64,000 nucleotides of DNA, from positions 62,001 through 126,000 of the forward strand of contig JAFYYV010000048.1 of the NCBI GenBank assembly GCA_017557405.1, written 5' to 3'. This document shows, one piece after another, positions 1 to 64,000 of this stretch. Origin of the DNA: Prevotella sp. (GTDB taxonomy: Bacteria > Bacteroidota > Bacteroidia > Bacteroidales > Bacteroidaceae). The notes under the pieces were generated by a model. The model saw nothing but the letters and a program-made list of their open reading frames with translations. It was not told the DNA's origin and did not search any database. Position 1 is the first letter of the stretch; each line of letters starts with the position of its first letter. The translations under genes and the position numbers were made by a program.

Positions 1-1980
1 GGCTCAGTGCGTGACTATTTCCTCGATCAGAGCTATGGTCAGTTGGACATAGACTTCGACGTGGTGGGACCTTATACCACCTACTATTCGATGGCTTATT
101 ACGGTGCCCATAGCGGAAACTCCAATGACAGCCGACCCAACGAGATGGTATGGGAGGCCTGTCGTGCGGCTGACGTCGATGTGAATTTCGCCGACTACGA
201 TTGGGACGGCGACGGTGAGGTGGACCAAGTGTTTGTCATCTACGCCGGATATGGCGAGAACTATGGCGCCGACCCGAATACCATCTGGCCCCATGAATGG
301 TCGATGTCGGCTGCCAACCGCAAGATGATTCTCGACAACACGAAAATCGACACTTATGCTTGCAGTTGTGAACTGAGTGGTACTAGTGGTTCTACGCTCG
401 ACGGAATCGGAGCTGCCTGCCATGAGTTCAGCCACTGTCTGGGTCTGCCCGACTTCTACGATACCAGTTCATCTGGCGGTAATTATGGAATGGGAACTTG
501 GGACGTGATGTGTGGTGGTAGCTACAACAATAACAGCCGCACTCCTGCTGGTTACACTTCCTACGAGCGCATGTTTGCAGGTTGGATTTCTCCAACAGAA
601 CTGAACTCCATGACACGTGTTGATGGCATGAAAGCGTTACAGGATTCGCCAGAGGCTTATATCCTTTACAACGAGGCCAACCACAACGAGTACTATCTCC
701 TTGAAAATCGTCAGAAAACAAAGTGGGATGCTGCTCTTCGAGGTCATGGACTGCTAGTGGTGCATGTCAACTATGACTCTGCGGCGTGGGGTTCAAATGG
801 TGTAAATACGAGTGAAAATCTACAGATGATGACCATCTTACCCGCTGATGGACAGCGTTCGACATATAGCGAGGGTGGGGATCCGTTCCCTGGCAATAAA
901 GGCGTAACCGAACTGACCAATTATACTAATCCAGCCGCTACGCTCTACAATGAGAACAAAGACGGTTCAAAGCTGATGGGCAAGCCCATCGATAACATCA
1001 AGGAAAGCGAGGATGGACTGATTTCGTTTGTTGCTTGCCGTCCTGAGTTGGGCATACCTGAACCCGATGGAGGCACTGAGGTGGCTGGCGAGGCCTCGTT
1101 TACTATTACTTGGCCTGCTGTGGCTAATGCCACTAGCTACGAACTGGAAGTGACGGAGATTGGTTCGGCAGCTGAAACCCCCGAAGAGGCGTTGGAGAAG
1201 GAATTCGACTTCAAGGCTTTCGAGTCCAAGAGTGTCGGTTTCACGGATGTTTCTACAAAGATGGGTGACTATGGTCTGTCAGGTTGGTCTGGCAGCAAGC
1301 TTTTCACTACTCCCAATCGTCTGCGTATCGGTACATCGACTGCTGCGGGTTATGTGCGCACTGCCACATGGGAGGTACCGCAATCTTCTGAAATGACCAT
1401 CGTGCTGGGTGCCAAGCTCTACAAGGCTGGTTCGCCTGTGAGAGGCAAGGTGAGAGTGGCTTTTGGCAATCAGGGAGACCAGGCAACTTACGACGATGCT
1501 TCGTTTGAGTTGACTGAAGACGGCCTGATGGTGTTCCATTTCTCTATCCGCAAGGATCTTTTCTGGATTGAGATTCGTCCCGAGGCTTGTATGTATCTGA
1601 ACTATCTGGCTATCTATGATGGAACATGGACGGCTGAGCAACTAAGTGGTAATTCAGCCAAGAGCTTCTCTGTGGGTCCACGAAAGGCTACTACGGTGAA
1701 GAATTACACGACAGATACGAACAGCTATACCTTGACGAACTTGAATACAAAGAGTCGCTTCATCTATCGCGTTCGTTCCTTTGGTGAGGAGAACACGTAT
1801 TCGCAATGGAGCCAAGAGAAGACATTCAGCTTCAGCGCTGCTGCCGGCATTGACGCCATTGTCGTTGACTCTTCTGTGAAGAAGGGTATTTACGACCTCA
1901 ATGGCCGCTATGTGGGCACATCGCTCGACGGTCTTGCCAAAGGCATCTATGTCGTTGACGGCAAGAAAGTGGTGCGCTGA
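1..1980 (+). CDS. Secreted M6-family metallopeptidase, 5'-truncated by the window edge
   Basis: The frame is open from base 1, so the start and signal peptide lie outside the window; 659 residues are visible. A zinc-peptidase motif HEFSHCLGLPDFYD begins at visible residue 141 and fits HExxHxxGxxD of the M6 (immune inhibitor A-like) family: two His and an Asp bind zinc and the Glu is catalytic. After the peptidase domain come FN3-like and jelly-roll-like segments (about residues 350-610). The protein ends in a YDLNGRYV...GIYVVDGKKVVR tail of the kind used as a type IX secretion C-terminal signal. I infer an extracellular or surface protease. It is followed at once by a strong hairpin terminator. 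The family call is firm; the substrate is unknown. Confidence 0.88.
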   Translation, partial: GSVRDYFLDQSYGQLDIDFDVVGPYTTYYSMAYYGAHSGNSNDSRPNEMVWEACRAADVDVNFADYDWDGDGEVDQVFVIYAGYGENYGADPNTIWPHEWSMSAANRKMILDNTKIDTYACSCELSGTSGSTLDGIGAACHEFSHCLGLPDFYDTSSSGGNYGMGTWDVMCGGSYNNNSRTPAGYTSYERMFAGWISPTELNSMTRVDGMKALQDSPEAYILYNEANHNEYYLLENRQKTKWDAALRGHGLLVVHVNYDSAAWGSNGVNTSENLQMMTILPADGQRSTYSEGGDPFPGNKGVTELTNYTNPAATLYNENKDGSKLMGKPIDNIKESEDGLISFVACRPELGIPEPDGGTEVAGEASFTITWPAVANATSYELEVTEIGSAAETPEEALEKEFDFKAFESKSVGFTDVSTKMGDYGLSGWSGSKLFTTPNRLRIGTSTAAGYVRTATWEVPQSSEMTIVLGAKLYKAGSPVRGKVRVAFGNQGDQATYDDASFELTEDGLMVFHFSIRKDLFWIEIRPEACMYLNYLAIYDGTWTAEQLSGNSAKSFSVGPRKATTVKNYTTDTNSYTLTNLNTKSRFIYRVRSFGEENTYSQWSQEKTFSFSAAAGIDAIVVDSSVKKGIYDLNGRYVGTSLDGLAKGIYVVDGKKVVR

Positions 1981-2000
1981 CTATAATAGTCAATCATGAA

Positions 2001-2042
2001 GAAAGCTATGCCTCAGAATTCCAAGGCATAGCTTTCTTTTTT
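2001..2042 (+). terminator. Rho-independent terminator of the M6 peptidase gene
   Basis: A perfect 12-bp stem (2001-2012 with 2025-2036), a 12-nt loop and a T tract lie 20 bp after the stop codon. The stem contains the words AAAGCTATGCC and GGCATAGCTTT, which resemble the 15-bp units of the 22-bp arrays found elsewhere in the window. Confidence 0.85.
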
Positions 2043-2065
2043 GCATATACACTTTGCGTTTTTGG

Positions 2066-2146
2066 TACATGCCACATGTAAGGTTATCACATGCCACATG
2101 TAGGGCTATTACATGCCACATGTAAGGTTGCTACATGCCACATGTA
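2066..2146. repeat. 22-bp-period array 1: four 15-bp near-palindromes (TACATG-CCA-CATGTA)
   Basis: Units start at 2066, 2088, 2110 and 2132, exactly 22 bp apart. Each is TACATG-CCA-CATGTA (the second starts with C), separated by 7-bp spacers that are less conserved than the units. It lies between the convergent ends of the M6 and GH3 genes. The arm sequence differs from the other four arrays, but the 6-3-6 architecture, the unit number and the period are the same. Confidence 0.9.
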
Positions 2147-2163
2147 CCAATGCCCTTTTACAT

Positions 2164-4518
2164 CTATTGCTTCAACAGATTTAATTTCTGTTGTGGATTC
2201 AAAGCATTTGTGGTCTTCTCGGTGTATTCCTTGGCGAGTTTGAACTGCGTGGTAGCACGGATGTCGGCCACGTTAGCGCCAATCAACACGTTGTAGGTGC
2301 CTGCCTCAGCGAGCCATTGGCTGCCTGCTTCGTCGAAACTGGCCAGTTCGCGCACGTCAATGGTCATGTTGAGCGTCTGGCTCTCACCGGGTTTCAGTTC
2401 GCGGGTCTTGGCAAAAGCCTTCAATTCTTTAGTGGGTTTCTCCAACCGTCCGGCAGGAGCGTTGATGTAAACCTGCGCCACTTCTTTACCACTCACACTA
2501 CCCGTGTTCTTCACATTAATGCTCACATTCACCTTATCGCCGTTCAGTTTCACAACAGGCTTTGAGTATTCAAACGTGGTGTACGACAGACCGAATCCAA
2601 AGGGATAGGCAACGTTCTTCCCAAAGGTGTCGAAGTAACGGTAGCCTACGTAGATGTCCTCTTCGTGGTTGGTGTAGGCGTGGCCAGGGATGGGCGTCTT
2701 GTTGCCAGACATCATCCTGAAAGTGTAGTCGTCGATTTGTCCTGGGAAGTTCTTTGTTGAGGCATGGTCGGTGGCTGCAATAGGCCATGTCATTGTGAGC
2801 TTTCCAGAAGGATTCACCTTACCTGTGAGGAGGTCGGCGATGGAGTTTCCTCCCTCCATACCTGGTTGCCAGGCGCATAGGATGGCATCGGGATAGCCAC
2901 TCCAAGAGGCCGTTTCGATGACGGAACCCGAGTTGATGATGACGATGACGGGCTTGCCAGCAGCGTGGAAGGCGTTGCAGACGTCAACAATCAAGTTGCG
3001 CTCCTCAGGGATGAGGTTGAACTCAGTCTCGATGTCGCGGTCGACGCCCTCACCAGCCTGACGACCGATGGTGATGATGGCTGCATCTGAGGCGTTCACC
3101 TCGTTGTTGATGGCGATAGGGCTAATGGCGATTTCGGGGTATTTCTGTTGTCCGAACTGCTCCATTTGGTACCATTTTGCAGGATGGCGCTCGGCTTGGA
3201 ATTTCGCTTTTGCGAACTCGACGTACTTACGATAGATGTCGGTGAGCTTGGCCGACGAACTGATGCCTGCGTTCTTAAGACCTTCGAGCATATCGACCAC
3301 GTATGGAGGATGGACACAGCCCGAGCCTGTACCACCAGAAAGGAAGTCGTAAGAGTTTTCACCAAAGAGTGAAACGGTCTTAATCCCACTCTTCCAAGGC
3401 AATGTGCCATTGTTCTTGAGCAGTACGATACCCTCGGCAGCACTCTGACGGGTGATGGCGGCATGGGCCTTGAAATCAGGATTATTCGAGGCGGGATACT
3501 TGCGGAAACTAGGTGTCTTCACGATGTATTCCAACATGCGGCGAACGTTCCGATCGACATCGGCAATGTTAAGTTTGCCATTCTTGACACCCTCGATAAT
3601 CTCCTGTACTTGGGCAGGTTGTCCTGGTTCCATCAGGTCGTTGCCAGCCTGAACCTCCACGATGGTGGGCAAACCCTCGCGAATGCCAATCCAGTCGGTC
3701 ATCACGATGCCTTTATAGCCCCAATCCTCACGCAGGATCTTGGTCAGCAGGTCGTGATTGCCCATCGAGAATTGGCCGTTAATCTTGTTATAAGAAGCCA
3801 TGATGGTCCATGGGTTGCTTTCGCGCACGGCGATTTCGAATCCACGCAGATAAATCTCTCTGGCAGCACGTTGGCTGAGACGTTCGTCGACACTGGTACG
3901 ATCGGTCTCTTGAGAGTTCACAGCGAAATGCTTGGCCGATACGCCTACGTCTTCCTTCTGCACACCTTGGATATAGGCAGCGGCAATCTTACCCGTCAGC
4001 AATGGATCTTCAGAGTAATATTCGAAGTTGCGTCCGCAGAGGGGATTGCGATGCAGGTTCATGCCAGGACCGAGAATCACGTCGCAACGGTATTCTTTGG
4101 TCTCGTTGCCGATGGCTTGGCCTACTTTATTAACCAATTCCGTGTTCCATGTGGAGGCCAGACAGGAACCGATGGGGAAGGCTGTGGCGTAGTAGGTCTT
4201 GTCGGTGCCCTTGCGGGTAGGGTCGATACGGACGCCAGCGGGGCCATCGGTCAATACGGTGGCTGGAATTCCTAATCGGGGGATGGCGGGTGATGTTCCT
4301 GCAGCTCCAGCCACGAGGTCGGCTTCGCCACCTACCGCGGCATTAGCGCCAAAGAAGGTGTTAGCTCCTCCCACGAGTAGTTTAGCTTTCTCTTCCAAGG
4401 TCATTGCCTTCATCACCTCATCGATGTTGTCGGCGCGTAGTTGTGGTGCTTGTTGTGCCATAGTTGTTGTTGCGAACATGCCAGCAGCGAGGCATGCGAT
4501 GATAGTTTTGTGTTTCAT
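2164..4518 (-). CDS. Glycoside hydrolase family 3 (beta-glucosidase-type), secreted
   Basis: 784 residues with a signal peptide ending near MAQQ. The N-terminal GH3 barrel has the KHFAVNSQETDR region (from about residue 196) and the nucleophile motif GIVMTDW, Asp near residue 275. The GH3 C-terminal domain and a fibronectin III-like domain (about 665-760) follow. The acid/base lies in the variable second domain and I cannot assign it securely. Predicted to release terminal beta-linked sugars from oligosaccharides in the periplasm. It lies 65 bp downstream of the TPR lipoprotein gene on the same strand and may be cotranscribed. Substrate (glucose, xylose or other) cannot be read from sequence. 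Confidence 0.9.
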   Translation of the reverse strand: MKHKTIIACLAAGMFATTTMAQQAPQLRADNIDEVMKAMTLEEKAKLLVGGANTFFGANAAVGGEADLVAGAAGTSPAIPRLGIPATVLTDGPAGVRIDPTRKGTDKTYYATAFPIGSCLASTWNTELVNKVGQAIGNETKEYRCDVILGPGMNLHRNPLCGRNFEYYSEDPLLTGKIAAAYIQGVQKEDVGVSAKHFAVNSQETDRTSVDERLSQRAAREIYLRGFEIAVRESNPWTIMASYNKINGQFSMGNHDLLTKILREDWGYKGIVMTDWIGIREGLPTIVEVQAGNDLMEPGQPAQVQEIIEGVKNGKLNIADVDRNVRRMLEYIVKTPSFRKYPASNNPDFKAHAAITRQSAAEGIVLLKNNGTLPWKSGIKTVSLFGENSYDFLSGGTGSGCVHPPYVVDMLEGLKNAGISSSAKLTDIYRKYVEFAKAKFQAERHPAKWYQMEQFGQQKYPEIAISPIAINNEVNASDAAIITIGRQAGEGVDRDIETEFNLIPEERNLIVDVCNAFHAAGKPVIVIINSGSVIETASWSGYPDAILCAWQPGMEGGNSIADLLTGKVNPSGKLTMTWPIAATDHASTKNFPGQIDDYTFRMMSGNKTPIPGHAYTNHEEDIYVGYRYFDTFGKNVAYPFGFGLSYTTFEYSKPVVKLNGDKVNVSINVKNTGSVSGKEVAQVYINAPAGRLEKPTKELKAFAKTRELKPGESQTLNMTIDVRELASFDEAGSQWLAEAGTYNVLIGANVADIRATTQFKLAKEYTEKTTNALNPQQKLNLLKQ

Positions 4519-4583
4519 AAATGTATTGTTATTTGAATATTTTCTCTCTCTTGTGCGCTTTATTTATTATAGTTTTCATTTTT

Positions 4584-6032
4584 TCATGTATTGTCATCAT
4601 CGTTCACTCTTAGTTTCTCAATGTCGAGCTTCTTCCCCAATCGGCTTTTTGTGGAACGAACGGCCTGTTCCGAACAGCAGAAGGAGCGTGCCTTCTCGTT
4701 ATCGGTCTTCCCACTGTGTTCCATGATGCAGAAGAAAGTTTCTTTCGGCGTGAGAGGATTCTCGGGGTTGTCGATGATTTCGGCTAGTGGGCGGTCCATT
4801 TGCCAAAGCACATCAACCACGGCTTGTTGCTCGCTCTTGCCCATCTGACTAATGTTCTCGCCGCTGACAATGCTGTAGAGCACGTCCACACCTCGTTTTG
4901 TTTCGGCCAGTTGGCTGTATAGTTCTTCACTTTGATAGGGTCTCGGGAGCCGTTGCTGCAGTTTGCTGAGTTCGTTCATTCGTTGATCGATGGTGTGTTT
5001 CAGTTGGTCGATAGTGGCATTGCGGTCGCTCAGCTGGTCGGCCAGCATATTCTTGGTGTCGCTGATGCGCTGTCTGAATCGCTTGTAGAGCGCACGTGTG
5101 CGATGGTTGAACCATACCGTGAGTCCCAATATGGCCAACAATAGGGCACAAACCACCAATGAGAACCAAAGTCTTTGCTCAGCTTTCTCGCGCTGCAAGG
5201 ACTCTCGGTCGAACTGGTTTTGAATTTTCACGATGTCTAAGTGGCGTGCTTGTGCGTTCAACGAGTCGTCGAGATGCCTCATCTGTCGCTCTGCCATCAG
5301 CGCACCTCGGTAGTCACCTTGCCGCTCCAACATGTCGCTTTGCGCCATCAGTTGGTTGTATCGCAAGGTGGCATCTCCTTTTTGAGGCATCACACTCATT
5401 AGCATCTGCGCATCGTGGTCGCGTCCTTGTTTGATATAGATTTGACAAAGCAATGCTAGGGCGTTACCCTCAGCAGAAGGGTCATCAGCCAGCATGGCGG
5501 CTTCGTAGGCATGTCGTTCCGCTTTTTCCAAATCGCCTTCGAGCATTTCGTGATAAGCTCCGTGTCGTTTGATGACTGATTGCTGTCCTCGGTCTGCCTG
5601 CTCATAGTAGCGCGCAGCCTCTAGTGTGACGCTCCATGCAGAGTCGTTCAACCCCATGTTGTAGAGGGTGTTGGCTTGGTTGATAAGCACGTCGACCACT
5701 AGTTCGGGTTTGCCATACTCTCGGGCATAGTCAAGGGCACGAACTTGGTATTGCAAGGCCAGTTCCTCTGCACCACTCGTCTCGTTGATCCATCCGATGT
5801 ATTGGCAGATTTGGTATTTTGTTTTTGCATTCTCTAGTGTGGGAAGCAGTTTCTCAGCTTTCTTCAGTTGCAGCATGGCGGCCGAGAAGTCTTGTCGGTC
5901 TATGTAGAGCAGGGCGCTGTCGAGTAGGGTACGCGCCATGAAATCCTCGGCACGATGTTCCGAGGTCCGCGTCGAGCATGCGGCAAAGAGCAGCAGCACG
6001 ACAGCAAGGCTGACGAACGTTGTCTTTTTCAT
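4584..6032 (-). CDS. TPR-repeat membrane-anchored lipoprotein with coiled coil and possible C-terminal HTH
   Basis: 482 residues. A lipoprotein signal with LLFAAC (Cys 19) is followed by TPR-like helices (about 30-280). A hydrophobic segment (SLVVCALLLAILGLTVWF, about 295-315), a coiled coil rich in Q/L/R, and a short C-terminal region (LTPKETFFCIME...CSEQAVRSTKSRLGKKL) that resembles a LuxR/sigma-4-like helix-turn-helix complete it. This layout is common in Bacteroidales TPR proteins proposed to link envelope sensing to transcription. A -7 box on the minus strand (CAAAGATA on the plus strand, 6044-6051) sits just before the ATG, supporting this start with a very short leader. Function is unknown; the HTH reading is an inference. 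Confidence 0.75.
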   Translation of the reverse strand: MKKTTFVSLAVVLLLFAACSTRTSEHRAEDFMARTLLDSALLYIDRQDFSAAMLQLKKAEKLLPTLENAKTKYQICQYIGWINETSGAEELALQYQVRALDYAREYGKPELVVDVLINQANTLYNMGLNDSAWSVTLEAARYYEQADRGQQSVIKRHGAYHEMLEGDLEKAERHAYEAAMLADDPSAEGNALALLCQIYIKQGRDHDAQMLMSVMPQKGDATLRYNQLMAQSDMLERQGDYRGALMAERQMRHLDDSLNAQARHLDIVKIQNQFDRESLQREKAEQRLWFSLVVCALLLAILGLTVWFNHRTRALYKRFRQRISDTKNMLADQLSDRNATIDQLKHTIDQRMNELSKLQQRLPRPYQSEELYSQLAETKRGVDVLYSIVSGENISQMGKSEQQAVVDVLWQMDRPLAEIIDNPENPLTPKETFFCIMEHSGKTDNEKARSFCCSEQAVRSTKSRLGKKLDIEKLRVNDDDNT

Positions 6033-6266
6033 GAAATGATAAGCAAAGATACGATTTTTCGCTCATAATCGGAAATTATCCAACAAAAAAGATGATGAAA
6101 GATAAGTAAAAACGTATAATGCGACAAAATGACATTCTCTTCTGACAATATGTCGCGATTTGCGGTTCGGCATATAGATTGCAAATGCATTAGTGAACTC
6201 GCAAGGGTTTTAAGTTCAATATCAAATATAACAACAACTTTAAAATTAAAATAGGAGGACAAAATT

Positions 6267-6692
6267 ATGAGACCAATGATTCACAGAAACGCATGGTTGC
6301 CAACAGTGTTCAACAGTTTGTTTGATGCCGACTTGATGCCGCGCACATCATCTACAGCTCCGGCCATCAATGTGCTCGAAAGCGATAAGGATTACACCGT
6401 AGAATTGGCCGCACCGGGCTTGAAGAAGGAGGATTTTAATGTCAACATCAACGATGAGGGTAACCTTGTCATCAAGATGGAACAAAAGCAGGAAAGCAAG
6501 GAGGAGGACAAAAAGGCCCACTACCTGCGCCGCGAGTTTAGCTACTCGAAGTACGAGCAGACGCTCATCCTGCCCGACGATGTCGAGAAGGAGAGCATTT
6601 CCGCCCGCATGGAGAATGGCGTGTTGACCATCTTGCTGCCTAAGCTACAGCAGACCATCACCAAGGTAGGACGTGCCATCGAGGTGATTTAA
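6267..6692 (+). CDS. Hsp20/alpha-crystallin small heat-shock protein
   Basis: 141 residues, a usual length. The alpha-crystallin domain spans about residues 35-130, with the APGLKKEDFNVNI start, the RREFSYSKYEQTLILPDDV core and the conserved ENGVLTILLPK strand. It ends in an IEVI C-terminal IxI-like motif used for oligomer assembly. It is an ATP-independent holdase for unfolded proteins in the cytoplasm. A clear AGGAGG ribosome site (about 6252-6257), unusual in this window, precedes the ATG and suggests strong translation. It is a single-gene unit ending in the terminator at 6754. Confidence 0.95.
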   Translation: MRPMIHRNAWLPTVFNSLFDADLMPRTSSTAPAINVLESDKDYTVELAAPGLKKEDFNVNINDEGNLVIKMEQKQESKEEDKKAHYLRREFSYSKYEQTLILPDDVEKESISARMENGVLTILLPKLQQTITKVGRAIEVI

Positions 6693-6753
6693 GCATCCCA
6701 GGCCTGATGGCCGACTATATAGAATCCATTCAAAGCATAGATGATTGACAACC

Positions 6754-6789
6754 GGCCTGCATCCCACCAACGTGGGTGCAGGCCTTTTT
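6754..6789 (+). terminator. Terminator of hsp20
   Basis: The GC-rich hairpin GGCCTGCA...TGCAGGCC (6754-6761 with 6777-6784) has an extended inner stem and is followed by a T run. It closes the hsp20 unit. Confidence 0.85.
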
Positions 6790-6923
6790 CGTGTGTTAGC
6801 ACTTCCGTTCCGTGTGTCAACACGCTTGTTCTATGAATCCTTAACTAGTTGACTTTCAGCCCTTTGTTCATTTCGTTTTGTGTCAATCACGTCAAGGGTA
6901 TTGCAAAAGCGTTTTCAGCATTG

Positions 6924-7018
6924 TATCTTTGCATTACCAATACTGCAAATCGGCAAAGTGCGACACGGCTTTTGTCTGGTCTCGTCCCCAGGCGCTGCAC
7001 GGTCGCATTTTCGTTTTT
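6924..7018 (+). ncRNA. Possible small RNA in the hsp20-recO gap
   Basis: The gap 6693-7049 holds no gene I can support. Within it TATCTTTG (6924-6931) is a good -7 box, with TTG at 6901-6903 at 20 bp. About 30 bp after the predicted start a TGCGAC / GTCGCA stem (6959-6964 with 7002-7007) is followed by TTTTCGTTTTT. A transcript of about 80 nt would therefore have its own promoter and terminator. There is no homology evidence. Confidence 0.25.
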
Positions 7019-7049
7019 ACTATGGATTTGAAATGCTACAATAATCTTA

Positions 7050-7772
7050 TCAAAACAATTCTTGCACCACCGCGAGCGATCGTAACTGTGGGAACCCGGG
7101 TACATGAAGCCGATAATAGGCAAGTATGAACTCCGTACAGCGGTTACGCTCGGCGCGAGACATGTGGAACAGGCGCATCGTCTCATAATCCATACGCATT
7201 AGCAGACCAATCTTCGCTGCTTCATCGGGCGATACGAAGTCGCTGTGCAAAGGTGCCTGTGGGGTGAATTCACCATTGCGCAGATCGAACCAGCAACCTT
7301 CTTGATAGTCTTCCAGATTAGGAAAGAAACCGATGAAGCGCGAAAGGCGCATCATGAACACCAAGTGGAAATTGGCAAAATGTCCTGAGCTGCCATCAAG
7401 CCATTGAAGACTGTGCTCGAGATAAGCGAAGAGAGGTTCGTTGAGTTGCTCGTCGTGTGTGGCATGAAGTAGGAACTCGGCCACGAAGAGTGAAATGGAG
7501 AGTTTGTAGGGATCGAAAGGTATTGATGCATATGGATTTCGCACACGCACATCTTTTAAACGTTGCAGTCGGATATTGGGGCGTAAGTCGAACTCCAAGT
7601 CTAGCATCGTGAGAGGTTGAAACAATTGTTTCTTCATGCGCGAATGTTGTGTTTTTCCGATGTTGATCATGAAGGAAGTGCGTCCATGCGCCTCCGTGAG
7701 CATGTCCACAATCAAACCCCGTTCGCCGTACTTGACAGCGCGGAGCACCAACGCACGTGTCTTCGTCATCAT
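7050..7772 (-). CDS. recO: DNA repair protein RecO
   Basis: 240 residues from the start MMTKTRALVLRAVKYGERG. The N-terminal OB fold (about 1-80) and a helical C-terminal domain match RecO, which loads RecA onto SSB-coated single-stranded DNA with RecR. The longer frame back to 7823 is rejected because a minus-strand -7 box (CAAAAATA on plus, 7782-7789) lies inside it and family members start at MTKTR. The four-cysteine zinc site of some RecO proteins is absent, as is usual in Bacteroidales. It is divergent from the tRNA-Glu/rpsT unit. Confidence 0.9.
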   Translation of the reverse strand: MMTKTRALVLRAVKYGERGLIVDMLTEAHGRTSFMINIGKTQHSRMKKQLFQPLTMLDLEFDLRPNIRLQRLKDVRVRNPYASIPFDPYKLSISLFVAEFLLHATHDEQLNEPLFAYLEHSLQWLDGSSGHFANFHLVFMMRLSRFIGFFPNLEDYQEGCWFDLRNGEFTPQAPLHSDFVSPDEAAKIGLLMRMDYETMRLFHMSRAERNRCTEFILAYYRLHVPGFPQLRSLAVVQELF

Positions 7773-7828
7773 ACCTTGGTACAAAAATACGAAAAAACAA
7801 GCATTCGGAGAAAATTTTTGCAAGAAAA

Positions 7829-7860
7829 TTTGGCCAGTTCGACAAAAAGCCGTAACTTTG
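7829..7860 (+). promoter_or_regulatory. Promoter of the tRNA-Glu/rpsT unit
   Basis: TTTG (7829-7832), a 20-bp spacer and TAACTTTG (7853-7860) match the Bacteroidota primary sigma consensus. The predicted start is near 7867, about 15 bp before the tRNA. Confidence 0.8.
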
Positions 7861-7881
7861 CACCCGCTAAAGAAGTCGCAT

Positions 7882-7953
7882 GGTCCCTTCGTCTATCGGC
7901 TAGGACGAGAGATTTTCATTCTCTAAAGAGGAGTTCGACTCTCCTAGGGACTA
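7882..7953 (+). tRNA. tRNA-Glu (anticodon TTC)
   Basis: A cloverleaf can be folded by hand: acceptor GGTCCCT with AGGGACT (last pair G-U), D stem GTCT/GGAC, anticodon stem AGAGA/TCTCT, loop TTTTCAT with anticodon TTC, T stem AGGAG/CTCCT and loop TTCGACT. CCA is not encoded. The 190-nt stretch to rpsT has no terminator, so the two are probably cotranscribed; it contains a small GCGCA-GTGA-TGCGC hairpin at 7973-7986. Confidence 0.95.
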
Positions 7954-8143
7954 CAACAGGAATCCGTCATCTGCGCAGTGATGCGCTACCAATGGGGAAA
8001 ACCGTTGGGAACTGGTGGCGGAGAATTTCGTAAAAAAGGGTCATATCCCGTTTACAAAGTCCGCCCAGGGCAGCCCTAAAAAGCGCAAGACCCCTAAGCT
8101 TCCGCAGATAGAATCATTAATTATCAATAAATTCAAAATCAAA

Positions 8144-8398
8144 ATGGCAAATCACAAATCATCACTGAAAAGAATCCGTCAGGACAAGGTGAGAAACCTG
8201 CATAACAGATATTATGCAAAGACGATGCGTAACGCTGTTCGCAAGCTGCGCGCTACAACAGACAAGGAAGAGGCTGTGAAGATGTACCCCGCTGTTCAGA
8301 AGATGCTGGACAAGCTCGCAAAGGTGAACATCATCCACAAAAACAAGGCTGCAAACCTGAAGTCAAGCCTCTGCCTTCACATCAAAAAGTTGGGCTAA
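8144..8398 (+). CDS. rpsT: 30S ribosomal protein S20
   Basis: 84 residues, start [13 protein letters not shown]. It is highly basic and helical, the usual form of S20, which binds 16S rRNA in the body of the small subunit. The frame continues upstream to 8015, but that extension has no homology I recognise and the family start is MANHKS. It lies 190 bp after tRNA-Glu and is probably transcribed with it from the 7829 promoter. The terminator at 8439 closes the unit. Confidence 0.95.
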
Positions 8399-8438
8399 TT
8401 CCCAGATAGGAACCTTGCCCATTCTTAAAGAATAATAA

Positions 8439-8474
8439 CGGCCACATTCGATAGAATGATGGCCGATTTTTTTT
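8439..8474 (+). terminator. Terminator of rpsT
   Basis: CGGCCA-CATTC, loop GATA, GAATG-A-TGGCCG (8439-8465), then eight T residues. Confidence 0.9.
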
Positions 8475-8507
8475 GCGAAAAGATTTCGTTATCTCATGTT
8501 TTTTTTG

Positions 8508-8515
8508 TAACTTTG
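8508..8515 (+). promoter_or_regulatory. -7 promoter element of gyrB
   Basis: TAACTTTG, 31 bp before the gyrB ATG. The -33 position (about 8484-8487) reads TTTC rather than TTTG. Confidence 0.6.
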
Positions 8516-8546
8516 CAACCTAATCAAACGACTATAAGAAACAGAA

Positions 8547-10520
8547 ATGGCAGACATTCAAAACAACGAGAATAACTATTCGGCCAGTAACATCCAAGTG
8601 CTTGAAGGACTCGAAGCCGTACGCAAGCGCCCGGCTATGTATATTGGCGATATCAGTGAAAAAGGATTGCACCATTTGGTGAACGAAACTGTGGACAACT
8701 CCATCGACGAGGCGATGGCAGGATTCTGCAAAAACATAGAGGTGACCATCAACGAAGACAACTCCATTACCGTGCAGGACGATGGACGTGGTATCCCCGT
8801 TGATGAGCACGAGAAGATGCATAAAAGCGCCCTCGAGGTGGTCATGACTGTGCTTCACGCTGGTGGTAAATTTGACAAAGGTAGCTACAAGGTCTCAGGT
8901 GGACTCCATGGCGTGGGTGTTTCGTGTGTCAACGCATTGTCGTCGCACATGCTCTCACAGGTCTATCGTGACGGAAAGATTTATCAGCAGGAATACGAAA
9001 AGGGAAAACCGCTCTATCCCGTGAAGATCGTCGGTGAGACTGAGTTGCGCGGTACACGTCAGCAATTCTGGCCCGATAGCACTGTCTTCACCACTACAGA
9101 ATACAAGTATGACATCATCGCACGCCGTATGCGTGAGTTGGCCTACCTGAACGCAGGCATCACCATCACCCTCTCTGACATGCGCCCCGATGAGGAAGGC
9201 AAGATCAGAGTGCCCGAGGTGTTCCACGCCAAAGATGGTCTGAAGGAGTTCGTGCGCTATGTGGATCGCCACCGTACCCACCTCGTTGATGATGTCATCT
9301 ATCTGAAGACTGAGAAACAAGGCATCCCCATCGAGGTGGCCGTGATGTATAACACCGACTACTCGGAGAATATCCACTCATATGTGAATAACATCAATAC
9401 CATCGAAGGTGGTACCCACTTGGCTGGTTTCCGTGCCGCGCTCACCCGCACCCTTAAGAGATATGCCGATACTGACCCGCAAATCTCCAAGCAGATTGAA
9501 AAGGCGAAGATAGAGATAGCGCCTGAAGACTTCCGCGAGGGTCTGACAGCTGTCATTAGCATCAAAGTGGCTGAGCCACAGTTTGAAGGCCAGACCAAGA
9601 CAAAACTCGGCAACTCCGAGGTGGCTGGTGCCGTACAGCAGGCCGTTGGTGAGGCTTTGACCAACTATCTGGAGGAACATCCCAAAGAGGCCAAGATGAT
9701 TTGCGACAAAGTGGTGCTCGCCGCTACAGCACGTATCGCTGCCCGCAAGGCACGTGAGAGCGTGCAGCGCAAGAACCCCATGAGCGGTGGCGGACTGCCT
9801 GGCAAATTGGCCGACTGTTCGAACAAAGACCCGAAGGAATGCGAGATTTTCCTCGTTGAGGGTGACTCGGCAGGTGGATCTGCCAAGCAAGGTCGCGACC
9901 GTTACACGCAAGCTATCCTGCCTCTGCGAGGAAAGATTCTGAATGTGGAGAAGGTGCAATGGCATCGCGTGTTTGAAGCAGAATCCGTGATGAACATCAT
10001 CCAGAGTATTGGTGTTCGCTTTGGTGTGGAAGGGGAGGCCGACCGTGAGGCCAACATCGACAAACTGCGTTACGACAAGATCATCATCATGACCGACGCC
10101 GACGTCGATGGATCGCACATCGACACGCTCATCATGACCCTCTTCTATCGCTTTATGCCTCGTGTCATCGAAGAAGGACACCTCTACATTGCCACACCGC
10201 CACTTTATAAGTGCACGTACAAGAAGTTCTCTGAGTATTGCTACACGGAACAGCAACGTCAGGCTTTCATTGACAAATATGTGGCAGGCGACGAGAATAG
10301 TAGCGCATTGCACACGCAACGATACAAAGGTTTGGGTGAGATGAATCCTGAGCAGTTGTGGGAGACGACAATGGACCCGAAGACACGATTGCTGAAGCAG
10401 GTGACCATCGAAAATGCTGCACAAGCCGACGAGATATTCTCGATGCTCATGGGCGATGATGTGGAACCGCGTCGCGAGTTCATCGAACAGAACGCAACAT
10501 ACGCCAACATCGACGCCTAA
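8547..10520 (+). CDS. gyrB: DNA gyrase subunit B
   Basis: 657 residues, normal for Bacteroidota. The GHKL ATPase domain shows VDNSIDEAMAG and DDGRGIP near the N-terminus, then the transducer domain. The TOPRIM domain has EGDSAGGSA (about residue 437) and DADVDGSHI (about 515), and the C-terminal part has QRYKGLGEMNPEQLW. With GyrA it introduces negative supercoils using ATP. Some family members are topoisomerase IV ParE, but the QRYKGLGEMNP-type tail and length favour GyrB. It stands alone between its own -7 box and a strong terminator. Confidence 0.96.
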   Translation: MADIQNNENNYSASNIQVLEGLEAVRKRPAMYIGDISEKGLHHLVNETVDNSIDEAMAGFCKNIEVTINEDNSITVQDDGRGIPVDEHEKMHKSALEVVMTVLHAGGKFDKGSYKVSGGLHGVGVSCVNALSSHMLSQVYRDGKIYQQEYEKGKPLYPVKIVGETELRGTRQQFWPDSTVFTTTEYKYDIIARRMRELAYLNAGITITLSDMRPDEEGKIRVPEVFHAKDGLKEFVRYVDRHRTHLVDDVIYLKTEKQGIPIEVAVMYNTDYSENIHSYVNNINTIEGGTHLAGFRAALTRTLKRYADTDPQISKQIEKAKIEIAPEDFREGLTAVISIKVAEPQFEGQTKTKLGNSEVAGAVQQAVGEALTNYLEEHPKEAKMICDKVVLAATARIAARKARESVQRKNPMSGGGLPGKLADCSNKDPKECEIFLVEGDSAGGSAKQGRDRYTQAILPLRGKILNVEKVQWHRVFEAESVMNIIQSIGVRFGVEGEADREANIDKLRYDKIIIMTDADVDGSHIDTLIMTLFYRFMPRVIEEGHLYIATPPLYKCTYKKFSEYCYTEQQRQAFIDKYVAGDENSSALHTQRYKGLGEMNPEQLWETTMDPKTRLLKQVTIENAAQADEIFSMLMGDDVEPRREFIEQNATYANIDA

Positions 10521-10529
10521 GGTTAAAAT

Positions 10530-10576
10530 AAAAAAGTCAGTAGGGAAAGACGAATCTGCACCTACTGACTTTTTTC
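10530..10576 (+). terminator. Terminator of gyrB
   Basis: The 14-bp stem 10531-10544 / 10561-10574 carries an A tract on one side and a T tract on the other, so it could act in both directions. Confidence 0.88.
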
Positions 10577-10648
10577 TTGTATATTACTTAAATGCTTTTT
10601 TAGGAGCTTATCTAATGATAAGACTCACACAAATAAACCTAAACAATA

Positions 10649-13042
10649 ATGAAGAAATTATCATCCATCATTTTGATGTCGTGTTGCGTTTTAGCAACAA
10701 TAGCCCAAGAGCAATTGCCCATGCGGTTATGGTACGACCGTCCCGCTGAGTATTTTGAAGAGTCATTGCCCATTGGCAACGGGAAACTGGGGGCACTTGT
10801 TTATGGAGGTGCCGATGTGGACAGTATCAAACTGAATGACATCACATTGTGGACGGGGCGTCCTTACGACCGTGAGATGGATGCACAAGCCTACGAATGG
10901 ATTCCCAAGATTCGTGAGGCGTTGTTCCAAGAAGATTATGCCAAAGCCGACTCATTGCAACTTCATGTGCAAGGTCCTAATAGTAGTCACTACATGTCGT
11001 TGGCTACGCTTTATATTCGCGATCTCAATCGCGATGGTGGCAATGGACTCAATTATACGGCTTATGACTATTATCGACAACTCGACATCGATGAGGCCGT
11101 GTGTAGCAACACCTACCGACGCAATGGAGTGACTTACCGAAAGGAGTATCTGGCAAGCAACCCCGACAAACTCATAGCCATCCATCTTACTGTCGATGGT
11201 GGGAAAATGAACTATGAATTGAGCACTAGTGCGTTGATTCCATATAAGACAAAGTTTTCGGATAACCAAATCACCATAACAGGACACGCTATTGGTAATC
11301 CACAAGAGAGTATCCATTTCTGTACCATCATCCGCGCTACCACTACAGATGGACGTATTAGCGTGCAAGATAACTCACTCCGAATTCTCGATGCCACCGA
11401 GGCAACCATCTATATAGTGAATGAGACTTCGTTTAATGGATTTGACAAACATCCTGTGAAAGAAGGTGCACCTTACCTGGAACAAGCTACTGACGATGCT
11501 TGGCATACCGTGAACTGTACTTATGAGCAAGTGAAAGAGCGTCACATCGCTGATTACCAGCAATTTTACAACCGTTTGAAGATGAATATCGAAGGTTCTG
11601 CCTACGACTACATCCACACGACGGAGCAGCAATTGCTTGCCTATACTAACGAAGGTGGAAACAATCCTTATCTCGAGACTCTTTACATGCAATACGGACG
11701 CTATCTGCTCATCAGCAGTTCGCGTACGCCCAACGTGCCTGCCAATCTTCAAGGTCTGTGGGCTCCGAATCAATTTTCGCCTTGGCGTGGCAACTATACC
11801 GCGAACATCAATGTTGAAGAGAATTATTGGCCTGCTGAAGTGGCCAACCTTTCTGAAATGACAGAACCCTTGTGGGGATTCATGAAAGGGTTGGCTGAGA
11901 ATGGACATTATACCGCCAAAAACTATTACGGCATCAATCGTGGATGGTGCTCCAGTCACAATAGTGACATTTGGGCGATGTCCAATCCTGTGGGTGAGAA
12001 GCGTGAAAGTCCAGAATGGAGCAACTGGAACATGGGAGGCGCTTGGCTTTGCATGAACTTGTGGGAGCACTTTGCATTCACACTCGACCGCGACTTCTTG
12101 CAAAAAACGGCTTTCCCCATCATGAAAGGTGCTACGGAATTCATGCTTGATTGGCTTGTCGAGAATCCCAATAACCCTCAAGAACTCATCACGGCCCCCA
12201 GTACCAGTCCTGAAAACGAATACAAGACAGATAAAGGATACCACGGAACGACGTGTTACGGAGGAACTGCCGACATGGCTATCTTACGTGAACTTTTCAC
12301 AAACATGTTGACCGCTAGTGCCATCTGCACTGATGCCATCGACACGAAGACCGCTGCTACCATCCAGCAAACACTCTCTCGACTGCATCCTTATACTATA
12401 GGACACCGTGGAAACCTGCAAGAATGGTATTACGATTGGGATGATTGGGATTGGCAGCATCGTCACCAGAGTCATCTCATTGGCTTGTATCCTGGTAACC
12501 ATCTGCAACGAATGCCCAATCGCGAGACTCTCGAGCAGGCTTGTACAAAGTCGCTCGAAATCAAAGGCGACCGAACAACGGGATGGTCGACTGGTTGGAG
12601 AATCAACCTGTGGGCACGACTTCATCGTCCTGATCAAGCCTATCACATCTTCCAAAAACTGCTCACATACGTAAGTCCCGATGCTTATCGAGGACCAGGG
12701 CGCCGTCGTTCGGGTGGAACTTACCCCAATCTGTTCGATGCCCATCCACCGTTCCAGATTGATGGCAACTTCGGTGGTACAGCGGGAGTTTGCGAAATGC
12801 TCATCCAAAGTCATACGGGCAAATTGGAATTGTTGCCTGCACTTCCTGAAGCATGGCCTTCTGGTACCATCAGCGGGTTGAAAGCACGTGGTGGACTAAC
12901 TGTTGATATCGCTTGGAGCAATGGAAAACTAAGTGAAGCCACCATTACAAGTATTGAAGATAAGCGATTGGAAGTTATTTCCAATGGCAAGACAGAGACC
13001 GTCAATTTGATAGCTGGGAAACCACAAACCATCAAACCGTGA
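10649..13042 (+). CDS. Glycoside hydrolase family 95 (alpha-L-fucosidase / alpha-L-galactosidase type)
   Basis: 797 residues with a signal peptide (cut near TIAQ). The N-terminal beta domain has the family hallmark [15 protein letters not shown] and LNDITLWTG. The (alpha/alpha)6 barrel has [39 protein letters not shown] and [12 protein letters not shown]. In characterised GH95 enzymes the paired Asn residues of the NIN region, an acidic residue in the SPEN region and the Asp of the DGNFG region form the inverting active site; assigning these here is by analogy. Likely removes terminal alpha-1,2-fucose (or L-galactose) from glycans in the periplasm. The AraC gene starts 4 bp downstream. Confidence 0.9.
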
Positions 13043-13046
13043 GAGA

Positions 13047-13925
13047 ATGGACGACAAGAATCTACAACTCATTACCATCGAATCGGCTAAGAGTGTCTAT
13101 AAAGGAGCATATATCGACAACGATTTGATGTTCTTCGATGACATCGCCGAACTACCTCTACCCAACGAGCCGCGTCGCATGGGATGCAAGTTGATGGCCA
13201 TCTGTCTTAGTGGGAAGGCTCAATATAGTGTTGATACTGAGCAACATACCGTCTATGCTAACGACATCATCATTATCAGCGAAGGGCAGGTAACAGACGA
13301 TTATCTGCTCAGTCGCGATTGTCATGGAAAAGCCATCATGATTTCACAGGAATTCTTCGATGAGACCATCAAAGGTGTCCACGAACTCTCGTCGTTGTTC
13401 TTGTTCTCGCGCAATCATCCAGTCTGCCACCTGTCTCAGCAAGAAGTAGATACGATATTGGGTTATATACAGATTCTAAAAAGAAAGGTTGGCGATCCAA
13501 CTCATCACTTCCGTCGCGAAACAGTTTCTGCATTGCTATCAACGATGTTTTACGATTTGAGTAACGTCATCTATAAGATGCAATGCATCAACGACAAACG
13601 ACAGACGCGTGCCGAATCTATTTTCACACAATTCATCTTGCTTGTCGAGCAAAACTTCCGTCACGAACGACGTGTTAGTTGGTATGGACAACAGATGTGT
13701 ATCTCGCCCAAATATCTTTCTGAGACCATCAAACAAGTAAGCCGACGCACACCTAACGAGTGGATAGACAACTATGTGACACTTGAAATTCGCGTTCTTT
13801 TGCGCAATTCTACCAAGAGCATTAAGGAAATCGCGCAAGAACTGCATTTCCCCAATCAGTCATTTCTTGGGAAATATTTCAAGGAACACGTTGGTATGTC
13901 GCCATCAGAATACCGGCGAGGATGA
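13047..13925 (+). CDS. AraC-family transcriptional regulator
   Basis: 292 residues. The N-terminal half is a cupin-like effector domain. The last 100 residues hold two helix-turn-helix motifs typical of AraC/XylS (MCISPKYLSETIKQVSRRTPNEWI and IKEIAQELHFPNQSFLGKYFKEHVGMSPSEYR, each shown in part by family pattern). No transmembrane sensor region is present, so this is a one-component cytoplasmic regulator. It starts 4 bp after the GH95 stop, so it is almost certainly in the same operon and may control it. The ligand is unknown; a released sugar is a reasonable guess. Confidence 0.9.
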   Translation: MDDKNLQLITIESAKSVYKGAYIDNDLMFFDDIAELPLPNEPRRMGCKLMAICLSGKAQYSVDTEQHTVYANDIIIISEGQVTDDYLLSRDCHGKAIMISQEFFDETIKGVHELSSLFLFSRNHPVCHLSQQEVDTILGYIQILKRKVGDPTHHFRRETVSALLSTMFYDLSNVIYKMQCINDKRQTRAESIFTQFILLVEQNFRHERRVSWYGQQMCISPKYLSETIKQVSRRTPNEWIDNYVTLEIRVLLRNSTKSIKEIAQELHFPNQSFLGKYFKEHVGMSPSEYRRG

Positions 13926-13957
13926 ACATCAATCACTATAGTTGCTTACATATTTTT

Positions 13958-14347
13958 TCAAACGTCAACTTCATCGTATAAGTAAAACATTCTTTCCATC
14001 ATTTGCCATTTTTCATCGCTCCGAGCATCAGGACGGCATCCTTGCAGCTTTGCCACAAACGCTTCCCACTCTGCTTGTCGTGGAAGTGTGGCAAGTTTGT
14101 CCATTGCCGTCTGCCAATTAAAGTCTTCGGGGGTATCCACAATCATCACGAGGCGTGTTCCAAAAATGTAGATTTCCATCTCGAGGATACCCACCGCCTT
14201 AATGCCATCACGGATTTCCTTCCAATGGTATTCTTTGGAGTGCCACTTGCGATACTCTTTAATCATGTCGGGGTCATTGCGAAGATCTAGTATCTGTACA
14301 TACCTCTTCGTTTTACCCTTGTATGTTTTTTGTATGTAGCCGTCCAT
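13958..14347 (-). CDS. L-rhamnose/L-fucose mutarotase-like protein (DUF718/RhaM family)
   Basis: 129 residues, slightly longer than the usual 104-115 because of an N-terminal extension. The conserved run HSKEYHWKEIRDGIKAVGI and MEIYIFGTRLVMIVDT match the RhaM-type ferredoxin-like fold that interconverts alpha and beta anomers of deoxysugars. The gene lies between the GH95/AraC unit and a GH43, 39 bp downstream of the GH43 start region on the same strand. With a fucosidase next door, L-fucose is as plausible a substrate as L-rhamnose. Cytoplasmic, no signal peptide. Confidence 0.85.
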   Translation of the reverse strand: MDGYIQKTYKGKTKRYVQILDLRNDPDMIKEYRKWHSKEYHWKEIRDGIKAVGILEMEIYIFGTRLVMIVDTPEDFNWQTAMDKLATLPRQAEWEAFVAKLQGCRPDARSDEKWQMMERMFYLYDEVDV

Positions 14348-14386
14348 AGTGAAAACTGCGAGTCGTTTAGTGATGAAGGTAATGTA

Positions 14387-16048
14387 TCATTGGAAGATGA
14401 AACTATCGAGTCGGCAAATTGACTTTTCCTTGACGGGTGATGAGAACTTGAAGAAGATGGCGTGTTTGCCTTCGAGTTTGCTGAGGTCAGGAAGTTCAAC
14501 ACTCATCTCAGTTGCTACCTGTGGTTGGTCGGCTTTTAGTTCAATGGTACCCAACAGTTTTCCGCCTTGTGAAGTCCAGGGACGGTCGACCATCACTTCG
14601 ATGGTACCATCGATGCCCTCGGGCGTAAGGCTCAGTAATAGTTCGATGTCATCGTTGCCGTGAGTCTCATTGAAATTGAAGTATTTGTAGCCCACAATGG
14701 AACCATCTGTATTGTTGATGACGGGAACCGAGTTGTGCTCTAAGTTGTAGGGATCTTTCTCAAATGGTGTATCGTTGTAGCGGTCGGCTGCCACGTAAGA
14801 GCCGAAGAACTTGTTGTTGGGCCACTCGTGAATGGCTGTTTTCGGGCCAGTGTACCAGCAAGCGATACCAGCTGAATGGTGCTCCAATGGGTTCAGACCT
14901 TCCAACGAGAATCCCTCGGAGGTATATTCACCCTCGCTAATCTCCACCTTGCCGCCAGCACCTTCCTCTACTTTCACTTCGATGGGAGCTACCATGGCTT
15001 GGCGGGAATATTCATCAGTACCTGTCTGACGGTGATAGAACACATACCATTGGCCGTTGATCTCGCAGATGCTACCATGGGTGTTGCCGTCGATAGTAGC
15101 TGTGGCGATGGTGTCGCCCTGTTCGTTGATATCACGGGCGCGTCCATCGATGATGGTACCACCGTAGGTCCACGGTCCTAATGGATGGTCGCTGTAGGCA
15201 TAAGCCAATGTGTAGTTCGACACAGGTAGGCCATACTCTCCGTCCTTTGTGAAGCGGCTATAGATGAACACATACTTGTCTTTGATTTTACGAATGGACG
15301 AGGCTTCGAAGAAACTGAAGATTCCATCTTGATAACGACCTGATACCATATCCTCCACAATCTTCTCTCCTGGCTTCACCGTGGCCATCGTCGCAGGATC
15401 GAGTTCTGCTGCATACGAACGTTCGAAGCCCCAATAGCCGTAGATGCGGCCGTCGTCATCAACAAACACAGCAGGGTCAAAGCTCAGCACACCATCAGTC
15501 ACATTTGGATTCTCCTTGCTCCAGTTGATGACCTCAAAAGGACCGTCGGGGCGTGAACTCTTACACACCATACCATTGCGTCCACCTGCCTGATTATTGG
15601 GGTAGAGATAGTAGGTTTTCGTGCCGTCGGGCGCTGTTACCAGCGTCACATCAGGAGCATAGAGCACGTCAGCAAGACTATCGGGAGTGAATAGGTCGCC
15701 ATTGGCATTTTTGTTGACGCTGAAGATCACACCATCGTAGCGCCAATGTGTCAGGTCGTCGACCGAGGCCGACCACACCACCTGATCGCGACCACAATAT
15801 TCGGTCACGAGGTCATCGTGGGAGCCATAGATATATACGCGCTGCTTGCCAGGATTGTCAGGGTCTTCAAACACGTATGGCTCGCCATCTGGAATATACT
15901 CCCACAATGGTAGGAATGGGTTTCCTGGTGTGGTGAGTGCGTCCTTTTCGCTATTTTTTAGGTTGTTACACGAGGAAAAAAGTGCGGTGCAACATGCTGC
16001 TGCCGACATGAGGGCGCAGAGGCCGCGAAGAAAATAGTTTTGTTTCAT
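14387..16048 (-). CDS. Glycoside hydrolase family 43 lipoprotein with C-terminal carbohydrate-binding-like domain
   Basis: 553 residues. A lipoprotein signal ends at LFSSC. The five-bladed propeller follows, with the GH43 traits FEDPDNPGKQRVYIYGSHD near residue 60, YAPDVTLV, and SFDPAVFVDDDGR; the ASSIRKI-type blade and the GNTHGSICEINGQWYVFYHR strand are also present. The last 130 residues look like a CBM6-type jelly roll. GH43 enzymes cleave arabinofuranosides or xylosides by inversion with three acidic residues; subfamily and substrate cannot be fixed by eye. It is surface- or periplasm-anchored and encoded upstream of the mutarotase on the same strand. Confidence 0.85.
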   Translation of the reverse strand: MKQNYFLRGLCALMSAAACCTALFSSCNNLKNSEKDALTTPGNPFLPLWEYIPDGEPYVFEDPDNPGKQRVYIYGSHDDLVTEYCGRDQVVWSASVDDLTHWRYDGVIFSVNKNANGDLFTPDSLADVLYAPDVTLVTAPDGTKTYYLYPNNQAGGRNGMVCKSSRPDGPFEVINWSKENPNVTDGVLSFDPAVFVDDDGRIYGYWGFERSYAAELDPATMATVKPGEKIVEDMVSGRYQDGIFSFFEASSIRKIKDKYVFIYSRFTKDGEYGLPVSNYTLAYAYSDHPLGPWTYGGTIIDGRARDINEQGDTIATATIDGNTHGSICEINGQWYVFYHRQTGTDEYSRQAMVAPIEVKVEEGAGGKVEISEGEYTSEGFSLEGLNPLEHHSAGIACWYTGPKTAIHEWPNNKFFGSYVAADRYNDTPFEKDPYNLEHNSVPVINNTDGSIVGYKYFNFNETHGNDDIELLLSLTPEGIDGTIEVMVDRPWTSQGGKLLGTIELKADQPQVATEMSVELPDLSKLEGKHAIFFKFSSPVKEKSICRLDSFIFQ

Positions 16049-16076
16049 AATAGGTCGTAGTATTCTTAATTATTTT

Positions 16077-16709
16077 TCAATCACCCAATAACTGATTAGC
16101 CAACTGGCATAGTTCTTCATACCATTCGTCGCCAAAACGACGGCGCAAAGGACCTTCCAAGAAACGATAGAGGGGAATATCGAGTTCAATACCTTTGCGA
16201 ACAGCGTCTTTGCAGACCTTCCATCGATCGTAGTTCACTCCCACCAACCCATTGGCAAACCGTTTTTCCCGGATGGGATAGAGCGCGCAGCTGATGGGTT
16301 TCATGAATTGCGATTTACCTGCACGGCAAGCTTTTTCCAAAGCGCATAAGCAACAACCTTCAATCACTTTACCTGTTTGGCGGTCGGTAAGGTCATCGTA
16401 GTAAGTAAACGCGCAATTCTTCCCGTTCACAATACTTGTTACCAATTCGCCTTCACGGTCGGTATAGGCCACACCTTGGCGCTCGATGACCGATTGAGCA
16501 GATGCCGACAAGTCGTCCCAAACAGCATCAAGGCTATCCTCGATTTGCGAAATCTCCTCCATCGTTACAGGTGCTCCCTCATCACCTTCCACGCAGCATT
16601 CGCCTTTGCAAGCCGCAAGGTCGCAACAGAAGCGCTCGGTGAGGATGTCGGAAGACACCAACACGTCGCCCAACAGCATGATGGGGGGAATCAGTTCGGG
16701 TTTTACCAT
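16077..16709 (-). CDS. DUF3109 family cysteine-rich protein
   Basis: 210 residues, no signal peptide. Cysteine clusters CCDLAACKGECC (about 28-39), CCLCALEKAC and the CALYPIR motif match DUF3109, a Bacteroidota family related to YkgJ-type proteins that may bind metal or an Fe-S cluster. Its start overlaps the end of ung by 7 bp, so the two are translationally coupled. The function is not known. Confidence 0.85.
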   Translation of the reverse strand: MVKPELIPPIMLLGDVLVSSDILTERFCCDLAACKGECCVEGDEGAPVTMEEISQIEDSLDAVWDDLSASAQSVIERQGVAYTDREGELVTSIVNGKNCAFTYYDDLTDRQTGKVIEGCCLCALEKACRAGKSQFMKPISCALYPIREKRFANGLVGVNYDRWKVCKDAVRKGIELDIPLYRFLEGPLRRRFGDEWYEELCQLANQLLGD

Positions 16710-17368
16710 TGGATGGGTTGAATGTTGTGCTGTTTGAGATATTCATTGCAACGCGAGAATTGATGTTGACCGAACCACCCACCACGATTGGCAGATAATG
16801 GAGAAGGATGAACCGATTCGAGAACCAAGTTGCGTTGTTTGTCAATCATGTAGGATTTTCCACGCGCAAAACCACCCCAAAGCATATAAACCAAATGTTC
16901 GCGTTGGGTTGCCAAAGCACGAATGGCAGCATCGGTAAAGGTTTGCCAACCCAATGTGGAGTGGCTGTTGGCTTGATGTGCGCGCACCGTGAGCGATGCG
17001 TTGAGCAGCAACACACCCTGCTTTGCCCATCGTGAGAGATCGCCCGTAGTGGGGATGGGAGTCCCCAAGTCGTCGTGAATCTCCTTGAATATGTTTTGGA
17101 GAGAAGGTGGAAATGCCACGCCATCTTGCACCGAAAAACTCAATCCATGAGCCTGTCCAGGTTCGTGGTATGGATCTTGGCCGATGATTACCACCTTTAC
17201 TTCATTGAACGGGCAAAGGTTGAAGGCATTGAATATCAGCCGACCAGGAGGATAACACACTCCCGTCTGATACTCCTTCCTGACAGCACCTGTCAGTTGG
17301 GAGAAGTAAGGCTTGTCAAACTCCACTTGCAGATGTTGTTTCCACGACTCTTCTATCTGTACGTTCAT
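16703..17368 (-). CDS. ung: Uracil-DNA glycosylase, family 1
   Basis: 221 residues from MNVQIEESWKQHL. Catalytic water-activating motif GQDPYHEPGQAHGLSFSV and the DNA-intercalation motif HPSPLSANRGG are intact, as is LLLNASLTVR. It removes uracil from DNA at the start of base-excision repair. A frame extension to 17407 is possible, but the family start is at this Met. It precedes and overlaps DUF3109. Confidence 0.95.
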   Translation of the reverse strand: MNVQIEESWKQHLQVEFDKPYFSQLTGAVRKEYQTGVCYPPGRLIFNAFNLCPFNEVKVVIIGQDPYHEPGQAHGLSFSVQDGVAFPPSLQNIFKEIHDDLGTPIPTTGDLSRWAKQGVLLLNASLTVRAHQANSHSTLGWQTFTDAAIRALATQREHLVYMLWGGFARGKSYMIDKQRNLVLESVHPSPLSANRGGWFGQHQFSRCNEYLKQHNIQPIQW

Positions 17369-17471
17369 AGCGTTGGCAATATTTGTTTTCTGTCTGCGAA
17401 GATACACAATAATTCTGACAACTTCGTGTGTGAAGTCGATTATTTTTCGAAGAACGTTGTTGTTTCTGTGC

Positions 17472-17519
17472 AGAAAAGAAAAATGAGCGCTTGTCAGAAG
17501 TCTCTCTGGCAGGCGCTCA
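17472..17519 (-). terminator. Terminator of gpmI
   Basis: A 14-bp stem with two G-U pairs (17484-17497 with 17506-17519), followed on the minus strand by a T-rich tract covering 17472-17483. Confidence 0.82.
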
Positions 17520-17548
17520 ATCCTATTATGAATGCTTGTTGTATTCGA

Positions 17549-19072
17549 TTAATTGTCGCTGATGAGGCATTCGCCCGTCATGTCGGCAGGCTGCTCCAAT
17601 CCCATGATATGGAGGATGGAGGGAGCCACATCGGCCAGACGACCGTCCTTTACCGTAGCAGAATTGTTGTTCGTCACATAGATGAAAGGCACGGGGTTCA
17701 GCGAGTGTGCTGTGTTGGGCGTTCCATCGGGGTTGATGGCGTTGTCAGCATTACCGTGATCGGCAATGATGATGGCCTCGTAATCGTTGGCTTTGGCGGC
17801 CTCGATGACCTCCTGCACACAATGGTCGACGGCCCAAACGGCCTTGGCGATGGCGTTGTAAATACCCGTGTGTCCCACCATATCACCATTGGCAAAATTC
17901 ACAACGATGAAATCATACTGCTGAGTGTTGATGGCGCCCACAAGTTTGTCCTTCACTTCATAGGCCGACATCTCAGGCTTGAGGTCGTAGGTGGCCACCT
18001 TCGGCGAAGCAACAAGGATGCGATCCTCACCTTCGTAAGGCTTCTCGCGACCACCGTTGAAGAAGAAAGTAACGTGTGCATACTTCTCCGTCTCGGCCGT
18101 GTGAAGTTGTTTCTTACCAAGTTTTGAGAGATATTCGCCCAACGTGTCTTCTACATTCTCTTTCGGGAACAGGATGTTCACGCCCGTGAACTTAGCGTCG
18201 TACGGGGTCATGCAATAGTACTGCAATCCAGGGATGGTCTTCATGCCAGCATCAGGCATATCCTCCTGCGTCAAGACGATAGTCAACTCCTTGGCGCGGT
18301 CGTTGCGGAAGTTGATGAAGATCACCACGTCGCCCTCTTCGATTACACCATTTACCTTGGCGTTGTGGATGGGCTTGATGAACTCGTCGGTCACACCCTC
18401 GTCATACGACTCCTGCATGGCGGCAACCATATCGGTGGCTTGTTTGCCTTGACCAGCCACAACGAGGTCGTAGGCCTCTTTCACGCGCTCCCAACGCTTG
18501 TCACGATCCATAGCATAGAAGCGTCCCACGATGGAGGCAATGGCGGCGTCGTTCTCAGCACAAACGTCTGTAACCTGCTGAATAAAGCCCTTTCCCGAAC
18601 GTGGATCGGTATCGCGGCCGTCCATGAAGCAATGCACGAACACCTGATTCTTCAAGCCGTATGTCTTTCCTATTTCAATGAGTTTGAACAAATGGTCGAG
18701 GCTTGAGTGAACACCGCCGTCAGAGCAAAGGCCCATCAAGTGGAGTTTCTTGCCCTGCTCCTTTGCGTAGCCGTAAGCGGCTTTCACCTGCGGATTCTCC
18801 AAAATGGAGCCGTCTTTGCAAGCACGATTAATTTTCACAAGATCCTGATAGACAATGCGGCCAGCGCCGATGTTGAGATGACCCACTTCAGAGTTACCCA
18901 TCTGACCGTCAGGAAGACCCACGTCTTCACCCGAAGCCTGCAACTGAGAGTGTGGCGAAACTGCTGTAAGATAATCCAGGTAAGGTGTCGGCGTGTTAAA
19001 GATCACGTCGCCTTTGCCTTGCTGTCCGATTCCCCATCCATCGAGGATCATAAGGAGTGCTTTCTTTGCCAT
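17549..19072 (-). CDS. gpmI: 2,3-bisphosphoglycerate-independent phosphoglycerate mutase
   Basis: 507 residues, full length. The metal-binding start LMILDGWG, the GNSEVGH motif with the catalytic Ser near residue 61, and the alkaline-phosphatase-like [11 protein letters not shown] and [11 protein letters not shown] motifs are present. It interconverts 3- and 2-phosphoglycerate in glycolysis using Mn2+, without the bisphosphate cofactor. It has its own minus-strand -7 box (19111-19118) and terminator. A 22-bp-period array and a dispersed repeat lie upstream, beyond the promoter. Confidence 0.96.
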
Positions 19073-19110
19073 AATTCTATATTGTTTTTATCAATGATTC
19101 TTTCGACCTG

Positions 19111-19118
19111 CAAAGTTA
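19111..19118 (-). promoter_or_regulatory. -7 promoter element of gpmI
   Basis: TAACTTTG on the minus strand, 38 bp before the gpmI ATG. The -33 position (about 19139-19142) reads TTTC, one base from consensus. Confidence 0.6.
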
Positions 19119-19210
19119 CTGCAAAATTTCGAGATACCGAAACGAACAAACCAATATTTCCACTTGATGCATCATAATTTGATTTAGCACAATTGCCAGA
19201 GTGCCCTTTT

Positions 19211-19344
19211 GACAAAATGTAAGCTATGCTTTGAGCTTGTCAAAGCATAGCTCTGAGGCGGTCAAAGCATATCTTTGAGAGGGTCAAAGCATAGCTATGG
19301 GAAAATCAGTCGATAGATAAAAAATCTCAACAAAACAGTTATTT
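19211..19344. repeat. Dispersed 134-bp repeat, copy A, containing 22-bp-period array 2
   Basis: Copy B is at 62990-63123; by eye they differ at about ten positions with no gaps. Inside, four 15-bp units start at 19219, 19241, 19263 and 19285: GTAAGC-TAT-GCTTTG, CAAAGC-ATA-GCTCTG, CAAAGC-ATA-TCTTTG and CAAAGC-ATA-GCTATG. The rest of the gap 19073-19505 holds the gpmI promoter and the ftsZ terminator. Confidence 0.92.
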
Positions 19345-19430
19345 AAATGTGTGTTTTCCTTTACAAAATGTCACAAAATGGGCCTTTTTAGTGACAAAGT
19401 GATTTTTGCAAGTATCAGCGGATTAGCCAT

Positions 19431-19467
19431 AAAAAAAGTGGATGACACCGCTGTGCCCCCACTTTTT
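19431..19467 (-). terminator. Terminator of the dcw operon after ftsZ
   Basis: The stem AAAAAGTGG (19433-19441) pairs with CCACTTTTT (19459-19467), and a T run follows on the minus strand. It lies 39 bp past the ftsZ stop. Confidence 0.8.
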
Positions 19468-19505
19468 CTCAGTTTGTTGTTGTTATGCCAATCTTATCGT
19501 GTGTG

Positions 19506-20825
19506 TCATGTGAAGCTGATGAGGCCCTGTACGGGCTCGGCCGTTTCATCCCGCTTCTCTGCGGGAGCGTTTCCAGCGGCTTGATTGCGTATTTCGTCAA
19601 GCATCTGACGCGTACGCTTATATGTGGGTGTGTTCTCAACGGCCAGAATGATGTCCTCGTTGTCGAGGTCTTCGGGCCTGAAGAGGAAGATGTGGGGGCG
19701 ACGCTTGTATTGCATGTTGCGCGAGTCTTTGCCGTAGTAGCGGTTGCGGCGGTCTTGGCGTTCGGCTCGCTTCTCTTCTTCCATCGCGATACGGTTTGCC
19801 TCCTCTTCGGTGTGTTTCTTGAGGTGGCTGTCCATTCCGTCCACGTCCTCGATGCCGAATCCAGTGGCCAGCACGGTGACTTTCACCTTGTTGCCGAGTT
19901 CTGGATCGAGTGCGAGACCCCATTTCAGTTCGAAGTCTTCGCCGAACTTCAGCATGAAGTCGTTCACGTCGTTCATCTCATCCATCGTCAACCCTGGATT
20001 CTCCTTCTTCTCGCTGGCGAAAGCGATGGAAAGCAGGATTTTCTTGGAGTTGAAGACGTCGTTGTCGTTGAGGAGCGGCGAGTTAAGTGCATCGTCAATA
20101 GCTTTTTTCACACGGCCTTCGCCCTCACCATAACCTGTCGACATGATGGCAACTCCACCATCCTTCAGTACGGTGCGCACATCGTTGAAGTCGAGGTTGA
20201 TGAGGCCGTGGATAGTAATGATCTCTGCAATCGACTTGGCGGCTACGCTCAAGGTGTCGTCCGCCTTACCAAATGCGTCGAGCACGGTGAGGTCAGGATA
20301 TATTTCGCGCAAGCGTTCGTTGTTGATGACGAGCAGGGCGTCAACGTGTTTCGACATTTCCTCCACACCATCGAGGGCTTGGTCAATCTTCTTCGGTCCT
20401 TCGAAACGGAAGGGAATTGTGACGATTCCTACGGTAAGGATTCCCAGTTCCTTTGACACTTGTGCGATGACGGGGGCTGCTCCAGTGCCGGTTCCACCAC
20501 CCATACCGGCGGTAATGAATGCCATACGAGTGCCATCGCTGAGCATGTTGCGGATATCGTCGATGCTCTCTTGCGCCGCCATACGGGCTTTTTCGGGTTT
20601 GTTTCCAGCTCCCAATCCTTCCTTGCCCAGTTGCAGATGGACGGGTACAGGAGAATCGTTGAGTGCTTGATTGTCGGTGTTGCAAAGCACGAACGAGACG
20701 TCGTGTATTCCTTCGCGATACATGTGGTTCACGGCATTACCGCCGCCACCGCCCACACCGATGACTTTGATGATGGAGTTCTCTTTTTCGGGCTCTCCGA
20801 AATCCAATATATGATTTTCTGCCAT
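19506..20825 (-). CDS. ftsZ: Cell division protein FtsZ
   Basis: 439 residues. Tubulin signature GGGTGTGAAP and the N-terminal GVGGGGGNAVNHM nucleotide-binding loop are present. FtsZ polymerises with GTP into the division ring. The globular domain ends near residue 320; a basic, Arg-rich linker follows. A motif NEDIILAVENTPTYKR lies where other FtsZ proteins carry the FtsA-binding peptide, but here about 28 more residues follow it, so that peptide is not at the extreme C-terminus. Last gene of the dcw operon, 63 bp after ftsA. Confidence 0.97.
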   Translation of the reverse strand: MAENHILDFGEPEKENSIIKVIGVGGGGGNAVNHMYREGIHDVSFVLCNTDNQALNDSPVPVHLQLGKEGLGAGNKPEKARMAAQESIDDIRNMLSDGTRMAFITAGMGGGTGTGAAPVIAQVSKELGILTVGIVTIPFRFEGPKKIDQALDGVEEMSKHVDALLVINNERLREIYPDLTVLDAFGKADDTLSVAAKSIAEIITIHGLINLDFNDVRTVLKDGGVAIMSTGYGEGEGRVKKAIDDALNSPLLNDNDVFNSKKILLSIAFASEKKENPGLTMDEMNDVNDFMLKFGEDFELKWGLALDPELGNKVKVTVLATGFGIEDVDGMDSHLKKHTEEEANRIAMEEEKRAERQDRRNRYYGKDSRNMQYKRRPHIFLFRPEDLDNEDIILAVENTPTYKRTRQMLDEIRNQAAGNAPAEKRDETAEPVQGLISFT

Positions 20826-20888
20826 AATGTTATTGCTTTTTTGGGTTGTTGTTTTCTTCTTGTTCTGTTCTCTTGTCTTTTTGAGAGA

Positions 20889-22331
20889 TTATTCTTCTTC
20901 GATGATCTGTCCGAAGAATTTCTTCAAGCCGCGCCAAGTTTTGTTGGCCAGACTGTTTTCGCGTTTCTCCTTCTTGCGACGCTCCTCTTCTTCCTTCTCC
21001 TTGCGACGACGCTCTTCTTCTTCAGCCTCACGCTTCTTGCGAGCTTCCTCCTCGGCTTTCTGTTTGTCGGCCTCGGTGGGGATGACTCCACGTCCAACGG
21101 CGTCACGAGCAGGAGTCTGTGTTGGATGGGGTGTAGGTGTGGCAGTCGGTTGGTTGGCAGGACTGAAGAGGTCGTTGGTGATTTCCTCGCCTGCGCAATT
21201 CATGTCGCCCTTCTCGAGCAAAGCCAGCACGGTGTTCATAGTGCCGTTGTGAGCCGTAATCTCCACGCTGCTCGAATTGATGGTGGAGGTGACGAACTTG
21301 GCTATACGAATCTTCTCGATATGTGTATGATTGCGGAAGGCGCGTTCGATGTTCTTCATGTTCGAACCACCACCCGTAAGGATGAGTCCTCCCAACAATT
21401 TGTCTGCATATTCGTTGGGTACTTGGAACCAAACGTTCTCGATGATTTCCTCCAATCGGCCTTCCACAATGTTGATGAAGTCGCGGCTGGGGATGCTGCG
21501 TTCTCCATCGATGGAGAGGCTCAGCGAGTTGTCGATATCGTTGTTGTCGGTATAGGCCGAACCGTATTTCAGTTTCATACGCTCAGCTTCCTCTTCTTCC
21601 ATCTGCATGGTAGCGATGTCCTTAGTGATGTTGTTGCTTCCCAAAGGAATGACAGCCAAGTGGCGCAGAATGTTTTTGAAGTAGACGCTGACGGTGGTGG
21701 TGTCGGCTCCAAGATCTACGAGAACGCATCCTGCACGGCGCTCGGTCTCGGTCAATACATTGTCAGCCAAGGCCAGAGGTGCAAGATACAATTCGGCGAT
21801 GGCGATGCCGGCATTGTCGAAACATTTGTTCAGGTTGCGGTAGAACGTCTTGCGCGAAAGGATGTTCAGGAAGTTACCTTCGAGTCGACTGCATTGGATG
21901 CCTACAGGGTCGAGTTGGAACTGCTGGTCGACTTTATATTCTTGGGTCGCAGCATTCAGGATTTCCTGTTCAGGATACGACATGTTGCGATTAGCATCCA
22001 TCAGTTCGTCCACCATCTCTTGTGTGACGATGGCTTCGGGCGCGAACTCTTTGACGATGACATTCTTCATGCTTCGAATGCTCTGTCCGCCAACACCCAC
22101 ATAGACATGGGCGATTTTGGTTTTCAGGGCAGTCTCTAGTTTCTTGATGATGTTAGTAAGACAGACGACGGTTTTGTCGATGTTGTAGACCACGCCTTTT
22201 CGAATGCACGATGTGGCGTCTTCTTTGACGACGGCAAGAATGGAGATGCTGCCGTCCAGGTTCTTTTTTCCTGCAATACCGGTTATCTTAGATGAACCGA
22301 GTTCGATTGCTACTATAAACTCCTTTGGCAT
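20889..22331 (-). CDS. ftsA: Cell division protein FtsA
   Basis: 480 residues. An actin-like ATPase (IELGSSKITGIAG at the start, LVDLGADTTTVSVY in the middle and GLILTGGGSNMKNI late) tethers FtsZ to the membrane. It is longer than the usual 410-430 residues because of a tail of about 50 residues made almost only of E, R and K before the end. The last 20 residues (TWRGLKKFFGQIIEEE) can form the amphipathic membrane helix. The charged tail looks like a single alpha-helical spacer between the actin domain and the membrane anchor. Gap to ftsQ is 39 bp. Confidence 0.95.
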   Translation of the reverse strand: MPKEFIVAIELGSSKITGIAGKKNLDGSISILAVVKEDATSCIRKGVVYNIDKTVVCLTNIIKKLETALKTKIAHVYVGVGGQSIRSMKNVIVKEFAPEAIVTQEMVDELMDANRNMSYPEQEILNAATQEYKVDQQFQLDPVGIQCSRLEGNFLNILSRKTFYRNLNKCFDNAGIAIAELYLAPLALADNVLTETERRAGCVLVDLGADTTTVSVYFKNILRHLAVIPLGSNNITKDIATMQMEEEEAERMKLKYGSAYTDNNDIDNSLSLSIDGERSIPSRDFINIVEGRLEEIIENVWFQVPNEYADKLLGGLILTGGGSNMKNIERAFRNHTHIEKIRIAKFVTSTINSSSVEITAHNGTMNTVLALLEKGDMNCAGEEITNDLFSPANQPTATPTPHPTQTPARDAVGRGVIPTEADKQKAEEEARKKREAEEEERRRKEKEEEERRKKEKRENSLANKTWRGLKKFFGQIIEEE

Positions 22332-22370
22332 AACGTTTTGACTTTATTTGTAGTTTTTTGTTTGCTTTGT

Positions 22371-23171
22371 TTATGGGTGCGTGATAGCACGTTTCTTGCA
22401 GATGATCTGGTTGTCAAACTCCAGGTTGATATAAGAGTACTTGTTCCATCCAGCCTCTGAGAGGCCATATTTATAGAATTTCTCAAGTCGAGCGAGTTTC
22501 TTCAACGTATAGTCGTTGATGGCTTTGGCGATTTCACTTTTGGTCTTGGCTTCGGGTAGATTTCCGATGCAGATGATGTGGTTTCCCACACGTGGTACGA
22601 ACTCAATGCTGCGGTCGGACAATACGTTGATTTGTTCTATCTGGTTCCGCCAGAAATGGTTGGCATTCAACGTCTTGCTCAAAGGTGAGATGTAGTTGGT
22701 GGCGAACCATTTGTTAATGTTGCCTGTCGCGATGATGAGGTCGCTGGTATATTGTGAGTTGGGCATGATGCAATCGTTGTCGTCAATGTAGTAGTCTTCT
22801 CCATTAGCGGCCTTGATACGTATGATGGGCATGCGTTGCGTGATAGTAATGTGTACGTGCCCGTCTTGTGTCTTGAAGCATTCAGCCGTCTGTACGAACG
22901 GGCTGACTTTCAACGTCTCCTCTATCTTACGGGCATCAACATAGCGCATAGGCTTCTCAAGCGGATATAACTTTGTAGTTTGCAAACGTCGCTTGATTTC
23001 CTGTGTATTAATGAATCCGTTGGTAGCCTCGTCTTGGATATCAATGACCACCTTGGTGCACACTTTAGCTGTCTCGTCGGGTTTGTTGAACGACGTGACA
23101 GCCACCACAAGGTAGGCGGCTAACACCAAGTCAAGGGCGATGGTGATGATTTTCTTCCAATTGAACTTCAT
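22371..23171 (-). CDS. ftsQ: Cell division protein FtsQ
   Basis: 266 residues, one N-terminal membrane span (IITIALDLVLAAYLVVAVTSF). A POTRA-like region (DIQDEATNGFINTQEIKRRL) and a periplasmic FtsQ domain follow. It is a scaffold that links early and late divisome parts with FtsL and FtsB partners. Sequence conservation in this family is low; the call rests on topology and on the position between murC and ftsA. Confidence 0.9.
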   Translation of the reverse strand: MKFNWKKIITIALDLVLAAYLVVAVTSFNKPDETAKVCTKVVIDIQDEATNGFINTQEIKRRLQTTKLYPLEKPMRYVDARKIEETLKVSPFVQTAECFKTQDGHVHITITQRMPIIRIKAANGEDYYIDDNDCIMPNSQYTSDLIIATGNINKWFATNYISPLSKTLNANHFWRNQIEQINVLSDRSIEFVPRVGNHIICIGNLPEAKTKSEIAKAINDYTLKKLARLEKFYKYGLSEAGWNKYSYINLEFDNQIICKKRAITHP

Positions 23172-23189
23172 ATAGAGGCGTTGAGAGGA

Positions 23190-24566
23190 TTACTTGCTGT
23201 TAATGATTTTTGCAATCTGCGGGACCTCGTTGTCGAGGTCTCCTGCACCGAGTATGACCAAAACGTCGAAATCGCGGCTCTTGACCAAATCCAACACATC
23301 GTCTTTGTTGATGATGCTGCGTTCGACACCAGGGCGTAGTTCGTCGTAGATGAGTTGGCTTGTCACGCCAGGAATGGGCAGTTCGCGTGCTGGGTAGATT
23401 TCGGTGAGAATCACCTCGTCAAGTTGGCTGAGGGCATCGGCGAATTCACGATAGAAATCGCGTGTTCGAGTGTAAAGATGCGGCTGGAAAATAGCCGTGA
23501 TCTTACGGTCGTTGTAGAGTTGGCGAATGCTTCGTGCACTCTGGTATATTTCTTTCGGGTGGTGTGCGTAGTCGGAAATCAGCACGTGGCGCTCGTCTTT
23601 GATCTTGAAGTCGAAACGACGCTCCACTCCATGGTAGGTCTTCATGCCGTAACGTAGTTCTTCGGCGCTGCATCCATTGAGTTGTGCCATTGCCATTGCT
23701 GCAACTGCGTTCTCAACGTTGATAGGAACGGGATGACCTAGTTGTATGTTCTTAACGCTCTCGATGGGCGACACAAAGTCGAATGTAATCTCGCCATTGT
23801 CAATACAGATGTTCTCTGCATGGAAGTCGCCCTCGTCTAGACTGTATTCGTAGGTTTTCACATCCTTTCCCACATTGGGTTTCACCTCTAAGTTGCGATG
23901 AATGATGAGGGAGCCACCAGGTTGGATGAGCGTCGTATAGTGACGGAAACTTTCCAAGTAGGCTTCTTTTGTCTTGTAGATGTCGAGGTGGTCGGGGTCA
24001 GTGCTTGTAATGATAGTCATCCATGGGCTCAACCAATGGAACGAACGGTCGAACTCATCGGCTTCGATGACTACGAACTCGCTATTGTCAGAGAGTAGGT
24101 AGTTGGTGCCGTAATTCTTGGAAATGCCTCCCAAGAAGGCATTGCATTCCAAATGACTTTGGTTCATGATATGGGCGCACATGGTGGATGTAGTGGTCTT
24201 GCCGTGTGTTCCCGCAACGCAAAGGCCTTTGTATTGGCGTGTCAAAGTTCCCAACACTTGGGCTCGTTTCTGTACTTCAAAGCCATTTTCACGGAAGTAA
24301 ACCAGTTCTTTATGTTCTTCTGGGATGGCAGGTGTGTAAACGACGAGGCATGATGTAGGCTTTTTGCAGGCGTGGGGGATTTCGTCGACGTTCTCTTCGT
24401 AGTGTATGATCATGCCTTCTTTCTCCAAGCGTTTTGTCAGTTCGCTGGGAGTCTTATCGTAGCCGGCCACCACCATGCCCTGTTTGATAAAGTATCGGGC
24501 GATGGCACTCATTCCGATGCCACCGGCTCCAATAAAGTATACTGCTTTAATATCTTTTATATCCAT
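23190..24566 (-). CDS. murC: UDP-N-acetylmuramate--L-alanine ligase
   Basis: 458 residues. The N-terminal Rossmann part has FIGAGGIGMSAIA, the ATP loop is GTHGKTTTSTM, and the conserved DEFDRSFHWL and DYAHHPKEI motifs follow. It adds L-Ala to UDP-MurNAc, the first step of stem-peptide synthesis, in the cytoplasm. It starts 12 bp after murG and ends 18 bp before ftsQ. Confidence 0.96.
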   Translation of the reverse strand: MDIKDIKAVYFIGAGGIGMSAIARYFIKQGMVVAGYDKTPSELTKRLEKEGMIIHYEENVDEIPHACKKPTSCLVVYTPAIPEEHKELVYFRENGFEVQKRAQVLGTLTRQYKGLCVAGTHGKTTTSTMCAHIMNQSHLECNAFLGGISKNYGTNYLLSDNSEFVVIEADEFDRSFHWLSPWMTIITSTDPDHLDIYKTKEAYLESFRHYTTLIQPGGSLIIHRNLEVKPNVGKDVKTYEYSLDEGDFHAENICIDNGEITFDFVSPIESVKNIQLGHPVPINVENAVAAMAMAQLNGCSAEELRYGMKTYHGVERRFDFKIKDERHVLISDYAHHPKEIYQSARSIRQLYNDRKITAIFQPHLYTRTRDFYREFADALSQLDEVILTEIYPARELPIPGVTSQLIYDELRPGVERSIINKDDVLDLVKSRDFDVLVILGAGDLDNEVPQIAKIINSK

Positions 24567-24578
24567 TTTTCTGTACTA

Positions 24579-25691
24579 TTATTTACTGGTTGCCAGTTTG
24601 ATGACTTCTTCGGCAATGATTCTTGCCGAGTCGGGTAAAGCCAGTTTCAAGATGTTTTCTTTTAGTGTCTCAAGTCGACTTGTATCATTTACAGTGGCAA
24701 TGGCCATTTCGAGCAGGGTGGCGGGAGCATCGGCGTCTTTCACGTAAATCGCGGCGTCTTTGTTGACCAATGCCATGGCGTTTTTAGTCTGATGGTCTTC
24801 GGCCACATTGGGACTTGGTACTAGTATCACGGCTTTTCCCAAAAGGCAGAACTCGCTAATACTACTAGCTCCCGCTCTACTAATGACAAGGTCGGCTGCC
24901 TTGTATGCGGCACCCATATCGCTGATGAAGTCGGTGACCTTCAGATTTTCGGGCTTTCCTAGTTGCTCCAATTGCTCGGTAATTTGCGCACTATAGTATT
25001 TGCCTGTCTGCCAAATGAACTGCACGTCGCTTTGGTGCACGAGGTCAAGATTTTGCAGAATGCTCTCGTTGATAGTGCGGGCGCCCAAACTTCCGCCAAC
25101 AAGTAGAATGGTCTTGCGTTGTGGGTCGAGGTCAAACGAGCGGACGGCATCATCGTGTGAGATGGTTGTTTCAAGCAATGCCTGACGTACGGGGTTACCC
25201 GTCATCAGTATGCGGTCGGCAGGGAAGAACCGTTCCATTCCTTCGTAGGCCACACAGATCTTTGCGGCTTTCTTCCCCAATATCTTGTTGGTCTTGCCAG
25301 CAAACGAGTTTTGTTCTTGAATCAGACAAGGGATACCTTTCGAGGCTGCGGCTTTCAGTGTTGGGAAGCTGGCATAACCACCAACACCTACTGCTGCCAT
25401 CGGACGGAACTCTTTCAGGATGCCTTTGACCATGTGGTCGCTCTTCCACATTTTGAAAGGCAACGTAATATTTTTCAGCAGGTTCTCACGATTGAAACCG
25501 CAGATGGGCAGTCCTTTGATTTCATAACCTGCTGCTGGCACTCGTTGCATTTCCATGCGCCCTTCGGCTCCTACGAACAAGATTTTCGCATCGGGACGCA
25601 ATGCTTTGATGGCATTGGCTATCGAAACGGCGGGAAAGATGTGACCACCGGTTCCGCCGCCGCTTATGATGATTCTTAATTCGTTGTCCAT
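24579..25691 (-). CDS. murG: UDP-GlcNAc transferase to lipid I (MurG)
   Basis: 370 residues, a GT28 fold. GGGTGGHIFPAVSIA at the N-terminus binds the lipid I side, GGSLGARTINES and the RAGASSISE motif bind UDP-GlcNAc. It makes lipid II at the inner face of the cytoplasmic membrane. Located between ftsW and murC with short gaps. Confidence 0.96.
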   Translation of the reverse strand: MDNELRIIISGGGTGGHIFPAVSIANAIKALRPDAKILFVGAEGRMEMQRVPAAGYEIKGLPICGFNRENLLKNITLPFKMWKSDHMVKGILKEFRPMAAVGVGGYASFPTLKAAASKGIPCLIQEQNSFAGKTNKILGKKAAKICVAYEGMERFFPADRILMTGNPVRQALLETTISHDDAVRSFDLDPQRKTILLVGGSLGARTINESILQNLDLVHQSDVQFIWQTGKYYSAQITEQLEQLGKPENLKVTDFISDMGAAYKAADLVISRAGASSISEFCLLGKAVILVPSPNVAEDHQTKNAMALVNKDAAIYVKDADAPATLLEMAIATVNDTSRLETLKENILKLALPDSARIIAEEVIKLATSK

Positions 25692-25733
25692 ATCTTTGTT
25701 TTATTTTGTCTTTTTCTTGAAGCCATTTCCTGT

Positions 25734-26999
25734 TTAAGCAGCTGCCTTCTTGGGAACGAGTATTTCGTCTGGTTCTTCGTTCTTTTTCTTGGCTGTGCGG
25801 CTGATGCTCAAAATCACGCCCACGTAGATGCAGTTGATGACAGTCGACGTTCCACCTTTGCTAACAAGTGGAAGTGGTTGGCCTGTCACAGGAGCGAGAC
25901 CCACGGCTACACACATGTTGAACAATGCTTGGGTGACGAGCAACAATGCCAACCCCATAGCAAGGAAGGCGGGGAAGTTATTCTCGCAACGGTTGGCAAT
26001 GCGACCCGCACGGAACAGCAGCACGATGTAGAGGAATGCCACCGCCACCGCCCCAATGATGCCCATCTCTTCGATGATGATAGCGTAGATGAAGTCGGAG
26101 AACGCTTGTGACAAGAAATCGCGCTCGACAGAGTTGCCTGGTCCTTTGCCAACCACATTAGATGATGCGATGGCAATGTTGGCATGTGCCACCTGACCGT
26201 CTTTGTCGAGGTCCACCTCCTCAGGACTTACGTATTTATTGTCAGAGAATTTCTCGATACGTGCCTTCCATGTGCCAAAACGATGGAACACTTTTGCTAG
26301 TTTGCTTTTTTCCTTCTCAGGAGCAGAAGTTTCGGTCAACGTCTTGTTGGGATTGTCTTCCACTTTGTCGTTACCTAAGAACCATATCAAACCTAATGCA
26401 ATGACTGCCAATAGTACGATGACGCCTAGTAGTTTCCCCAATTGTTGCATGGGAACACGACCGATGACCATCATCATGAAAATGACTGCGCAGATGAGTG
26501 CAGCAGTAGAGAAATTCTCGAAGAAGATGAGTGGAACGATGCAGGCACAGACGATGAGAATATATTTGAAAGCGTTCTTGTCGGCGCCTTTCTCAGTCTG
26601 CATGGCACTCAATATCTGTGCTGTGGCTAATACGAGTGTTCCTTTTGCAATCTCCGACGGTTGGAATTTCATTCCCATGAAACCCACCCAACGTGAGGCG
26701 TCGTTGGCGTCATGTCCGCCTACCAATGCCCAGATGAGCATCAACACCGATAGGATGAGTAGGAAAGGAGTGAGAATCTTGAAGTATTTGCATTTCACGT
26801 TGAGGGTTACAATCATGGCCGCAATGCCCAACAGAAGGATTCCGATGTGCTTGATGACGGGTGCCATGTAGTTTCCGGCTTTATATGTCAGTTGTGATGA
26901 AGCCGAATAGACCTCAACCACACTGATGATGCAGAGGAAGAAGAAAACCATCCATATCACCTTGTCGCCTTTGAATAAGTTGCCAAGATTTTTGTTCAT
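25734..26999 (-). CDS. ftsW: FtsW, SEDS-family septal peptidoglycan polymerase
   Basis: 421 residues with about ten membrane spans. SEDS traits include the FQPSEIAKG loop, the DFIYAIIIEEMG motif (about 300) and PLVSKGGTSTVIN near the end. The large periplasmic loop (about 215-285) is rich in charged residues, as in other Bacteroidales. With FtsI it polymerises septal glycan strands. Confidence 0.95.
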   Translation of the reverse strand: MNKNLGNLFKGDKVIWMVFFFLCIISVVEVYSASSQLTYKAGNYMAPVIKHIGILLLGIAAMIVTLNVKCKYFKILTPFLLILSVLMLIWALVGGHDANDASRWVGFMGMKFQPSEIAKGTLVLATAQILSAMQTEKGADKNAFKYILIVCACIVPLIFFENFSTAALICAVIFMMMVIGRVPMQQLGKLLGVIVLLAVIALGLIWFLGNDKVEDNPNKTLTETSAPEKEKSKLAKVFHRFGTWKARIEKFSDNKYVSPEEVDLDKDGQVAHANIAIASSNVVGKGPGNSVERDFLSQAFSDFIYAIIIEEMGIIGAVAVAFLYIVLLFRAGRIANRCENNFPAFLAMGLALLLVTQALFNMCVAVGLAPVTGQPLPLVSKGGTSTVINCIYVGVILSISRTAKKKNEEPDEILVPKKAAA

Positions 27000-27068
27000 T
27001 GCCGTTTCTTATTCTGTTTTGCTTTCTTGTTGTTCGTTGTTTATTAATGCTTTTGCCGTGGTGTCTTT

Positions 27069-28400
27069 TCAAAGATTTCTCACCAGTGTCTTGAATTGTT
27101 CGCCGCGGTCTTCCATGTTTTTGAACAGGTCGAACGAAGCGCAGCAGGGCGAAAGTAGCACCGTGTCGCCAGGCTCGGCTAGCGCATAACATGCCTCCAC
27201 ACATTCTTTCATTGAGTGAGTGTCGCGTATGGGCAATCCCAGAGCATCGAAATTGTCGTGAAGTTTTTGGTTGTCGGCTCCCAGATAAACCAAAGCCTTG
27301 CATTTTTGTTTCACCAAGTCCATGATAGGGGCGTAGTCGTTGCCCTTGTCCTTTCCACCTATTATTAATATGGTAGGTGTCTTCATGCTTTCCAGTGCAT
27401 ACCAGCAAGCATCTACATTGGTGGCCTTTGAGTCGTTCACGTATTGCACACCACCCACCTTGCACACTTTTTCCAATCGATGCTCCACACCGGGGAAGTC
27501 GGAAAGACTCTTGCGAATAACTTCTTTCCTGATTCCCGCGATGTTAGAAGCGATACCGGCAGCCAACGAGTTATAGATGTTGTGTTTGCCGGTGAGTGAG
27601 AGCTCCTCTTGTTCCATGTTGAACGGTGTGGGCTTCTCTATTTTGTATTGTCCCTCTTCAATATATCCAATGGATCCGCGTTCTTTGAGTTCCGAGAATG
27701 GGCACATCATGGCTTTGATATCGTATTTTTCGAGTTCACGACGAATGATGGGGTCGTCGTTCCAATAGATGAATGCGTCTTGCTCGGTTTGATTCTGCGT
27801 GATACGCATCTTCGAATCCACGTAGTTTTGCATGCAGTTGTCGTAGCGGTCCATGTGGTCGGGCGTTATGTTCAGCAAGATGGCGATGTTGGCACGGAAG
27901 TCGTACATGTTGTCCAGTTGGAACGAACTGAGTTCGATGATGTAGTATTCGTGTGGATCTTCAGCCACTTGCAACGCCAGCGAATTACCGATGTTTCCTG
28001 CCAATCCGGCATCGTATCCGGCATTGCGGAAGATGTGATAGATGAGTGATGTGGTGGTGGTCTTTCCGTTCGATCCCGTGATGCATATCATCTTCGAGTT
28101 GGTGTAGCGTCCTGCAAACTCAATCTCACTGATGATGCCGATGCCGCGCTCTATGGCCTTGCGCACGATAGGTGCCTCCTTCGGAATGCCTGGACTTTTG
28201 ATGATTTCATCGGCCTCGAGGATACGCTCTTCGGTATGATGCCCTTCCTCCCATTCAATCGCATGGTCATCGAGCATCTTTTTGTATTTATCTTTGATGG
28301 CCGACATGTCTGACACGAACACGTCGAACCCTTGCTTCTTAGCCAACACGGCTGCTCCTGCGCCGCTTTCTGCTGCTCCTAGAACAACTATCTTTTTCAT
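27069..28400 (-). CDS. murD: UDP-N-acetylmuramoyl-L-alanine--D-glutamate ligase
   Basis: 443 residues. N-terminal GAAESGAGAAVLAKKQG, ATP loop GSNGKTTTTSLI, NITPDHMDRY and the NDSKATNVDAC motif define MurD. It adds D-Glu to UDP-MurNAc-L-Ala. It lies between mraY (15 bp gap) and ftsW (69 bp gap). Confidence 0.96.
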   Translation of the reverse strand: MKKIVVLGAAESGAGAAVLAKKQGFDVFVSDMSAIKDKYKKMLDDHAIEWEEGHHTEERILEADEIIKSPGIPKEAPIVRKAIERGIGIISEIEFAGRYTNSKMICITGSNGKTTTTSLIYHIFRNAGYDAGLAGNIGNSLALQVAEDPHEYYIIELSSFQLDNMYDFRANIAILLNITPDHMDRYDNCMQNYVDSKMRITQNQTEQDAFIYWNDDPIIRRELEKYDIKAMMCPFSELKERGSIGYIEEGQYKIEKPTPFNMEQEELSLTGKHNIYNSLAAGIASNIAGIRKEVIRKSLSDFPGVEHRLEKVCKVGGVQYVNDSKATNVDACWYALESMKTPTILIIGGKDKGNDYAPIMDLVKQKCKALVYLGADNQKLHDNFDALGLPIRDTHSMKECVEACYALAEPGDTVLLSPCCASFDLFKNMEDRGEQFKTLVRNL

Positions 28401-28415
28401 TTGTTTATTTTGTTT

Positions 28416-29687
28416 CTATCTTATTTTCAGTGTGATAATGGTCAGTGCGGCCAGGATGATGGTGGTAATCCAGAAACGCACGGTTATTTTAGACTCATGG
28501 AACTGGCGGTGTGGCCAATTGTAGAATATATATCGACTTGTCTCATCGAGTTGCGAGTTCAGTTTTCTGAAGTTGTCGTGTATGGGAGTTGCCCTGAACA
28601 CACGAACACGTTGGTTCTTCCGCTTGTAGTATTTGAAAGCTTGTGTCTGGATAATCACGCTGAGGCTTTCTACAAAGAAGATGCCACAAAGGATGGGCAG
28701 CAAGAGTTCTTTATGAATGATGACAGCGCAAACACCGATGACACCGCCAATCATCAACGAACCAGTGTCGCCCATGAACACTTGTGCAGGGTAGGCGTTG
28801 TACCACAGGAAACCAATCATGGCGCCAATGAAGGCACAGAGGAATACCACGAGTTCTTGAGAGCCAGGAATGTACATGATGTTCAGGTAGGAAGCATATT
28901 CGATGTGACTCGACACATATGCCAAAATGCCCAACGCGACACCTATGATGGCGGAATTACCGGCGCACATACCATCCATACCGTCGTTGAGATTAGCACC
29001 ATTGGAGACGGCGGTAACCACAAGGATGGTCATCACGACGAAGAGCACCCATCCCATCGCATTTTTGTATTTCCCGCAAAAGCCCATGATGTTGGAGTAA
29101 TCTAGGTTGTGGCCTTTCACAAACGGGATGGTGGTTTTCAGCGATTTCACCGACTCCGACTTATGTGTCACTACTGTCTCAATACCTTGACGCTCAGTCG
29201 TAATGTTCTCGTTGATCTTCGCATCGGGACTTGCCCATAAGACGAGACCTACGATGAGGCCGATGCTTACTTGTCCCACTATTTTGTATTTGCCTTTCAG
29301 ACCGTCTTTCTTCTTACGCACGATTTTGATGTAGTCATCGAGGAATCCAAGGAATCCTAACCAGATCACCGTGCCGATCATGAGCAATAGATAGATGTTG
29401 CGCATACGTCCCAACAGCAAGACGGGTACCAAGATACTAACAATGATAATGATGCCACCCATCGAAGGCACTCCCACCTTTTCCACACCAAAGGGATCGA
29501 TGCTTCGGTCGCGTGCAGTCTCGCTGATTTTGCGACGTTTCATGTATTTGATGAACCTCTCGCCGAACCATGCTGAGATGAGCAGCGACAGGATGAGTGT
29601 GAGCAGCGAACGGAATGAGATGTACGCCCACATGTGGGAGCCGGGTATTTGATATTGCTCGAGAAAGCGGAAAAGATAGTACAACAT
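28416..29687 (-). CDS. mraY: Phospho-MurNAc-pentapeptide transferase
   Basis: 423 residues, ten membrane spans. Aspartate motifs FLDDYIK and NLNDGMDGMCAG and the MGDTGSL motif are the Mg2+ and substrate sites. It makes lipid I from undecaprenyl phosphate. It is longer than the E. coli enzyme (360) because of a loop after the VLWASPDAK segment (about 180-230), a usual feature in Bacteroidota. Confidence 0.96.
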   Translation of the reverse strand: MLYYLFRFLEQYQIPGSHMWAYISFRSLLTLILSLLISAWFGERFIKYMKRRKISETARDRSIDPFGVEKVGVPSMGGIIIIVSILVPVLLLGRMRNIYLLLMIGTVIWLGFLGFLDDYIKIVRKKKDGLKGKYKIVGQVSIGLIVGLVLWASPDAKINENITTERQGIETVVTHKSESVKSLKTTIPFVKGHNLDYSNIMGFCGKYKNAMGWVLFVVMTILVVTAVSNGANLNDGMDGMCAGNSAIIGVALGILAYVSSHIEYASYLNIMYIPGSQELVVFLCAFIGAMIGFLWYNAYPAQVFMGDTGSLMIGGVIGVCAVIIHKELLLPILCGIFFVESLSVIIQTQAFKYYKRKNQRVRVFRATPIHDNFRKLNSQLDETSRYIFYNWPHRQFHESKITVRFWITTIILAALTIITLKIR

Positions 29688-29712
29688 ATCTCTTGTTCTT
29701 TTTGTTTACTAA

Positions 29713-31176
29713 TTATTCGGCGAATATCTCTTTCAACACCTCTTTGTCGTCAAAGTGGTGCTTGACGCCTTTGATTTCCTGATAATTCTCATGGCCCTTG
29801 CCGGCAACGAGAATGACGTCACCTTTTTGAGCCATCATACAGGCCGTGCGGATGGCTTCGCGACGATCCACGATGCTTACCACCTTCTTCATCTGTTGGG
29901 TGTTGAGACCAGCTAACATATCATTAATGATGTCTTGCGGCTCCTCGAATCGTGGGTTGTCGCTTGTGATGATGACGCGGTCACTTTGTTTGACTGCCTC
30001 TTGCGCCATGATGGGACGTTTACCTTTGTCGCGGTTGCCGCCGGCTCCACACACGGTGATGACCTTTCCCTTTCCGTTTAGCACCTCATGAATGGCGTTG
30101 AGCACGTTCTCAAGTGCATCGGGTGTGTGGGCATAGTCGACGATAGCGGTAAATCCTTCGGGCGAACGAACAGGGTCAAGGCGTCCGTTGACGCTTTTTA
30201 GCGTGCTCATCACTAGGAGTACATCCTCAGGTTTTTTGCCCAACATGATGGCGGCACCATAGACAGCCAACAGGTTCGAAACGTTGAATTTACCAATGAA
30301 TTGCACTCCCACCTCGTGTCCGTCAACTTCGAGATACATGCCCTCAAAATGACACTCCAGGATATGGGCCTTGAAGTCAGCCATCGAGCGAGTGGAGTAA
30401 GTCTTCACGGTCGCCTTTGTGTTCTGTACCATGAATAGACCATTTTTGTCATCAGCGTTTGTGATAGCGAAAGCACCCTTGGGTAGTGCATCGAAGAAGG
30501 CTTTCTTGGCGTTGCGATAATTCTCGAAAGTCTTATGATAATCCAGATGGTCGCGTGTTAGGTTCGTGAATAGGCCACCTGTAAATGACAATCCGCCAAT
30601 GCGTTTTTGAGAGATGGCGTGGCTGGAGCACTCCATGAAGGCGTACTCGCAGCCAGCATCCACCATTCTAGCAAGTAGGGCGTTCAACTCAATGGGGTCG
30701 GGTGTCGTATGGCTGGCCGGGATGGCTTCACCTTCAACGTAGTTGCAGACTGTTGAGAGCAGACCACAACGATGCCCCATCTTGCGGAACATATTATAGA
30801 GTAATGTGGCAATGGTCGTCTTACCGTTAGTACCGGTGACTCCCACAAGTTTTAGTTTCTTTGATGGGTTGCCATAGAAGAGAGTGGCTACGCGTCCCAC
30901 AGCATCTTCAGTAGATGGCACTTGTATGTAGGTGATGGGTGAGGGTTGGGCATTGGTGGTTTCTTCGGGCAAATCTTCGCACAAGATGGCCTTGGCGCCC
31001 TGCTCAATGGCTTTATCAATGAACTTGTGCCCGTCGACCTGCGTTCCCTTCATGGCCACGAAGAGGTGCCCTTCGACAATACGTCGTGAATCGATGTTCA
31101 CGCCCGTGATGTCGATATTGTCATCGCCGATGATGATAGTCGGCTTGATGTTTTTGAGCAATTCGCTTAGTTTCAT
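29713..31176 (-). CDS. murE: UDP-MurNAc-tripeptide synthetase (meso-DAP adding)
   Basis: 487 residues. ATP loop [14 protein letters not shown], the [10 protein letters not shown] and [12 protein letters not shown] motifs, and the DNPR motif ([12 protein letters not shown]) that marks meso-diaminopimelate specificity. It therefore predicts DAP-type peptidoglycan in this organism. It lies between ftsI and mraY. Confidence 0.95.
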
Positions 31177-31207
31177 ATATCTATTGTTCTTTTTTCTTGT
31201 CTTTTGG

Positions 31208-33421
31208 TTATTCGAGTGTCAACATGCAAATGTCGCCTTTCTTGATGGTCTGTCCAGGTGTAAGGCTTTGCTTAGTGACTTTTCCGCGTCCTTTCAGCAC
31301 CACTTTCACTCCTCGTTTCTCAATCTGATAAACCGCGTCGCGGGCCCCCATCCCATGAACGTTAGGCATAGCGCTGTCGGAAGATTGTTTCTCGTGGCGC
31401 AGGGCGATGCCTTTGTTTGCATTGGTTTCGGCTCTTCCCCATATCGGTGTGTTGTTTTCAGGCGTATTGTTACCCCAGTCGATGTTCGACTTCACACCCA
31501 AATGCTGCAATACATAGTCGGCTGCCATAATGTTTCCGTCTTTCACATCGGGAATGGTTATAGAAGCGGAGTCGCGAGCGTCTTTCACATCGAGTTTCAA
31601 CGCCTGTGCCATGATTCCCTCCGAAATATTATGGAACACAACACCGCTCATTCCGCCTCCCGATGCAGGGAGACCTGATTTCTGTATGCAGACGATGCAA
31701 CTGTAGCGAGGAGCATCGGCGGGGAAGAAACCCGCAAACGAGAGCAGGTAGTTGGCAGATTTTCCGCTTGCCGTCCATATCTGCGCGGTTCCTGTCTTAC
31801 CAGCAACTTTGAACGATGGCGAGCCAGCTTTCTTTCCAAGTCCTTGGCTGACCACTTGTTCCAAGATGGTTTGCATGGTTTTGATGGTGCTGGGTTTGGC
31901 GATATTCTCACGCAACACCACAGGTTCAAACTCCATCAGCACCTGACCGTCCTTTACAATCTGCTTCACGAAGCGTGGCTGCATCATGCGACCGTTGTTG
32001 GCGATGGCGTTGTAGAAGGTGAGGGTCGAGATGGGCGGCACTTGTGTCTCGTAGCCGATAGACATCCAAGGAAGAGCAGTATCACTCCAGTTGAGCCAAT
32101 AGCGCCCCGTCTTGTCTTTCTTGGGCATACGTATCTTGGCTGGCGTCGAACCGACGAGCGGGATGTGCAAGTCGTCAGCTATTCCTGTGCGCCAAAGACC
32201 CTCCACGAACTTTTCGGGGTTGCTATGATAGTATTCGTCGACGATGCGGCTCACACCGATGTTCGAACTATAGTGCAGGGTTTGCGGCAATGTCAGCATA
32301 CCATAACCGCCACGACGCCAGTTGTGGTCTTTCATCTGTCGTTTATACATCGGCCACACGCCTCCTCCTGTCTCCACCCGTTTGGTGGTGTCACATTTTC
32401 CGTCATCAAGACATACCAAGATGGAGGCGGTCTTGAAGACCGAACCTGGTTCCAACAGGTCGCTCACGGCGTGGTTTTTCACCTCGCGGTATTCACCATC
32501 GCGGCATTTCTCCATGTTTACGATGGCCTTGATGTCGCCCGTTTGAACTTCCATAACGATGGCAACTCCCACATTGCCGTTGATGAGCTTCAACTCGTCG
32601 ATGACCGCACGTTCGGCAAGGTCTTGCATCTCAACGTCGATAGTGGTGATGATGTCTGCGCCATCAATGGGCGGCGTGTCCATGATGTCGAGGAACTTAT
32701 TGAGCACCTTGCGGCGGTGGATGAGACCATTTGTGCCGCGAAGCACAGAGTCGTAAGACAGCTCAAGTCCGTAGCGGGCAGAGTCTTTGCTGCCGAACAA
32801 ATCTCCAATGGTACGACCTGCTGCCGAACCGAAGGGACGTTGACGCGAGTTGTACTCCTCGATGTTGAATCCACTTCTGAACGAGGCTTTGATGACATAA
32901 TCGTCAACCACTTTCTCGTAGTTGAGCGGCATGTTCAACACGGGCAAAGACTTCACTTCCAAAAGCGTGTTGAAGTCTACGCGCTTCTTCCAGATGGGCC
33001 AATGGCGCGAACCCACAGAACCGTCCTTGAGCACCTTTGTGCGCCCTTCGTCCAAGTGCTTGCGGAAAGCTTCGGCCGACATCTCGGGGAATATCTGGTT
33101 CAATCCCATGCAGATGCTGTCGAGCTTGTCGTCCCAAAGCGAATCGTTTTTGGATTCGTGCAGGGCTTGGAAATCCATGAATAGCTTGAACTCAGGCAAG
33201 GAAGATGCCATCAACTGTCCGTCGCACGACAAGATGTTTCCTCGAGAGGGCTTCACGCTGACGCTGTCTTTCTTCACTTTCGCAGCCACTTTCATCCAAT
33301 AGTCACGTTTGGCGGTCATGATGTACATCGTCTTTCCCACCACAGCAACAGCCACAAGCGTCATCACGATGGCGATGGCGCTGTAGCGAGGCATTATTTT
33401 TTTGTAATCGAACTTACTCAT
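31208..33421 (-). CDS. ftsI: FtsI, septal transpeptidase (class B PBP) with two PASTA domains
   Basis: 737 residues. One N-terminal membrane span, a dimerisation domain starting at [12 protein letters not shown], then the transpeptidase domain with SVFK (active Ser in [13 protein letters not shown]), YSSN and KTGTAQIW. Two PASTA-like domains follow at the C-terminus ([12 protein letters not shown]... and [15 protein letters not shown]...). It cross-links septal peptidoglycan with FtsW. PASTA tails are normal for Bacteroidota FtsI. Confidence 0.95.
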
Positions 33422-33459
33422 CTTTCAATTCATGATTAACTGGTGGTACATCTTCCGCT

Positions 33460-34035
33460 TCATTCTGGCACCTTTATTATATAAGGTGGCTGATTGGCTA
33501 TTTTCAGTAGGCTGTCGTTGTTGGCTTTCAGCATATCGAGCACGTGGCTTTCGCGGCATTTTTCGGTCAGTTGGCTGCTGCTGGCCAGAGCTTTATATTT
33601 GGCATCTTGCAGTTCCTTTTGGAGTTTGTCTATCTGTATGAGGTCCTGCTGACAGCTGTATCGATTCGAGATATAGACGATGAGGAATGCCGTGATGAGC
33701 AGTATGACCCATATCTGGCTCCTGATGGTTTGCGTGGAGAGAATGTCGCCGCCTAGTATCTTGCGTAGGGTGAAGTTTCTCGATTGTGGTGCTTCGTCTT
33801 CTGTGGCTTGTACTTTGATGGCTTCTCTCAGCGTGGAGGGCTCTTCTACTATATCCTCGGTTGGTTCCGCTTCTTTCTTTTGAGGTTTTGAGTTTCCTTT
33901 TATCTTTTCCTTGGTTTCATCGGTAGCCTCCTTGTCAGTTTCCTGCGGCTCGACAGGAGCGGCGGGCTCAATGTCGGGCGTTGGCTCAATAGTCAGTTGG
34001 GGGCCTTTTATCTTGTTGTCTTCTTCTGTATTCAT
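33460..34035 (-). CDS. ftsL: FtsL-type divisome protein
   Basis: 191 residues. A long acidic, Pro-rich cytoplasmic part (1-110) precedes one membrane span (IWVILLITAFLIVYIS) and a periplasmic coiled coil (DLIQIDKLQKELQDAKYKAL). The start overlaps the end of rsmH by 4 bp (ATGA), so it is translationally coupled. Topology and position between rsmH and ftsI identify it; the cytoplasmic part is much longer than in E. coli FtsL, as is common in this group. Confidence 0.88.
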   Translation of the reverse strand: MNTEEDNKIKGPQLTIEPTPDIEPAAPVEPQETDKEATDETKEKIKGNSKPQKKEAEPTEDIVEEPSTLREAIKVQATEDEAPQSRNFTLRKILGGDILSTQTIRSQIWVILLITAFLIVYISNRYSCQQDLIQIDKLQKELQDAKYKALASSSQLTEKCRESHVLDMLKANNDSLLKIANQPPYIIKVPE

Positions 34036-34946
34036 TTTCTTGTCGCGATTCTTAGTTTTGCACTTCTGCTTCTTGGGTTGAGTTGCTGTTCTTCAGCGGT
34101 TGGCGTGATTACCTTGTTGCTCAGCGGAGCGAAGGGGGCTTCTATGTGTCCGAAGAAATCTTGGTTGATGTTGCCTTCGGGGTTCCCTGCTTTCATCACG
34201 TTCTTGACGATTCGGTCTTCGAGCGAATGGTAGGTAATCACGACGAGCCTTCCTCCGGGTTTGATGATTTGTGTAGCTCCTGCGAGCATTTGTCGGAGAG
34301 CGTCCATCTCGTGGTTCACCTCAATGCGCAACGCTTGGAACAGTCGGGCCATGTCTTTCTTCTCACTTTCCCTTTTGAAAAGGGGTTCCACCGTATCGAT
34401 GAAGTCTTTCGTGGTCAGGATGGGCTTTTGCGCTCGCTTTTTCACGATGGCCGCCGCTATTCGTCGTGCTGACTTCAGTTCGCCGTAGAGGTAGAAGATG
34501 TCGGCCAATTGTCGTTCGTCGGCTTGGTTCACAATGTCGGCTGCAGTCAATGTCGCCCGTTTGTTCATCCTCATGTCGAGAGGCGCTTCGAAACGAAAGG
34601 AGAATCCTCGTTCGGCGTCGTCGAAATGGTGGCTCGACACCCCTAGATCGCCCAGCAAACCGTCTATCTGTTCAATGCCGTAGTAGCGCATCCAGTTGAC
34701 AAGATACCTGAAATTGCTTCGGATGAAGGTCAGTCGCTCATCGTCTACGATGTTCTGCTCGGCGTCGGCATCTTGATCGAAACTGAAGAGACGTCCTTGC
34801 GGACCTAATCTTGACAGAATCTCTCTCGAATGCCCTCCTCCTCCGTAGGTCACGTCCACGTAGATTCCATCGGGTTTGATATTAAGCCCGTCGACACTCT
34901 CCTTTAGCAGGACAGGTACGTGGTATGATTCTGCGGTGATCGCCAT
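34032..34946 (-). CDS. rsmH: 16S rRNA m4C1402 methyltransferase
   Basis: 304 residues. The SAM-binding start VDVTYGGGGHSREIL, the DLGVSSHHFD motif, RGFSFRFEAPLDMRM and the LVVITYHSLEDRIVK motif are present. It methylates C1402 of 16S rRNA. Second gene of the dcw operon, 33 bp after mraZ, and overlapping ftsL by 4 bp. Confidence 0.96.
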   Translation of the reverse strand: MAITAESYHVPVLLKESVDGLNIKPDGIYVDVTYGGGGHSREILSRLGPQGRLFSFDQDADAEQNIVDDERLTFIRSNFRYLVNWMRYYGIEQIDGLLGDLGVSSHHFDDAERGFSFRFEAPLDMRMNKRATLTAADIVNQADERQLADIFYLYGELKSARRIAAAIVKKRAQKPILTTKDFIDTVEPLFKRESEKKDMARLFQALRIEVNHEMDALRQMLAGATQIIKPGGRLVVITYHSLEDRIVKNVMKAGNPEGNINQDFFGHIEAPFAPLSNKVITPTAEEQQLNPRSRSAKLRIATRK

Positions 34947-34979
34947 ATAATCGTTTTGAGGAGTGCTGTGTTGTCAGTG

Positions 34980-35456
34980 TCAGTCGGTTGTTTCGGCTGG
35001 GTATGTAGGTTCGGGTGTTGCCATGATAGCTTCCAATGCGCGGCTGAATTCGTCGGGCTCCATGAAGGGTTGGCTTGTGGCTTCGGTGCTCCATATCTCG
35101 ATGGTGTCGCCCATACCGATGAACTTGATATTTTGTTCGATGTTTGCCATCTTCATGTATCGTTTCGGGATAAGAAGCCTGCCGTTTCCATCTAGCTGTG
35201 TGAGCTCAACGTCAGCTACAAACTGGCGGAAGATGAGCTGCTGATGGGCGTTCCAACGGTTGAGTCGCCCTCGTAGGATGTCCATCTGCTCATTCCAAAC
35301 TGATTGTGGATAGAGCACCAAGCATGATTGGAAGGCGTCTTTGCGCAACACAAGCGATTCTTCGCCCGATGCTTGGAGCACCTTGCGGAAGACGGCGGGC
35401 AGGAAAGCTCTGCCTTTCACGTCGGTTTTTGCTTCTATATTACCTAAAAATCGCAT
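34980..35456 (-). CDS. mraZ: Transcriptional regulator MraZ
   Basis: 158 residues, two SpoVT/AbrB-like domains (MRFLGNIEAKTDVKGRAFLPAVFR and, from about residue 80, QLDGNGRLLIPKRYM, quoted in part). MraZ binds DNA as a ring-shaped oligomer at TGGGN repeats and controls its own operon. Two such repeats lie in the promoter just upstream (35504-35518). First gene of the dcw operon. Confidence 0.95.
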   Translation of the reverse strand: MRFLGNIEAKTDVKGRAFLPAVFRKVLQASGEESLVLRKDAFQSCLVLYPQSVWNEQMDILRGRLNRWNAHQQLIFRQFVADVELTQLDGNGRLLIPKRYMKMANIEQNIKFIGMGDTIEIWSTEATSQPFMEPDEFSRALEAIMATPEPTYPAETTD

Positions 35457-35476
35457 GTGTACATTATGTTAAAACG

Positions 35477-35520
35477 AATCTGTTCGCAAAGGTAATAATT
35501 TTCCCCCACTTCTCCCCACC
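35477..35520 (-). promoter_or_regulatory. dcw operon promoter with overlapping MraZ operator
   Basis: On the minus strand TACCTTTG (35484 to 35477) is a -7 box 20 bp before the mraZ ATG. Two TGGGG words at 35518-35514 and 35508-35504 are separated by exactly 5 nt, the spacing known for MraZ boxes. They fall at the -33 region, so MraZ binding would block RNA polymerase. Confidence 0.75.
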
Positions 35521-35768
35521 TTTTTTCGATTTTTTTTCAAAAAAAGTGATTTTCTTGATTTTTTGCTCCACAACACCCTCTTTTTACCATCTTGAAAAGT
35601 AGGGGTAAAGCCTCTTCTTAACCCTTACTTTTGTCAAAGAATTTCGTAAAAATAATTTTGGCAGTTATTTCTTGTTTTTTGTTTCATTTGCAACTTTTCT
35701 CTCACTTTTTACGCCTTTTATGGTCAAAAAGAGGAAAATTTTCGATAAAAACGGCTATTTTCTTTCAC

Positions 35769-35849
35769 TAAAGACCATCTTTTATCCGCTCAAGCCTATG
35801 CTTTTGAATGCTCAAAGCTATGCTTTCATCTCCTCAAAGCATAGCTTTA
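35769..35849. repeat. 22-bp-period array 3 between divergent mraZ and glsA-like genes
   Basis: Units start at 35769, 35791, 35813 and 35835: TAAAGA-CCA-TCTTTT, CAAGCC-TAT-GCTTTT, CAAAGC-TAT-GCTTTC and CAAAGC-ATA-GCTTTA, each 22 bp apart. The rest of the 665-bp gap 35457-36121 is AT-rich (T tracts near 35521-35700) and holds the two promoters; I see no gene in it. Confidence 0.9.
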
Positions 35850-36067
35850 ATAAATCAGGTAAAATGTAAAGAAATTACAAGTCTTTGAAAATCACATCGT
35901 TGCACGATTTTTGATTTTTGTGCATTTTCCGCATTTTGGTGGGGGAAGATTCAACGATGAGTGATTTTGAGAGGTCGATTCAAATTCTTTCAAAGTATTT
36001 AAGAGCTAATTTTTTACCTTTTTTGATATTTTTCGTTCAAAATGTTATGAAAACGGGAAAAAAGTGT

Positions 36068-36075
36068 TATTTTTG
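36068..36075 (+). promoter_or_regulatory. -7 promoter element of the glsA-like/glsB-like operon
   Basis: TATTTTTG fits TAnnTTTG and lies 54 bp before the ATG at 36122. No convincing TTTG is seen at -33. Confidence 0.45.
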
Positions 36076-36121
36076 CAATCAATTACTACTTAGTATCTGA
36101 AAAAAGACCATTTTGAGTGAG

Positions 36122-36940
36122 ATGGAGAAAACAATAGATATCGACAAGGTTCTGAAGGATAAGATGGGCGCAAAGGCCAAGTGGGTTCCGCGTCCTTTAG
36201 TATCGTGGTTGAAACGCACGGTGCATCAAGATCGCGTGAACGCTTTCCTATGGGAAAGTCGTGAACTGAAGGGAACTCCTTGGTTGAAGGCCTGCGTGGA
36301 ATATCTGGAAATGACGCTCGACATAGAAGGTGAGGAGAATCTTCCCTCCAAAGACGACGGACGTCTCTATACTTTTGTGTCGAACCATCCGCTCGGTGGC
36401 CCTGATGGAGTTGCTTTGGGTAGCATCATTGGCGAACATTATGATGGCAATTTCCGCTATCTTGTGAACGACCTGCTGATGAATCTGCCAGGCTTGGCGC
36501 CACTTTGCATTCCCATTAACAAGACAGGCAAGCAGAGCCGTGATTTTCCTGCAATGGTGGAAGCGGGCTTCAAGAGCGATCATCACATGCTGATGTTCCC
36601 TGCTGGCCTTTGCTCGCGAAAGGGTTCTGATGGCCAGATTCGCGACTTGGATTGGAAGAAGACGTTCATCTCGAAGAGTGTCGAGACACATCGCGATATC
36701 GTGCCCATCCACTTTAGCGGTCAGAATTCCGATAAATTCTACAATATCGCCAACTGGTGCAAGCGGTTGAATTTGAAATTCAATGTCGCAATGCTCTACT
36801 TGGTGGACGAGATGTACAAGAACGTGGGTAAGACGTTCCGCGTAGCCATTGGAAAACCTATTCCCTGGGAGACATTCGACAAGAGTCGCTCGGCTGCTCA
36901 ATGGGCGCAATGGGTGAAAGAAAACGTCTATAAGTTGTAA
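36122..36940 (+). CDS. glsA: PlsC-type O-acyltransferase, probable glycine-lipid synthesis (GlsA-like)
   Basis: 272 residues from MEKTIDIDKVLKDKMG; a TTG start at 36113 would add three residues. The acyltransferase site NHPLGGPDG (about residue 88), a substrate motif near FPAGLCSRKG and the IPINKTGKQ region match the PlsC-fold proteins of Bacteroidota. In Bacteroides thetaiotaomicron the homologous pair GlsA (O-acyltransferase) and GlsB (N-acyltransferase) makes glycine lipids; this gene is followed 45 bp later by a GlsB-like gene. Pathway role is inferred from that pairing. Confidence 0.78.
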   Translation: MEKTIDIDKVLKDKMGAKAKWVPRPLVSWLKRTVHQDRVNAFLWESRELKGTPWLKACVEYLEMTLDIEGEENLPSKDDGRLYTFVSNHPLGGPDGVALGSIIGEHYDGNFRYLVNDLLMNLPGLAPLCIPINKTGKQSRDFPAMVEAGFKSDHHMLMFPAGLCSRKGSDGQIRDLDWKKTFISKSVETHRDIVPIHFSGQNSDKFYNIANWCKRLNLKFNVAMLYLVDEMYKNVGKTFRVAIGKPIPWETFDKSRSAAQWAQWVKENVYKL

Positions 36941-36985
36941 AATCACTAAAACTGGACAAACTTTAAACAATCGCAATAAAGAAAA

Positions 36986-37972
36986 ATGGAAAAAGAAATC
37001 ATCCAACCTGTTGATGTGGAGTTGCTGAAGGCTGAACTCACGCCCGAACGTATGCTCCGAATGACGAACAAAAGCCGTAATCATATTTATGTTGTGACGG
37101 CACATAACGCCCCCAACGTGATGCGCGAGATTGGTCGTCTGCGTGAGATTGCATTCCGTGCTGGAGGTGGCGGAACAGGTAAGGAAGTGGATATCGACGA
37201 GTTCGATACATGCGAAAACTGCTACAAGCAGTTGATTGTCTGGAATCCTGATGCCGAAGAGATTATCGGTGGTTATCGCTATATTTATGGCACTGATTGG
37301 GAGATTGGTTCCGACGGACAGCCGATATTGGCCACCAGCCACATGTTCCATTTTTCAGATAAGTTCTTGCGCGATTATATGCCTTATACGGTGGAGTTGG
37401 GTCGTTCGTTCGTCTCGCTCGAATACCAAAACGTACGAAAGAACACGAAGAGCATTTTCGCGTTGGATAATCTGTGGGATGGTTTGGGCGCATTGACGGT
37501 GCTTAATCCCAACTTGAAGTATTTCTTCGGGAAAATGACGATGTATCCTTCGTATATTCGTCGAGGACGCGACATGATTTTGTATTTCCTGAAAAAGCAT
37601 TTTGACGATAAGGAAAACCTCATCACACCGATGAAACCGTTGAAAATTGAAGCTGACCCGCAAGAATTAGCTGCCCTTTTCCATGAGGACGACTTCAAGA
37701 AAGACTATCGAATCCTGAACTCAGAAGTGCGTAAGTTGGGTTACGATATTCCGCCCCTCGTTAACGCCTACATGAGTTTGTCTCCCACGATGAAACTCTT
37801 TGGTACGGCCATCAACTACGGCTTCGGTGATGTTGAGGAGACAGGAATCTTGATTGCTATTGACGAAATTTTGGAAGAGAAACGCATCCGACACATAGAT
37901 AGTTATATCAAGGAACATCCTGAAGCCCTGAAAATCACATCGGGCGCCAACAAGGTGATTTATAAGGAATAA
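36986..37972 (+). CDS. glsB: GNAT-fold N-acyltransferase, probable glycine-lipid synthesis (GlsB-like)
   Basis: 328 residues. It has the hemolysin/OlsB-like acyltransferase pattern: REIAFRAGGGGTGKEVDIDEFD, IVWNPDAEEIIGGYRYIYG and ELGRSFVSLEYQ. It probably transfers a 3-hydroxy fatty acid from ACP to the amino group of glycine, the first step of glycine (and serine-glycine) lipid synthesis. It forms an operon with the upstream O-acyltransferase. An ornithine-lipid type substrate cannot be excluded from sequence alone. Confidence 0.8.
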   Translation: MEKEIIQPVDVELLKAELTPERMLRMTNKSRNHIYVVTAHNAPNVMREIGRLREIAFRAGGGGTGKEVDIDEFDTCENCYKQLIVWNPDAEEIIGGYRYIYGTDWEIGSDGQPILATSHMFHFSDKFLRDYMPYTVELGRSFVSLEYQNVRKNTKSIFALDNLWDGLGALTVLNPNLKYFFGKMTMYPSYIRRGRDMILYFLKKHFDDKENLITPMKPLKIEADPQELAALFHEDDFKKDYRILNSEVRKLGYDIPPLVNAYMSLSPTMKLFGTAINYGFGDVEETGILIAIDEILEEKRIRHIDSYIKEHPEALKITSGANKVIYKE

Positions 37973-38007
37973 GCGTTTAATAATCTAACTCAATAACTTA
38001 ACAATTA

Positions 38008-41000
38008 ATGCCTATGAAAAAAACGATGACACTTGCCATTCTGGCTTTTTGCTTTATGGCAGTTGGTTTTGCAGCGCCTATATCTAAACAAAAGGCACTG
38101 AACTCGGCCAAGGCTTTCCTGCAGAAAAAGGGGCTGGTTGTAGCTACTGGCGATATGCGTATGGCTTATCGCGCTCCGTTGAGGAAAGGAGTTGAAGAAG
38201 CTGCATACTATGTTTTCAACGCCGAAGGTGGCAATGGATTTGTTGTTGTCTCGGGCGATGATCGTACAATGCCCATTTTGGGATATGCCGACCGCGGTTC
38301 ATTTGATGCTGAGAACATGCCCGCAAATATGAAGGCTTGGTTGGAAGGTTACGAGGTGCAAATCAGAGAGTTGGACAACACCTCTTCGGCTGTTTCTGCC
38401 AAAGTTCCTAAAAGAGGCGTAGAGGCTTCAAAAAAGCCCATTCCACCGTTACTTACTTGTACTTGGAACCAAGATGAACCCTACAATCTTAAATGTCCGA
38501 CGTTTGTTAATGGTACTCGATGCGTGACGGGTTGTGTGGCTACTGCAATGGCTCAGGTGATGTATTATCATCGAGCCAACAGTGTCAGTGTTACACAGCA
38601 AACGATTGATGCTTATGAATGCAGCAGGTCCTGGAATGTTTCTGGTGTTACTCGGAAAGTGTTTGTAGAGGCAATTCCTGAAGGAACCACATTAGATTGG
38701 GACGACATGATTGACAACTACACAGGTAATGAGAGCGAAGCACAGAAGAATGCTGTTGCAGTGCTCCTCGCAGCTTGTGGTGCATCGGTGTCGATGGATT
38801 ATGCCGATGCTGATAATCATGGTTCCTCGGCTTCTAACTCGCTTATTCCCAATGCCTTGAAAACCTATTTCGGTTATCAGGCAGAAATGAAATATTGTTC
38901 CCGCAGTCGCTATACGATTGATGCTTGGGATAATCTTATTTTCGATGAATTGGCCAATAATCGTCCTGTCATCTACGATGGTCAGTCAACGGGTGGCGGT
39001 CACGCTTTCGTTGTTGACGGCTACGATGGAGATGGGCTTTACCACGTGAACTGGGGATGGGGAGGAATGTGCGACGGCTATTTCGTCCTTTCAGTAATGA
39101 ATCCCAACAACACCAGCGGTATTGGTGCCAGTTCCACCAGCGATGGGTATTCTATGGGTCAAGGTGCTGTCATCGGTGTTCAGCCACAAGCATCGGAAGA
39201 ACCTGTAGAAGAAGAAATTCAAACGCTCACAGCCAGCAGTATGAGCGTGAGTGGGAACACTATCACAGCTTCTTATTCTAACAGAACAACAAGCGATCAT
39301 ATAGTACGTTGTGGCTTTGGTGTGGTTGATGAAAATGGGAACGTGGTGCTTGTAAAAGATTGGGGATATGCCCCATACAATCTTCGTCAAAATAGATTAC
39401 TCCCTGATGTTACCTTTGATATTACTGCTTACGATTTCAGTGAAGCGGGGTTGATCTTCGGCGAATATCAACTGGTGCCCATCTGCCTGATGGACGATGA
39501 GGAAGTTTGGAAGCTCTGTGATATGGTTTCTCCTGAATATGTCGAGGCTCAATATGCAGAGGATGGCACTGTGACTCTGATAATGCACGCAACCGTGATT
39601 AACTTGGTGGCGACCGACTTCCAATTCCCAAGTGCACATCTGTCAGGCGCAACAGAAACGGTGAACCTCACACTCAAGAATAATGGTGATGAATTCAACG
39701 GAAATGTATATTTCTTCGTGAACGGGACACAGAAAGGCAAGACAGGTGTGGCGCTTCGTGCTGGAAAATCCACCACGCTTGCGTTTAGTTTTGTACCTCC
39801 CTCTGCAGGTACCTACAGTGTTTCTGTTTCACTCAATTCCGATGGGTCGAATCCCATAGGTAGCTCATCGATTGAGATAGGCGAGGGTAGTACGGAACAA
39901 AATCTTGCGGTTTCATCGTTTATTGTAGAGAATGCAAACCCAAGCAACAACAAGGTTGTCTATGGAACAACACTGAAGGGAACGGCTGTGATTCAGAACA
40001 ATGCATCGAGCGTCTTTGCAGGCAATATCCGTGTTTTCCTGATGGTCAGTGATGAAGAATACGGAAACTTTAGCAGTGAACAGTCTACAACGATTCCCCT
40101 TGTAATCCCAGCTGGCAGTTCGTCGAACGTTGAACTATCATTCAGTGGTCTCAGTTTCGACAAGTATTATTGGGTGACTTTCCGTTATGGAAGTGATGTT
40201 TTAGTAAAGTTGGGCAATGCCGATTTCAATACTTATAACATGGAACCCGGTCTTGTCATTTGGAATGACGAAGGCGTTATGACGGCCATTGCTGCAGAGA
40301 GCAGCGTCACCATTCCCGCAACAGCCGTTGCAGTCGACCTTTCTGGTGCAGGAGTGACGTCAGTAACCATCAACAGCAATCCCAATACTTTATATTATAT
40401 GGGGACATCGGATACAGAACCTAGCGGACTTGAAGCTAGCAATGTCGTGAAGGGTACCACCGCAGAGACGATCACTCTGACGGACGGGAAAGACTTCTAT
40501 GTTCCGAAGACCTTCACTGCTTCTGAAATCAACTTCACCATGACGCCCGACATTACCACTAACGGCAAGGGCGGTTGGATGACGTTGGCACTTCCGTTTG
40601 CCATTACAAAAGTGACAAGAGGTGACACGCAGGAAGAAATCGATTGGTTCCGCAGCAAGAGCGACTCCGATAAAAATTTCTGGATGAAGTCATTTACAGA
40701 GGTGGACGGCACGACCGCACTCTTTGGTTATGCCGACCATCACGAGGCCAATCTTCCGTATATCGTTGCTTTCCCAGGCAACAAGTGGGGCGAAGAGTAC
40801 GACTTAAGCAACACGGAAATCGTCTTTAGTGGTGAAAACGCGCGGATTCTTGCCGATGCACGAATGATTTCGAGCACTAGCGTCTGGAATTTCGTTGGTT
40901 CCACCATTCAGAAAGATGTATCGGGCGTGTTCTATCTCAATAGCGCAGGAAGCAGTTTTGCCCAGTCGTCATCGGTCACTGCACAACCTTTCCGTGCCTA

Positions 41001-41235
41001 TTTCGTTGCAAAGAGCCAGAACGCCGCCCTTCCACCATCACTGTCCATCGGTTCGTCAAGTGATACGACGACAGAGCTTTTAATACCTGTTGCTGCTGAA
41101 AGTGAGGCCGTTGACATCTATGACCTTCATGGAATGAAAGTCCGCTCGACTAAAGTGCGCAATGGAAGCATCAATCTGAACGGCCTGTCCAAAGGAGTTT
41201 ATATCGTAAAAGGAAAAAAAGTAGTTATCAAATAA
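38008..41235 (+). CDS. C10 (streptopain-like) cysteine peptidase, multidomain, secreted
   Basis: 1075 residues; the start could also be at 38014 (MKKTMTLAI). A signal peptide and an inhibitory Spi-type propeptide (ISKQKALNSAKAFLQKKG...GGNGFVVVSGDD) lead to the C10 domain. The nucleophile Cys is about residue 176 (TGCVATAMAQVMYYH) and the His about 332 (GGHAFVVDGYDGDG), followed by NWGWGGMCDGYF. Downstream are Ig/CARDB-like beta domains (about 390-760) and a C-terminal YDLHGMKV...GVYIVKGKKVVIK tail of type IX secretion character. It is likely a secreted, self-activated protease. A tiny gene follows 3 bp after the stop. Confidence 0.9.
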   Translation: MPMKKTMTLAILAFCFMAVGFAAPISKQKALNSAKAFLQKKGLVVATGDMRMAYRAPLRKGVEEAAYYVFNAEGGNGFVVVSGDDRTMPILGYADRGSFDAENMPANMKAWLEGYEVQIRELDNTSSAVSAKVPKRGVEASKKPIPPLLTCTWNQDEPYNLKCPTFVNGTRCVTGCVATAMAQVMYYHRANSVSVTQQTIDAYECSRSWNVSGVTRKVFVEAIPEGTTLDWDDMIDNYTGNESEAQKNAVAVLLAACGASVSMDYADADNHGSSASNSLIPNALKTYFGYQAEMKYCSRSRYTIDAWDNLIFDELANNRPVIYDGQSTGGGHAFVVDGYDGDGLYHVNWGWGGMCDGYFVLSVMNPNNTSGIGASSTSDGYSMGQGAVIGVQPQASEEPVEEEIQTLTASSMSVSGNTITASYSNRTTSDHIVRCGFGVVDENGNVVLVKDWGYAPYNLRQNRLLPDVTFDITAYDFSEAGLIFGEYQLVPICLMDDEEVWKLCDMVSPEYVEAQYAEDGTVTLIMHATVINLVATDFQFPSAHLSGATETVNLTLKNNGDEFNGNVYFFVNGTQKGKTGVALRAGKSTTLAFSFVPPSAGTYSVSVSLNSDGSNPIGSSSIEIGEGSTEQNLAVSSFIVENANPSNNKVVYGTTLKGTAVIQNNASSVFAGNIRVFLMVSDEEYGNFSSEQSTTIPLVIPAGSSSNVELSFSGLSFDKYYWVTFRYGSDVLVKLGNADFNTYNMEPGLVIWNDEGVMTAIAAESSVTIPATAVAVDLSGAGVTSVTINSNPNTLYYMGTSDTEPSGLEASNVVKGTTAETITLTDGKDFYVPKTFTASEINFTMTPDITTNGKGGWMTLALPFAITKVTRGDTQEEIDWFRSKSDSDKNFWMKSFTEVDGTTALFGYADHHEANLPYIVAFPGNKWGEEYDLSNTEIVFSGENARILADARMISSTSVWNFVGSTIQKDVSGVFYLNSAGSSFAQSSSVTAQPFRAYFVAKSQNAALPPSLSIGSSSDTTTELLIPVAAESEAVDIYDLHGMKVRSTKVRNGSINLNGLSKGVYIVKGKKVVIK

Positions 41236-41238
41236 GTC

Positions 41239-41430
41239 ATGGAAAAAAGATTAATGTATATTCAGCCAAAGATAAAGAATCTTCTCGTTGATACTGAGAA
41301 TTTGGCAGGACTTCCCGCTTCAGGTCCCGACGACCCGTCTGTTGGAGCCAAGGAGATGGACGCTTTTGACGATGCTCCAGATAAAACAGAAATGTTCCCT
41401 GTGAAGCAACGTAGTGTTTGGGACGAGTAA
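41239..41430 (+). CDS. Small protein of unknown function coupled to the C10 peptidase gene
   Basis: 63 residues, starting 3 bp after the C10 stop codon and ending 34 bp before a terminator, so it is surely in the same transcript. It begins MEKRLMYIQPKIKNLL and ends in KQRSVWDE. The C-terminal half is acidic (pI low) and lacks Cys, and there is no signal peptide or membrane span. Bacteroidales genomes carry many such short 'YI.P....' proteins with an acidic WDE/WDD-like end beside secreted proteins; I know of no assigned function. Possibilities include a peptidase inhibitor, a peptide substrate or a modified peptide precursor; none is supported by motif. Confidence 0.65.
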   Translation: MEKRLMYIQPKIKNLLVDTENLAGLPASGPDDPSVGAKEMDAFDDAPDKTEMFPVKQRSVWDE

Positions 41431-41463
41431 TCATCATTGCTCATGATCCTTTTCCACAAAAAT

Positions 41464-41500
41464 AGTGGCTACTTAATCTTATAAGTGGCCACTTTATTTA
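41464..41500. terminator. Terminator shared by the C10/small-protein unit and dgt
   Basis: A 12-bp stem (41464-41475 with 41482-41493, one G-U pair) lies between convergent genes and has T-rich sequence on the plus side. Confidence 0.7.
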
Positions 41501-41534
41501 TGTAAAAGACAAAGGATTCGAGAAACTGTCGTTG

Positions 41535-42878
41535 TCAAATGATGGGGAGGGAAAGACCATTGATACGCTGGTAGACTTCAAGGGCGAAGACGTCGGTCAT
41601 TCCGCAGAGATAGTCAATGATAGCCATTACGCGGGTTTGTAGGTCGTCATCGTGGATGTGATATTGAGAACTGACACGGTTGATGAGCTGTTTCGAGTGA
41701 AATTGGTCGGGATGAATGGCCGCGTTGATGAACGTTTGCATCAGGTTTTCAATGATTTTGTAACCACTCAATTCCACGTCAAGCACCAGTTTGCTGCGAT
41801 AGATGCGTTCCACCGAGAACTTCATGCATTGTTTATAGGCCTCTCGTTCTCGTTCGGGGATGAGGTCAATCAGGTTCCCGATGGGTTCGCCGGCAAGCAG
41901 GTCGGCTTCGTGATTGACGAAGGCTTCTACACAGAGGCGCTCCAGGGTACCGATGACGCATGAACGCAGATAGACAACCTTCTCATTCGTATCGGTCACG
42001 CACTCGTCAACGAGTCGCTGTTTGATTCGATTTTGCCCGATTTCATCGAAATAATTGAGCAACAGGCGCTCCGTTTCCTCATAGGTGATGAGTCTCAGTT
42101 TGTGAGCGTCTTCGATGTCCATGATCTCATAGCAGATGTCGTCGGCAGCCTCCACGAGGTAAACCAACGGATGGCGAGCGTATTTCAGACTGCTCCCGTC
42201 TTCATCCCCTGCAATTTTCGGAATCCCCAGTTCGTTGGCTATCTTCACGTAGTCGGCCATCTCGGTGTCGAAGAACCCGAATTTCCCCTTCTTGCTAGGG
42301 ACCGACGAGGCGAAAGGATACTTCACGATGCTGGCAAGCGTAGTGTAAGTCATCACGAATCCACCCGACCGCCGACCGTTGAAACGGTGGGTGAGCAGTC
42401 GGAAGGCGTAAGCGTTGCCTTCAAAATGCGTGATGTCATCCCAGAACTCGGGCGTCAGTTGGCTTTTCAAATCCAGTCCTGGACCTTCCGAGAAGAACGT
42501 CTGGATGGCCTTCTCACCGCTATGGCCAAAAGGTGGATTGCCCATGTCGTGGGCAAGGCAGGCCGCAGAGACGATGGTTCCAATCTCCTCAAAGAGCGTT
42601 CCGTGCAATTCAGGGTGTTTCACCATGAGACGTGCCGCCACATCGTCGCCCAACGAACGTCCCACGCTGGCCACTTCGAGTGAGTGAGTCAGTCGGTTGT
42701 GTACGAAGATGCTGCCCGGCAGAGGGAACACCTGGGTCTTGTTCTGCAGTCGGCGGAACGGCGCTGAGAAAATCAGTCGGTCGTAGTCGCGTTTGAATTC
42801 CGATCGGTCGTCGTGGCGCTGTGCGTGGCGCTCTTCTTGGCCGAATCGTTTGTTTGAAATGAGTTGTTGCCAGTTCAT
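41535..42878 (-). CDS. dgt: Deoxyguanosinetriphosphate triphosphohydrolase-like protein
   Basis: 447 residues. The HD-domain metal ligands are seen in HNRLTHSLEV (about 60) and CLAHDMGNPPFGHSGE (about 108), with DDICYEIMDIEDAH later. It hydrolyses dNTPs to nucleoside and tripolyphosphate, controlling nucleotide pools. A minus-strand -7 box (42884-42891) sits only 6 bp before the ATG, so the mRNA is nearly leaderless. Divergent from dut, another dNTP-pool enzyme. Confidence 0.92.
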   Translation of the reverse strand: MNWQQLISNKRFGQEERHAQRHDDRSEFKRDYDRLIFSAPFRRLQNKTQVFPLPGSIFVHNRLTHSLEVASVGRSLGDDVAARLMVKHPELHGTLFEEIGTIVSAACLAHDMGNPPFGHSGEKAIQTFFSEGPGLDLKSQLTPEFWDDITHFEGNAYAFRLLTHRFNGRRSGGFVMTYTTLASIVKYPFASSVPSKKGKFGFFDTEMADYVKIANELGIPKIAGDEDGSSLKYARHPLVYLVEAADDICYEIMDIEDAHKLRLITYEETERLLLNYFDEIGQNRIKQRLVDECVTDTNEKVVYLRSCVIGTLERLCVEAFVNHEADLLAGEPIGNLIDLIPEREREAYKQCMKFSVERIYRSKLVLDVELSGYKIIENLMQTFINAAIHPDQFHSKQLINRVSSQYHIHDDDLQTRVMAIIDYLCGMTDVFALEVYQRINGLSLPII

Positions 42879-42956
42879 GGTCGCAAAGATAATGTAAAAA
42901 ATCTGAAAAGGCCATTGAAAAATGAAAAATGATGCAGATAAGTGAGAATTATTAAT

Positions 42957-42964
42957 TATTTTTG
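42957..42964 (+). promoter_or_regulatory. -7 promoter element of the dut operon
   Basis: TATTTTTG fits TAnnTTTG. The expected transcript start is near 42971, which leaves about 20 nt before the ATG at 42991 and only 5 before the one at 42976, supporting the downstream start. Confidence 0.55.
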
Positions 42965-42990
42965 CAGATTATTTAATGACTTGTTACGAA

Positions 42991-43428
42991 ATGCTGAAAA
43001 TCAAAATCATCAACAAGGGGCATCAGCCATTGCCTCAGTATGCCACTGCACAGAGTGCCGGCATGGATTTACGTGCTAATCTCGAGGAACCTATCGTGTT
43101 GCGTCCGATGGAACGTCGACTCGTGGGCACTGGTCTTTACATTGCCTTGCCCGAGGGTTACGAGGCCCAGGTGCGTCCTCGTAGTGGCTTGGCCTTGAAG
43201 CGTGGCATCACGGTGTTGAATGCTCCCGGAACGGTGGACGCTGACTATCGCGGTGAAATCGGTGTCGTGTTGATCAATCTCTCGCAAGAGGATTTTGTCA
43301 TCAACGATGGCGAACGCATCGCACAGTTGGTGATTGCCAAGCACGAGCAAGCCGACTTTGAGGTGGTGGCCGAGCTTGACGAGACGGAGCGCGGTGCTGG
43401 TGGATACGGGCACACGGGGGTAAAGTGA
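42991..43428 (+). CDS. dut: dUTP diphosphatase
   Basis: 145 residues from [19 protein letters not shown]. All trimeric dUTPase motifs are visible: [47 protein letters not shown] and the Gly-rich C-terminal arm GAGGYGHTG. It converts dUTP to dUMP, keeping uracil out of DNA and feeding dTMP synthesis. First gene of a run with a TPR lipoprotein, DUF4292 and EnvC-like protein. A 7-bp repeat array starts at the base after the stop codon. Confidence 0.95.
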
Positions 43429-43489
43429 ATTGAAGATTGAAGATTGAACATTGAAGCCCCCTCCATGCTCCCCCCCCGTAGGGGAGGCT
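43429..43489. repeat. 7-bp word array (ATTGAAG x4) followed by a C-rich hairpin
   Basis: Four heptamers (ATTGAAG, ATTGAAG, ATTGAAC, ATTGAAG; 43429-43456) begin on the base after the dut stop. They run into a C-rich inverted element (43457-43489, CCTCC...GGGGAGG). Confidence 0.85.
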
Positions 43490-43549
43490 ATTAAATAGAG
43501 TTTTGATTTAAGAGTGTGGGAGCTTTTCTCACCTCTCATGAGAATAAAG

Positions 43550-45424
43550 ATGAAGAAAAAGGGAATGAGGATAAGGCACTTGCTGGCCGCAGTGGTATGT
43601 GCTGTGGTGGTCAGTTCTTGTAGTGCGGCATGGGCTCCAATATTGATTGGCGGTGCGTGCGGTGCGATTGCTCCGTTTGTGAATTTTGAACAGCAGACCA
43701 ATTATCCCACGAAAGCCAAGGCCGACAAAGACCGCAAGAAGATCGTTGTCAATACCCCTACCATCGAGATTCCACCTCTGAGTCATGAGGATTCCCTTCG
43801 TTTCAACTATGTCTTCTTGGAGGCCGTTCGCCAGCAGAATGCGGGGAACTACGATGCCGCGTACGAGTTGTTCACCCGTGCGTCGAAGATCAATCCCTAT
43901 GCTGCCGAGGTGTGGTACTATTTGGCGTTGTATCAAGGCGAGTTGGACAACGATTCGCTGGCCGTCGAATGCCTGGAGAAAGCCGCCGAGTTGAGTCCTC
44001 AGAACGATATCTACCAAGAGCGACTGGCGCAATACTACATCGGCGTGAAGCAGTTCGACCGCGCGAAGACCGTCTACGAACGGTTGGCCGACAACAATCG
44101 CGACCGCACGGACGTGTTGAGCATCCTGTTGCGACTCTACCAGCAGGACAACGAATATGGACAGATGCTCTCAACCATCAACCGCATCGAGGAGATAGAG
44201 GGCAGCTCCGAGGAGATTACCTTGACCAAGATGCGCGTCTATGAGCTGATGGGCGACAAGAATGGAGCTTGGAACGCGTTGAAGACGCTGTCCGACGAGC
44301 ATCCCAGCGACTTGAACTACCGGGTGATGATGGGAAACTGGCTGATGCAGAACGACAAGCAGAAGGAGGCTTTCAAGATCTTCTCGGCCGCCTTGAAAGA
44401 GGAGCCCGACAACTCTTATGTGCAGTCGTCGATGTACGACTACTACCGCATCACCGGGCAGGACTCGTTGGCGCAGCAGACCTTGGAGAGCATCGTGACA
44501 AGCCCCAAGACGCCCACCGAGAGCAAGGCGACGATGATGCGCCTGGCCATTCAGCAGAGCGAGAAGGAGATGGGCGACAGCACCCGCATACTGGCTCTGT
44601 TCGACCGCATCATGGAGGCATCTCCGACCGATGCTGACATGGCCGAGATGAAGGTGGCCTACATGACGCTCAAGAACATGCCCGACTCGGTGGTGAAGAC
44701 AGGGCTGCTGCAGATTCTGCAGATTGCCCCCGAAAATGCCGGTGCGCGCATCCAGCTTTTGCAGATGGCTCTCTCGAAGATGGATTGGGACGAGACCATC
44801 GACATCTGCGAAGACGGGACGCTCTATAATCCCGACGAGATGCCCTTCTATTATTACCTAGGCCTTGCGAATTATCAGAAGGAAGACCACGACGCCGCCC
44901 TCGACGCCTTCCGTCGCGGAGTCTCGCAGATCACCCCGCAGAGCAATGTCGACATCGTCTCCGACTTCTACTACTTCATGGGCGACATCTTGTATTCCAA
45001 GGGCAGGGAGGAAGAGGCGATGGCCGCCTACGACAGTTGCCTGCAGTGGAAAGACGACAACATCCCTTGCCTGAACAACTACGCCTACTACCTCAGTGTG
45101 AAGGGGCGCGAGTTGCAGAAGGCCGAGCAGATGAGCTACAAGACGGTGAAGGAAGAGCCCAAGAACTCCACCTATCTCGACACCTACGCATGGATTCTCT
45201 TCATGCAGGAGCGCTATGCCGAGGCGAAAATCTACATCGACCAGGCCATCTCCTGCGATTCAGACTCTGTGCAGAGCGGCGTCATCATCGAGCATGCTGG
45301 CGACATCTATGCGATGAATGGCGACATCGACAAGGCCGTCGAATATTGGCAGAAGGCACTCGACAAGGGTGTGGACAGTCCGATGTTGCCGAGGAAAATC
45401 AAGGAAAGGAAATACATCAAGTAA
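43550..45424 (+). CDS. TPR-repeat lipoprotein
   Basis: 624 residues from MKKKGMRIRHLLAAV; a lipobox VVSSC follows. The frame is open back to 43514, but the signal peptide fixes the start at this Met or the one 5 residues later. At least ten TPR-like helix pairs fill residues 80-620 (for example NYDAAYELFTRASKINPYAAEVWYYLALYQ, quoted in two parts by pattern NYDAAYELFTRASK / AEVWYYLALYQ). It is likely an outer-membrane scaffold. The order dut, TPR, DUF4292, EnvC-like recurs in Bacteroidales, so a cell-envelope role is reasonable. Confidence 0.82.
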   Translation: MKKKGMRIRHLLAAVVCAVVVSSCSAAWAPILIGGACGAIAPFVNFEQQTNYPTKAKADKDRKKIVVNTPTIEIPPLSHEDSLRFNYVFLEAVRQQNAGNYDAAYELFTRASKINPYAAEVWYYLALYQGELDNDSLAVECLEKAAELSPQNDIYQERLAQYYIGVKQFDRAKTVYERLADNNRDRTDVLSILLRLYQQDNEYGQMLSTINRIEEIEGSSEEITLTKMRVYELMGDKNGAWNALKTLSDEHPSDLNYRVMMGNWLMQNDKQKEAFKIFSAALKEEPDNSYVQSSMYDYYRITGQDSLAQQTLESIVTSPKTPTESKATMMRLAIQQSEKEMGDSTRILALFDRIMEASPTDADMAEMKVAYMTLKNMPDSVVKTGLLQILQIAPENAGARIQLLQMALSKMDWDETIDICEDGTLYNPDEMPFYYYLGLANYQKEDHDAALDAFRRGVSQITPQSNVDIVSDFYYFMGDILYSKGREEEAMAAYDSCLQWKDDNIPCLNNYAYYLSVKGRELQKAEQMSYKTVKEEPKNSTYLDTYAWILFMQERYAEAKIYIDQAISCDSDSVQSGVIIEHAGDIYAMNGDIDKAVEYWQKALDKGVDSPMLPRKIKERKYIK

Positions 45425-45469
45425 TGCGTAATGCTTAATGCTTAATGCGTAATGCTTAATGCTTAATAA
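45422..45469. repeat. 7-bp word array (ATGCTTA/ATGCGTA)
   Basis: Six heptamers in the order CGTA, CTTA, CTTA, CGTA, CTTA, CTTA endings start at 45424, overlapping the TPR stop codon. It fills most of the 67-bp gap to the next gene. Confidence 0.85.
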
Positions 45470-45491
45470 GACACCTCTTAATAAAAAAGAT

Positions 45492-46406
45492 ATGGAAAGA
45501 AAGAACTTTTTGCAACTCGTTATAGTGTGCGTTTCGGTGATGCTTGCTGGTTGTGCCAGCAAGAAGAAACTGGTGACCGACCAACCCACCACACCGACCC
45601 AACCCTCGACCACCGTCGTCAGTCCGTCCACCAACAATGCTGAGGCGTTGGCTGCGGCCCGTGTGGCATTTGTGAAGAAGGTATGCGCCAACCAGGTGGA
45701 TGTGCAGAACATCGTGGGCGACATGAAGTTCAACGTCAAGTCAGGCTCGAAAGACATCACGGTGCCAGGTTCGGTCCACATGCGTAAGAATCAGGTGATA
45801 CGTCTGCAGCTCTTCGTGCCCATCTTAGGTAGCGAGGTCGGACGCTTGGAGTTCACCCCCGACTATGTGCTCATCATCGACCGCATGCACAAGGAGTACG
45901 TCCAAGCCGACTACAACCAGTTGGACTTCCTGAAGAACAACGGGCTCACCTTCTATAGTCTGCAGGCACTCTTCTGGAACGAGCTGACCATCCCGGGCAG
46001 CAAGACCGTTTCCACCGCCGACATGGGCAAGTTCGACCTGACGCTCAATGGCGCTACCACGATTCCCGTACGTCTGAAGAATGGCAACATGAACTGGCTT
46101 TGGAATGTCGTAGCAGCCGACGGCCGCATTTCTTCGGCGAACGTCAGCTATGCGAGCTCCAACCACGGCAAGTCGGAGTTGAAATGGAATTATGACGATT
46201 TCACCGCCGTGGGCAAGAAGAAGTTCCCTGCCCATCAGGACTTCCAGTTCTCCACCACCTCCACCAATAAGGTCAAGGATGTGAAGATCACCATCAACAT
46301 GAGCGAGGTGAAAAACAAGGACAACTGGGAAGCGCAGACCACCGTCTCGAAGAAATACAAGAAGGTGGAGGCCACCGACGTGTTGGGTAGATTGTTGAAT
46401 TTGTAA
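45492..46406 (+). CDS. DUF4292 lipoprotein
   Basis: 304 residues from MERKNFLQLVIVC, with lipobox VMLAGC; the longer frame back to 45459 runs through the repeat and is rejected. The DUF4292 domain (about 70-300) is a LolA/LolB-like half barrel: VGDMKFNVKSGSKDITVPGSVHMRKNQ, quoted as NMKF-type and SVHMRKNQVIRLQL motifs. The family sits beside cell-wall genes and may carry lipid or lipoprotein; that is an inference. It lies 7 bp before the EnvC-like gene. Confidence 0.82.
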   Translation: MERKNFLQLVIVCVSVMLAGCASKKKLVTDQPTTPTQPSTTVVSPSTNNAEALAAARVAFVKKVCANQVDVQNIVGDMKFNVKSGSKDITVPGSVHMRKNQVIRLQLFVPILGSEVGRLEFTPDYVLIIDRMHKEYVQADYNQLDFLKNNGLTFYSLQALFWNELTIPGSKTVSTADMGKFDLTLNGATTIPVRLKNGNMNWLWNVVAADGRISSANVSYASSNHGKSELKWNYDDFTAVGKKKFPAHQDFQFSTTSTNKVKDVKITINMSEVKNKDNWEAQTTVSKKYKKVEATDVLGRLLNL

Positions 46407-46413
46407 TTGGTTT

Positions 46414-48177
46414 ATGAAGAGAAGGATCATCTATACCCTCGTTGCTTTGATGTTGCTGGCTCCTGCGGCTGGTCAGAAACGACAGACCACGCAGCAGAAG
46501 AAGACGGCCACGACACAACGTCGAACTACTACTACGCAGCGTTCGACCACCACGACGCGTGCCAAGCAGCAGACGACGAGCAAGGCGAAGGCTACGACGA
46601 CAACGAAGAAGGCCGCGACCACCAAGAAGCAGCCTGTGCAGCAGAAGGGCAAGAAGCAGACCACACAACAGAAGTCGACCGCCAAGCAGCCGACCTACAC
46701 GAATGCATCCATCAAGGGTTTGCAGAACCAGCGCACGCAGATCCAAAAGCAGATCAAGCAGCAGGAACAGGCGCTGAAGGCCAACCAAGCCGACGTGAAG
46801 AACCGTCTGCAGAACCTCATGGTGCTGAACACGGCCATTGGTGAGCGCCAGAAGAGCATAGAAGGCATCCAACGCGACATCTCCCAACTCGACAACGATA
46901 TCGACATCTTGAACGCGCAGTTGCAGACGCTCGAGCAACAGCTGCAGGAACGAAAGGAGAAATACATCAAGTCGATGCGCTACATGGCGCGCCATCGCAA
47001 CGTGCAGGATAAGCTGATGTTCGTGTTCTCGGCGAAGGACTTCGCCCAGATGTTCCGTCGCACACGTTTCGTGCGCCAGTATGCGGCTTTCCAGCGCGCC
47101 CAGGGTGAGGCGGTGATGGCCAAGCAGAACCAGGTGAACGAGAAACGCCAGCAGTTGGAGGCGGCGAAGGGCGAGAAGAACACGCTGCTCCAGAAAGACC
47201 AGAAGGAGCGCACTGCCTTGCAAGGCCAGCAGGACGAGCAGCAGAAGATGGTGAACTCGCTGCAGCAACAACAGAAGACCATCCAGAAGATCATCGACCA
47301 GCAGAAGCAGAAGGACGCTGCGGTGAATGCGCAGATCGACCGACTGATTGCCATTGAGGTGGAGAAGGCTCGCCAACGTGCCGCTGCTGAGGCCAAACGT
47401 CAGGCCGCCGCTGCCGAGGCTGCCAAGAAACGTGCGGAGGAGTTGGAACGCAAGAAGGCCGCCGCAGCCGCTGCCGCCCGCGAGAACGAGCGTCGCATTG
47501 CCGAGGCCAAGGAGCGTGAGGCGAAGGCGAAGGCCGAGGCCCGTGCCGCTGCCGCCGAGGCCGAGAAAGCCAAGAGCAATGAGTCGCAAACCGCTGCCCG
47601 TGAGGCTGCTGCCGCCCGTAAGGCCCGTGCCGAGCAGGCCGCCCGTGAAGCTGAGGCTGAGCGTCTGGCTGCCGAGCGTAAGGCGAAGGCTGAGGCCGAC
47701 CGTTCAAAGAAGGAGATTGACGAGGCGAAGAAGTCGGCCGAGGAGTCCAACACGTTGTCTGCCGCCGACCGTATGATGAGTGGTGGCTTCGAGGCTAACC
47801 GCGGTCGTCTGCCCATGCCCATCACGGGAAGCTACAGCATCGTCAGCCATTTCGGAACGAACACGGTGCAAGGTCTGAAGGGTGTGACGCTCGACAACAA
47901 GGGCATCAACATCCTGGGTAAGCCGGGTTGCATGGCGCGTTCCATCTACGATGGCGAGGTGAGTGCCGTCTTCGGCTATGCCGGCTCGATGTACGTCATG
48001 GTCCGCCATGGCGCCTACATCTCCGTCTATTGCAACCTGAAGTCGGTGGCTGTGTCGAATGGTCAGAAGGTGCGCACAGGACAGCAGTTGGGTGCCGTGG
48101 GCATGGACAACATCCTCCAGTTCCAGCTGCGTCGTGGCGACAAGAAACTCAACCCCGAAGCGTGGTTGAGAAAGTGA
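46414..48177 (+). CDS. EnvC-like murein hydrolase activator with degenerate M23 domain
   Basis: 587 residues with a signal peptide. A Thr/Lys/Gln-rich low-complexity stretch (about 20-90), a long coiled coil (about 95-300), an Ala/Arg/Glu-rich region (about 300-440) and a C-terminal LytM/M23 domain (about 465-587) follow. In active M23 enzymes the zinc ligands are HxGxD and HxH; here they read NKGIN and LQFQL, so zinc cannot be bound. It therefore resembles EnvC, which activates amidases at the septum instead of cutting. The last gene of the dut run. Confidence 0.85.
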   Translation: MKRRIIYTLVALMLLAPAAGQKRQTTQQKKTATTQRRTTTTQRSTTTTRAKQQTTSKAKATTTTKKAATTKKQPVQQKGKKQTTQQKSTAKQPTYTNASIKGLQNQRTQIQKQIKQQEQALKANQADVKNRLQNLMVLNTAIGERQKSIEGIQRDISQLDNDIDILNAQLQTLEQQLQERKEKYIKSMRYMARHRNVQDKLMFVFSAKDFAQMFRRTRFVRQYAAFQRAQGEAVMAKQNQVNEKRQQLEAAKGEKNTLLQKDQKERTALQGQQDEQQKMVNSLQQQQKTIQKIIDQQKQKDAAVNAQIDRLIAIEVEKARQRAAAEAKRQAAAAEAAKKRAEELERKKAAAAAAARENERRIAEAKEREAKAKAEARAAAAEAEKAKSNESQTAAREAAAARKARAEQAAREAEAERLAAERKAKAEADRSKKEIDEAKKSAEESNTLSAADRMMSGGFEANRGRLPMPITGSYSIVSHFGTNTVQGLKGVTLDNKGINILGKPGCMARSIYDGEVSAVFGYAGSMYVMVRHGAYISVYCNLKSVAVSNGQKVRTGQQLGAVGMDNILQFQLRRGDKKLNPEAWLRK

Positions 48178-48194
48178 GAAGCGGGCGGAGCCCT

Positions 48195-48243
48195 AAATTA
48201 AAAATGAAAAATTAAAAATGAAAAATTAAGAATTAAGAATTAT
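48195..48243. repeat. 7-bp word array (AAATTAA/AAATGAA/GAATTAA)
   Basis: Seven heptamers (48195-48243) lie between the EnvC-like stop and its terminator. The alternation AAATTAA, AAATGAA, AAATTAA, AAATGAA, AAATTAA, GAATTAA, GAATTAT keeps a strict period of 7. Confidence 0.85.
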
Positions 48244-48250
48244 ATATGAG

Positions 48251-48285
48251 AAAAAGCCCAACGAATCGATGGGCTTTTTTCTTTT
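48251..48285 (+). terminator. Terminator of the dut-EnvC run
   Basis: AAAAGCCCA, a 9-nt loop, TGGGCTTTT (48252-48278) then T-rich sequence; the A tract makes it usable in both directions. Confidence 0.85.
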
Positions 48286-48352
48286 ATTGCATATCCAAGA
48301 CTTTTGTCCCTTTATGCCTTACACTCCCCTTTAGGCCCTTTAAGCTTTTCTT

Positions 48353-48379
48353 CCCCCCTAAACAGGGGGATTGAGGGGG
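48353..48379. repeat. C/G-rich inverted element overlapping the M20 gene end
   Basis: CCCCCC-TAAACA-GGGGG-ATTGA-GGGGG. The M20 reading frame runs into it and ends there, so its last residues DPLNPPV are encoded by this element. A related C-rich element is at 43457-43489. Confidence 0.7.
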
Positions 48380-49431
48380 TCTAATAATTCCACATACTCC
48401 TCGATCGCTTCACCAATCTCACTCACGCAGATGAATTCGTCGGCGGAGTGGGAGCGGGCCGAGTCGCCAGGACCCATTTTGAACGAGGGGAAGGGCATCA
48501 ACGCCTGATCGCTCAAAGTGGGTGAGCCGAACGGTTTTTTGCCCATTTCATCGAGCTTTTTGATGAGTGGATGGTCGAGTGGGATGCTCGACGAATGGAG
48601 TCGGAACGACCGCGCTTTCACGTCCGACTTCACGTTGGCGCGGATGATCTCAAACACTTCCTCGTTCGTATAGAGCTCGTTGGTGCGCACGTCGATGATG
48701 GCCTGGCAGGTGTCGGGCACCACGTTGTGCTGCGTACCGGCGTTCACCACCGTGGCCTGCATCAGTGTGGGACCCAGCAGCGGGCTGACCTTCGGGAACT
48801 GGTAGTCGCGAATCCACAGCAGGTCGTCGAGCATCTGGTAGATGGCGTTCACACCCTCCGCCCGTGCGGCATGTCCACTCCGTCCGTGGGAGGTCATGTC
48901 GATGACCATCAACCCCTTCTCGGCCACGGCGGGCTGCATGCCTGTCGGCTCGCCTACGATGGCCACGTCGATGCGAGGCAGCTGTGGCAACGCCTTTACG
49001 ATGCCGTTCTGTCCCGACACCTCCTCTTCGCACGAGGCGAGGAAGATGAAGTTTTTGAGTTTCTGAGTTTCTGGACCTGTAAGGATTCGGAACGTCTGGA
49101 GTAGGCTGACCAGTCCGCCGCCACAGTCGTTGGCACCCAGTCCGTAGAGTCTGTCGCCCTCCAAGGTTGGCGTGAAGGGGTCGCGCGTCCACGAGCTCAC
49201 GGGCTTCACCGTGTCGATATGTGCATTGAGCAGGATGGTCTCGCGTTCGGGTGCAAAGTCGGGCGAGAGTGCCCAGATGTTGTTCCCCTCGCGTGCGTAC
49301 TTTATTCCATAACCCTCCATGTGGCGTGCCAGCACGTCGGCAGCAGCCGTCTCGTCGCGGCTCACGCTGGGCGTGGCAATCAGTTCCTTGAGCAACGCCA
49401 GTGCGTCATCTAAATATGTGTCATAACTCAT
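48358..49431 (-). CDS. M20-family zinc amidohydrolase, ArgE-type deacylase
   Basis: 357 residues. M20 metal ligands: LLNAHIDTVKP (about 70), GANDCGGGLVSLL (about 98), FLASCEEEVSG (catalytic Glu plus ligand, about 130), IVGEPTG and the HSADEFICVSE motif. In Bacteroides the close relative deacylates N-succinyl-citrulline or N-acetylornithine in arginine synthesis; that role is likely here but unproven. The C-terminus ends inside a C/G-rich repeat. The gap to radC consists only of a 7-bp word array. Confidence 0.85.
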   Translation of the reverse strand: MSYDTYLDDALALLKELIATPSVSRDETAAADVLARHMEGYGIKYAREGNNIWALSPDFAPERETILLNAHIDTVKPVSSWTRDPFTPTLEGDRLYGLGANDCGGGLVSLLQTFRILTGPETQKLKNFIFLASCEEEVSGQNGIVKALPQLPRIDVAIVGEPTGMQPAVAEKGLMVIDMTSHGRSGHAARAEGVNAIYQMLDDLLWIRDYQFPKVSPLLGPTLMQATVVNAGTQHNVVPDTCQAIIDVRTNELYTNEEVFEIIRANVKSDVKARSFRLHSSSIPLDHPLIKKLDEMGKKPFGSPTLSDQALMPFPSFKMGPGDSARSHSADEFICVSEIGEAIEEYVELLDPLNPPV

Positions 49432-49479
49432 AATTCCTAATTCCTAATTGTGAATTGTCAATTGTGAATTGTCAATTGT
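49431..49479. repeat. 7-bp word array filling the radC-M20 gap
   Basis: Seven heptamers: TAATTCC twice, TAATTGT, then GAATTGT and CAATTGT alternating. It begins on the M20 start codon and ends on the radC stop codon, so it is the whole 47-bp intergenic space. Confidence 0.88.
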
Positions 49480-50240
49480 TACAATCGTCCTTTCTCATTG
49501 TAACTGTAGTATTGTCCGTCGGTGATGATCAGGTGGTCGAGCAGGTGAATGCGCATCACCTCGCAGGCCTTCTTCACGCGTTGCGTCAGTGCGTCGTCCT
49601 CGCGGCTGGGTCTGATGCTGTTCGAGGGGTGGTTGTGGCAGAGTGCCATGATGGTCGCATTGGCCAGCAGCGCCTCCTTGACGATGATGCGCACGTCGAC
49701 CGCCGTTTCCGAGATTCCCCCGTGCGAGATGCGGATGGGGTCCTTGATGAGTCGGTAGTTCTGATTCATCAGAATGATCCACGCCTCCTCCACATCGAGG
49801 TCTTGCATGCGGGGGTGCATGAGGTTGTAGATGGCGGTGGGCGACCCCAGGTCGGGACGTTCCTCGGCATGTTCCAACTGCCTGCGCTTACCCAGCTCGC
49901 AGGCCGCCAGCACCGTGATGGCCTTCGCCTCGCCGATGCCGTTATATTGGCACAGCTCGCGAATCGACTTCTTGCCCAGCGTGTTCAGGTTGTTGTTGCA
50001 GTCCTTCAGCACGCGTTTCATCAGCTCCACGGCCGTCTCCTTCGTCGAACCCGAGCCGATGAGGATGGCCAGCAGTTCGGCGTTGCTCAGCGCCTGAGGT
50101 CCCTTCTGCATCAGCTTCTCGCGCGGTCGGTCCTCCTCAGCCCACTGTGTGATGCTGAGTTTCCCCACGTTGTCCGCCTCGATGCCAGCGAAGCCCGTCG
50201 CCTCCGTGTTTGGGATGTCTTCTTTCATATTCATCTGCAA
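49479..50240 (-). CDS. radC: RadC-family JAB/MPN domain protein
   Basis: 253 residues. A helix-hairpin-helix part (LSNAELLAILIGSG, YNGIGEAKAITVLAA) precedes the JAB domain, whose metal site HNHPSNSIRPSREDD is intact. RadC was once linked to DNA repair, but its role is unsettled; the JAB fold predicts metal-dependent isopeptidase or nuclease activity. Starts at 50231 and 50225 are also possible. It lies upstream of the M20 gene on the same strand. Confidence 0.9.
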   Translation of the reverse strand: MQMNMKEDIPNTEATGFAGIEADNVGKLSITQWAEEDRPREKLMQKGPQALSNAELLAILIGSGSTKETAVELMKRVLKDCNNNLNTLGKKSIRELCQYNGIGEAKAITVLAACELGKRRQLEHAEERPDLGSPTAIYNLMHPRMQDLDVEEAWIILMNQNYRLIKDPIRISHGGISETAVDVRIIVKEALLANATIMALCHNHPSNSIRPSREDDALTQRVKKACEVMRIHLLDHLIITDGQYYSYNEKGRL

Positions 50241-50346
50241 AAATACACAAAAAAGTGATTATCGTGAAGAATTGCCGCCTTTTTTTCTTTGTGTGCCTCT
50301 CTATAGTCCTAAATATATAACTCCTATTCCTTATCTTTCAGGTTGC

Positions 50347-50515
50347 CAAAGACCATCTTTGACCGCCTCATTTGTGGCTTTTGACCCGCTCATTGCATAG
50401 CTTTGACAGCCTCATTCCATAGCTGTCGAAACTGCTAACGTTCGGGATAGTTAGAATGTGATTCTGCTCTCCTCTCACTAACGCGCAGTTTTGACCTTGT
50501 CATTTGTGGTCTTTG
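50347..50515. repeat. 22-bp-period array 4, with in-phase outlying units
   Basis: Units start at 50347, 50369, 50391 and 50413: CAAAGA-CCA-TCTTTG, CATTTG-TGG-CTTTTG, CATTGC-ATA-GCTTTG and CATTCC-ATA-GCTGTC. A fifth clear unit CATTTG-TGG-TCTTTG is at 50501, exactly 88 bp (4 x 22) after the fourth, and a weaker one at 50479. The gap 50241-51041 holds no gene. Confidence 0.88.
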
Positions 50516-50607
50516 ACAGAGGCGCGGTGGCACTCGCCGAAAAAGGCAAATTTTTTCATTTCTGAAAACAAAATGCATATACTGCATCATTGAATTATTT
50601 CAAAAAG

Positions 50608-50822
50608 AAACTGTTCAACTGTTCAACTGTTCAACTGTTCGCTGTTCGCTCGGTGTAAAACTGACAAAATGCGACAATATGGCAGGGAAATATGACTCAA
50701 AGCGAACGAACGAACAGTAGAACAGTTTCCAAAAAAGAATTGCATTTGAGAGTTATTATTATATATATAATAATAAAAGTTTTTCACACTCAATCGAACA
50801 AACTGTTCTACTGTTCGTTCGC
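50608..50822. repeat. Nested inverted repeats upstream of the C10-LRR gene
   Basis: A 22-bp perfect inverted repeat (50707-50728 with 50800-50821) flanks a 24-bp perfect AT palindrome (50753-50776). A direct relative of the right arm, AACTGTTC repeated four times and then GCTGTTCGCTCGG, lies at 50608-50652. Arms A and B share a GTGTAAA extension. Confidence 0.85.
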
Positions 50823-50959
50823 GTGTAAACAATACACTAAATACGGCAAATAACAATGTTGTATTTTCTTGCATAAAGATGACACTATACAATAGTGATG
50901 GATGAATGAAAAGGAGGAATAAAACATTAACAAATTTTTGCGTACTAGCGAGGGCAAAA

Positions 50960-50991
50960 TTTGGAGGTCTCGAAGATTTTTTGTATATTTG
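50960..50991 (+). promoter_or_regulatory. Promoter of the C10-LRR peptidase gene
   Basis: TTTG (50960-50963), 20-bp spacer, TATATTTG (50984-50991). Predicted start near 50998, giving a leader of about 44 nt. Confidence 0.8.
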
Positions 50992-51041
50992 CAGTGTAAT
51001 CATGAAACTATTTGCAACAACTAAAAACAACTAATGAAATA

Positions 51042-52958
51042 ATGAAAAAGACACTGCTTGTTAGAAGACTAACGCTGTTTATCTTTTTCCTGATGTTGCC
51101 TTTCGTCGTGTCAGGAAAAACTGGTAAGGAAATCATTCAAGAGAATGGTTTCAAGTCCCATGTGGCCCCATTGTTGACAACGAAATGGGCGCAATACGGA
51201 GGTGGAGAGAATGCTTTTCTTCCCTACGTCAATGACCCAGATAGGGAAAACTTGCAAGCGAAAACAGGGTGTGGGGCAACCGCCTTGGCACAGATCATGA
51301 AATTCTGGAACTACCCCCAAAGTGGCAAAGGGGTCAATTCGTACCATTGGCAGCATCCTAATACAAATGAATTGATCAGTCGATATGTTGACTTCTCTGA
51401 ATCCCACTATGACTGGGACAACATGATTGACAAATACTTCAATAATGAAAACCGCACCCAGAAGCAGATTGACGCAGTGGCTAAATTGATGTACGACATC
51501 GGCATTGCCCTTGAGATGCAATATAAAGACTGGAGTACCGCCACGCAAATAGAATACATCTCGTCGGTCTTGAAGAAAAACTTTGGTTATAATCCATATT
51601 TGCGCATAGTGAGATATGTTCCTGGCGGATACACAATGGACGAGTGGCTCACCGTCATCTACCGCGAGTTGTCGGAAGGACGACCTATTCTCGTAGGGGC
51701 GAACAATTACTTTGGGGACAGACATATTTTTGTGGCAGACGGATACGACGAAGATGGAAAAGTGCATTTCAACCTTGGCCATGCAAAAGACAGCGAGAAC
51801 AAGTATTATGACTTGATTTCACCAGGACGAGATGGGAATGATTGGCTTTATAACATGCGCATGATCATAGGCATCTGCCCTGAAGAAATACCTGCTGAAA
51901 CAAACCAGATCCACGTGTCGAAACCTGGAACAATTTTGGAAGCAATGGGAGGTGAGACAAAGGCAAAGAAAATATGCCGTCTGAAAGTGACGGGGAAACT
52001 GAACAAAGCCGACATTGATGTGTTGAAAAGACTCAGTCGCGCTGATATTGCACAACCAGACATATCGGATATAGGCCAATTATCATACATAGATCTCTCC
52101 GAAGCATCAATGGAGAATGACGAATTGCCAGACAGTGCTTTCTGGTATAGGAAAAGTGACGAACTGCCAAGTTACACTTTACAGACCATCAAACTCCCTT
52201 CCAATCTAAAACGAATTGGCCATCATGCATTTCGGTCATGCTTGGGTTTATTAGAGGTCTCGATACCTTCCACTGTTACGACAATAGGAAATATGGCATT
52301 CTTCGGGTGTAGATATTTGGAAAGCATCGTTTTACCTGAATCGGTCAAACAGATAGGAAGCAATGCATTTGCAAGAGCAAAAGTCGATAATCTGGAGATT
52401 GCTTCGAGAAACCCATTTTATTATGTTGCCAATAATACGATATTCACCGCCGATGGAAAGAAAATCATCGCATATACTGGGAAAAGAAAGTGTGACTATG
52501 TCATTCCCGAGGGAGTGGAGATTATAAACGGCTTTTATGTGTTTTCCTTAAAATCGAACTTGACATCTCTCACGATTCCTTCTTCCCTGACAAGTTTCAA
52601 TTATGATTATTTCGAATATTGTCCAGGCATTACTGACGTTTACTCCTATGCAACGATACCGAGTGTTCAAGGGCAACTACTGTTTTGGATACAATACAAT
52701 GAGATAGTGTTGCATATTCCTATTGGGTATAAGGGAAAATACGAAGAAGCCTATAGACAGATCAACAATAATGATTGGAGTGGCGTGGGGACTATTGTTG
52801 AAGATATCGACCCTGGGTTCCTGAGAGTGGAAGAGGTATTTGGCCAGCCTTCTCCAAAAAGCCAGAATGTTTACGACTTGAATGGAAGAAGAATACCGAC
52901 CTCTCTGCAACGGAACAAACAGATTTATATCATTAATGGCAGAAAAGTGGTATATTGA
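51042..52958 (+). CDS. C10 peptidase fused to a BspA-like leucine-rich repeat domain
   Basis: 638 residues from MKKTLLVRRLTLF, with signal peptide. The C10 domain follows directly with no Spi-type propeptide: Cys about residue 77 (TGCGATALAQIM) and His about 228 (DRHIFVADGYDEDG). The NWGWGG segment conserved in this family (and in the other C10 protein here) is replaced by NLGHAKDSEN, so the active-site Trp is missing. Residues 330-590 are BspA-type LRRs (LPSNLKRIGHHAF, IPSTVTTIGNMAFFGC, LPESVKQIGSNAFA). It ends in YDLNGRR...QIYIINGRKVVY, a type IX-like tail. It is AT-richer than its neighbours. Protease activity is uncertain; adhesion or binding is possible. Confidence 0.85.
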   Translation: MKKTLLVRRLTLFIFFLMLPFVVSGKTGKEIIQENGFKSHVAPLLTTKWAQYGGGENAFLPYVNDPDRENLQAKTGCGATALAQIMKFWNYPQSGKGVNSYHWQHPNTNELISRYVDFSESHYDWDNMIDKYFNNENRTQKQIDAVAKLMYDIGIALEMQYKDWSTATQIEYISSVLKKNFGYNPYLRIVRYVPGGYTMDEWLTVIYRELSEGRPILVGANNYFGDRHIFVADGYDEDGKVHFNLGHAKDSENKYYDLISPGRDGNDWLYNMRMIIGICPEEIPAETNQIHVSKPGTILEAMGGETKAKKICRLKVTGKLNKADIDVLKRLSRADIAQPDISDIGQLSYIDLSEASMENDELPDSAFWYRKSDELPSYTLQTIKLPSNLKRIGHHAFRSCLGLLEVSIPSTVTTIGNMAFFGCRYLESIVLPESVKQIGSNAFARAKVDNLEIASRNPFYYVANNTIFTADGKKIIAYTGKRKCDYVIPEGVEIINGFYVFSLKSNLTSLTIPSSLTSFNYDYFEYCPGITDVYSYATIPSVQGQLLFWIQYNEIVLHIPIGYKGKYEEAYRQINNNDWSGVGTIVEDIDPGFLRVEEVFGQPSPKSQNVYDLNGRRIPTSLQRNKQIYIINGRKVVY

Positions 52959-53016
52959 AATCCCCTTCACTTGGGCGATGTCGGCTGTTTTTTATTCAAA
53001 GATTTGAGTGATATAA

Positions 53017-53048
53017 TTTGGTTTTTTGCTCACTTAATCGTAAATTTG
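53017..53048 (+). promoter_or_regulatory. Promoter of the GH97 gene
   Basis: TTTG (53017-53020), 20-bp spacer, TAAATTTG (53041-53048); the ATG at 53065 or 53071 follows within a short leader. Confidence 0.8.
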
Positions 53049-53064
53049 CAGAAAATCTATCGAC

Positions 53065-54975
53065 ATGAATATGAAAAATCTTATTTTTACTATCAGGCGA
53101 GGGGTGATGACCGTCGTCTTGTGTGGTGTGGCCCTCGTTGTGGGTGCACAGGAGGCGGCCTCGCCCAACGGGAAGTTGTCGGCAAAGACCATTGGTAATA
53201 AATTTGTCATCAGCTACGAGAAGCAGAAGGTGCTGGAGCTGGCTGATGTTCCGTTCGGCAAGCTGAATTTCGTCAGAAAGGTGAAGGACGACTACCAGAT
53301 GTTGGAGGGTAAACGCCTGCACTGCACGAACCGTGCCAACGAGTATAGCGCTCCGCTGAATGGCAATGGGGAGGCGAAGATTGTGATGCGGCTCTACAAC
53401 GACGGCGTGGCTTTCCGTTATGAATATTCGAACTTGCAGAATTGTAAGGCGCCCGCCGAGCAGACGGCATACATTATTCCCGAAGGGACGAAGCGCTGGA
53501 TGCTGCAATGGAGCGACGGCTACGAGGGATTCTTCCCGATGTCGACCACTGCCAACGTGAAGACGTTAGGCGGCTTTGGCGGTTCGAGGGAACAAAAGGA
53601 CTTCAACACGCATTGGGGCTATCCGTTGTTAATAGAGGTAAGAAGTAAGGAGCAAGAGGTAAGAGGTAAGGAGCAAGAGGTGAGAGGAGACGGTGTGTTT
53701 GCACTGATTACGGAGGCGAACATAGAGCGTAGGCAGAGTGCTTCGAGCCTGTTTAACAAGGGCGAGGTGTTCAGCGTGGTGCAAGACCAGAACGACCTGC
53801 TGCTGACAGGCGACTGGCATACGCCGTGGCGCGTGGTCATCATCGGTAGGCTGGCTGATATCGTGCAATCGACATTGGTGACCGACGTGAGTGAGCCTTC
53901 CAAACTGAAGGATGTCAGTTGGATCAAGCCTGGTGTGGTGTCGTGGATATACTGGGCCTACAACCACGGCTCAAACGACTTCAATATCATCAAGAAATAT
54001 GTGGACATGGCTGTCACGCTGAAGTTGCCCTACGTGCTCATCGATGCCGAGTGGGACGAGATGGACAAGGTGGCGAGCAACGAGGGCAAGACCATCGAGG
54101 ACGCTGTGGCCTACGCCAATTCGAAGGGTGTGAAGCCGCTGATATGGTATAATTCGTCGGTGGGCTGGGTGAACGGCGCTCCGGGTCCGAAGTATCGTCT
54201 GAACAAATTGGAGGATCGTGAGAAGGAGTTCGCCTGGTGCGAGAAGATTGGTGTGGCAGGAGTGAAGATAGACTTCTTCAGTGGCGACACACAGGCTAAC
54301 ATGGACTACTGTCAGGACTTGCTGGAGAGTGGCGCCCGTCATCATCTGCTGGTGAACTTCCACGGTGCCCCCATCCCACGCGGATGGCAGCGCACCTATC
54401 CCAACCTGCTCTCCACGGAGGGCGTCTATGGCGCCGAGTGGTATAACAACGTGCCCACGTTCACGAAGAAGGCCGCCAGCCACAACGCCACGCTGCCTTA
54501 CACGCGCAACGTCATCGGTCCGATGGACTACACGCCTTGCGCCTTCAGCGACTCGCAGCATCCGCACATCACGTCGAAGGGCCACGAGCTGGCGCTCACC
54601 GTGCTCTACGAGAGTGGTCTGCAACACCTGGCCGACCGCCCCGAGAGTTTCCTCTCACAACCTAAGGAGGTGCAGGAATTCTTGGGAAAACTACCTACGG
54701 TATGGGACGAGACCCGCTATGTGAGCGGCTATCCTGGCGAGAGTGCCGTGCTGGCGCGTCGCAGTGGCACGACGTGGTATGTGGCAGGCATCAACGGACT
54801 GGACGAGGTGCAGGTGCTTTTCACCCATCTCGGTTTCATGGGCAAGAAATGGAAGAAGGTGCAGATGTTTGCCGACGATGCCTCTGGGCAGTGGCAGATC
54901 AGCTCCACCAACCAAGTGCCCTCAGAGATGGAGTGCCAGCCGCGTGGCGGTTTCGTGCTCGTTATCAACAAGTGA
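53065..54975 (+). CDS. Glycoside hydrolase family 97 (retaining alpha-galactosidase type likely)
   Basis: 636 residues with signal peptide; start at 53071 also possible. The N-terminal beta-super-sandwich, the GYEGFFPMSTTANVKTLGG region, the catalytic barrel with YVLIDAEWDEM, GVKIDFFSGDTQ (Asp near 403) and LLSTEGVYGAEW match GH97. An Asp at the end of this VKIDFF strand is the nucleophile in the retaining branch, while the inverting SusB branch uses a Glu base elsewhere; the family branch is therefore a cautious inference. Residues about 190-207 (RSKEQEVRGKEQEVRG) are an insert coded by a 7-bp repeat array. Periplasmic action on alpha-glycosides is likely. Confidence 0.88.
   Translation: MNMKNLIFTIRRGVMTVVLCGVALVVGAQEAASPNGKLSAKTIGNKFVISYEKQKVLELADVPFGKLNFVRKVKDDYQMLEGKRLHCTNRANEYSAPLNGNGEAKIVMRLYNDGVAFRYEYSNLQNCKAPAEQTAYIIPEGTKRWMLQWSDGYEGFFPMSTTANVKTLGGFGGSREQKDFNTHWGYPLLIEVRSKEQEVRGKEQEVRGDGVFALITEANIERRQSASSLFNKGEVFSVVQDQNDLLLTGDWHTPWRVVIIGRLADIVQSTLVTDVSEPSKLKDVSWIKPGVVSWIYWAYNHGSNDFNIIKKYVDMAVTLKLPYVLIDAEWDEMDKVASNEGKTIEDAVAYANSKGVKPLIWYNSSVGWVNGAPGPKYRLNKLEDREKEFAWCEKIGVAGVKIDFFSGDTQANMDYCQDLLESGARHHLLVNFHGAPIPRGWQRTYPNLLSTEGVYGAEWYNNVPTFTKKAASHNATLPYTRNVIGPMDYTPCAFSDSQHPHITSKGHELALTVLYESGLQHLADRPESFLSQPKEVQEFLGKLPTVWDETRYVSGYPGESAVLARRSGTTWYVAGINGLDEVQVLFTHLGFMGKKWKKVQMFADDASGQWQISSTNQVPSEMECQPRGGFVLVINK
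53631..53686. repeat. 7-bp word array inside the GH97 coding sequence
   Basis: Eight heptamers of the GTAAGAG / GTAAGGA / GCAAGAG type. Three words make 21 nt, so the array encodes a heptapeptide repeat KEQEVRG without breaking the frame. Confidence 0.85.
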
Positions 54976-54985
54976 TAATCTTGGT

Positions 54986-55799
54986 TTACAGGGCATGTCC
55001 ACCAGAGACCTTGATGACTTGCCCTGTAAGCATTCTTGCTTGTTCGCTTGCCAAGAACAAGATGGTCTCGGCGATGTCTTGGGGCTGGATCAGCTGGCCC
55101 ATCGGAATGATGGGAATGACGGCCTTCTCCAAATCGTCGTCAATCCATCCTGTCTGTGTCGGACCTGGCGCGACGCAGTTCACGGTAATCCCGTACTTCG
55201 CCACTTCAAGGGCTATGCTGCGGGTGAGCGCTTCGAGCGTGGCCTTGCTCGCTCCCGTAGGTGATCTGGCCAGCGAAGACCTGTGAGGCGTCGGTGGAGA
55301 TATTGATGATTCGGCCGTAATCGCCGCGGTGGTTTATGAATGCCCTTGTCATCAAGATGCTGCCTCTAACGTTGACCGAAAAAGTGTCGTCAATCACTTT
55401 CCGGGTGATTTTCTCTATCGTATCCAAGCCATCCATGTCGCCGTCGGCTGCATTGTTGACCAACACATCGACCCTGCCGAATCGTTCCAGGGCCTTCGAA
55501 TAGATGTCATTCACAGCATCCTCATCGGAGATGTCGCTTTCCAAGACCAGAATGTCTGCATGCATCGCCTTGAGCTTGCCCTCCACGATGTCGGCATTCC
55601 CGGCATTGGCCTGGAAATAACGGTCGGTCCCGTTCCGACTTGTCTTCGTCTCGTCAAAAGGCCTGGGAATCCTCTTATACACCAAGACCACCTTTGCCCC
55701 TTCGCGGGCAAAAGCAAAAGCAGTGGTGGCCCCGATTCCCTGCGGGTTGTTCGCCCCGGTAATCAGAGCCACCTTGTCTTTTAATCCGTAGTTAACCAT
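54986..55799 (-). pseudogene. SDR-family oxidoreductase with a +1 frameshift
   Basis: The first part (55799 to 55206) reads as an SDR: LKDKVALITGANNPQGIGATTA, NNAAD and ISTDASQVFAGQITYG. After TYG the frame goes wrong (SEQGHARSAHP, stop). Removing one base of the GGG run at 55254-55256 restores YGASKATLEALTRSIALEVAKYGI, and the second part (55204 to 54986) continues to VAPGPTQTGW...LTGQVIKVSGG. The insertion falls between the catalytic Tyr and Lys of YxxxK, so the product is dead unless the base is a sequencing error. It resembles FabG-like SDRs of about 260 residues. It lies 10 bp downstream of kbl. Confidence 0.85.
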
Positions 55800-55808
55800 T
55801 GAGATTTC

Positions 55809-56996
55809 TTATTTCAGCACACCGAGTTCTTTTCCGACTTTTATGAAGGCGGCGATGCATTTGTCGAGGTGTTCGCGGCGATGGCCAGCGGAGATCTGCA
55901 CACGGATGCGGGCCTGTCCCTTCGGCACGACGGGATAGTAGAAGCCGGTGACGTAGATGCCCTCGTCTTGCATGCGGGCGGCATAGACCTGCGACAGCTT
56001 GGCGTCGTAGAGCATCACGGCACAGATGGCGCTCTGCGTGGGTTTGATGTCGAAACCGGCAGCCATCATGCGGTCGCGGAAGTAGTTGACGTTCTCCACC
56101 AGTCGGTCGTGGAGTTCGTTGCTCTCTTTCAGCATCTTGAACACCTCGAGGGAGGCGCCGATGATGCAGGGGGCGAGGGAGTTGGAGAAGAGGTAGGGGC
56201 GCGAACGTTGGCGCAGCAGTTCGATGATTTCCTTGCGTCCGGTGGTGAATCCGCCGAGTGCGCCGCCGAAGGCCTTGCCCAACGTGCCGGTGTAGATGTC
56301 GACACGGCCATAAGTCTGGAAGAACTCGCTCACACCGTGACCCGTCGCTCCGACGACACCTGCAGAATGGCTCTCGTCGACCATCACGAGGGCGTCGTAT
56401 TTCTCGGCCAGGTCGCAGATCTTGTCCATCGGTGCAACGTTGCCGTCCATGGAGAACACGCCGTCGGTGACAATGATGCGGAAACGTTGTGCCTGAGCCT
56501 CCTGCAGACAACGCTCGAGGTCTTGCATGTCGGCATTCGCATAGCGGTAGCGTTTGGCTTTGCACAGGCGTACGCCGTCGATGATGGAAGCGTGGTTGAG
56601 GGCGTCGCTGATGATGGCGTCCTCGTCGGTGAAGAGAGGTTCGAAAACACCTCCGTTGGCGTCGAAGCAAGCGGCATAGAGGATGGTGTCCTCGGTCTTG
56701 AAATAGTCGCTAATGGCCGCTTCGAGTTCTTTGTGGATGTCTTGTGTGCCGCAGATGAAACGCACGCTCGACATGCCGAAGCCTCGGCGGTCCATCATCT
56801 GCTTGGCACCCTCGATGAGTCGGGGGTTGTCGCTCAATCCTAGGTAGTTGTTGGCGCAGAAGTTGAGCACTTCTTGTCCTTGGACGTCGATGGCGGCGCG
56901 TTGCGGGCTTTCGATGAGTCGCTCTTCCTTGTAAAGCCCTGCATCACGGATCTCAGCGATGGTCTGGTTGAGATGTTCTTTCATTTTTCCGTACAT
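55809..56996 (-). CDS. kbl: 2-amino-3-ketobutyrate CoA ligase (glycine C-acetyltransferase)
   Basis: 395 residues, full length. PLP fold type I, alpha-oxoamine synthase: NNYLGLSDNP, GTQDIHKELE, ASIIDGVRL, VDESHSAGVVG and the PLP lysine in GTLGKAFGGALGG. It splits 2-amino-3-ketobutyrate with CoA into glycine and acetyl-CoA. The divergent gene at 57139 encodes the threonine dehydrogenase that makes its substrate, so the two form a threonine-degradation pair. Confidence 0.95.
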   Translation of the reverse strand: MYGKMKEHLNQTIAEIRDAGLYKEERLIESPQRAAIDVQGQEVLNFCANNYLGLSDNPRLIEGAKQMMDRRGFGMSSVRFICGTQDIHKELEAAISDYFKTEDTILYAACFDANGGVFEPLFTDEDAIISDALNHASIIDGVRLCKAKRYRYANADMQDLERCLQEAQAQRFRIIVTDGVFSMDGNVAPMDKICDLAEKYDALVMVDESHSAGVVGATGHGVSEFFQTYGRVDIYTGTLGKAFGGALGGFTTGRKEIIELLRQRSRPYLFSNSLAPCIIGASLEVFKMLKESNELHDRLVENVNYFRDRMMAAGFDIKPTQSAICAVMLYDAKLSQVYAARMQDEGIYVTGFYYPVVPKGQARIRVQISAGHRREHLDKCIAAFIKVGKELGVLK

Positions 56997-57063
56997 AGGT
57001 ATTCAATTTAAGATGGTTAGTGTGTAATTATGCGCAAAATAAACAAAAAATTTTCGATAAAGT

Positions 57064-57095
57064 GTTGCATTCCATGTTATTTTTGTTTAATTTTG
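57064..57095 (+). promoter_or_regulatory. Promoter of tdh
   Basis: GTTG (57064-57067), 20-bp spacer, TAATTTTG (57088-57095); predicted start near 57102. Confidence 0.7.
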
Positions 57096-57138
57096 CCGTT
57101 GTAATACATAAATAGAAAGCACATCCTAACAATACATC

Positions 57139-58107
57139 ATGAAAAATATACTGGTAATTGGATCGACGGGCCAGATTGGTTCTGAACTGACAAGGGAATT
57201 GAGACGGCTTTATGGTGGCGAGCATGTCGTGGCGGGTTACATCACGGGTGCCGAACCCAAGGGTGAACTTCGCGATGGCGGTCCCAGCGAAATCGCCAAT
57301 GTGATGGATGGTGAGCACATCATGGAGGTGGTGAGGAAGCACCACATCGACACCATCTACAACCTGGCTGCCCTGCTCTCAGTGGTGGCGGAATCAAAAC
57401 CTCGGCTGGCTTGGCAGATAGGCATCGACGGTCTTTGGAACATTCTGGAGGTGGCTCGTCAAGAGGGGTGCGCCGTGTTCACGCCCAGCAGCATTGGCTC
57501 GTTCGGCGTCAACACACCCCACGACATGACGCCGCAGGACACCATCCAACGCCCATTGACCATCTACGGCGTGTCGAAGGTGACAACCGAGCTCATCAGC
57601 GACTATTATCATCATAAATACAGGGTTGACACGCGGTCGGTGCGTTTTCCTGGCATCATCTCTTATCTGACCCCTCCAGGTGGCGGGACCACCGACTATG
57701 CCGTTGACATCTTCTACTATGCCGTGCGTGGCGAGCGGTTCACATGTCCCATTGCGGCGGGCACTCGCATGGATATGATGTATATGCCCGATGCCTTGAA
57801 GGCGGCCATCCAGCTGATGGAGGCCGACCCGACGCGGTTGGTGCACCACAATGGCTTCAATGTGGCGGCGATGAGCTTCGACCCTGACATGATCTACCAT
57901 GCAATCAAGCAGTACAAGCCCGATTTCGAGATGGTGTATGATGTGGACCCGTTGAAGCAGCACATCGCCGAGAGCTGGCCCGACATGATGGACGATTCGT
58001 GTGCCCGCGAGGAGTGGGGGTGGCATCACGAATACAACCTGCCGGCAATGACGAAGGACATGCTGGAGAAACTCAGTGAGCGGTTGTTGAGGGAGGGAAG
58101 TCTTTGA
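57139..58107 (+). CDS. L-threonine 3-dehydrogenase, SDR (epimerase-like) type
   Basis: 322 residues. Extended SDR: NAD site ILVIGSTGQIGSEL, NLAALLSVVAE, the TPSSIGSFG strand and catalytic IYGVSKVTTEL (YxxxK). The RFPGIISYLTPPGGGTTDYAV motif is typical of the SDR-type threonine dehydrogenases that differ from zinc-dependent Tdh. It oxidises threonine to 2-amino-3-ketobutyrate with NAD+. Divergent from kbl (142 bp apart), which supports the call. Confidence 0.92.
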   Translation: MKNILVIGSTGQIGSELTRELRRLYGGEHVVAGYITGAEPKGELRDGGPSEIANVMDGEHIMEVVRKHHIDTIYNLAALLSVVAESKPRLAWQIGIDGLWNILEVARQEGCAVFTPSSIGSFGVNTPHDMTPQDTIQRPLTIYGVSKVTTELISDYYHHKYRVDTRSVRFPGIISYLTPPGGGTTDYAVDIFYYAVRGERFTCPIAAGTRMDMMYMPDALKAAIQLMEADPTRLVHHNGFNVAAMSFDPDMIYHAIKQYKPDFEMVYDVDPLKQHIAESWPDMMDDSCAREEWGWHHEYNLPAMTKDMLEKLSERLLREGSL

Positions 58108-58771
58108 CACTTTGCCCCGTGTAGGTGTTGACCACCAGCCGCAGGTGGCTTTGGCGCAATTCGTCGGTCAAAGGGATGCTGGCATAGACGCGGTTGCTGT
58201 AGTATTGAGGTATGTCGCCTTGGTCGTGGAGCAAAGTGAGGACGGTGACGCCGTCTTCGTTCGTTTCGGTGAGGACACCAATGGATTGTCGGGCGTCTTC
58301 ATCGTCGCTTTTTCCTGTTTTCACATAGAACGAGAAGTTCAAGAAACTACCGTTGGCACTGATCCATGAACTCTCGAAGGTCACTGGGTCAAAGATGGGT
58401 TTCTTCACTTTCGACGTGTCGAGGGGCTGGAGCACATAGACTTGCGTCATCTTCACTACCTCGGCGCCTTCGGGCTTGTCGTTGAAATAGAGCAACGCAC
58501 GATAAAGAGAGTCGGTGGTGGTGGTCCAACGTGCCTTGAAGGGTTTGTCGATATTGATGCGGCTGTTGTTGTCGTCGATGGCGTAGTCGACAGTGCTGTC
58601 GTTGGCGACATGGCTCATGACGAACTCCGCCCGCAGGTAGCTGTAGTCACCATCGCCTGTGTCGTAGTTGTCGCTGGTGCAGTTCCAAAAAGCAAGCACG
58701 AAAAGGAGGAAAGATGCAACGAGTGCCGTCTTCCTTCCTACATGTGTCGGTCTTTGGGTGGGATGGTTCAT
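58073..58771 (-). CDS. NigD-like lipoprotein
   Basis: 232 residues from MNHPTQRPTHVG; the long open frame upstream to 59515 is a shadow of the acyltransferase gene and is rejected. A lipobox-like LAFWNC precedes an N-terminal OB-like domain and a C-terminal Ig-like domain, the NigD pattern. Bacteroidota NigD-like proteins are poorly understood surface or periplasmic lipoproteins. The ATG overlaps the stop of the acyltransferase gene (ATGA, 58768-58771). Its 3' end overlaps the 3' end of tdh by 35 bp in antisense. Confidence 0.8.
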   Translation of the reverse strand: MNHPTQRPTHVGRKTALVASFLLFVLAFWNCTSDNYDTGDGDYSYLRAEFVMSHVANDSTVDYAIDDNNSRINIDKPFKARWTTTTDSLYRALLYFNDKPEGAEVVKMTQVYVLQPLDTSKVKKPIFDPVTFESSWISANGSFLNFSFYVKTGKSDDEDARQSIGVLTETNEDGVTVLTLLHDQGDIPQYYSNRVYASIPLTDELRQSHLRLVVNTYTGQSVKDFPPSTTAH

Positions 58772-59979
58772 GATTTCAGTTTCAATTGGTTGATGGCTGG
58801 GTTGGCATACATGGTGAGGATGCGTTCGCGTAGAAAAGCCTCGTCTTTTCCGTCGAGTTCGACTTTCGCAATGCGCTCTTTCACGTATTCGTCGAAGCGC
58901 TGTTTGTCGGCATCGGAATAGTGCTCGGCGTAGGCGGAGTCGCCGTTCAGCTCGTCGATGGCGATGAAGTTGTTGGGATAGAGTTGGTATCTCTGGTGCA
59001 GCTCGTTGTCGATGCGCTGGCTGAGCGCGGTGAAGAACTCGTTCTTGGGCAGGTCGGCGAGTTCGTCGAGCCATTGGTTGACGGGCGTGCCGCAATGGTA
59101 GTGCACACGACCCTTGTAGCCGAAGATGCCTGTCTTCATGTTGTCGAGGTCGTCCTGTCGGCTTTTCTTGAACGCGGGGTTGTCGCGTTTCTGCTGGAAC
59201 TCTTGAGCCTTCAGGTAGTCGCAGGGGTCGAACTCGTAGCTGATGGTGAGAGGCACGATGTTGAGGTCGCGCAGCTTCTCCACCAATGTCCCTTCGCCAC
59301 CCATGGCCAGCATCTTGAGCACCGAGTCTTGCGTGCGGTCGTCGGAGTCTTTCGCGCGTCCTTCGCGTTGTGCAATCCAGATGTTCTCCTTCTTCTCGGT
59401 CACGGCGTAGTGGATGTAGCTGCTCATGAGCTGGCTCGAGCGCAGCATCTCCTTGGGAGTGAGACCGCGGCGCACGGTAAAGGCCTTGTTCATGCGGACA
59501 AGCCGCTTGATCCACGGATAGATGAGCAAATTGTCGCCGATGCCGATCTCGACGGTGGTGGGATAGCCGTGATCAATGAGCATGACATCGAGAAACGCCG
59601 AGTCGAGCACAATGTCGCGGTGGTTGCTGATGAACGTGTAGCGTTGTGTCTTGTCGTTGGCGGCCAATGGTCCTTCATCGAAGGTGCAGCCATCGGTGTG
59701 CTTGCGGATGATGTGGCGAACGATGGGTTTCATGAAACGCAACTGGAAGTCGAGCGGCGTCTTCACGCCCGTGAAAGCCAACTTCAGCAGTCCATTGCGC
59801 ACTCCTTTGGGAAGCCACGGGGCAAAACCTTTCAGCACCAGTGCAAACTGGCGGTCGTTGAGCAGTTCGCGGAATGCCTGCTGCATCTCGCCTGCTTCAT
59901 AAGGACGTATCTCGTCGAATTCGGCTGTTGGTAGTGGGGTGTCGGCCATAAGCGAATTATGCTGTTGGTGAAGGTTCAA
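58768..59979 (-). CDS. 1-acylglycerol-3-phosphate acyltransferase-like protein
   Basis: 403 residues, or 393 from the Met at 59949. PlsC-type motif SNHRDIVLDSAFL (about residue 117), the ENIWIAQREGRAKDSDD motif and VPLTISYEFDPCDY are visible. It is much longer than classical PlsC and has a Bacteroidota-specific C-terminal part. Likely a phospholipid or lipid A-related acyltransferase at the inner membrane. It starts 3 bp after the ddl stop (or 33 bp with the shorter start) and overlaps nigD. Confidence 0.82.
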   Translation of the reverse strand: MNLHQQHNSLMADTPLPTAEFDEIRPYEAGEMQQAFRELLNDRQFALVLKGFAPWLPKGVRNGLLKLAFTGVKTPLDFQLRFMKPIVRHIIRKHTDGCTFDEGPLAANDKTQRYTFISNHRDIVLDSAFLDVMLIDHGYPTTVEIGIGDNLLIYPWIKRLVRMNKAFTVRRGLTPKEMLRSSQLMSSYIHYAVTEKKENIWIAQREGRAKDSDDRTQDSVLKMLAMGGEGTLVEKLRDLNIVPLTISYEFDPCDYLKAQEFQQKRDNPAFKKSRQDDLDNMKTGIFGYKGRVHYHCGTPVNQWLDELADLPKNEFFTALSQRIDNELHQRYQLYPNNFIAIDELNGDSAYAEHYSDADKQRFDEYVKERIAKVELDGKDEAFLRERILTMYANPAINQLKLKS

Positions 59980-59982
59980 GAA

Positions 59983-60984
59983 TCAGAACTGGTTCTCGAC
60001 AATTTCCGTCAAGACGTCTTTGATGTCGAGTCTTGCTGCACGCACTTGTTGTGGGATGAAACTGGTGGCGGTCATACCAGGAGTGGTGTTGATTTCCAAC
60101 ATGTTGATCTTGTCGGAGCCATCGGCGTTGCGAGTGATAATGTAGTCGATGCGAATGATGCCGTTGCAATGCAAGATGTCGTAGATGCGGCTGGTTTCGT
60201 CTTGCAGGGCTTTGGTCAGCTCGGGCGAAATGCGAGCAGGCGTGATTTCTTGCACCTGCCCGTTGTATTTTGCGTCGTAGTCGAAGAACTCGTTCGTAGT
60301 GACCACCTCGGTGACGGGGAACACTACGCTCTTCTCTTTCGTCTTGTAGCATCCGACGGTCACCTCCGTGCCTTGCATGTAGGCCTCGATCATCACCTCG
60401 TCGCACTCCATGAATGCATTGCGGAGGGCGGGAGCCAGTTGGTCGGCGTTCTTCACCTTCGAGACACCGAAGCTGCTACCATCGGCGGCGGGCTTTACGA
60501 AGCAAGGCATTCCCAGTCGGGCTTCAATTTCAGCCTCGGAGTATTTGTTCTCCTCACCTCGGTGCAGCAGGATGCTGTCGGCGACATTCACATTGAAGGC
60601 GCGCAGGTAGTTGTTGAGCACATATTTGTCGAATGTCAGCGCCTCGACAAGCACGTTGCTGGTGGAGTAGGGGATGTTGAGCAGTTCGAAGTATCCCTGC
60701 ATGATGCCGTTCTCGCCAGGTGTTCCGTGGATGGTGATATAGGCATAGTCGAACCAGACGGTCTCACCGTCGTATTTGAAAGAGAAGTTGTTCTTGTCGA
60801 TTCTCGCCGTATCGCCATTATCCAAGTTCACATGCCAGTCGAGTCCTTTGATGTCGACGATATAGATGTTGTAACGTTCTTTGTCGAAGAAGGAATAGAG
60901 ACCTTGAGCCGAACGAAGTGAAACGTCGTGCTCTGATGAATCGCCACCGCACACGATGGCTATGTTCCGTTTTGTGATGTTCAT
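59983..60984 (-). CDS. ddl: D-alanine--D-alanine ligase
   Basis: 333 residues, ATP-grasp. The N-terminal GGDSSEHDVSLRSA, the IHGTPGENGIMQGYFELLNIPY region (in part), PCFVKPAADGSSFGVSKV and MLEINTTPGMT are present. It makes the D-Ala-D-Ala end of the peptidoglycan stem. In many bacteria ddl lies in the dcw cluster; here it is 25 kb away with rluD and a PASTA protein, the common Bacteroidales arrangement. Confidence 0.96.
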   Translation of the reverse strand: MNITKRNIAIVCGGDSSEHDVSLRSAQGLYSFFDKERYNIYIVDIKGLDWHVNLDNGDTARIDKNNFSFKYDGETVWFDYAYITIHGTPGENGIMQGYFELLNIPYSTSNVLVEALTFDKYVLNNYLRAFNVNVADSILLHRGEENKYSEAEIEARLGMPCFVKPAADGSSFGVSKVKNADQLAPALRNAFMECDEVMIEAYMQGTEVTVGCYKTKEKSVVFPVTEVVTTNEFFDYDAKYNGQVQEITPARISPELTKALQDETSRIYDILHCNGIIRIDYIITRNADGSDKINMLEINTTPGMTATSFIPQQVRAARLDIKDVLTEIVENQF

Positions 60985-61032
60985 TTGTTTTGTCAGTTAT
61001 GGTCGCGCTGTGTCGCGGCCTTTATTGTTTGT

Positions 61033-62127
61033 TTATTGTACGAAAGTGTCTTGTGTGGTTCCGCTAATGTAGTTGCGCCATTTCTCGATGACGGCCTGCA
61101 TGTCTTGTGGAAGGGGTGAGGTAAAGTCCATCTGCTGTCCTGTCGTGGGGTGTCGGAATCCCAACGTCTGTGCATGAAGCACCTGGCGTGGGCAGATGGC
61201 GAAGCAGTTCTGGATGAACGCCTTGTAGGAAGACGACCGTTGTCCGCGCAGGATCTCGGTGCCACCATATCGTTCGTCGCAGAAAAGCGGATGGCCTATG
61301 TGCCGCATGTGGGCGCGGATTTGGTGGGTGCGACCTGTCTCGAGTACACACTCGATGAGCGTGGTGTATCCGAAGCGTTCCACCACCCGGTAGTGTGTCA
61401 CGGCTGGCTTTCCTATTTCGGAATCGGGTGGGAATACCATCATACGCAAACGGTCGCGTGGGTCGCGGGCGATGTTGCCCTCGATACGCCCTTCGTCTTC
61501 GGTGAAGTTGCACCAGACGAGCGCCAGATAGGAGCGATGGGTGGTTTTGTTGAAGAACTGAAGTCCGAGTTTCGATTTCGCCTCGGGCGTCTTTGCTACC
61601 ACCAAAAGACCGCTGGTGTCTTTGTCAATGCGGTGGACAAGTCCCACTTCAGGATCGTTGGGGTCGAAAGCAGGATTGTCTTTCAGATGCCAGGCAACGG
61701 CGTTGATGAGCGTTCCATGAAAATTCCCTGCACCGGGGTGTACCACCATACCTGCGTCTTTGTTGATGACCATCAGTTGGTCGTCCTCATAGACGATGTT
61801 CAGGGGAATGTCTTCGGGTTCAATGGTCGAGTCGTGGCGCGGTCGGTCGAGCATCAGGGTAACTACATCGCCCGGTCGCACCTTGTAATTGCTCTTCACG
61901 GGACGTTCGTTCACATGCACGAAACCAGCGTCGGCGGCTTTCTGAATGCGGTTGCGCGACGAATGCTGCAGTTTCTCCAGCATGTATTTGTCAACGCGCA
62001 AAGGAGCCTGTCCTGGATCTACGACGAATTTGAAATGCTCGTAGAGTTCCGGCTGCTCACCATCCAGCTCTTCAGAAACGCCTTCGATGTCGAACAGTTC
62101 GTCTTGTTCCATGTAGTCCTCGTTCAT
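61033..62127 (-). CDS. rluD: RluD-type 23S rRNA pseudouridine synthase
   Basis: 364 residues. The S4 domain (about 40-100) and the catalytic motif HRIDKDTSGLLVVAK with its Asp are intact, then GRTHQIRAHMRHIGHPL. Family RluA/RluD; RluD sites are 1911, 1915 and 1917 in helix 69, but the specific target is inferred from length and S4 domain only. Gap of 48 bp to ddl. Confidence 0.9.
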   Translation of the reverse strand: MNEDYMEQDELFDIEGVSEELDGEQPELYEHFKFVVDPGQAPLRVDKYMLEKLQHSSRNRIQKAADAGFVHVNERPVKSNYKVRPGDVVTLMLDRPRHDSTIEPEDIPLNIVYEDDQLMVINKDAGMVVHPGAGNFHGTLINAVAWHLKDNPAFDPNDPEVGLVHRIDKDTSGLLVVAKTPEAKSKLGLQFFNKTTHRSYLALVWCNFTEDEGRIEGNIARDPRDRLRMMVFPPDSEIGKPAVTHYRVVERFGYTTLIECVLETGRTHQIRAHMRHIGHPLFCDERYGGTEILRGQRSSSYKAFIQNCFAICPRQVLHAQTLGFRHPTTGQQMDFTSPLPQDMQAVIEKWRNYISGTTQDTFVQ

Positions 62128-62154
62128 TGCTTTCTCTCTTCAGGGTGCCTTTCA

Positions 62155-62865
62155 TTACTCGCTAGGAGTCTCTCCGACTGTGCCGTCGAGTGGTTCAGCG
62201 GGCTCGGGGAAATTATGGTCGGTTTGATCGATGATCTCGAATCCGTCTTCTTCGTCTTCCTCGTCAAATGGATAGACGGGGTCGATATAATCCACGGAGT
62301 CGCTCGAGTCGCGCTGTCCGTTGCCCACTTGTATGATGAGTTCGTCTTCAATCGATATCTTGTCGCCAGTGGCCACATGACGGCCTTTCACGGTTATTCC
62401 ATACACCCAGTCGCGCTCGCCGGGCACGAACTCGGGCATTCCCAGCTTGAAGCCGATGGCCGATAGTTTTGCCATTGCCTCACGCAACGAACTGTTGTCG
62501 ATGACGTCGGGCAACGTGATGGTGGGCGTTGACGGTGCATTGAGCGTTACATAGATGATACGCCCCGATTTCACGTGCTCGCCGGGCGCGATCGACTGCT
62601 CGAGAATGCAGTCGGGTGGCAGCGACTTCACATATCCCGTATCGCTCACTTCCATTACAAGCCCCATATCGTCGAGGATGCGTTCGGCGTCTTTGTAGGC
62701 TTTGTGCTTCACGTTTGGCACCACGAGCGACTCGCCATGATGCGTATAGAAGTCGAGCCCGTATTTCACGCCGATGGCCAGCAACACCACGACCACCGCC
62801 ATCGCAGCCAGATTGCCCCAAAGGTAGCCGCTGACGAACTTGCGGAAAAATTCAGATGTCTTCAT
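62155..62865 (-). CDS. PASTA-domain membrane protein
   Basis: 236 residues. One membrane span (AAMAVVVVLLAIGVKYGL) and three PASTA-like repeats (VPNVKHKAYKDAERIL, LPDVIDNSSLREAMAKL, and a third weaker region to about 205), then a very acidic tail. PASTA domains bind uncross-linked peptidoglycan or lipid II; there is no kinase or transpeptidase domain. First gene of the PASTA-rluD-ddl cluster. A minus-strand -7 box is at 62891-62898. Confidence 0.88.
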   Translation of the reverse strand: MKTSEFFRKFVSGYLWGNLAAMAVVVVLLAIGVKYGLDFYTHHGESLVVPNVKHKAYKDAERILDDMGLVMEVSDTGYVKSLPPDCILEQSIAPGEHVKSGRIIYVTLNAPSTPTITLPDVIDNSSLREAMAKLSAIGFKLGMPEFVPGERDWVYGITVKGRHVATGDKISIEDELIIQVGNGQRDSSDSVDYIDPVYPFDEEDEEDGFEIIDQTDHNFPEPAEPLDGTVGETPSE

Positions 62866-62905
62866 CCTATAAATGTTTGTTTTCTGAATGCAAAGATATA
62901 CAAAT

Positions 62906-62937
62906 AAATGAATAATGAAGAATGAAGGGTGAAGAAT
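62906..62937. repeat. 7-bp word array upstream of the PASTA gene
   Basis: TGAA recurs at 62909, 62916, 62923 and 62930, giving a strict 7-bp period. Confidence 0.7.
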
Positions 62938-62989
62938 TTTGATTTCGAGGATGGTTTTTTAGTCGTTTCGACTCCAATCGATGGCATTT

Positions 62990-63123
62990 GACAAAATGTA
63001 AGCTATGCTTTGGGCTTGTCAAAGCATAGCTTTAAGGCGGTCAAAGCATATCTTTGAGAGGGTCAAAGCATAGCTGTGGCAAAATCGGACGATAAGTAAA
63101 AAATCTCAACAAAACGGTTATTT
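62990..63123. repeat. Dispersed 134-bp repeat, copy B, containing 22-bp-period array 5
   Basis: Copy A is at 19211-19344. Units start at 62998, 63020, 63042 and 63064: GTAAGC-TAT-GCTTTG, CAAAGC-ATA-GCTTTA, CAAAGC-ATA-TCTTTG and CAAAGC-ATA-GCTGTG. As with copy A, it lies in a minus-strand tandem gap, upstream of one gene (PASTA) and beyond the terminator of another (rpmH). Confidence 0.92.
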
Positions 63124-63180
63124 GATTGGCCGGTTTGCCTTACGTTTTGTCACGAAATCGTGTCTTTTGCTGACAAAATG

Positions 63181-63218
63181 AAAAAAGCAGCGAACCACCT
63201 TTTGCTGATTCGCTGCTT
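63181..63218 (-). terminator. Terminator of rpmH
   Basis: AAGCAGCGAA (63185-63194) pairs with TTCGCTGCTT (63209-63218), with a T run following on the minus strand at 63181-63186. Confidence 0.85.
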
Positions 63219-63257
63219 CTTGTCGTTCGGAATCTCCGACAACTGACTCACAGGGAT

Positions 63258-63413
63258 TTATTTTCCGTGATGTTCGTCAGAAACGGTAAGCTTCTTGCGG
63301 CCACGTGCACGGCGTGCAGCCAAGACGCGACGGCCATTCTTCGTTGACATGCGCTCACGGAAACCATGCTTGTTCACGCGACGGCGATTGTGCGGCTGGA
63401 ATGTTCTTTTCAT
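63258..63413 (-). CDS. rpmH: 50S ribosomal protein L34
   Basis: 51 residues: starts [17 protein letters not shown], then [22 protein letters not shown] in part, ending [11 protein letters not shown]. It is the smallest gene in the window. L34 binds 23S rRNA in the large subunit. The C-terminal seven residues extend a little past the usual end of L34. It has a promoter at 63481-63511 and its own terminator. Confidence 0.96.
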
Positions 63414-63480
63414 TGTCTTATATCTGTTTTTATTGTTATTAATCTACAAAAATCGATGCCGATTTCTACACTTTGGGGTG

Positions 63481-63511
63481 CAAAAGTACGCATAATTTTT
63501 GAAATGACAAA
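63481..63511 (-). promoter_or_regulatory. Promoter of rpmH
   Basis: On the minus strand TTTG (63511 to 63508), 19-bp spacer, TACTTTTG (63488 to 63481). The leader is about 60 nt. Confidence 0.78.
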
Positions 63512-63562
63512 GAATTATGCGATTTTTAAACGCAAAATGGTCGATTTTTTATATTTTATTCG

Positions 63563-63570
63563 TAACTTTG
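63563..63570 (+). promoter_or_regulatory. -7 promoter element of efp
   Basis: TAACTTTG, 58 bp before the efp ATG. No TTTG is seen at the -33 position. Confidence 0.6.
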
Positions 63571-63628
63571 CACCGCAAAAGTGCAACTTATGCAGAAATA
63601 ATTATCATAAATTCAAGTAATAAACACA

Positions 63629-64000
63629 ATGATCAAATCACAAGACATTAAGAAAGGTACTTGTATCCGCATGGACGGCAAACTGTACCTGTGCATCGAT
63701 TTCCTGCACGTGAAACCTGGAAAAGGCAACACCATCATGCGCACCACGCTGAAGGATGTTGTCAGCGGACGCGTTCTTGAGAAGCGTTTCAACATCGGTG
63801 AGGCTCTTGAGGATGTGCGCATCGAGCGCCGCCCTTATCAGTTCCTCTACATTGACGGAGCCGACTACATCTTCATGAACCAGGAGACCTACGACCAGAT
63901 TCCCATCGCAAAGGACCTGATTACTGGCGTCGACTACATGAAGGAGAGCGACGTGGTGGAGGTTGTGAGCGATGCTGACACCAACACCATTCTCTATGCC
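63629..64000 (+). CDS. efp: Elongation factor P, cut by the window end
   Basis: 124 residues of about 188 visible. The N-terminal KOW-like domain has MIKSQDIKKGTCIRMDGK and the loop HVKPGKGNTIMRT, whose Lys (residue 32) is at the tip that is modified in other bacteria; which modification is used here cannot be told. The OB domains follow (YIDGADYIFMN, YDQIPIAKDL). It rescues ribosomes stalled on proline runs. Divergent from rpmH. The end lies outside the window. Confidence 0.95.
   Translation, partial: MIKSQDIKKGTCIRMDGKLYLCIDFLHVKPGKGNTIMRTTLKDVVSGRVLEKRFNIGEALEDVRIERRPYQFLYIDGADYIFMNQETYDQIPIAKDLITGVDYMKESDVVEVVSDADTNTILYA

Follow-up and report, generated by a model that had tools for sequence, protein, structure and literature searches.

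Intergenic arrays of short DNA dyads at a 22-bp step as candidate cores of a dispersed element class in Prevotella

What are the rows of short inverted repeats that recur between the genes of a Prevotella genome, and what would read or spread them? The question is raised by the window, a 64,000-nucleotide stretch of contig JAFYYV010000048.1 (assembly GCA_017557405.1, positions 62,001 to 126,000), in which the first-pass annotation listed five intergenic arrays, each of four 15-bp near-palindromes with two 6-bp arms around a 3-bp centre and 7 bp between units. All 20 of the listed unit starts are correct, all 20 unit centres are ATA, TAT, CCA or TGG, and the 22-bp step is exact in all five arrays, in support of the proposed spacing of two helical turns. 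The features are given below, with palindromy scored over four units in the 22-bp register (maximum 24).

2066..2146, no strand assigned: array 1, four units TACATG-CCA-CATGTA, one of them with CACATG; palindromy 23/24.
19219..19299, no strand assigned: array 2, GTAAGC-TAT-GCTTTG followed by three CAAAGC-ATA units; palindromy 19/24.
19197..19410, no strand assigned: family A element enclosing array 2, approximate limits set by flank similarity to other copies in the same genome.
35769..35849, no strand assigned: array 3, unit centres CCA, TAT, TAT and ATA; palindromy 18/24.
50347..50427, no strand assigned: array 4, degenerate, unit centres CCA, TGG, ATA and ATA; palindromy 15/24.
62998..63078, no strand assigned: array 5, unit order as in array 2; palindromy 19/24.
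62980..63187, no strand assigned: family A element enclosing array 5, approximate limits set by flank similarity to other copies.

The neighbouring genes of the five arrays are diverse. Array 1 lies between peptidase M6 and GH3 genes that both converge on it, and no relatives of its flanks were found among the loci compared; array 2 is located 206 bp past the 3' end of ftsZ, with a phosphoglycerate mutase gene 146 bp downstream of it; array 3 lies upstream of an mraZ-like gene at a distance of 312 bp; array 4 is flanked by diverging radC-like and peptidase C10/LRR genes; and array 5 is upstream of a PASTA-domain gene. In 100 third-order Markov sequences of window length, the mean maximum palindromy was 15.95 and the top value 18, with 0.04 positions on average reaching 18 or more, and among periods of 15 to 40 other than 22 the real window reached a score of 18 only at periods 18 and 33. 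Arrays 1, 2 and 5 exceed this null by palindromy alone. Array 3 only ties with the top null score, array 4 (6, 3, 4 and 2 in its successive units) does not rise above the null, and thus both rest on their sequence relationship: arrays 4 and 3 are recognised by the sequence model R1 with E-values of 8e-12 and 2e-9, the training alignment of R1 having included arrays 1 and 4 themselves.

The source genome contains at least 98 arrays (95 in the main scan and three found later), and the same array scan over 303,498 reversed bases returned none. Since the arrays beyond the window's five came from a 22-bp scan, those with another step would be missed. The unit word, counted on both strands with up to two mismatches, occurs 302 times against 8 in the reversed control, and TACATGCCACATGTA occurs 57 times against 4. 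Genome counts so far above the reversed controls, together with the array-free reversed bases, rule out a chance origin genome-wide, the outcome by which the first-pass annotation would have been overturned. Its description of four near-palindromes per array holds only in part, as the dyad symmetry is real, but several units are non-palindromic and the number of units is not fixed at four: among the 95 arrays, four units are present in 30, five in 28, six in 21, seven in 10 and three in 6. Position 3 of the arm is complementary in only 0.35 of the source-genome units, and units with clearly non-palindromic cores still hold the 22-bp register.

Comparison of their flanks shows that most of the arrays form the core of larger dispersed elements. 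At least 100 bp of flank is common to another copy in 75 of the 95 arrays, the chief dispersed families being A, with elements of about 0.2 kb, and B, with elements of about 0.39 kb. Flank similarity in family A mostly covers 18-25 bp to the left and about 108-111 bp to the right of the array. Family B has 26 copies alignable across about 390 bp; among the 18 at full length, most pairwise matches span about 385-390 bp with the same two ends, and eight show extra one-sided similarity to some partners. Five left ends of family B lie beyond the first array list, of which three hold arrays missed by the palindrome scan; the scan shows no three-unit array at left ends L131 and L060. As in MITE-type elements, the copies of family B are dispersed and non-coding, with sharp ends and unrelated flanks. 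Inspection by eye revealed neither clear terminal inverted repeats nor target duplications around the elements; no target duplication was seen in family B, whose ends are alike only in a short TTTTGT-like stretch. No uniform large outer palindrome was found around the arrays. A plasmid search with array 2 and its flanks, representing words of the source species only, gave no match, and 2.9 million viral contigs contained only two matching stretches.

A scan of this and other Prevotella genomes, as proposed in the first-pass annotation, finds arrays in both. In relatives, the lattice of 15-bp dyad and 7-bp spacer is kept, with a mode of four units, and the words and centres differ (AAAAGG..CCTTTT and TACAAG..CTTGTA are among the words); the two centre sequences of the first-pass annotation belong to the source species and not to the family as a whole. 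In most species examined, dyad positions 2 and 4 are A and positions 12 and 14 are T, and A-type and T-type half-sites alternate at intervals of about 11 bp. A model built from diverse arrays has matches in at least 157 of 398 genomes of the genus, and among 149 genomes of the order it matched only the source genome and one weak case. These counts are lower bounds because the large searches scored 11-39 candidates per genome; models R1 and R2 are biased to their training words. The lattice is also present in P. bivia, P. histicola, Segatella, Hoylesella and others, and 160 kb of one further genome, G016, showed nothing convincing. In an alignment of 38 diverse arrays, of mixed species and hand-chosen for quality, dyad pairing is 89.7% versus 70.1% in shuffles, falling to 61.3% or less once the dyad is slid by one to three columns, and arm covariation is 0.456 versus 0.132. 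Spacer complementarity (0.53, 0.31 and 0.21 versus 0.49, 0.37 and 0.32 in shuffles) reveals no second dyad past the outer bases.

An extra TGA-NNN-TCA dyad is found in phase in 38 of the 120 arrays scored from other species (about a third; the 120 include three near-duplicate pairs). Its centre lies outside the end unit by 33 bp in 23 cases and by 22 bp in 16, compared with a mean of 0.14 at 140 other distances. In the source genome, 15 arrays have the same dyad at 47 bp, the listed peaks including neither 22 nor 33. The in-phase position at 22 or 33 bp strengthens the interpretation of the arrays as phased protein-binding sites, which is our best reading of the spacing, the dyads and the outer dyad as far as these can be judged from DNA sequence. 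We put at about even chances the fuller proposal that the arrays belong to a genus-wide class of non-coding, intergenic, dispersed and non-autonomous elements that have, at their core, an array phased so that a dimeric protein can bind the DNA cooperatively. A two-fold symmetric protein would then sit at each unit on the same helix face, 22 bp being about two turns, and bind cooperatively along the row; its preference for the central word would drift between species with the spacing fixed, and a trans-acting factor would spread the elements. A lattice that is conserved while its words drift implies a co-evolving reader. Such binding would serve either the element, through mobilisation or silencing, or the host, through control at operon boundaries. 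In Prevotella, which is hard to manipulate, the lattice would offer a way into a chromosome-wide binding system or into a mobilising mechanism.

The search for a mover or a binder covered the genes around the arrays. None of the 95 source-genome arrays lies within a gene called by codon scoring; the flanking genes at 89 of them (39 tandem, 28 divergent, 22 convergent) carry no functional hint, and an earlier set of gene calls, which by comparison with Pfam misplaced genes next to some window arrays, gave a similar picture (42 tandem, 25 divergent, 21 convergent, two inside genes). Hairpins resembling ordinary terminators stand separately beside some arrays. Open reading frames within 800 bp of arrays at 240 partly overlapping loci form clusters of 9, 6, 5, 5, 4 and fewer loci, TonB-dependent receptors being the largest family (9 of 240). 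Eight cluster representatives were scanned with Pfam (one five-locus cluster, whose representative was partly masked, was left out), yielding a TonB-dependent receptor, a peptidase S13, an aldolase, a pyruvate oxidoreductase, an HU-like protein and three proteins without a family; there was no transposase among the eight. A coding parent adjoining the arrays is rejected for this sample, and the search turned up neither a binding protein nor a mobilising gene. At 20 loci from relatives, three have an open reading frame more than 60% identical to one at a source-genome array locus, and in just one of these (L325, matched with L071) does the array adjoin the same end of the gene. If arrays touch about 190 of some 2,800 genes, the gene number being assumed, such sharing is roughly no more than expected by chance; array positions are not conserved between species in this small sample of 20 loci.

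The elements are dispersed through single genomes without their neighbour genes, and they might be selfish repeats only, the array representing the binding sites of a mover within a non-autonomous mobile element that has no role for the host. We consider this a tentative yet serious alternative. It agrees with the dispersal with element-specific flanks, with the chance-level sharing of positions and with an end motif common to elements of different species. However, no mover was found, and in the CAJOIX genome the arrays, which were picked by pattern, are 0.74 identical, whereas the adjoining flanks are only 0.32-0.34 identical, versus 0.23 far away. Moreover, about three-quarters of the copies of PINSR, a repeat discussed below, are reported to keep their position between two strains (PMC4755523).

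Pairing within a single strand of RNA or of single-stranded DNA, forming rows of hairpins or stems between units that would serve, for example, as REP-like substrates of a hairpin transposase, seems unlikely to us, although several observations favour it. RNA folding energy is far below that of dinucleotide shuffles in three species (mean z of -5.4, -4.2 and -5.8; up to 15 arrays each), and the arms covary strongly. The units of genome G131 are poor palindromes singly, and a word and its complement often occur within one array, so that strong folding is retained. Among mismatched arm pairs, G.T exceeds A.C in CAJOIX (19 to 6) and in G131 (15 to 10). Nevertheless, complementarity at the inner arm positions 5 and 6 is limited to 0.58 and 0.43 of the G131 units, and at position 3 to 0.35 of the source-genome units; the source genome has equal numbers of G.T and A.C (104 and 107), as expected of DNA dyads; nor do hairpins need the exact 22-bp step or an in-phase outer dyad. 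A parallel exists with REP, BIME and REPIN elements, species-specific short intergenic palindromes dispersed in many copies and moved by RAYT (Y1) transposases. The arrays are likewise multi-copy intergenic palindromes, but the Y1 family (PF01797) has no match in the array-rich genomes G012 (99% complete) and G039 (81%), which excludes it as the general mover, and one weak match in the source genome (24.9 bits, cut-off 23). REPs are not known to form rows of four units with a constant 22-bp step.

A bolder version of the phased-binding proposal, which we consider unlikely, is that a filament-forming cooperative protein reads the lattice, with the word rewritten in each species and the geometry (11-bp half-steps, 22-bp dyads and the in-phase cap) fixed; it would form nucleoprotein patches between operons, resembling a chromatin boundary built on selfish DNA. 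Intrinsic curvature, in which A4/T4 tracts phased at 11 bp bend the helix and the bending is the function, is improbable: many relatives do alternate AAAA and TTTT at 11 bp, but the TACATG/CACATG arrays of the source genome, the TACAAG units of G028 and the GGTAAT array of G024 hold to the 22-bp step although they have no A4 tracts, the G024 lattice with its differing words being possibly a separate case. It is hardly credible that the arrays are rows of intrinsic terminators at operon ends, since, for all that they are intergenic and some adjoin such ends (as after ftsZ), their units have no strong G+C stem with a T run behind it, converging genes are not preferred (22 of 89), and ordinary-looking terminator hairpins occur separately nearby.

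Dispersed bacterial repeats are usually recognised through their sequence. Here geometry is kept as the sequence changes, and therefore homology searches miss much of the family. CRISPR arrays, with near-identical repeats, spacers of about 25-40 bp and cas genes, are excluded by the 7-bp spacers and variable units. The initial impression that this is not a described element stands insofar as the arrays fall under no Rfam family at the gathering threshold (only a tRNA-Glu matched); it is weakened by PINSR, a probable family member that had been reported as a clade-specific repeat. PINSR is described as a 188-bp intergenic, non-coding repeat of the P. intermedia group with 177 and 184 copies per genome (PMC4755523). 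No terminal inverted repeats are reported for it, and it is for the most part absent from strain-specific conjugative and mobilisable transposons; it was reported from a small clade only, by PCR with repeat-specific primers and database search (PMC4755523). Genome G131, a relative with two replicons (1.97 and 0.71 Mb), has a repeat with a conserved block of about 190 bp and a four-unit 22-bp array in its middle; 147 matches over both strands, from the 150 candidates scored out of 1289, amount to no fewer than 74 places, assuming that no place is counted more than twice. In size this repeat resembles PINSR; the source-genome elements measure about 0.2 and 0.39 kb. PINSR is likely a member of the lattice class by way of the G131 repeat, with which it is compared by description only. 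The 22-bp dyad lattice does not appear in the text consulted on PINSR (PMC4755523), whereas here it extends through much of the genus with other words. As it occurs beyond the P. intermedia/nigrescens group, in P. bivia, P. histicola, Segatella and Hoylesella, we do not assign the window arrays to PINSR. No description of a 22-bp palindrome lattice in Prevotella was recognised in searches of the open-licence PMC literature. The BrickBuilt minisatellite-MITE of the related bacterium Porphyromonas gingivalis is also dispersed and intergenic, a leader and a tail enclosing a short tandem repeat (PMC4596501). It differs in its small terminal inverted repeats, its 23-nt direct repeats (1 to 22.8 copies) and its 19 copies in one strain, and the main text describing it has no word in "palindrom-" (PMC4596501); the five window arrays lack this 23-nt tandem unit and step by 22 bp throughout.

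The arrays of the window (rows of 15-bp dyads with 7-bp spacers, starting at 2066, 19219, 35769, 50347 and 62998, here arrays 1 to 5) belong to a family of intergenic elements that is real and spread through the genus, in which the lattice is fixed and the words, or unit sequences, drift. All 20 unit starts reported in the first-pass annotation proved correct, the 22-bp step is exact in all five arrays, and the centre triplet is ATA, TAT, CCA or TGG in every one of the 20 units. The description of the units as near-palindromes holds for arrays 1, 2 and 5, with in-register palindromy over four units of 23, 19 and 19 (maximum 24), where the best score of each of 100 Markov sequences averaged 15.95 and never exceeded 18; it holds barely for array 3 (18) and does not hold for array 4 (15). 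Array 4 fails on palindromy and array 3 is marginal; the kinship of these two to the family is one of sequence similarity, with the reservation that arrays 1 and 4 helped to train model R1 (below).

In the genome of origin, G000 (3.56 Mb in 54 contigs), the CAAAGCATAGCTTTG word occurs 302 times at up to 2 mismatches versus 8 in a reversed control, and TACATGCCACATGTA 57 times versus 4. A covariance model built from 35 arrays, arrays 1 and 4 themselves included (R1), gave at least 146 matches, an array often being counted on both strands (150 of 948 candidates scored). A unit scan of the retrieved loci resolved 95 distinct arrays, with one array apiece at 3 further loci; the same scan of 303,498 reversed bases found no arrays. 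The 95 arrays have three (6 arrays), four (30), five (28), six (21) or seven (10) units, so four is no rule in this genome. None lies within a gene by codon-scored gene calls. Neighbouring genes are tandem at 39, divergent at 28 and convergent at 22 of 89 arrays, leaving out 6 with no called gene on one side; window gaps above 100 bp are tandem in 7, divergent in 6 and convergent in 4 cases.

Larger dispersed elements house most of these arrays: at least 100 bp of flank is common to at least one other copy in 75 of the 95, a figure that in a few cases takes in neighbouring related regions. Arrays 2 and 5 belong to family A, whose copies have four units and about 110 bp of right flank in common. 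Family B spans about 387 bp, its units (mostly 6-7) being preceded by some 110 bp on the left and followed by some 150 bp on the right. Its units, in an alignment of 26 copies, each keep a fixed place along the row, and therefore the row was copied as one piece. When 18 of these copies were aligned pairwise over their whole length, the matches mostly spanned 385-390 bp and had the same pair of ends; 8 of the 18 have extra one-sided sequence common to some partners. Just beyond the left end stand two alternative conserved sequences, TGAAAAA-CACG and TTGGTATTTTTATTT (sets exemplified by loci L087, L088, L092, L098 and L085, L093, L097, L101), which suggests two subfamilies or two target types. 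Another flank family (L041, L043, L102, L104, L106, L119) contains a putative open frame, the longest of about 94 aa, with no Pfam match.

Among 119 genomes R1 matched 27, counting G000, and all belong to the same genus; the relatives' arrays keep the 15-bp dyads and the 22-bp step, and their words differ.

Unit words of relatives
G039: AAAAGC-TAT-GCTTTT
G065, G010, G044, G053, G004: AAAAGG-NNN-CCTTTT
G028: TACAAG-ATG-CTTGTA

Scanning genome contigs with a two-unit pattern yielded at least 120 stretches, three near-duplicate pairs among them, with four (55), five (27), two (17), three (13) or more than five (8) units. Among 80 matches listed, 76 carry the name of Prevotella (P. bivia, P. histicola, P. 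brunnea, P. illustrans) or of a related genus (Segatella, Hoylesella, Leyella, Marseilla); the other 4, in Pygmaiobacter, Chlorobium, a Bacillota and Xanthomonas, have two units each. The centre triplet tends to follow the species, and the pairs seen in the window are not a trait of the whole family: P. brunnea arrays tend to have TTA/TAA, those of P. histicola TGC/GCA and those of the CAJOIX genome TAT/ATA. In 38 diverse arrays, selected by hand as well-formed, unit positions 2 and 4 are almost always A, and positions 12 and 14 almost always T; standard pairs fill 89.7% of cells versus 70.1% in shuffles, covariation is 0.456 versus 0.132, and pairing is at most 61.3% with partners slid 1-3 columns. 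The model built from them (R2) matched at least 157 of 398 genus genomes, G000 among them (11 candidates scored per genome); in a 149-genome sample of the order it matched only G000 and one other, the latter with two overlapping weak matches. Conservation of array position, also proposed for checking, was not seen between species in a small test. In G024, a genome without model matches, a 22-bp array (L291:9499-9579) has GGTAAT-NNN-ATTACC units and conserved, CACGTNG-like spacers; constant and variable parts seem exchanged.

In G131, a compared genome with two replicons (1,965,935 and 708,235 bp), R2 gave 147 matches, both strands counted. From 25 copies read, 23 of them orientable, a conserved block of about 190 bp (counted by hand) extends from TGTAAATATTTTTC to ATCTTTACAAAA and contains a four-unit array. 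Three 7-bp words make up most of the arrays at L344-L368; they occur in both orientations and change places within the row, so that an array often has a word and its complement. The end motif of this repeat, GAATTWTCTTTACAAA, is also the end of family B; in the G000 array loci (288 kb) it has 22 matches, mostly 132-134 bp from an array edge, versus 1 in reversed sequence, and in other species (3 mismatches) it occurs at 10 of 117,396 positions near arrays versus 25 of 1,646,682 farther off. Thus an end sequence is common to species with differing words.

A published account (PMC4755523) describes PINSR of the P. intermedia group as a 188-bp intergenic repeat in 177-184 copies, lacking terminal inverted repeats, with about three-quarters of positions common to two strains. 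By its description it resembles the G131 repeat, and it is probably a member of the lattice family. The arrays are of the dispersed-repeat kind, with PINSR as one probable published member. The earlier view that this is not a described element stands insofar as no described 22-bp lattice in Prevotella was found in the searchable open-licence literature, and is weakened by PINSR.

Some arrays are capped on the outside by a TGA-NNN-TCA dyad. Measured from its centre to that of the end unit, the distance is 33 bp in 23 cases and 22 bp in 16; at 140 other distances the mean count is 0.14. Since 22 and 33 are each a multiple of 11 bp, the dyad is in phase with the array; among 120 arrays it is present on one side in 37 and on both in 1. 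In G000 a dyad of this kind lies at 47 bp in 15 arrays; these are apparently copies of family B and not independent.

The arrays are dispersed, exact in geometry and changing in word, and in other species roughly one array in three has the in-phase cap. We propose that a cooperative dimeric protein, the putative binder already suggested in the first-pass annotation, would read the lattice as DNA. Arm complementarity falls to 0.58 and 0.43 of units at positions 5 and 6 in G131, and to 0.35 at position 3 in G000; such tolerated non-palindromic cores would favour reading at the DNA level, as would the equality of G.T (104) and A.C (107) arm mismatches in G000. The same observations speak against the less probable reading, RNA or single-strand structure. 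In its favour, folding of the arrays is much stronger than that of shuffled sequence (mean z -4.2 to -5.8; 30 strands each, three species), and G.T exceeds A.C in CAJOIX (19 vs 6) and G131 (15 vs 10). Curvature from phased A-tracts cannot be a general function, as several word sets are without them.

For the protein reading, HU-like proteins are candidate binders. An HU-HIG family gene (HU-like DNA-binding domain, PF18291; L130 copy tested) adjoins three G000 arrays (L065, L114, L130), two of which also have flank sequence in common. The search for a mover found none: Y1 transposases, rejected as a general mover, have no match in two array-rich genomes, and among array neighbours at 240 loci the largest family, TonB-dependent receptors, is present at 9. 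Viral contigs are nearly free of the arrays (2 matching stretches), and array 2 had no match in plasmids.

Within the window, arrays 2 (19219-19299) and 3 (35769-35849) flank what looks like a division/cell-wall-type cluster, with ftsZ preceding array 2 and an mraZ-like gene after array 3; on the opposite side of array 3 is a G-rich GGTGGGGG stretch. Near array 4, AACTGTTC forms short tandem repeats (50595-50650), and past it, at 51012-52955, a Peptidase C10 domain is combined with BspA-type leucine-rich repeats.
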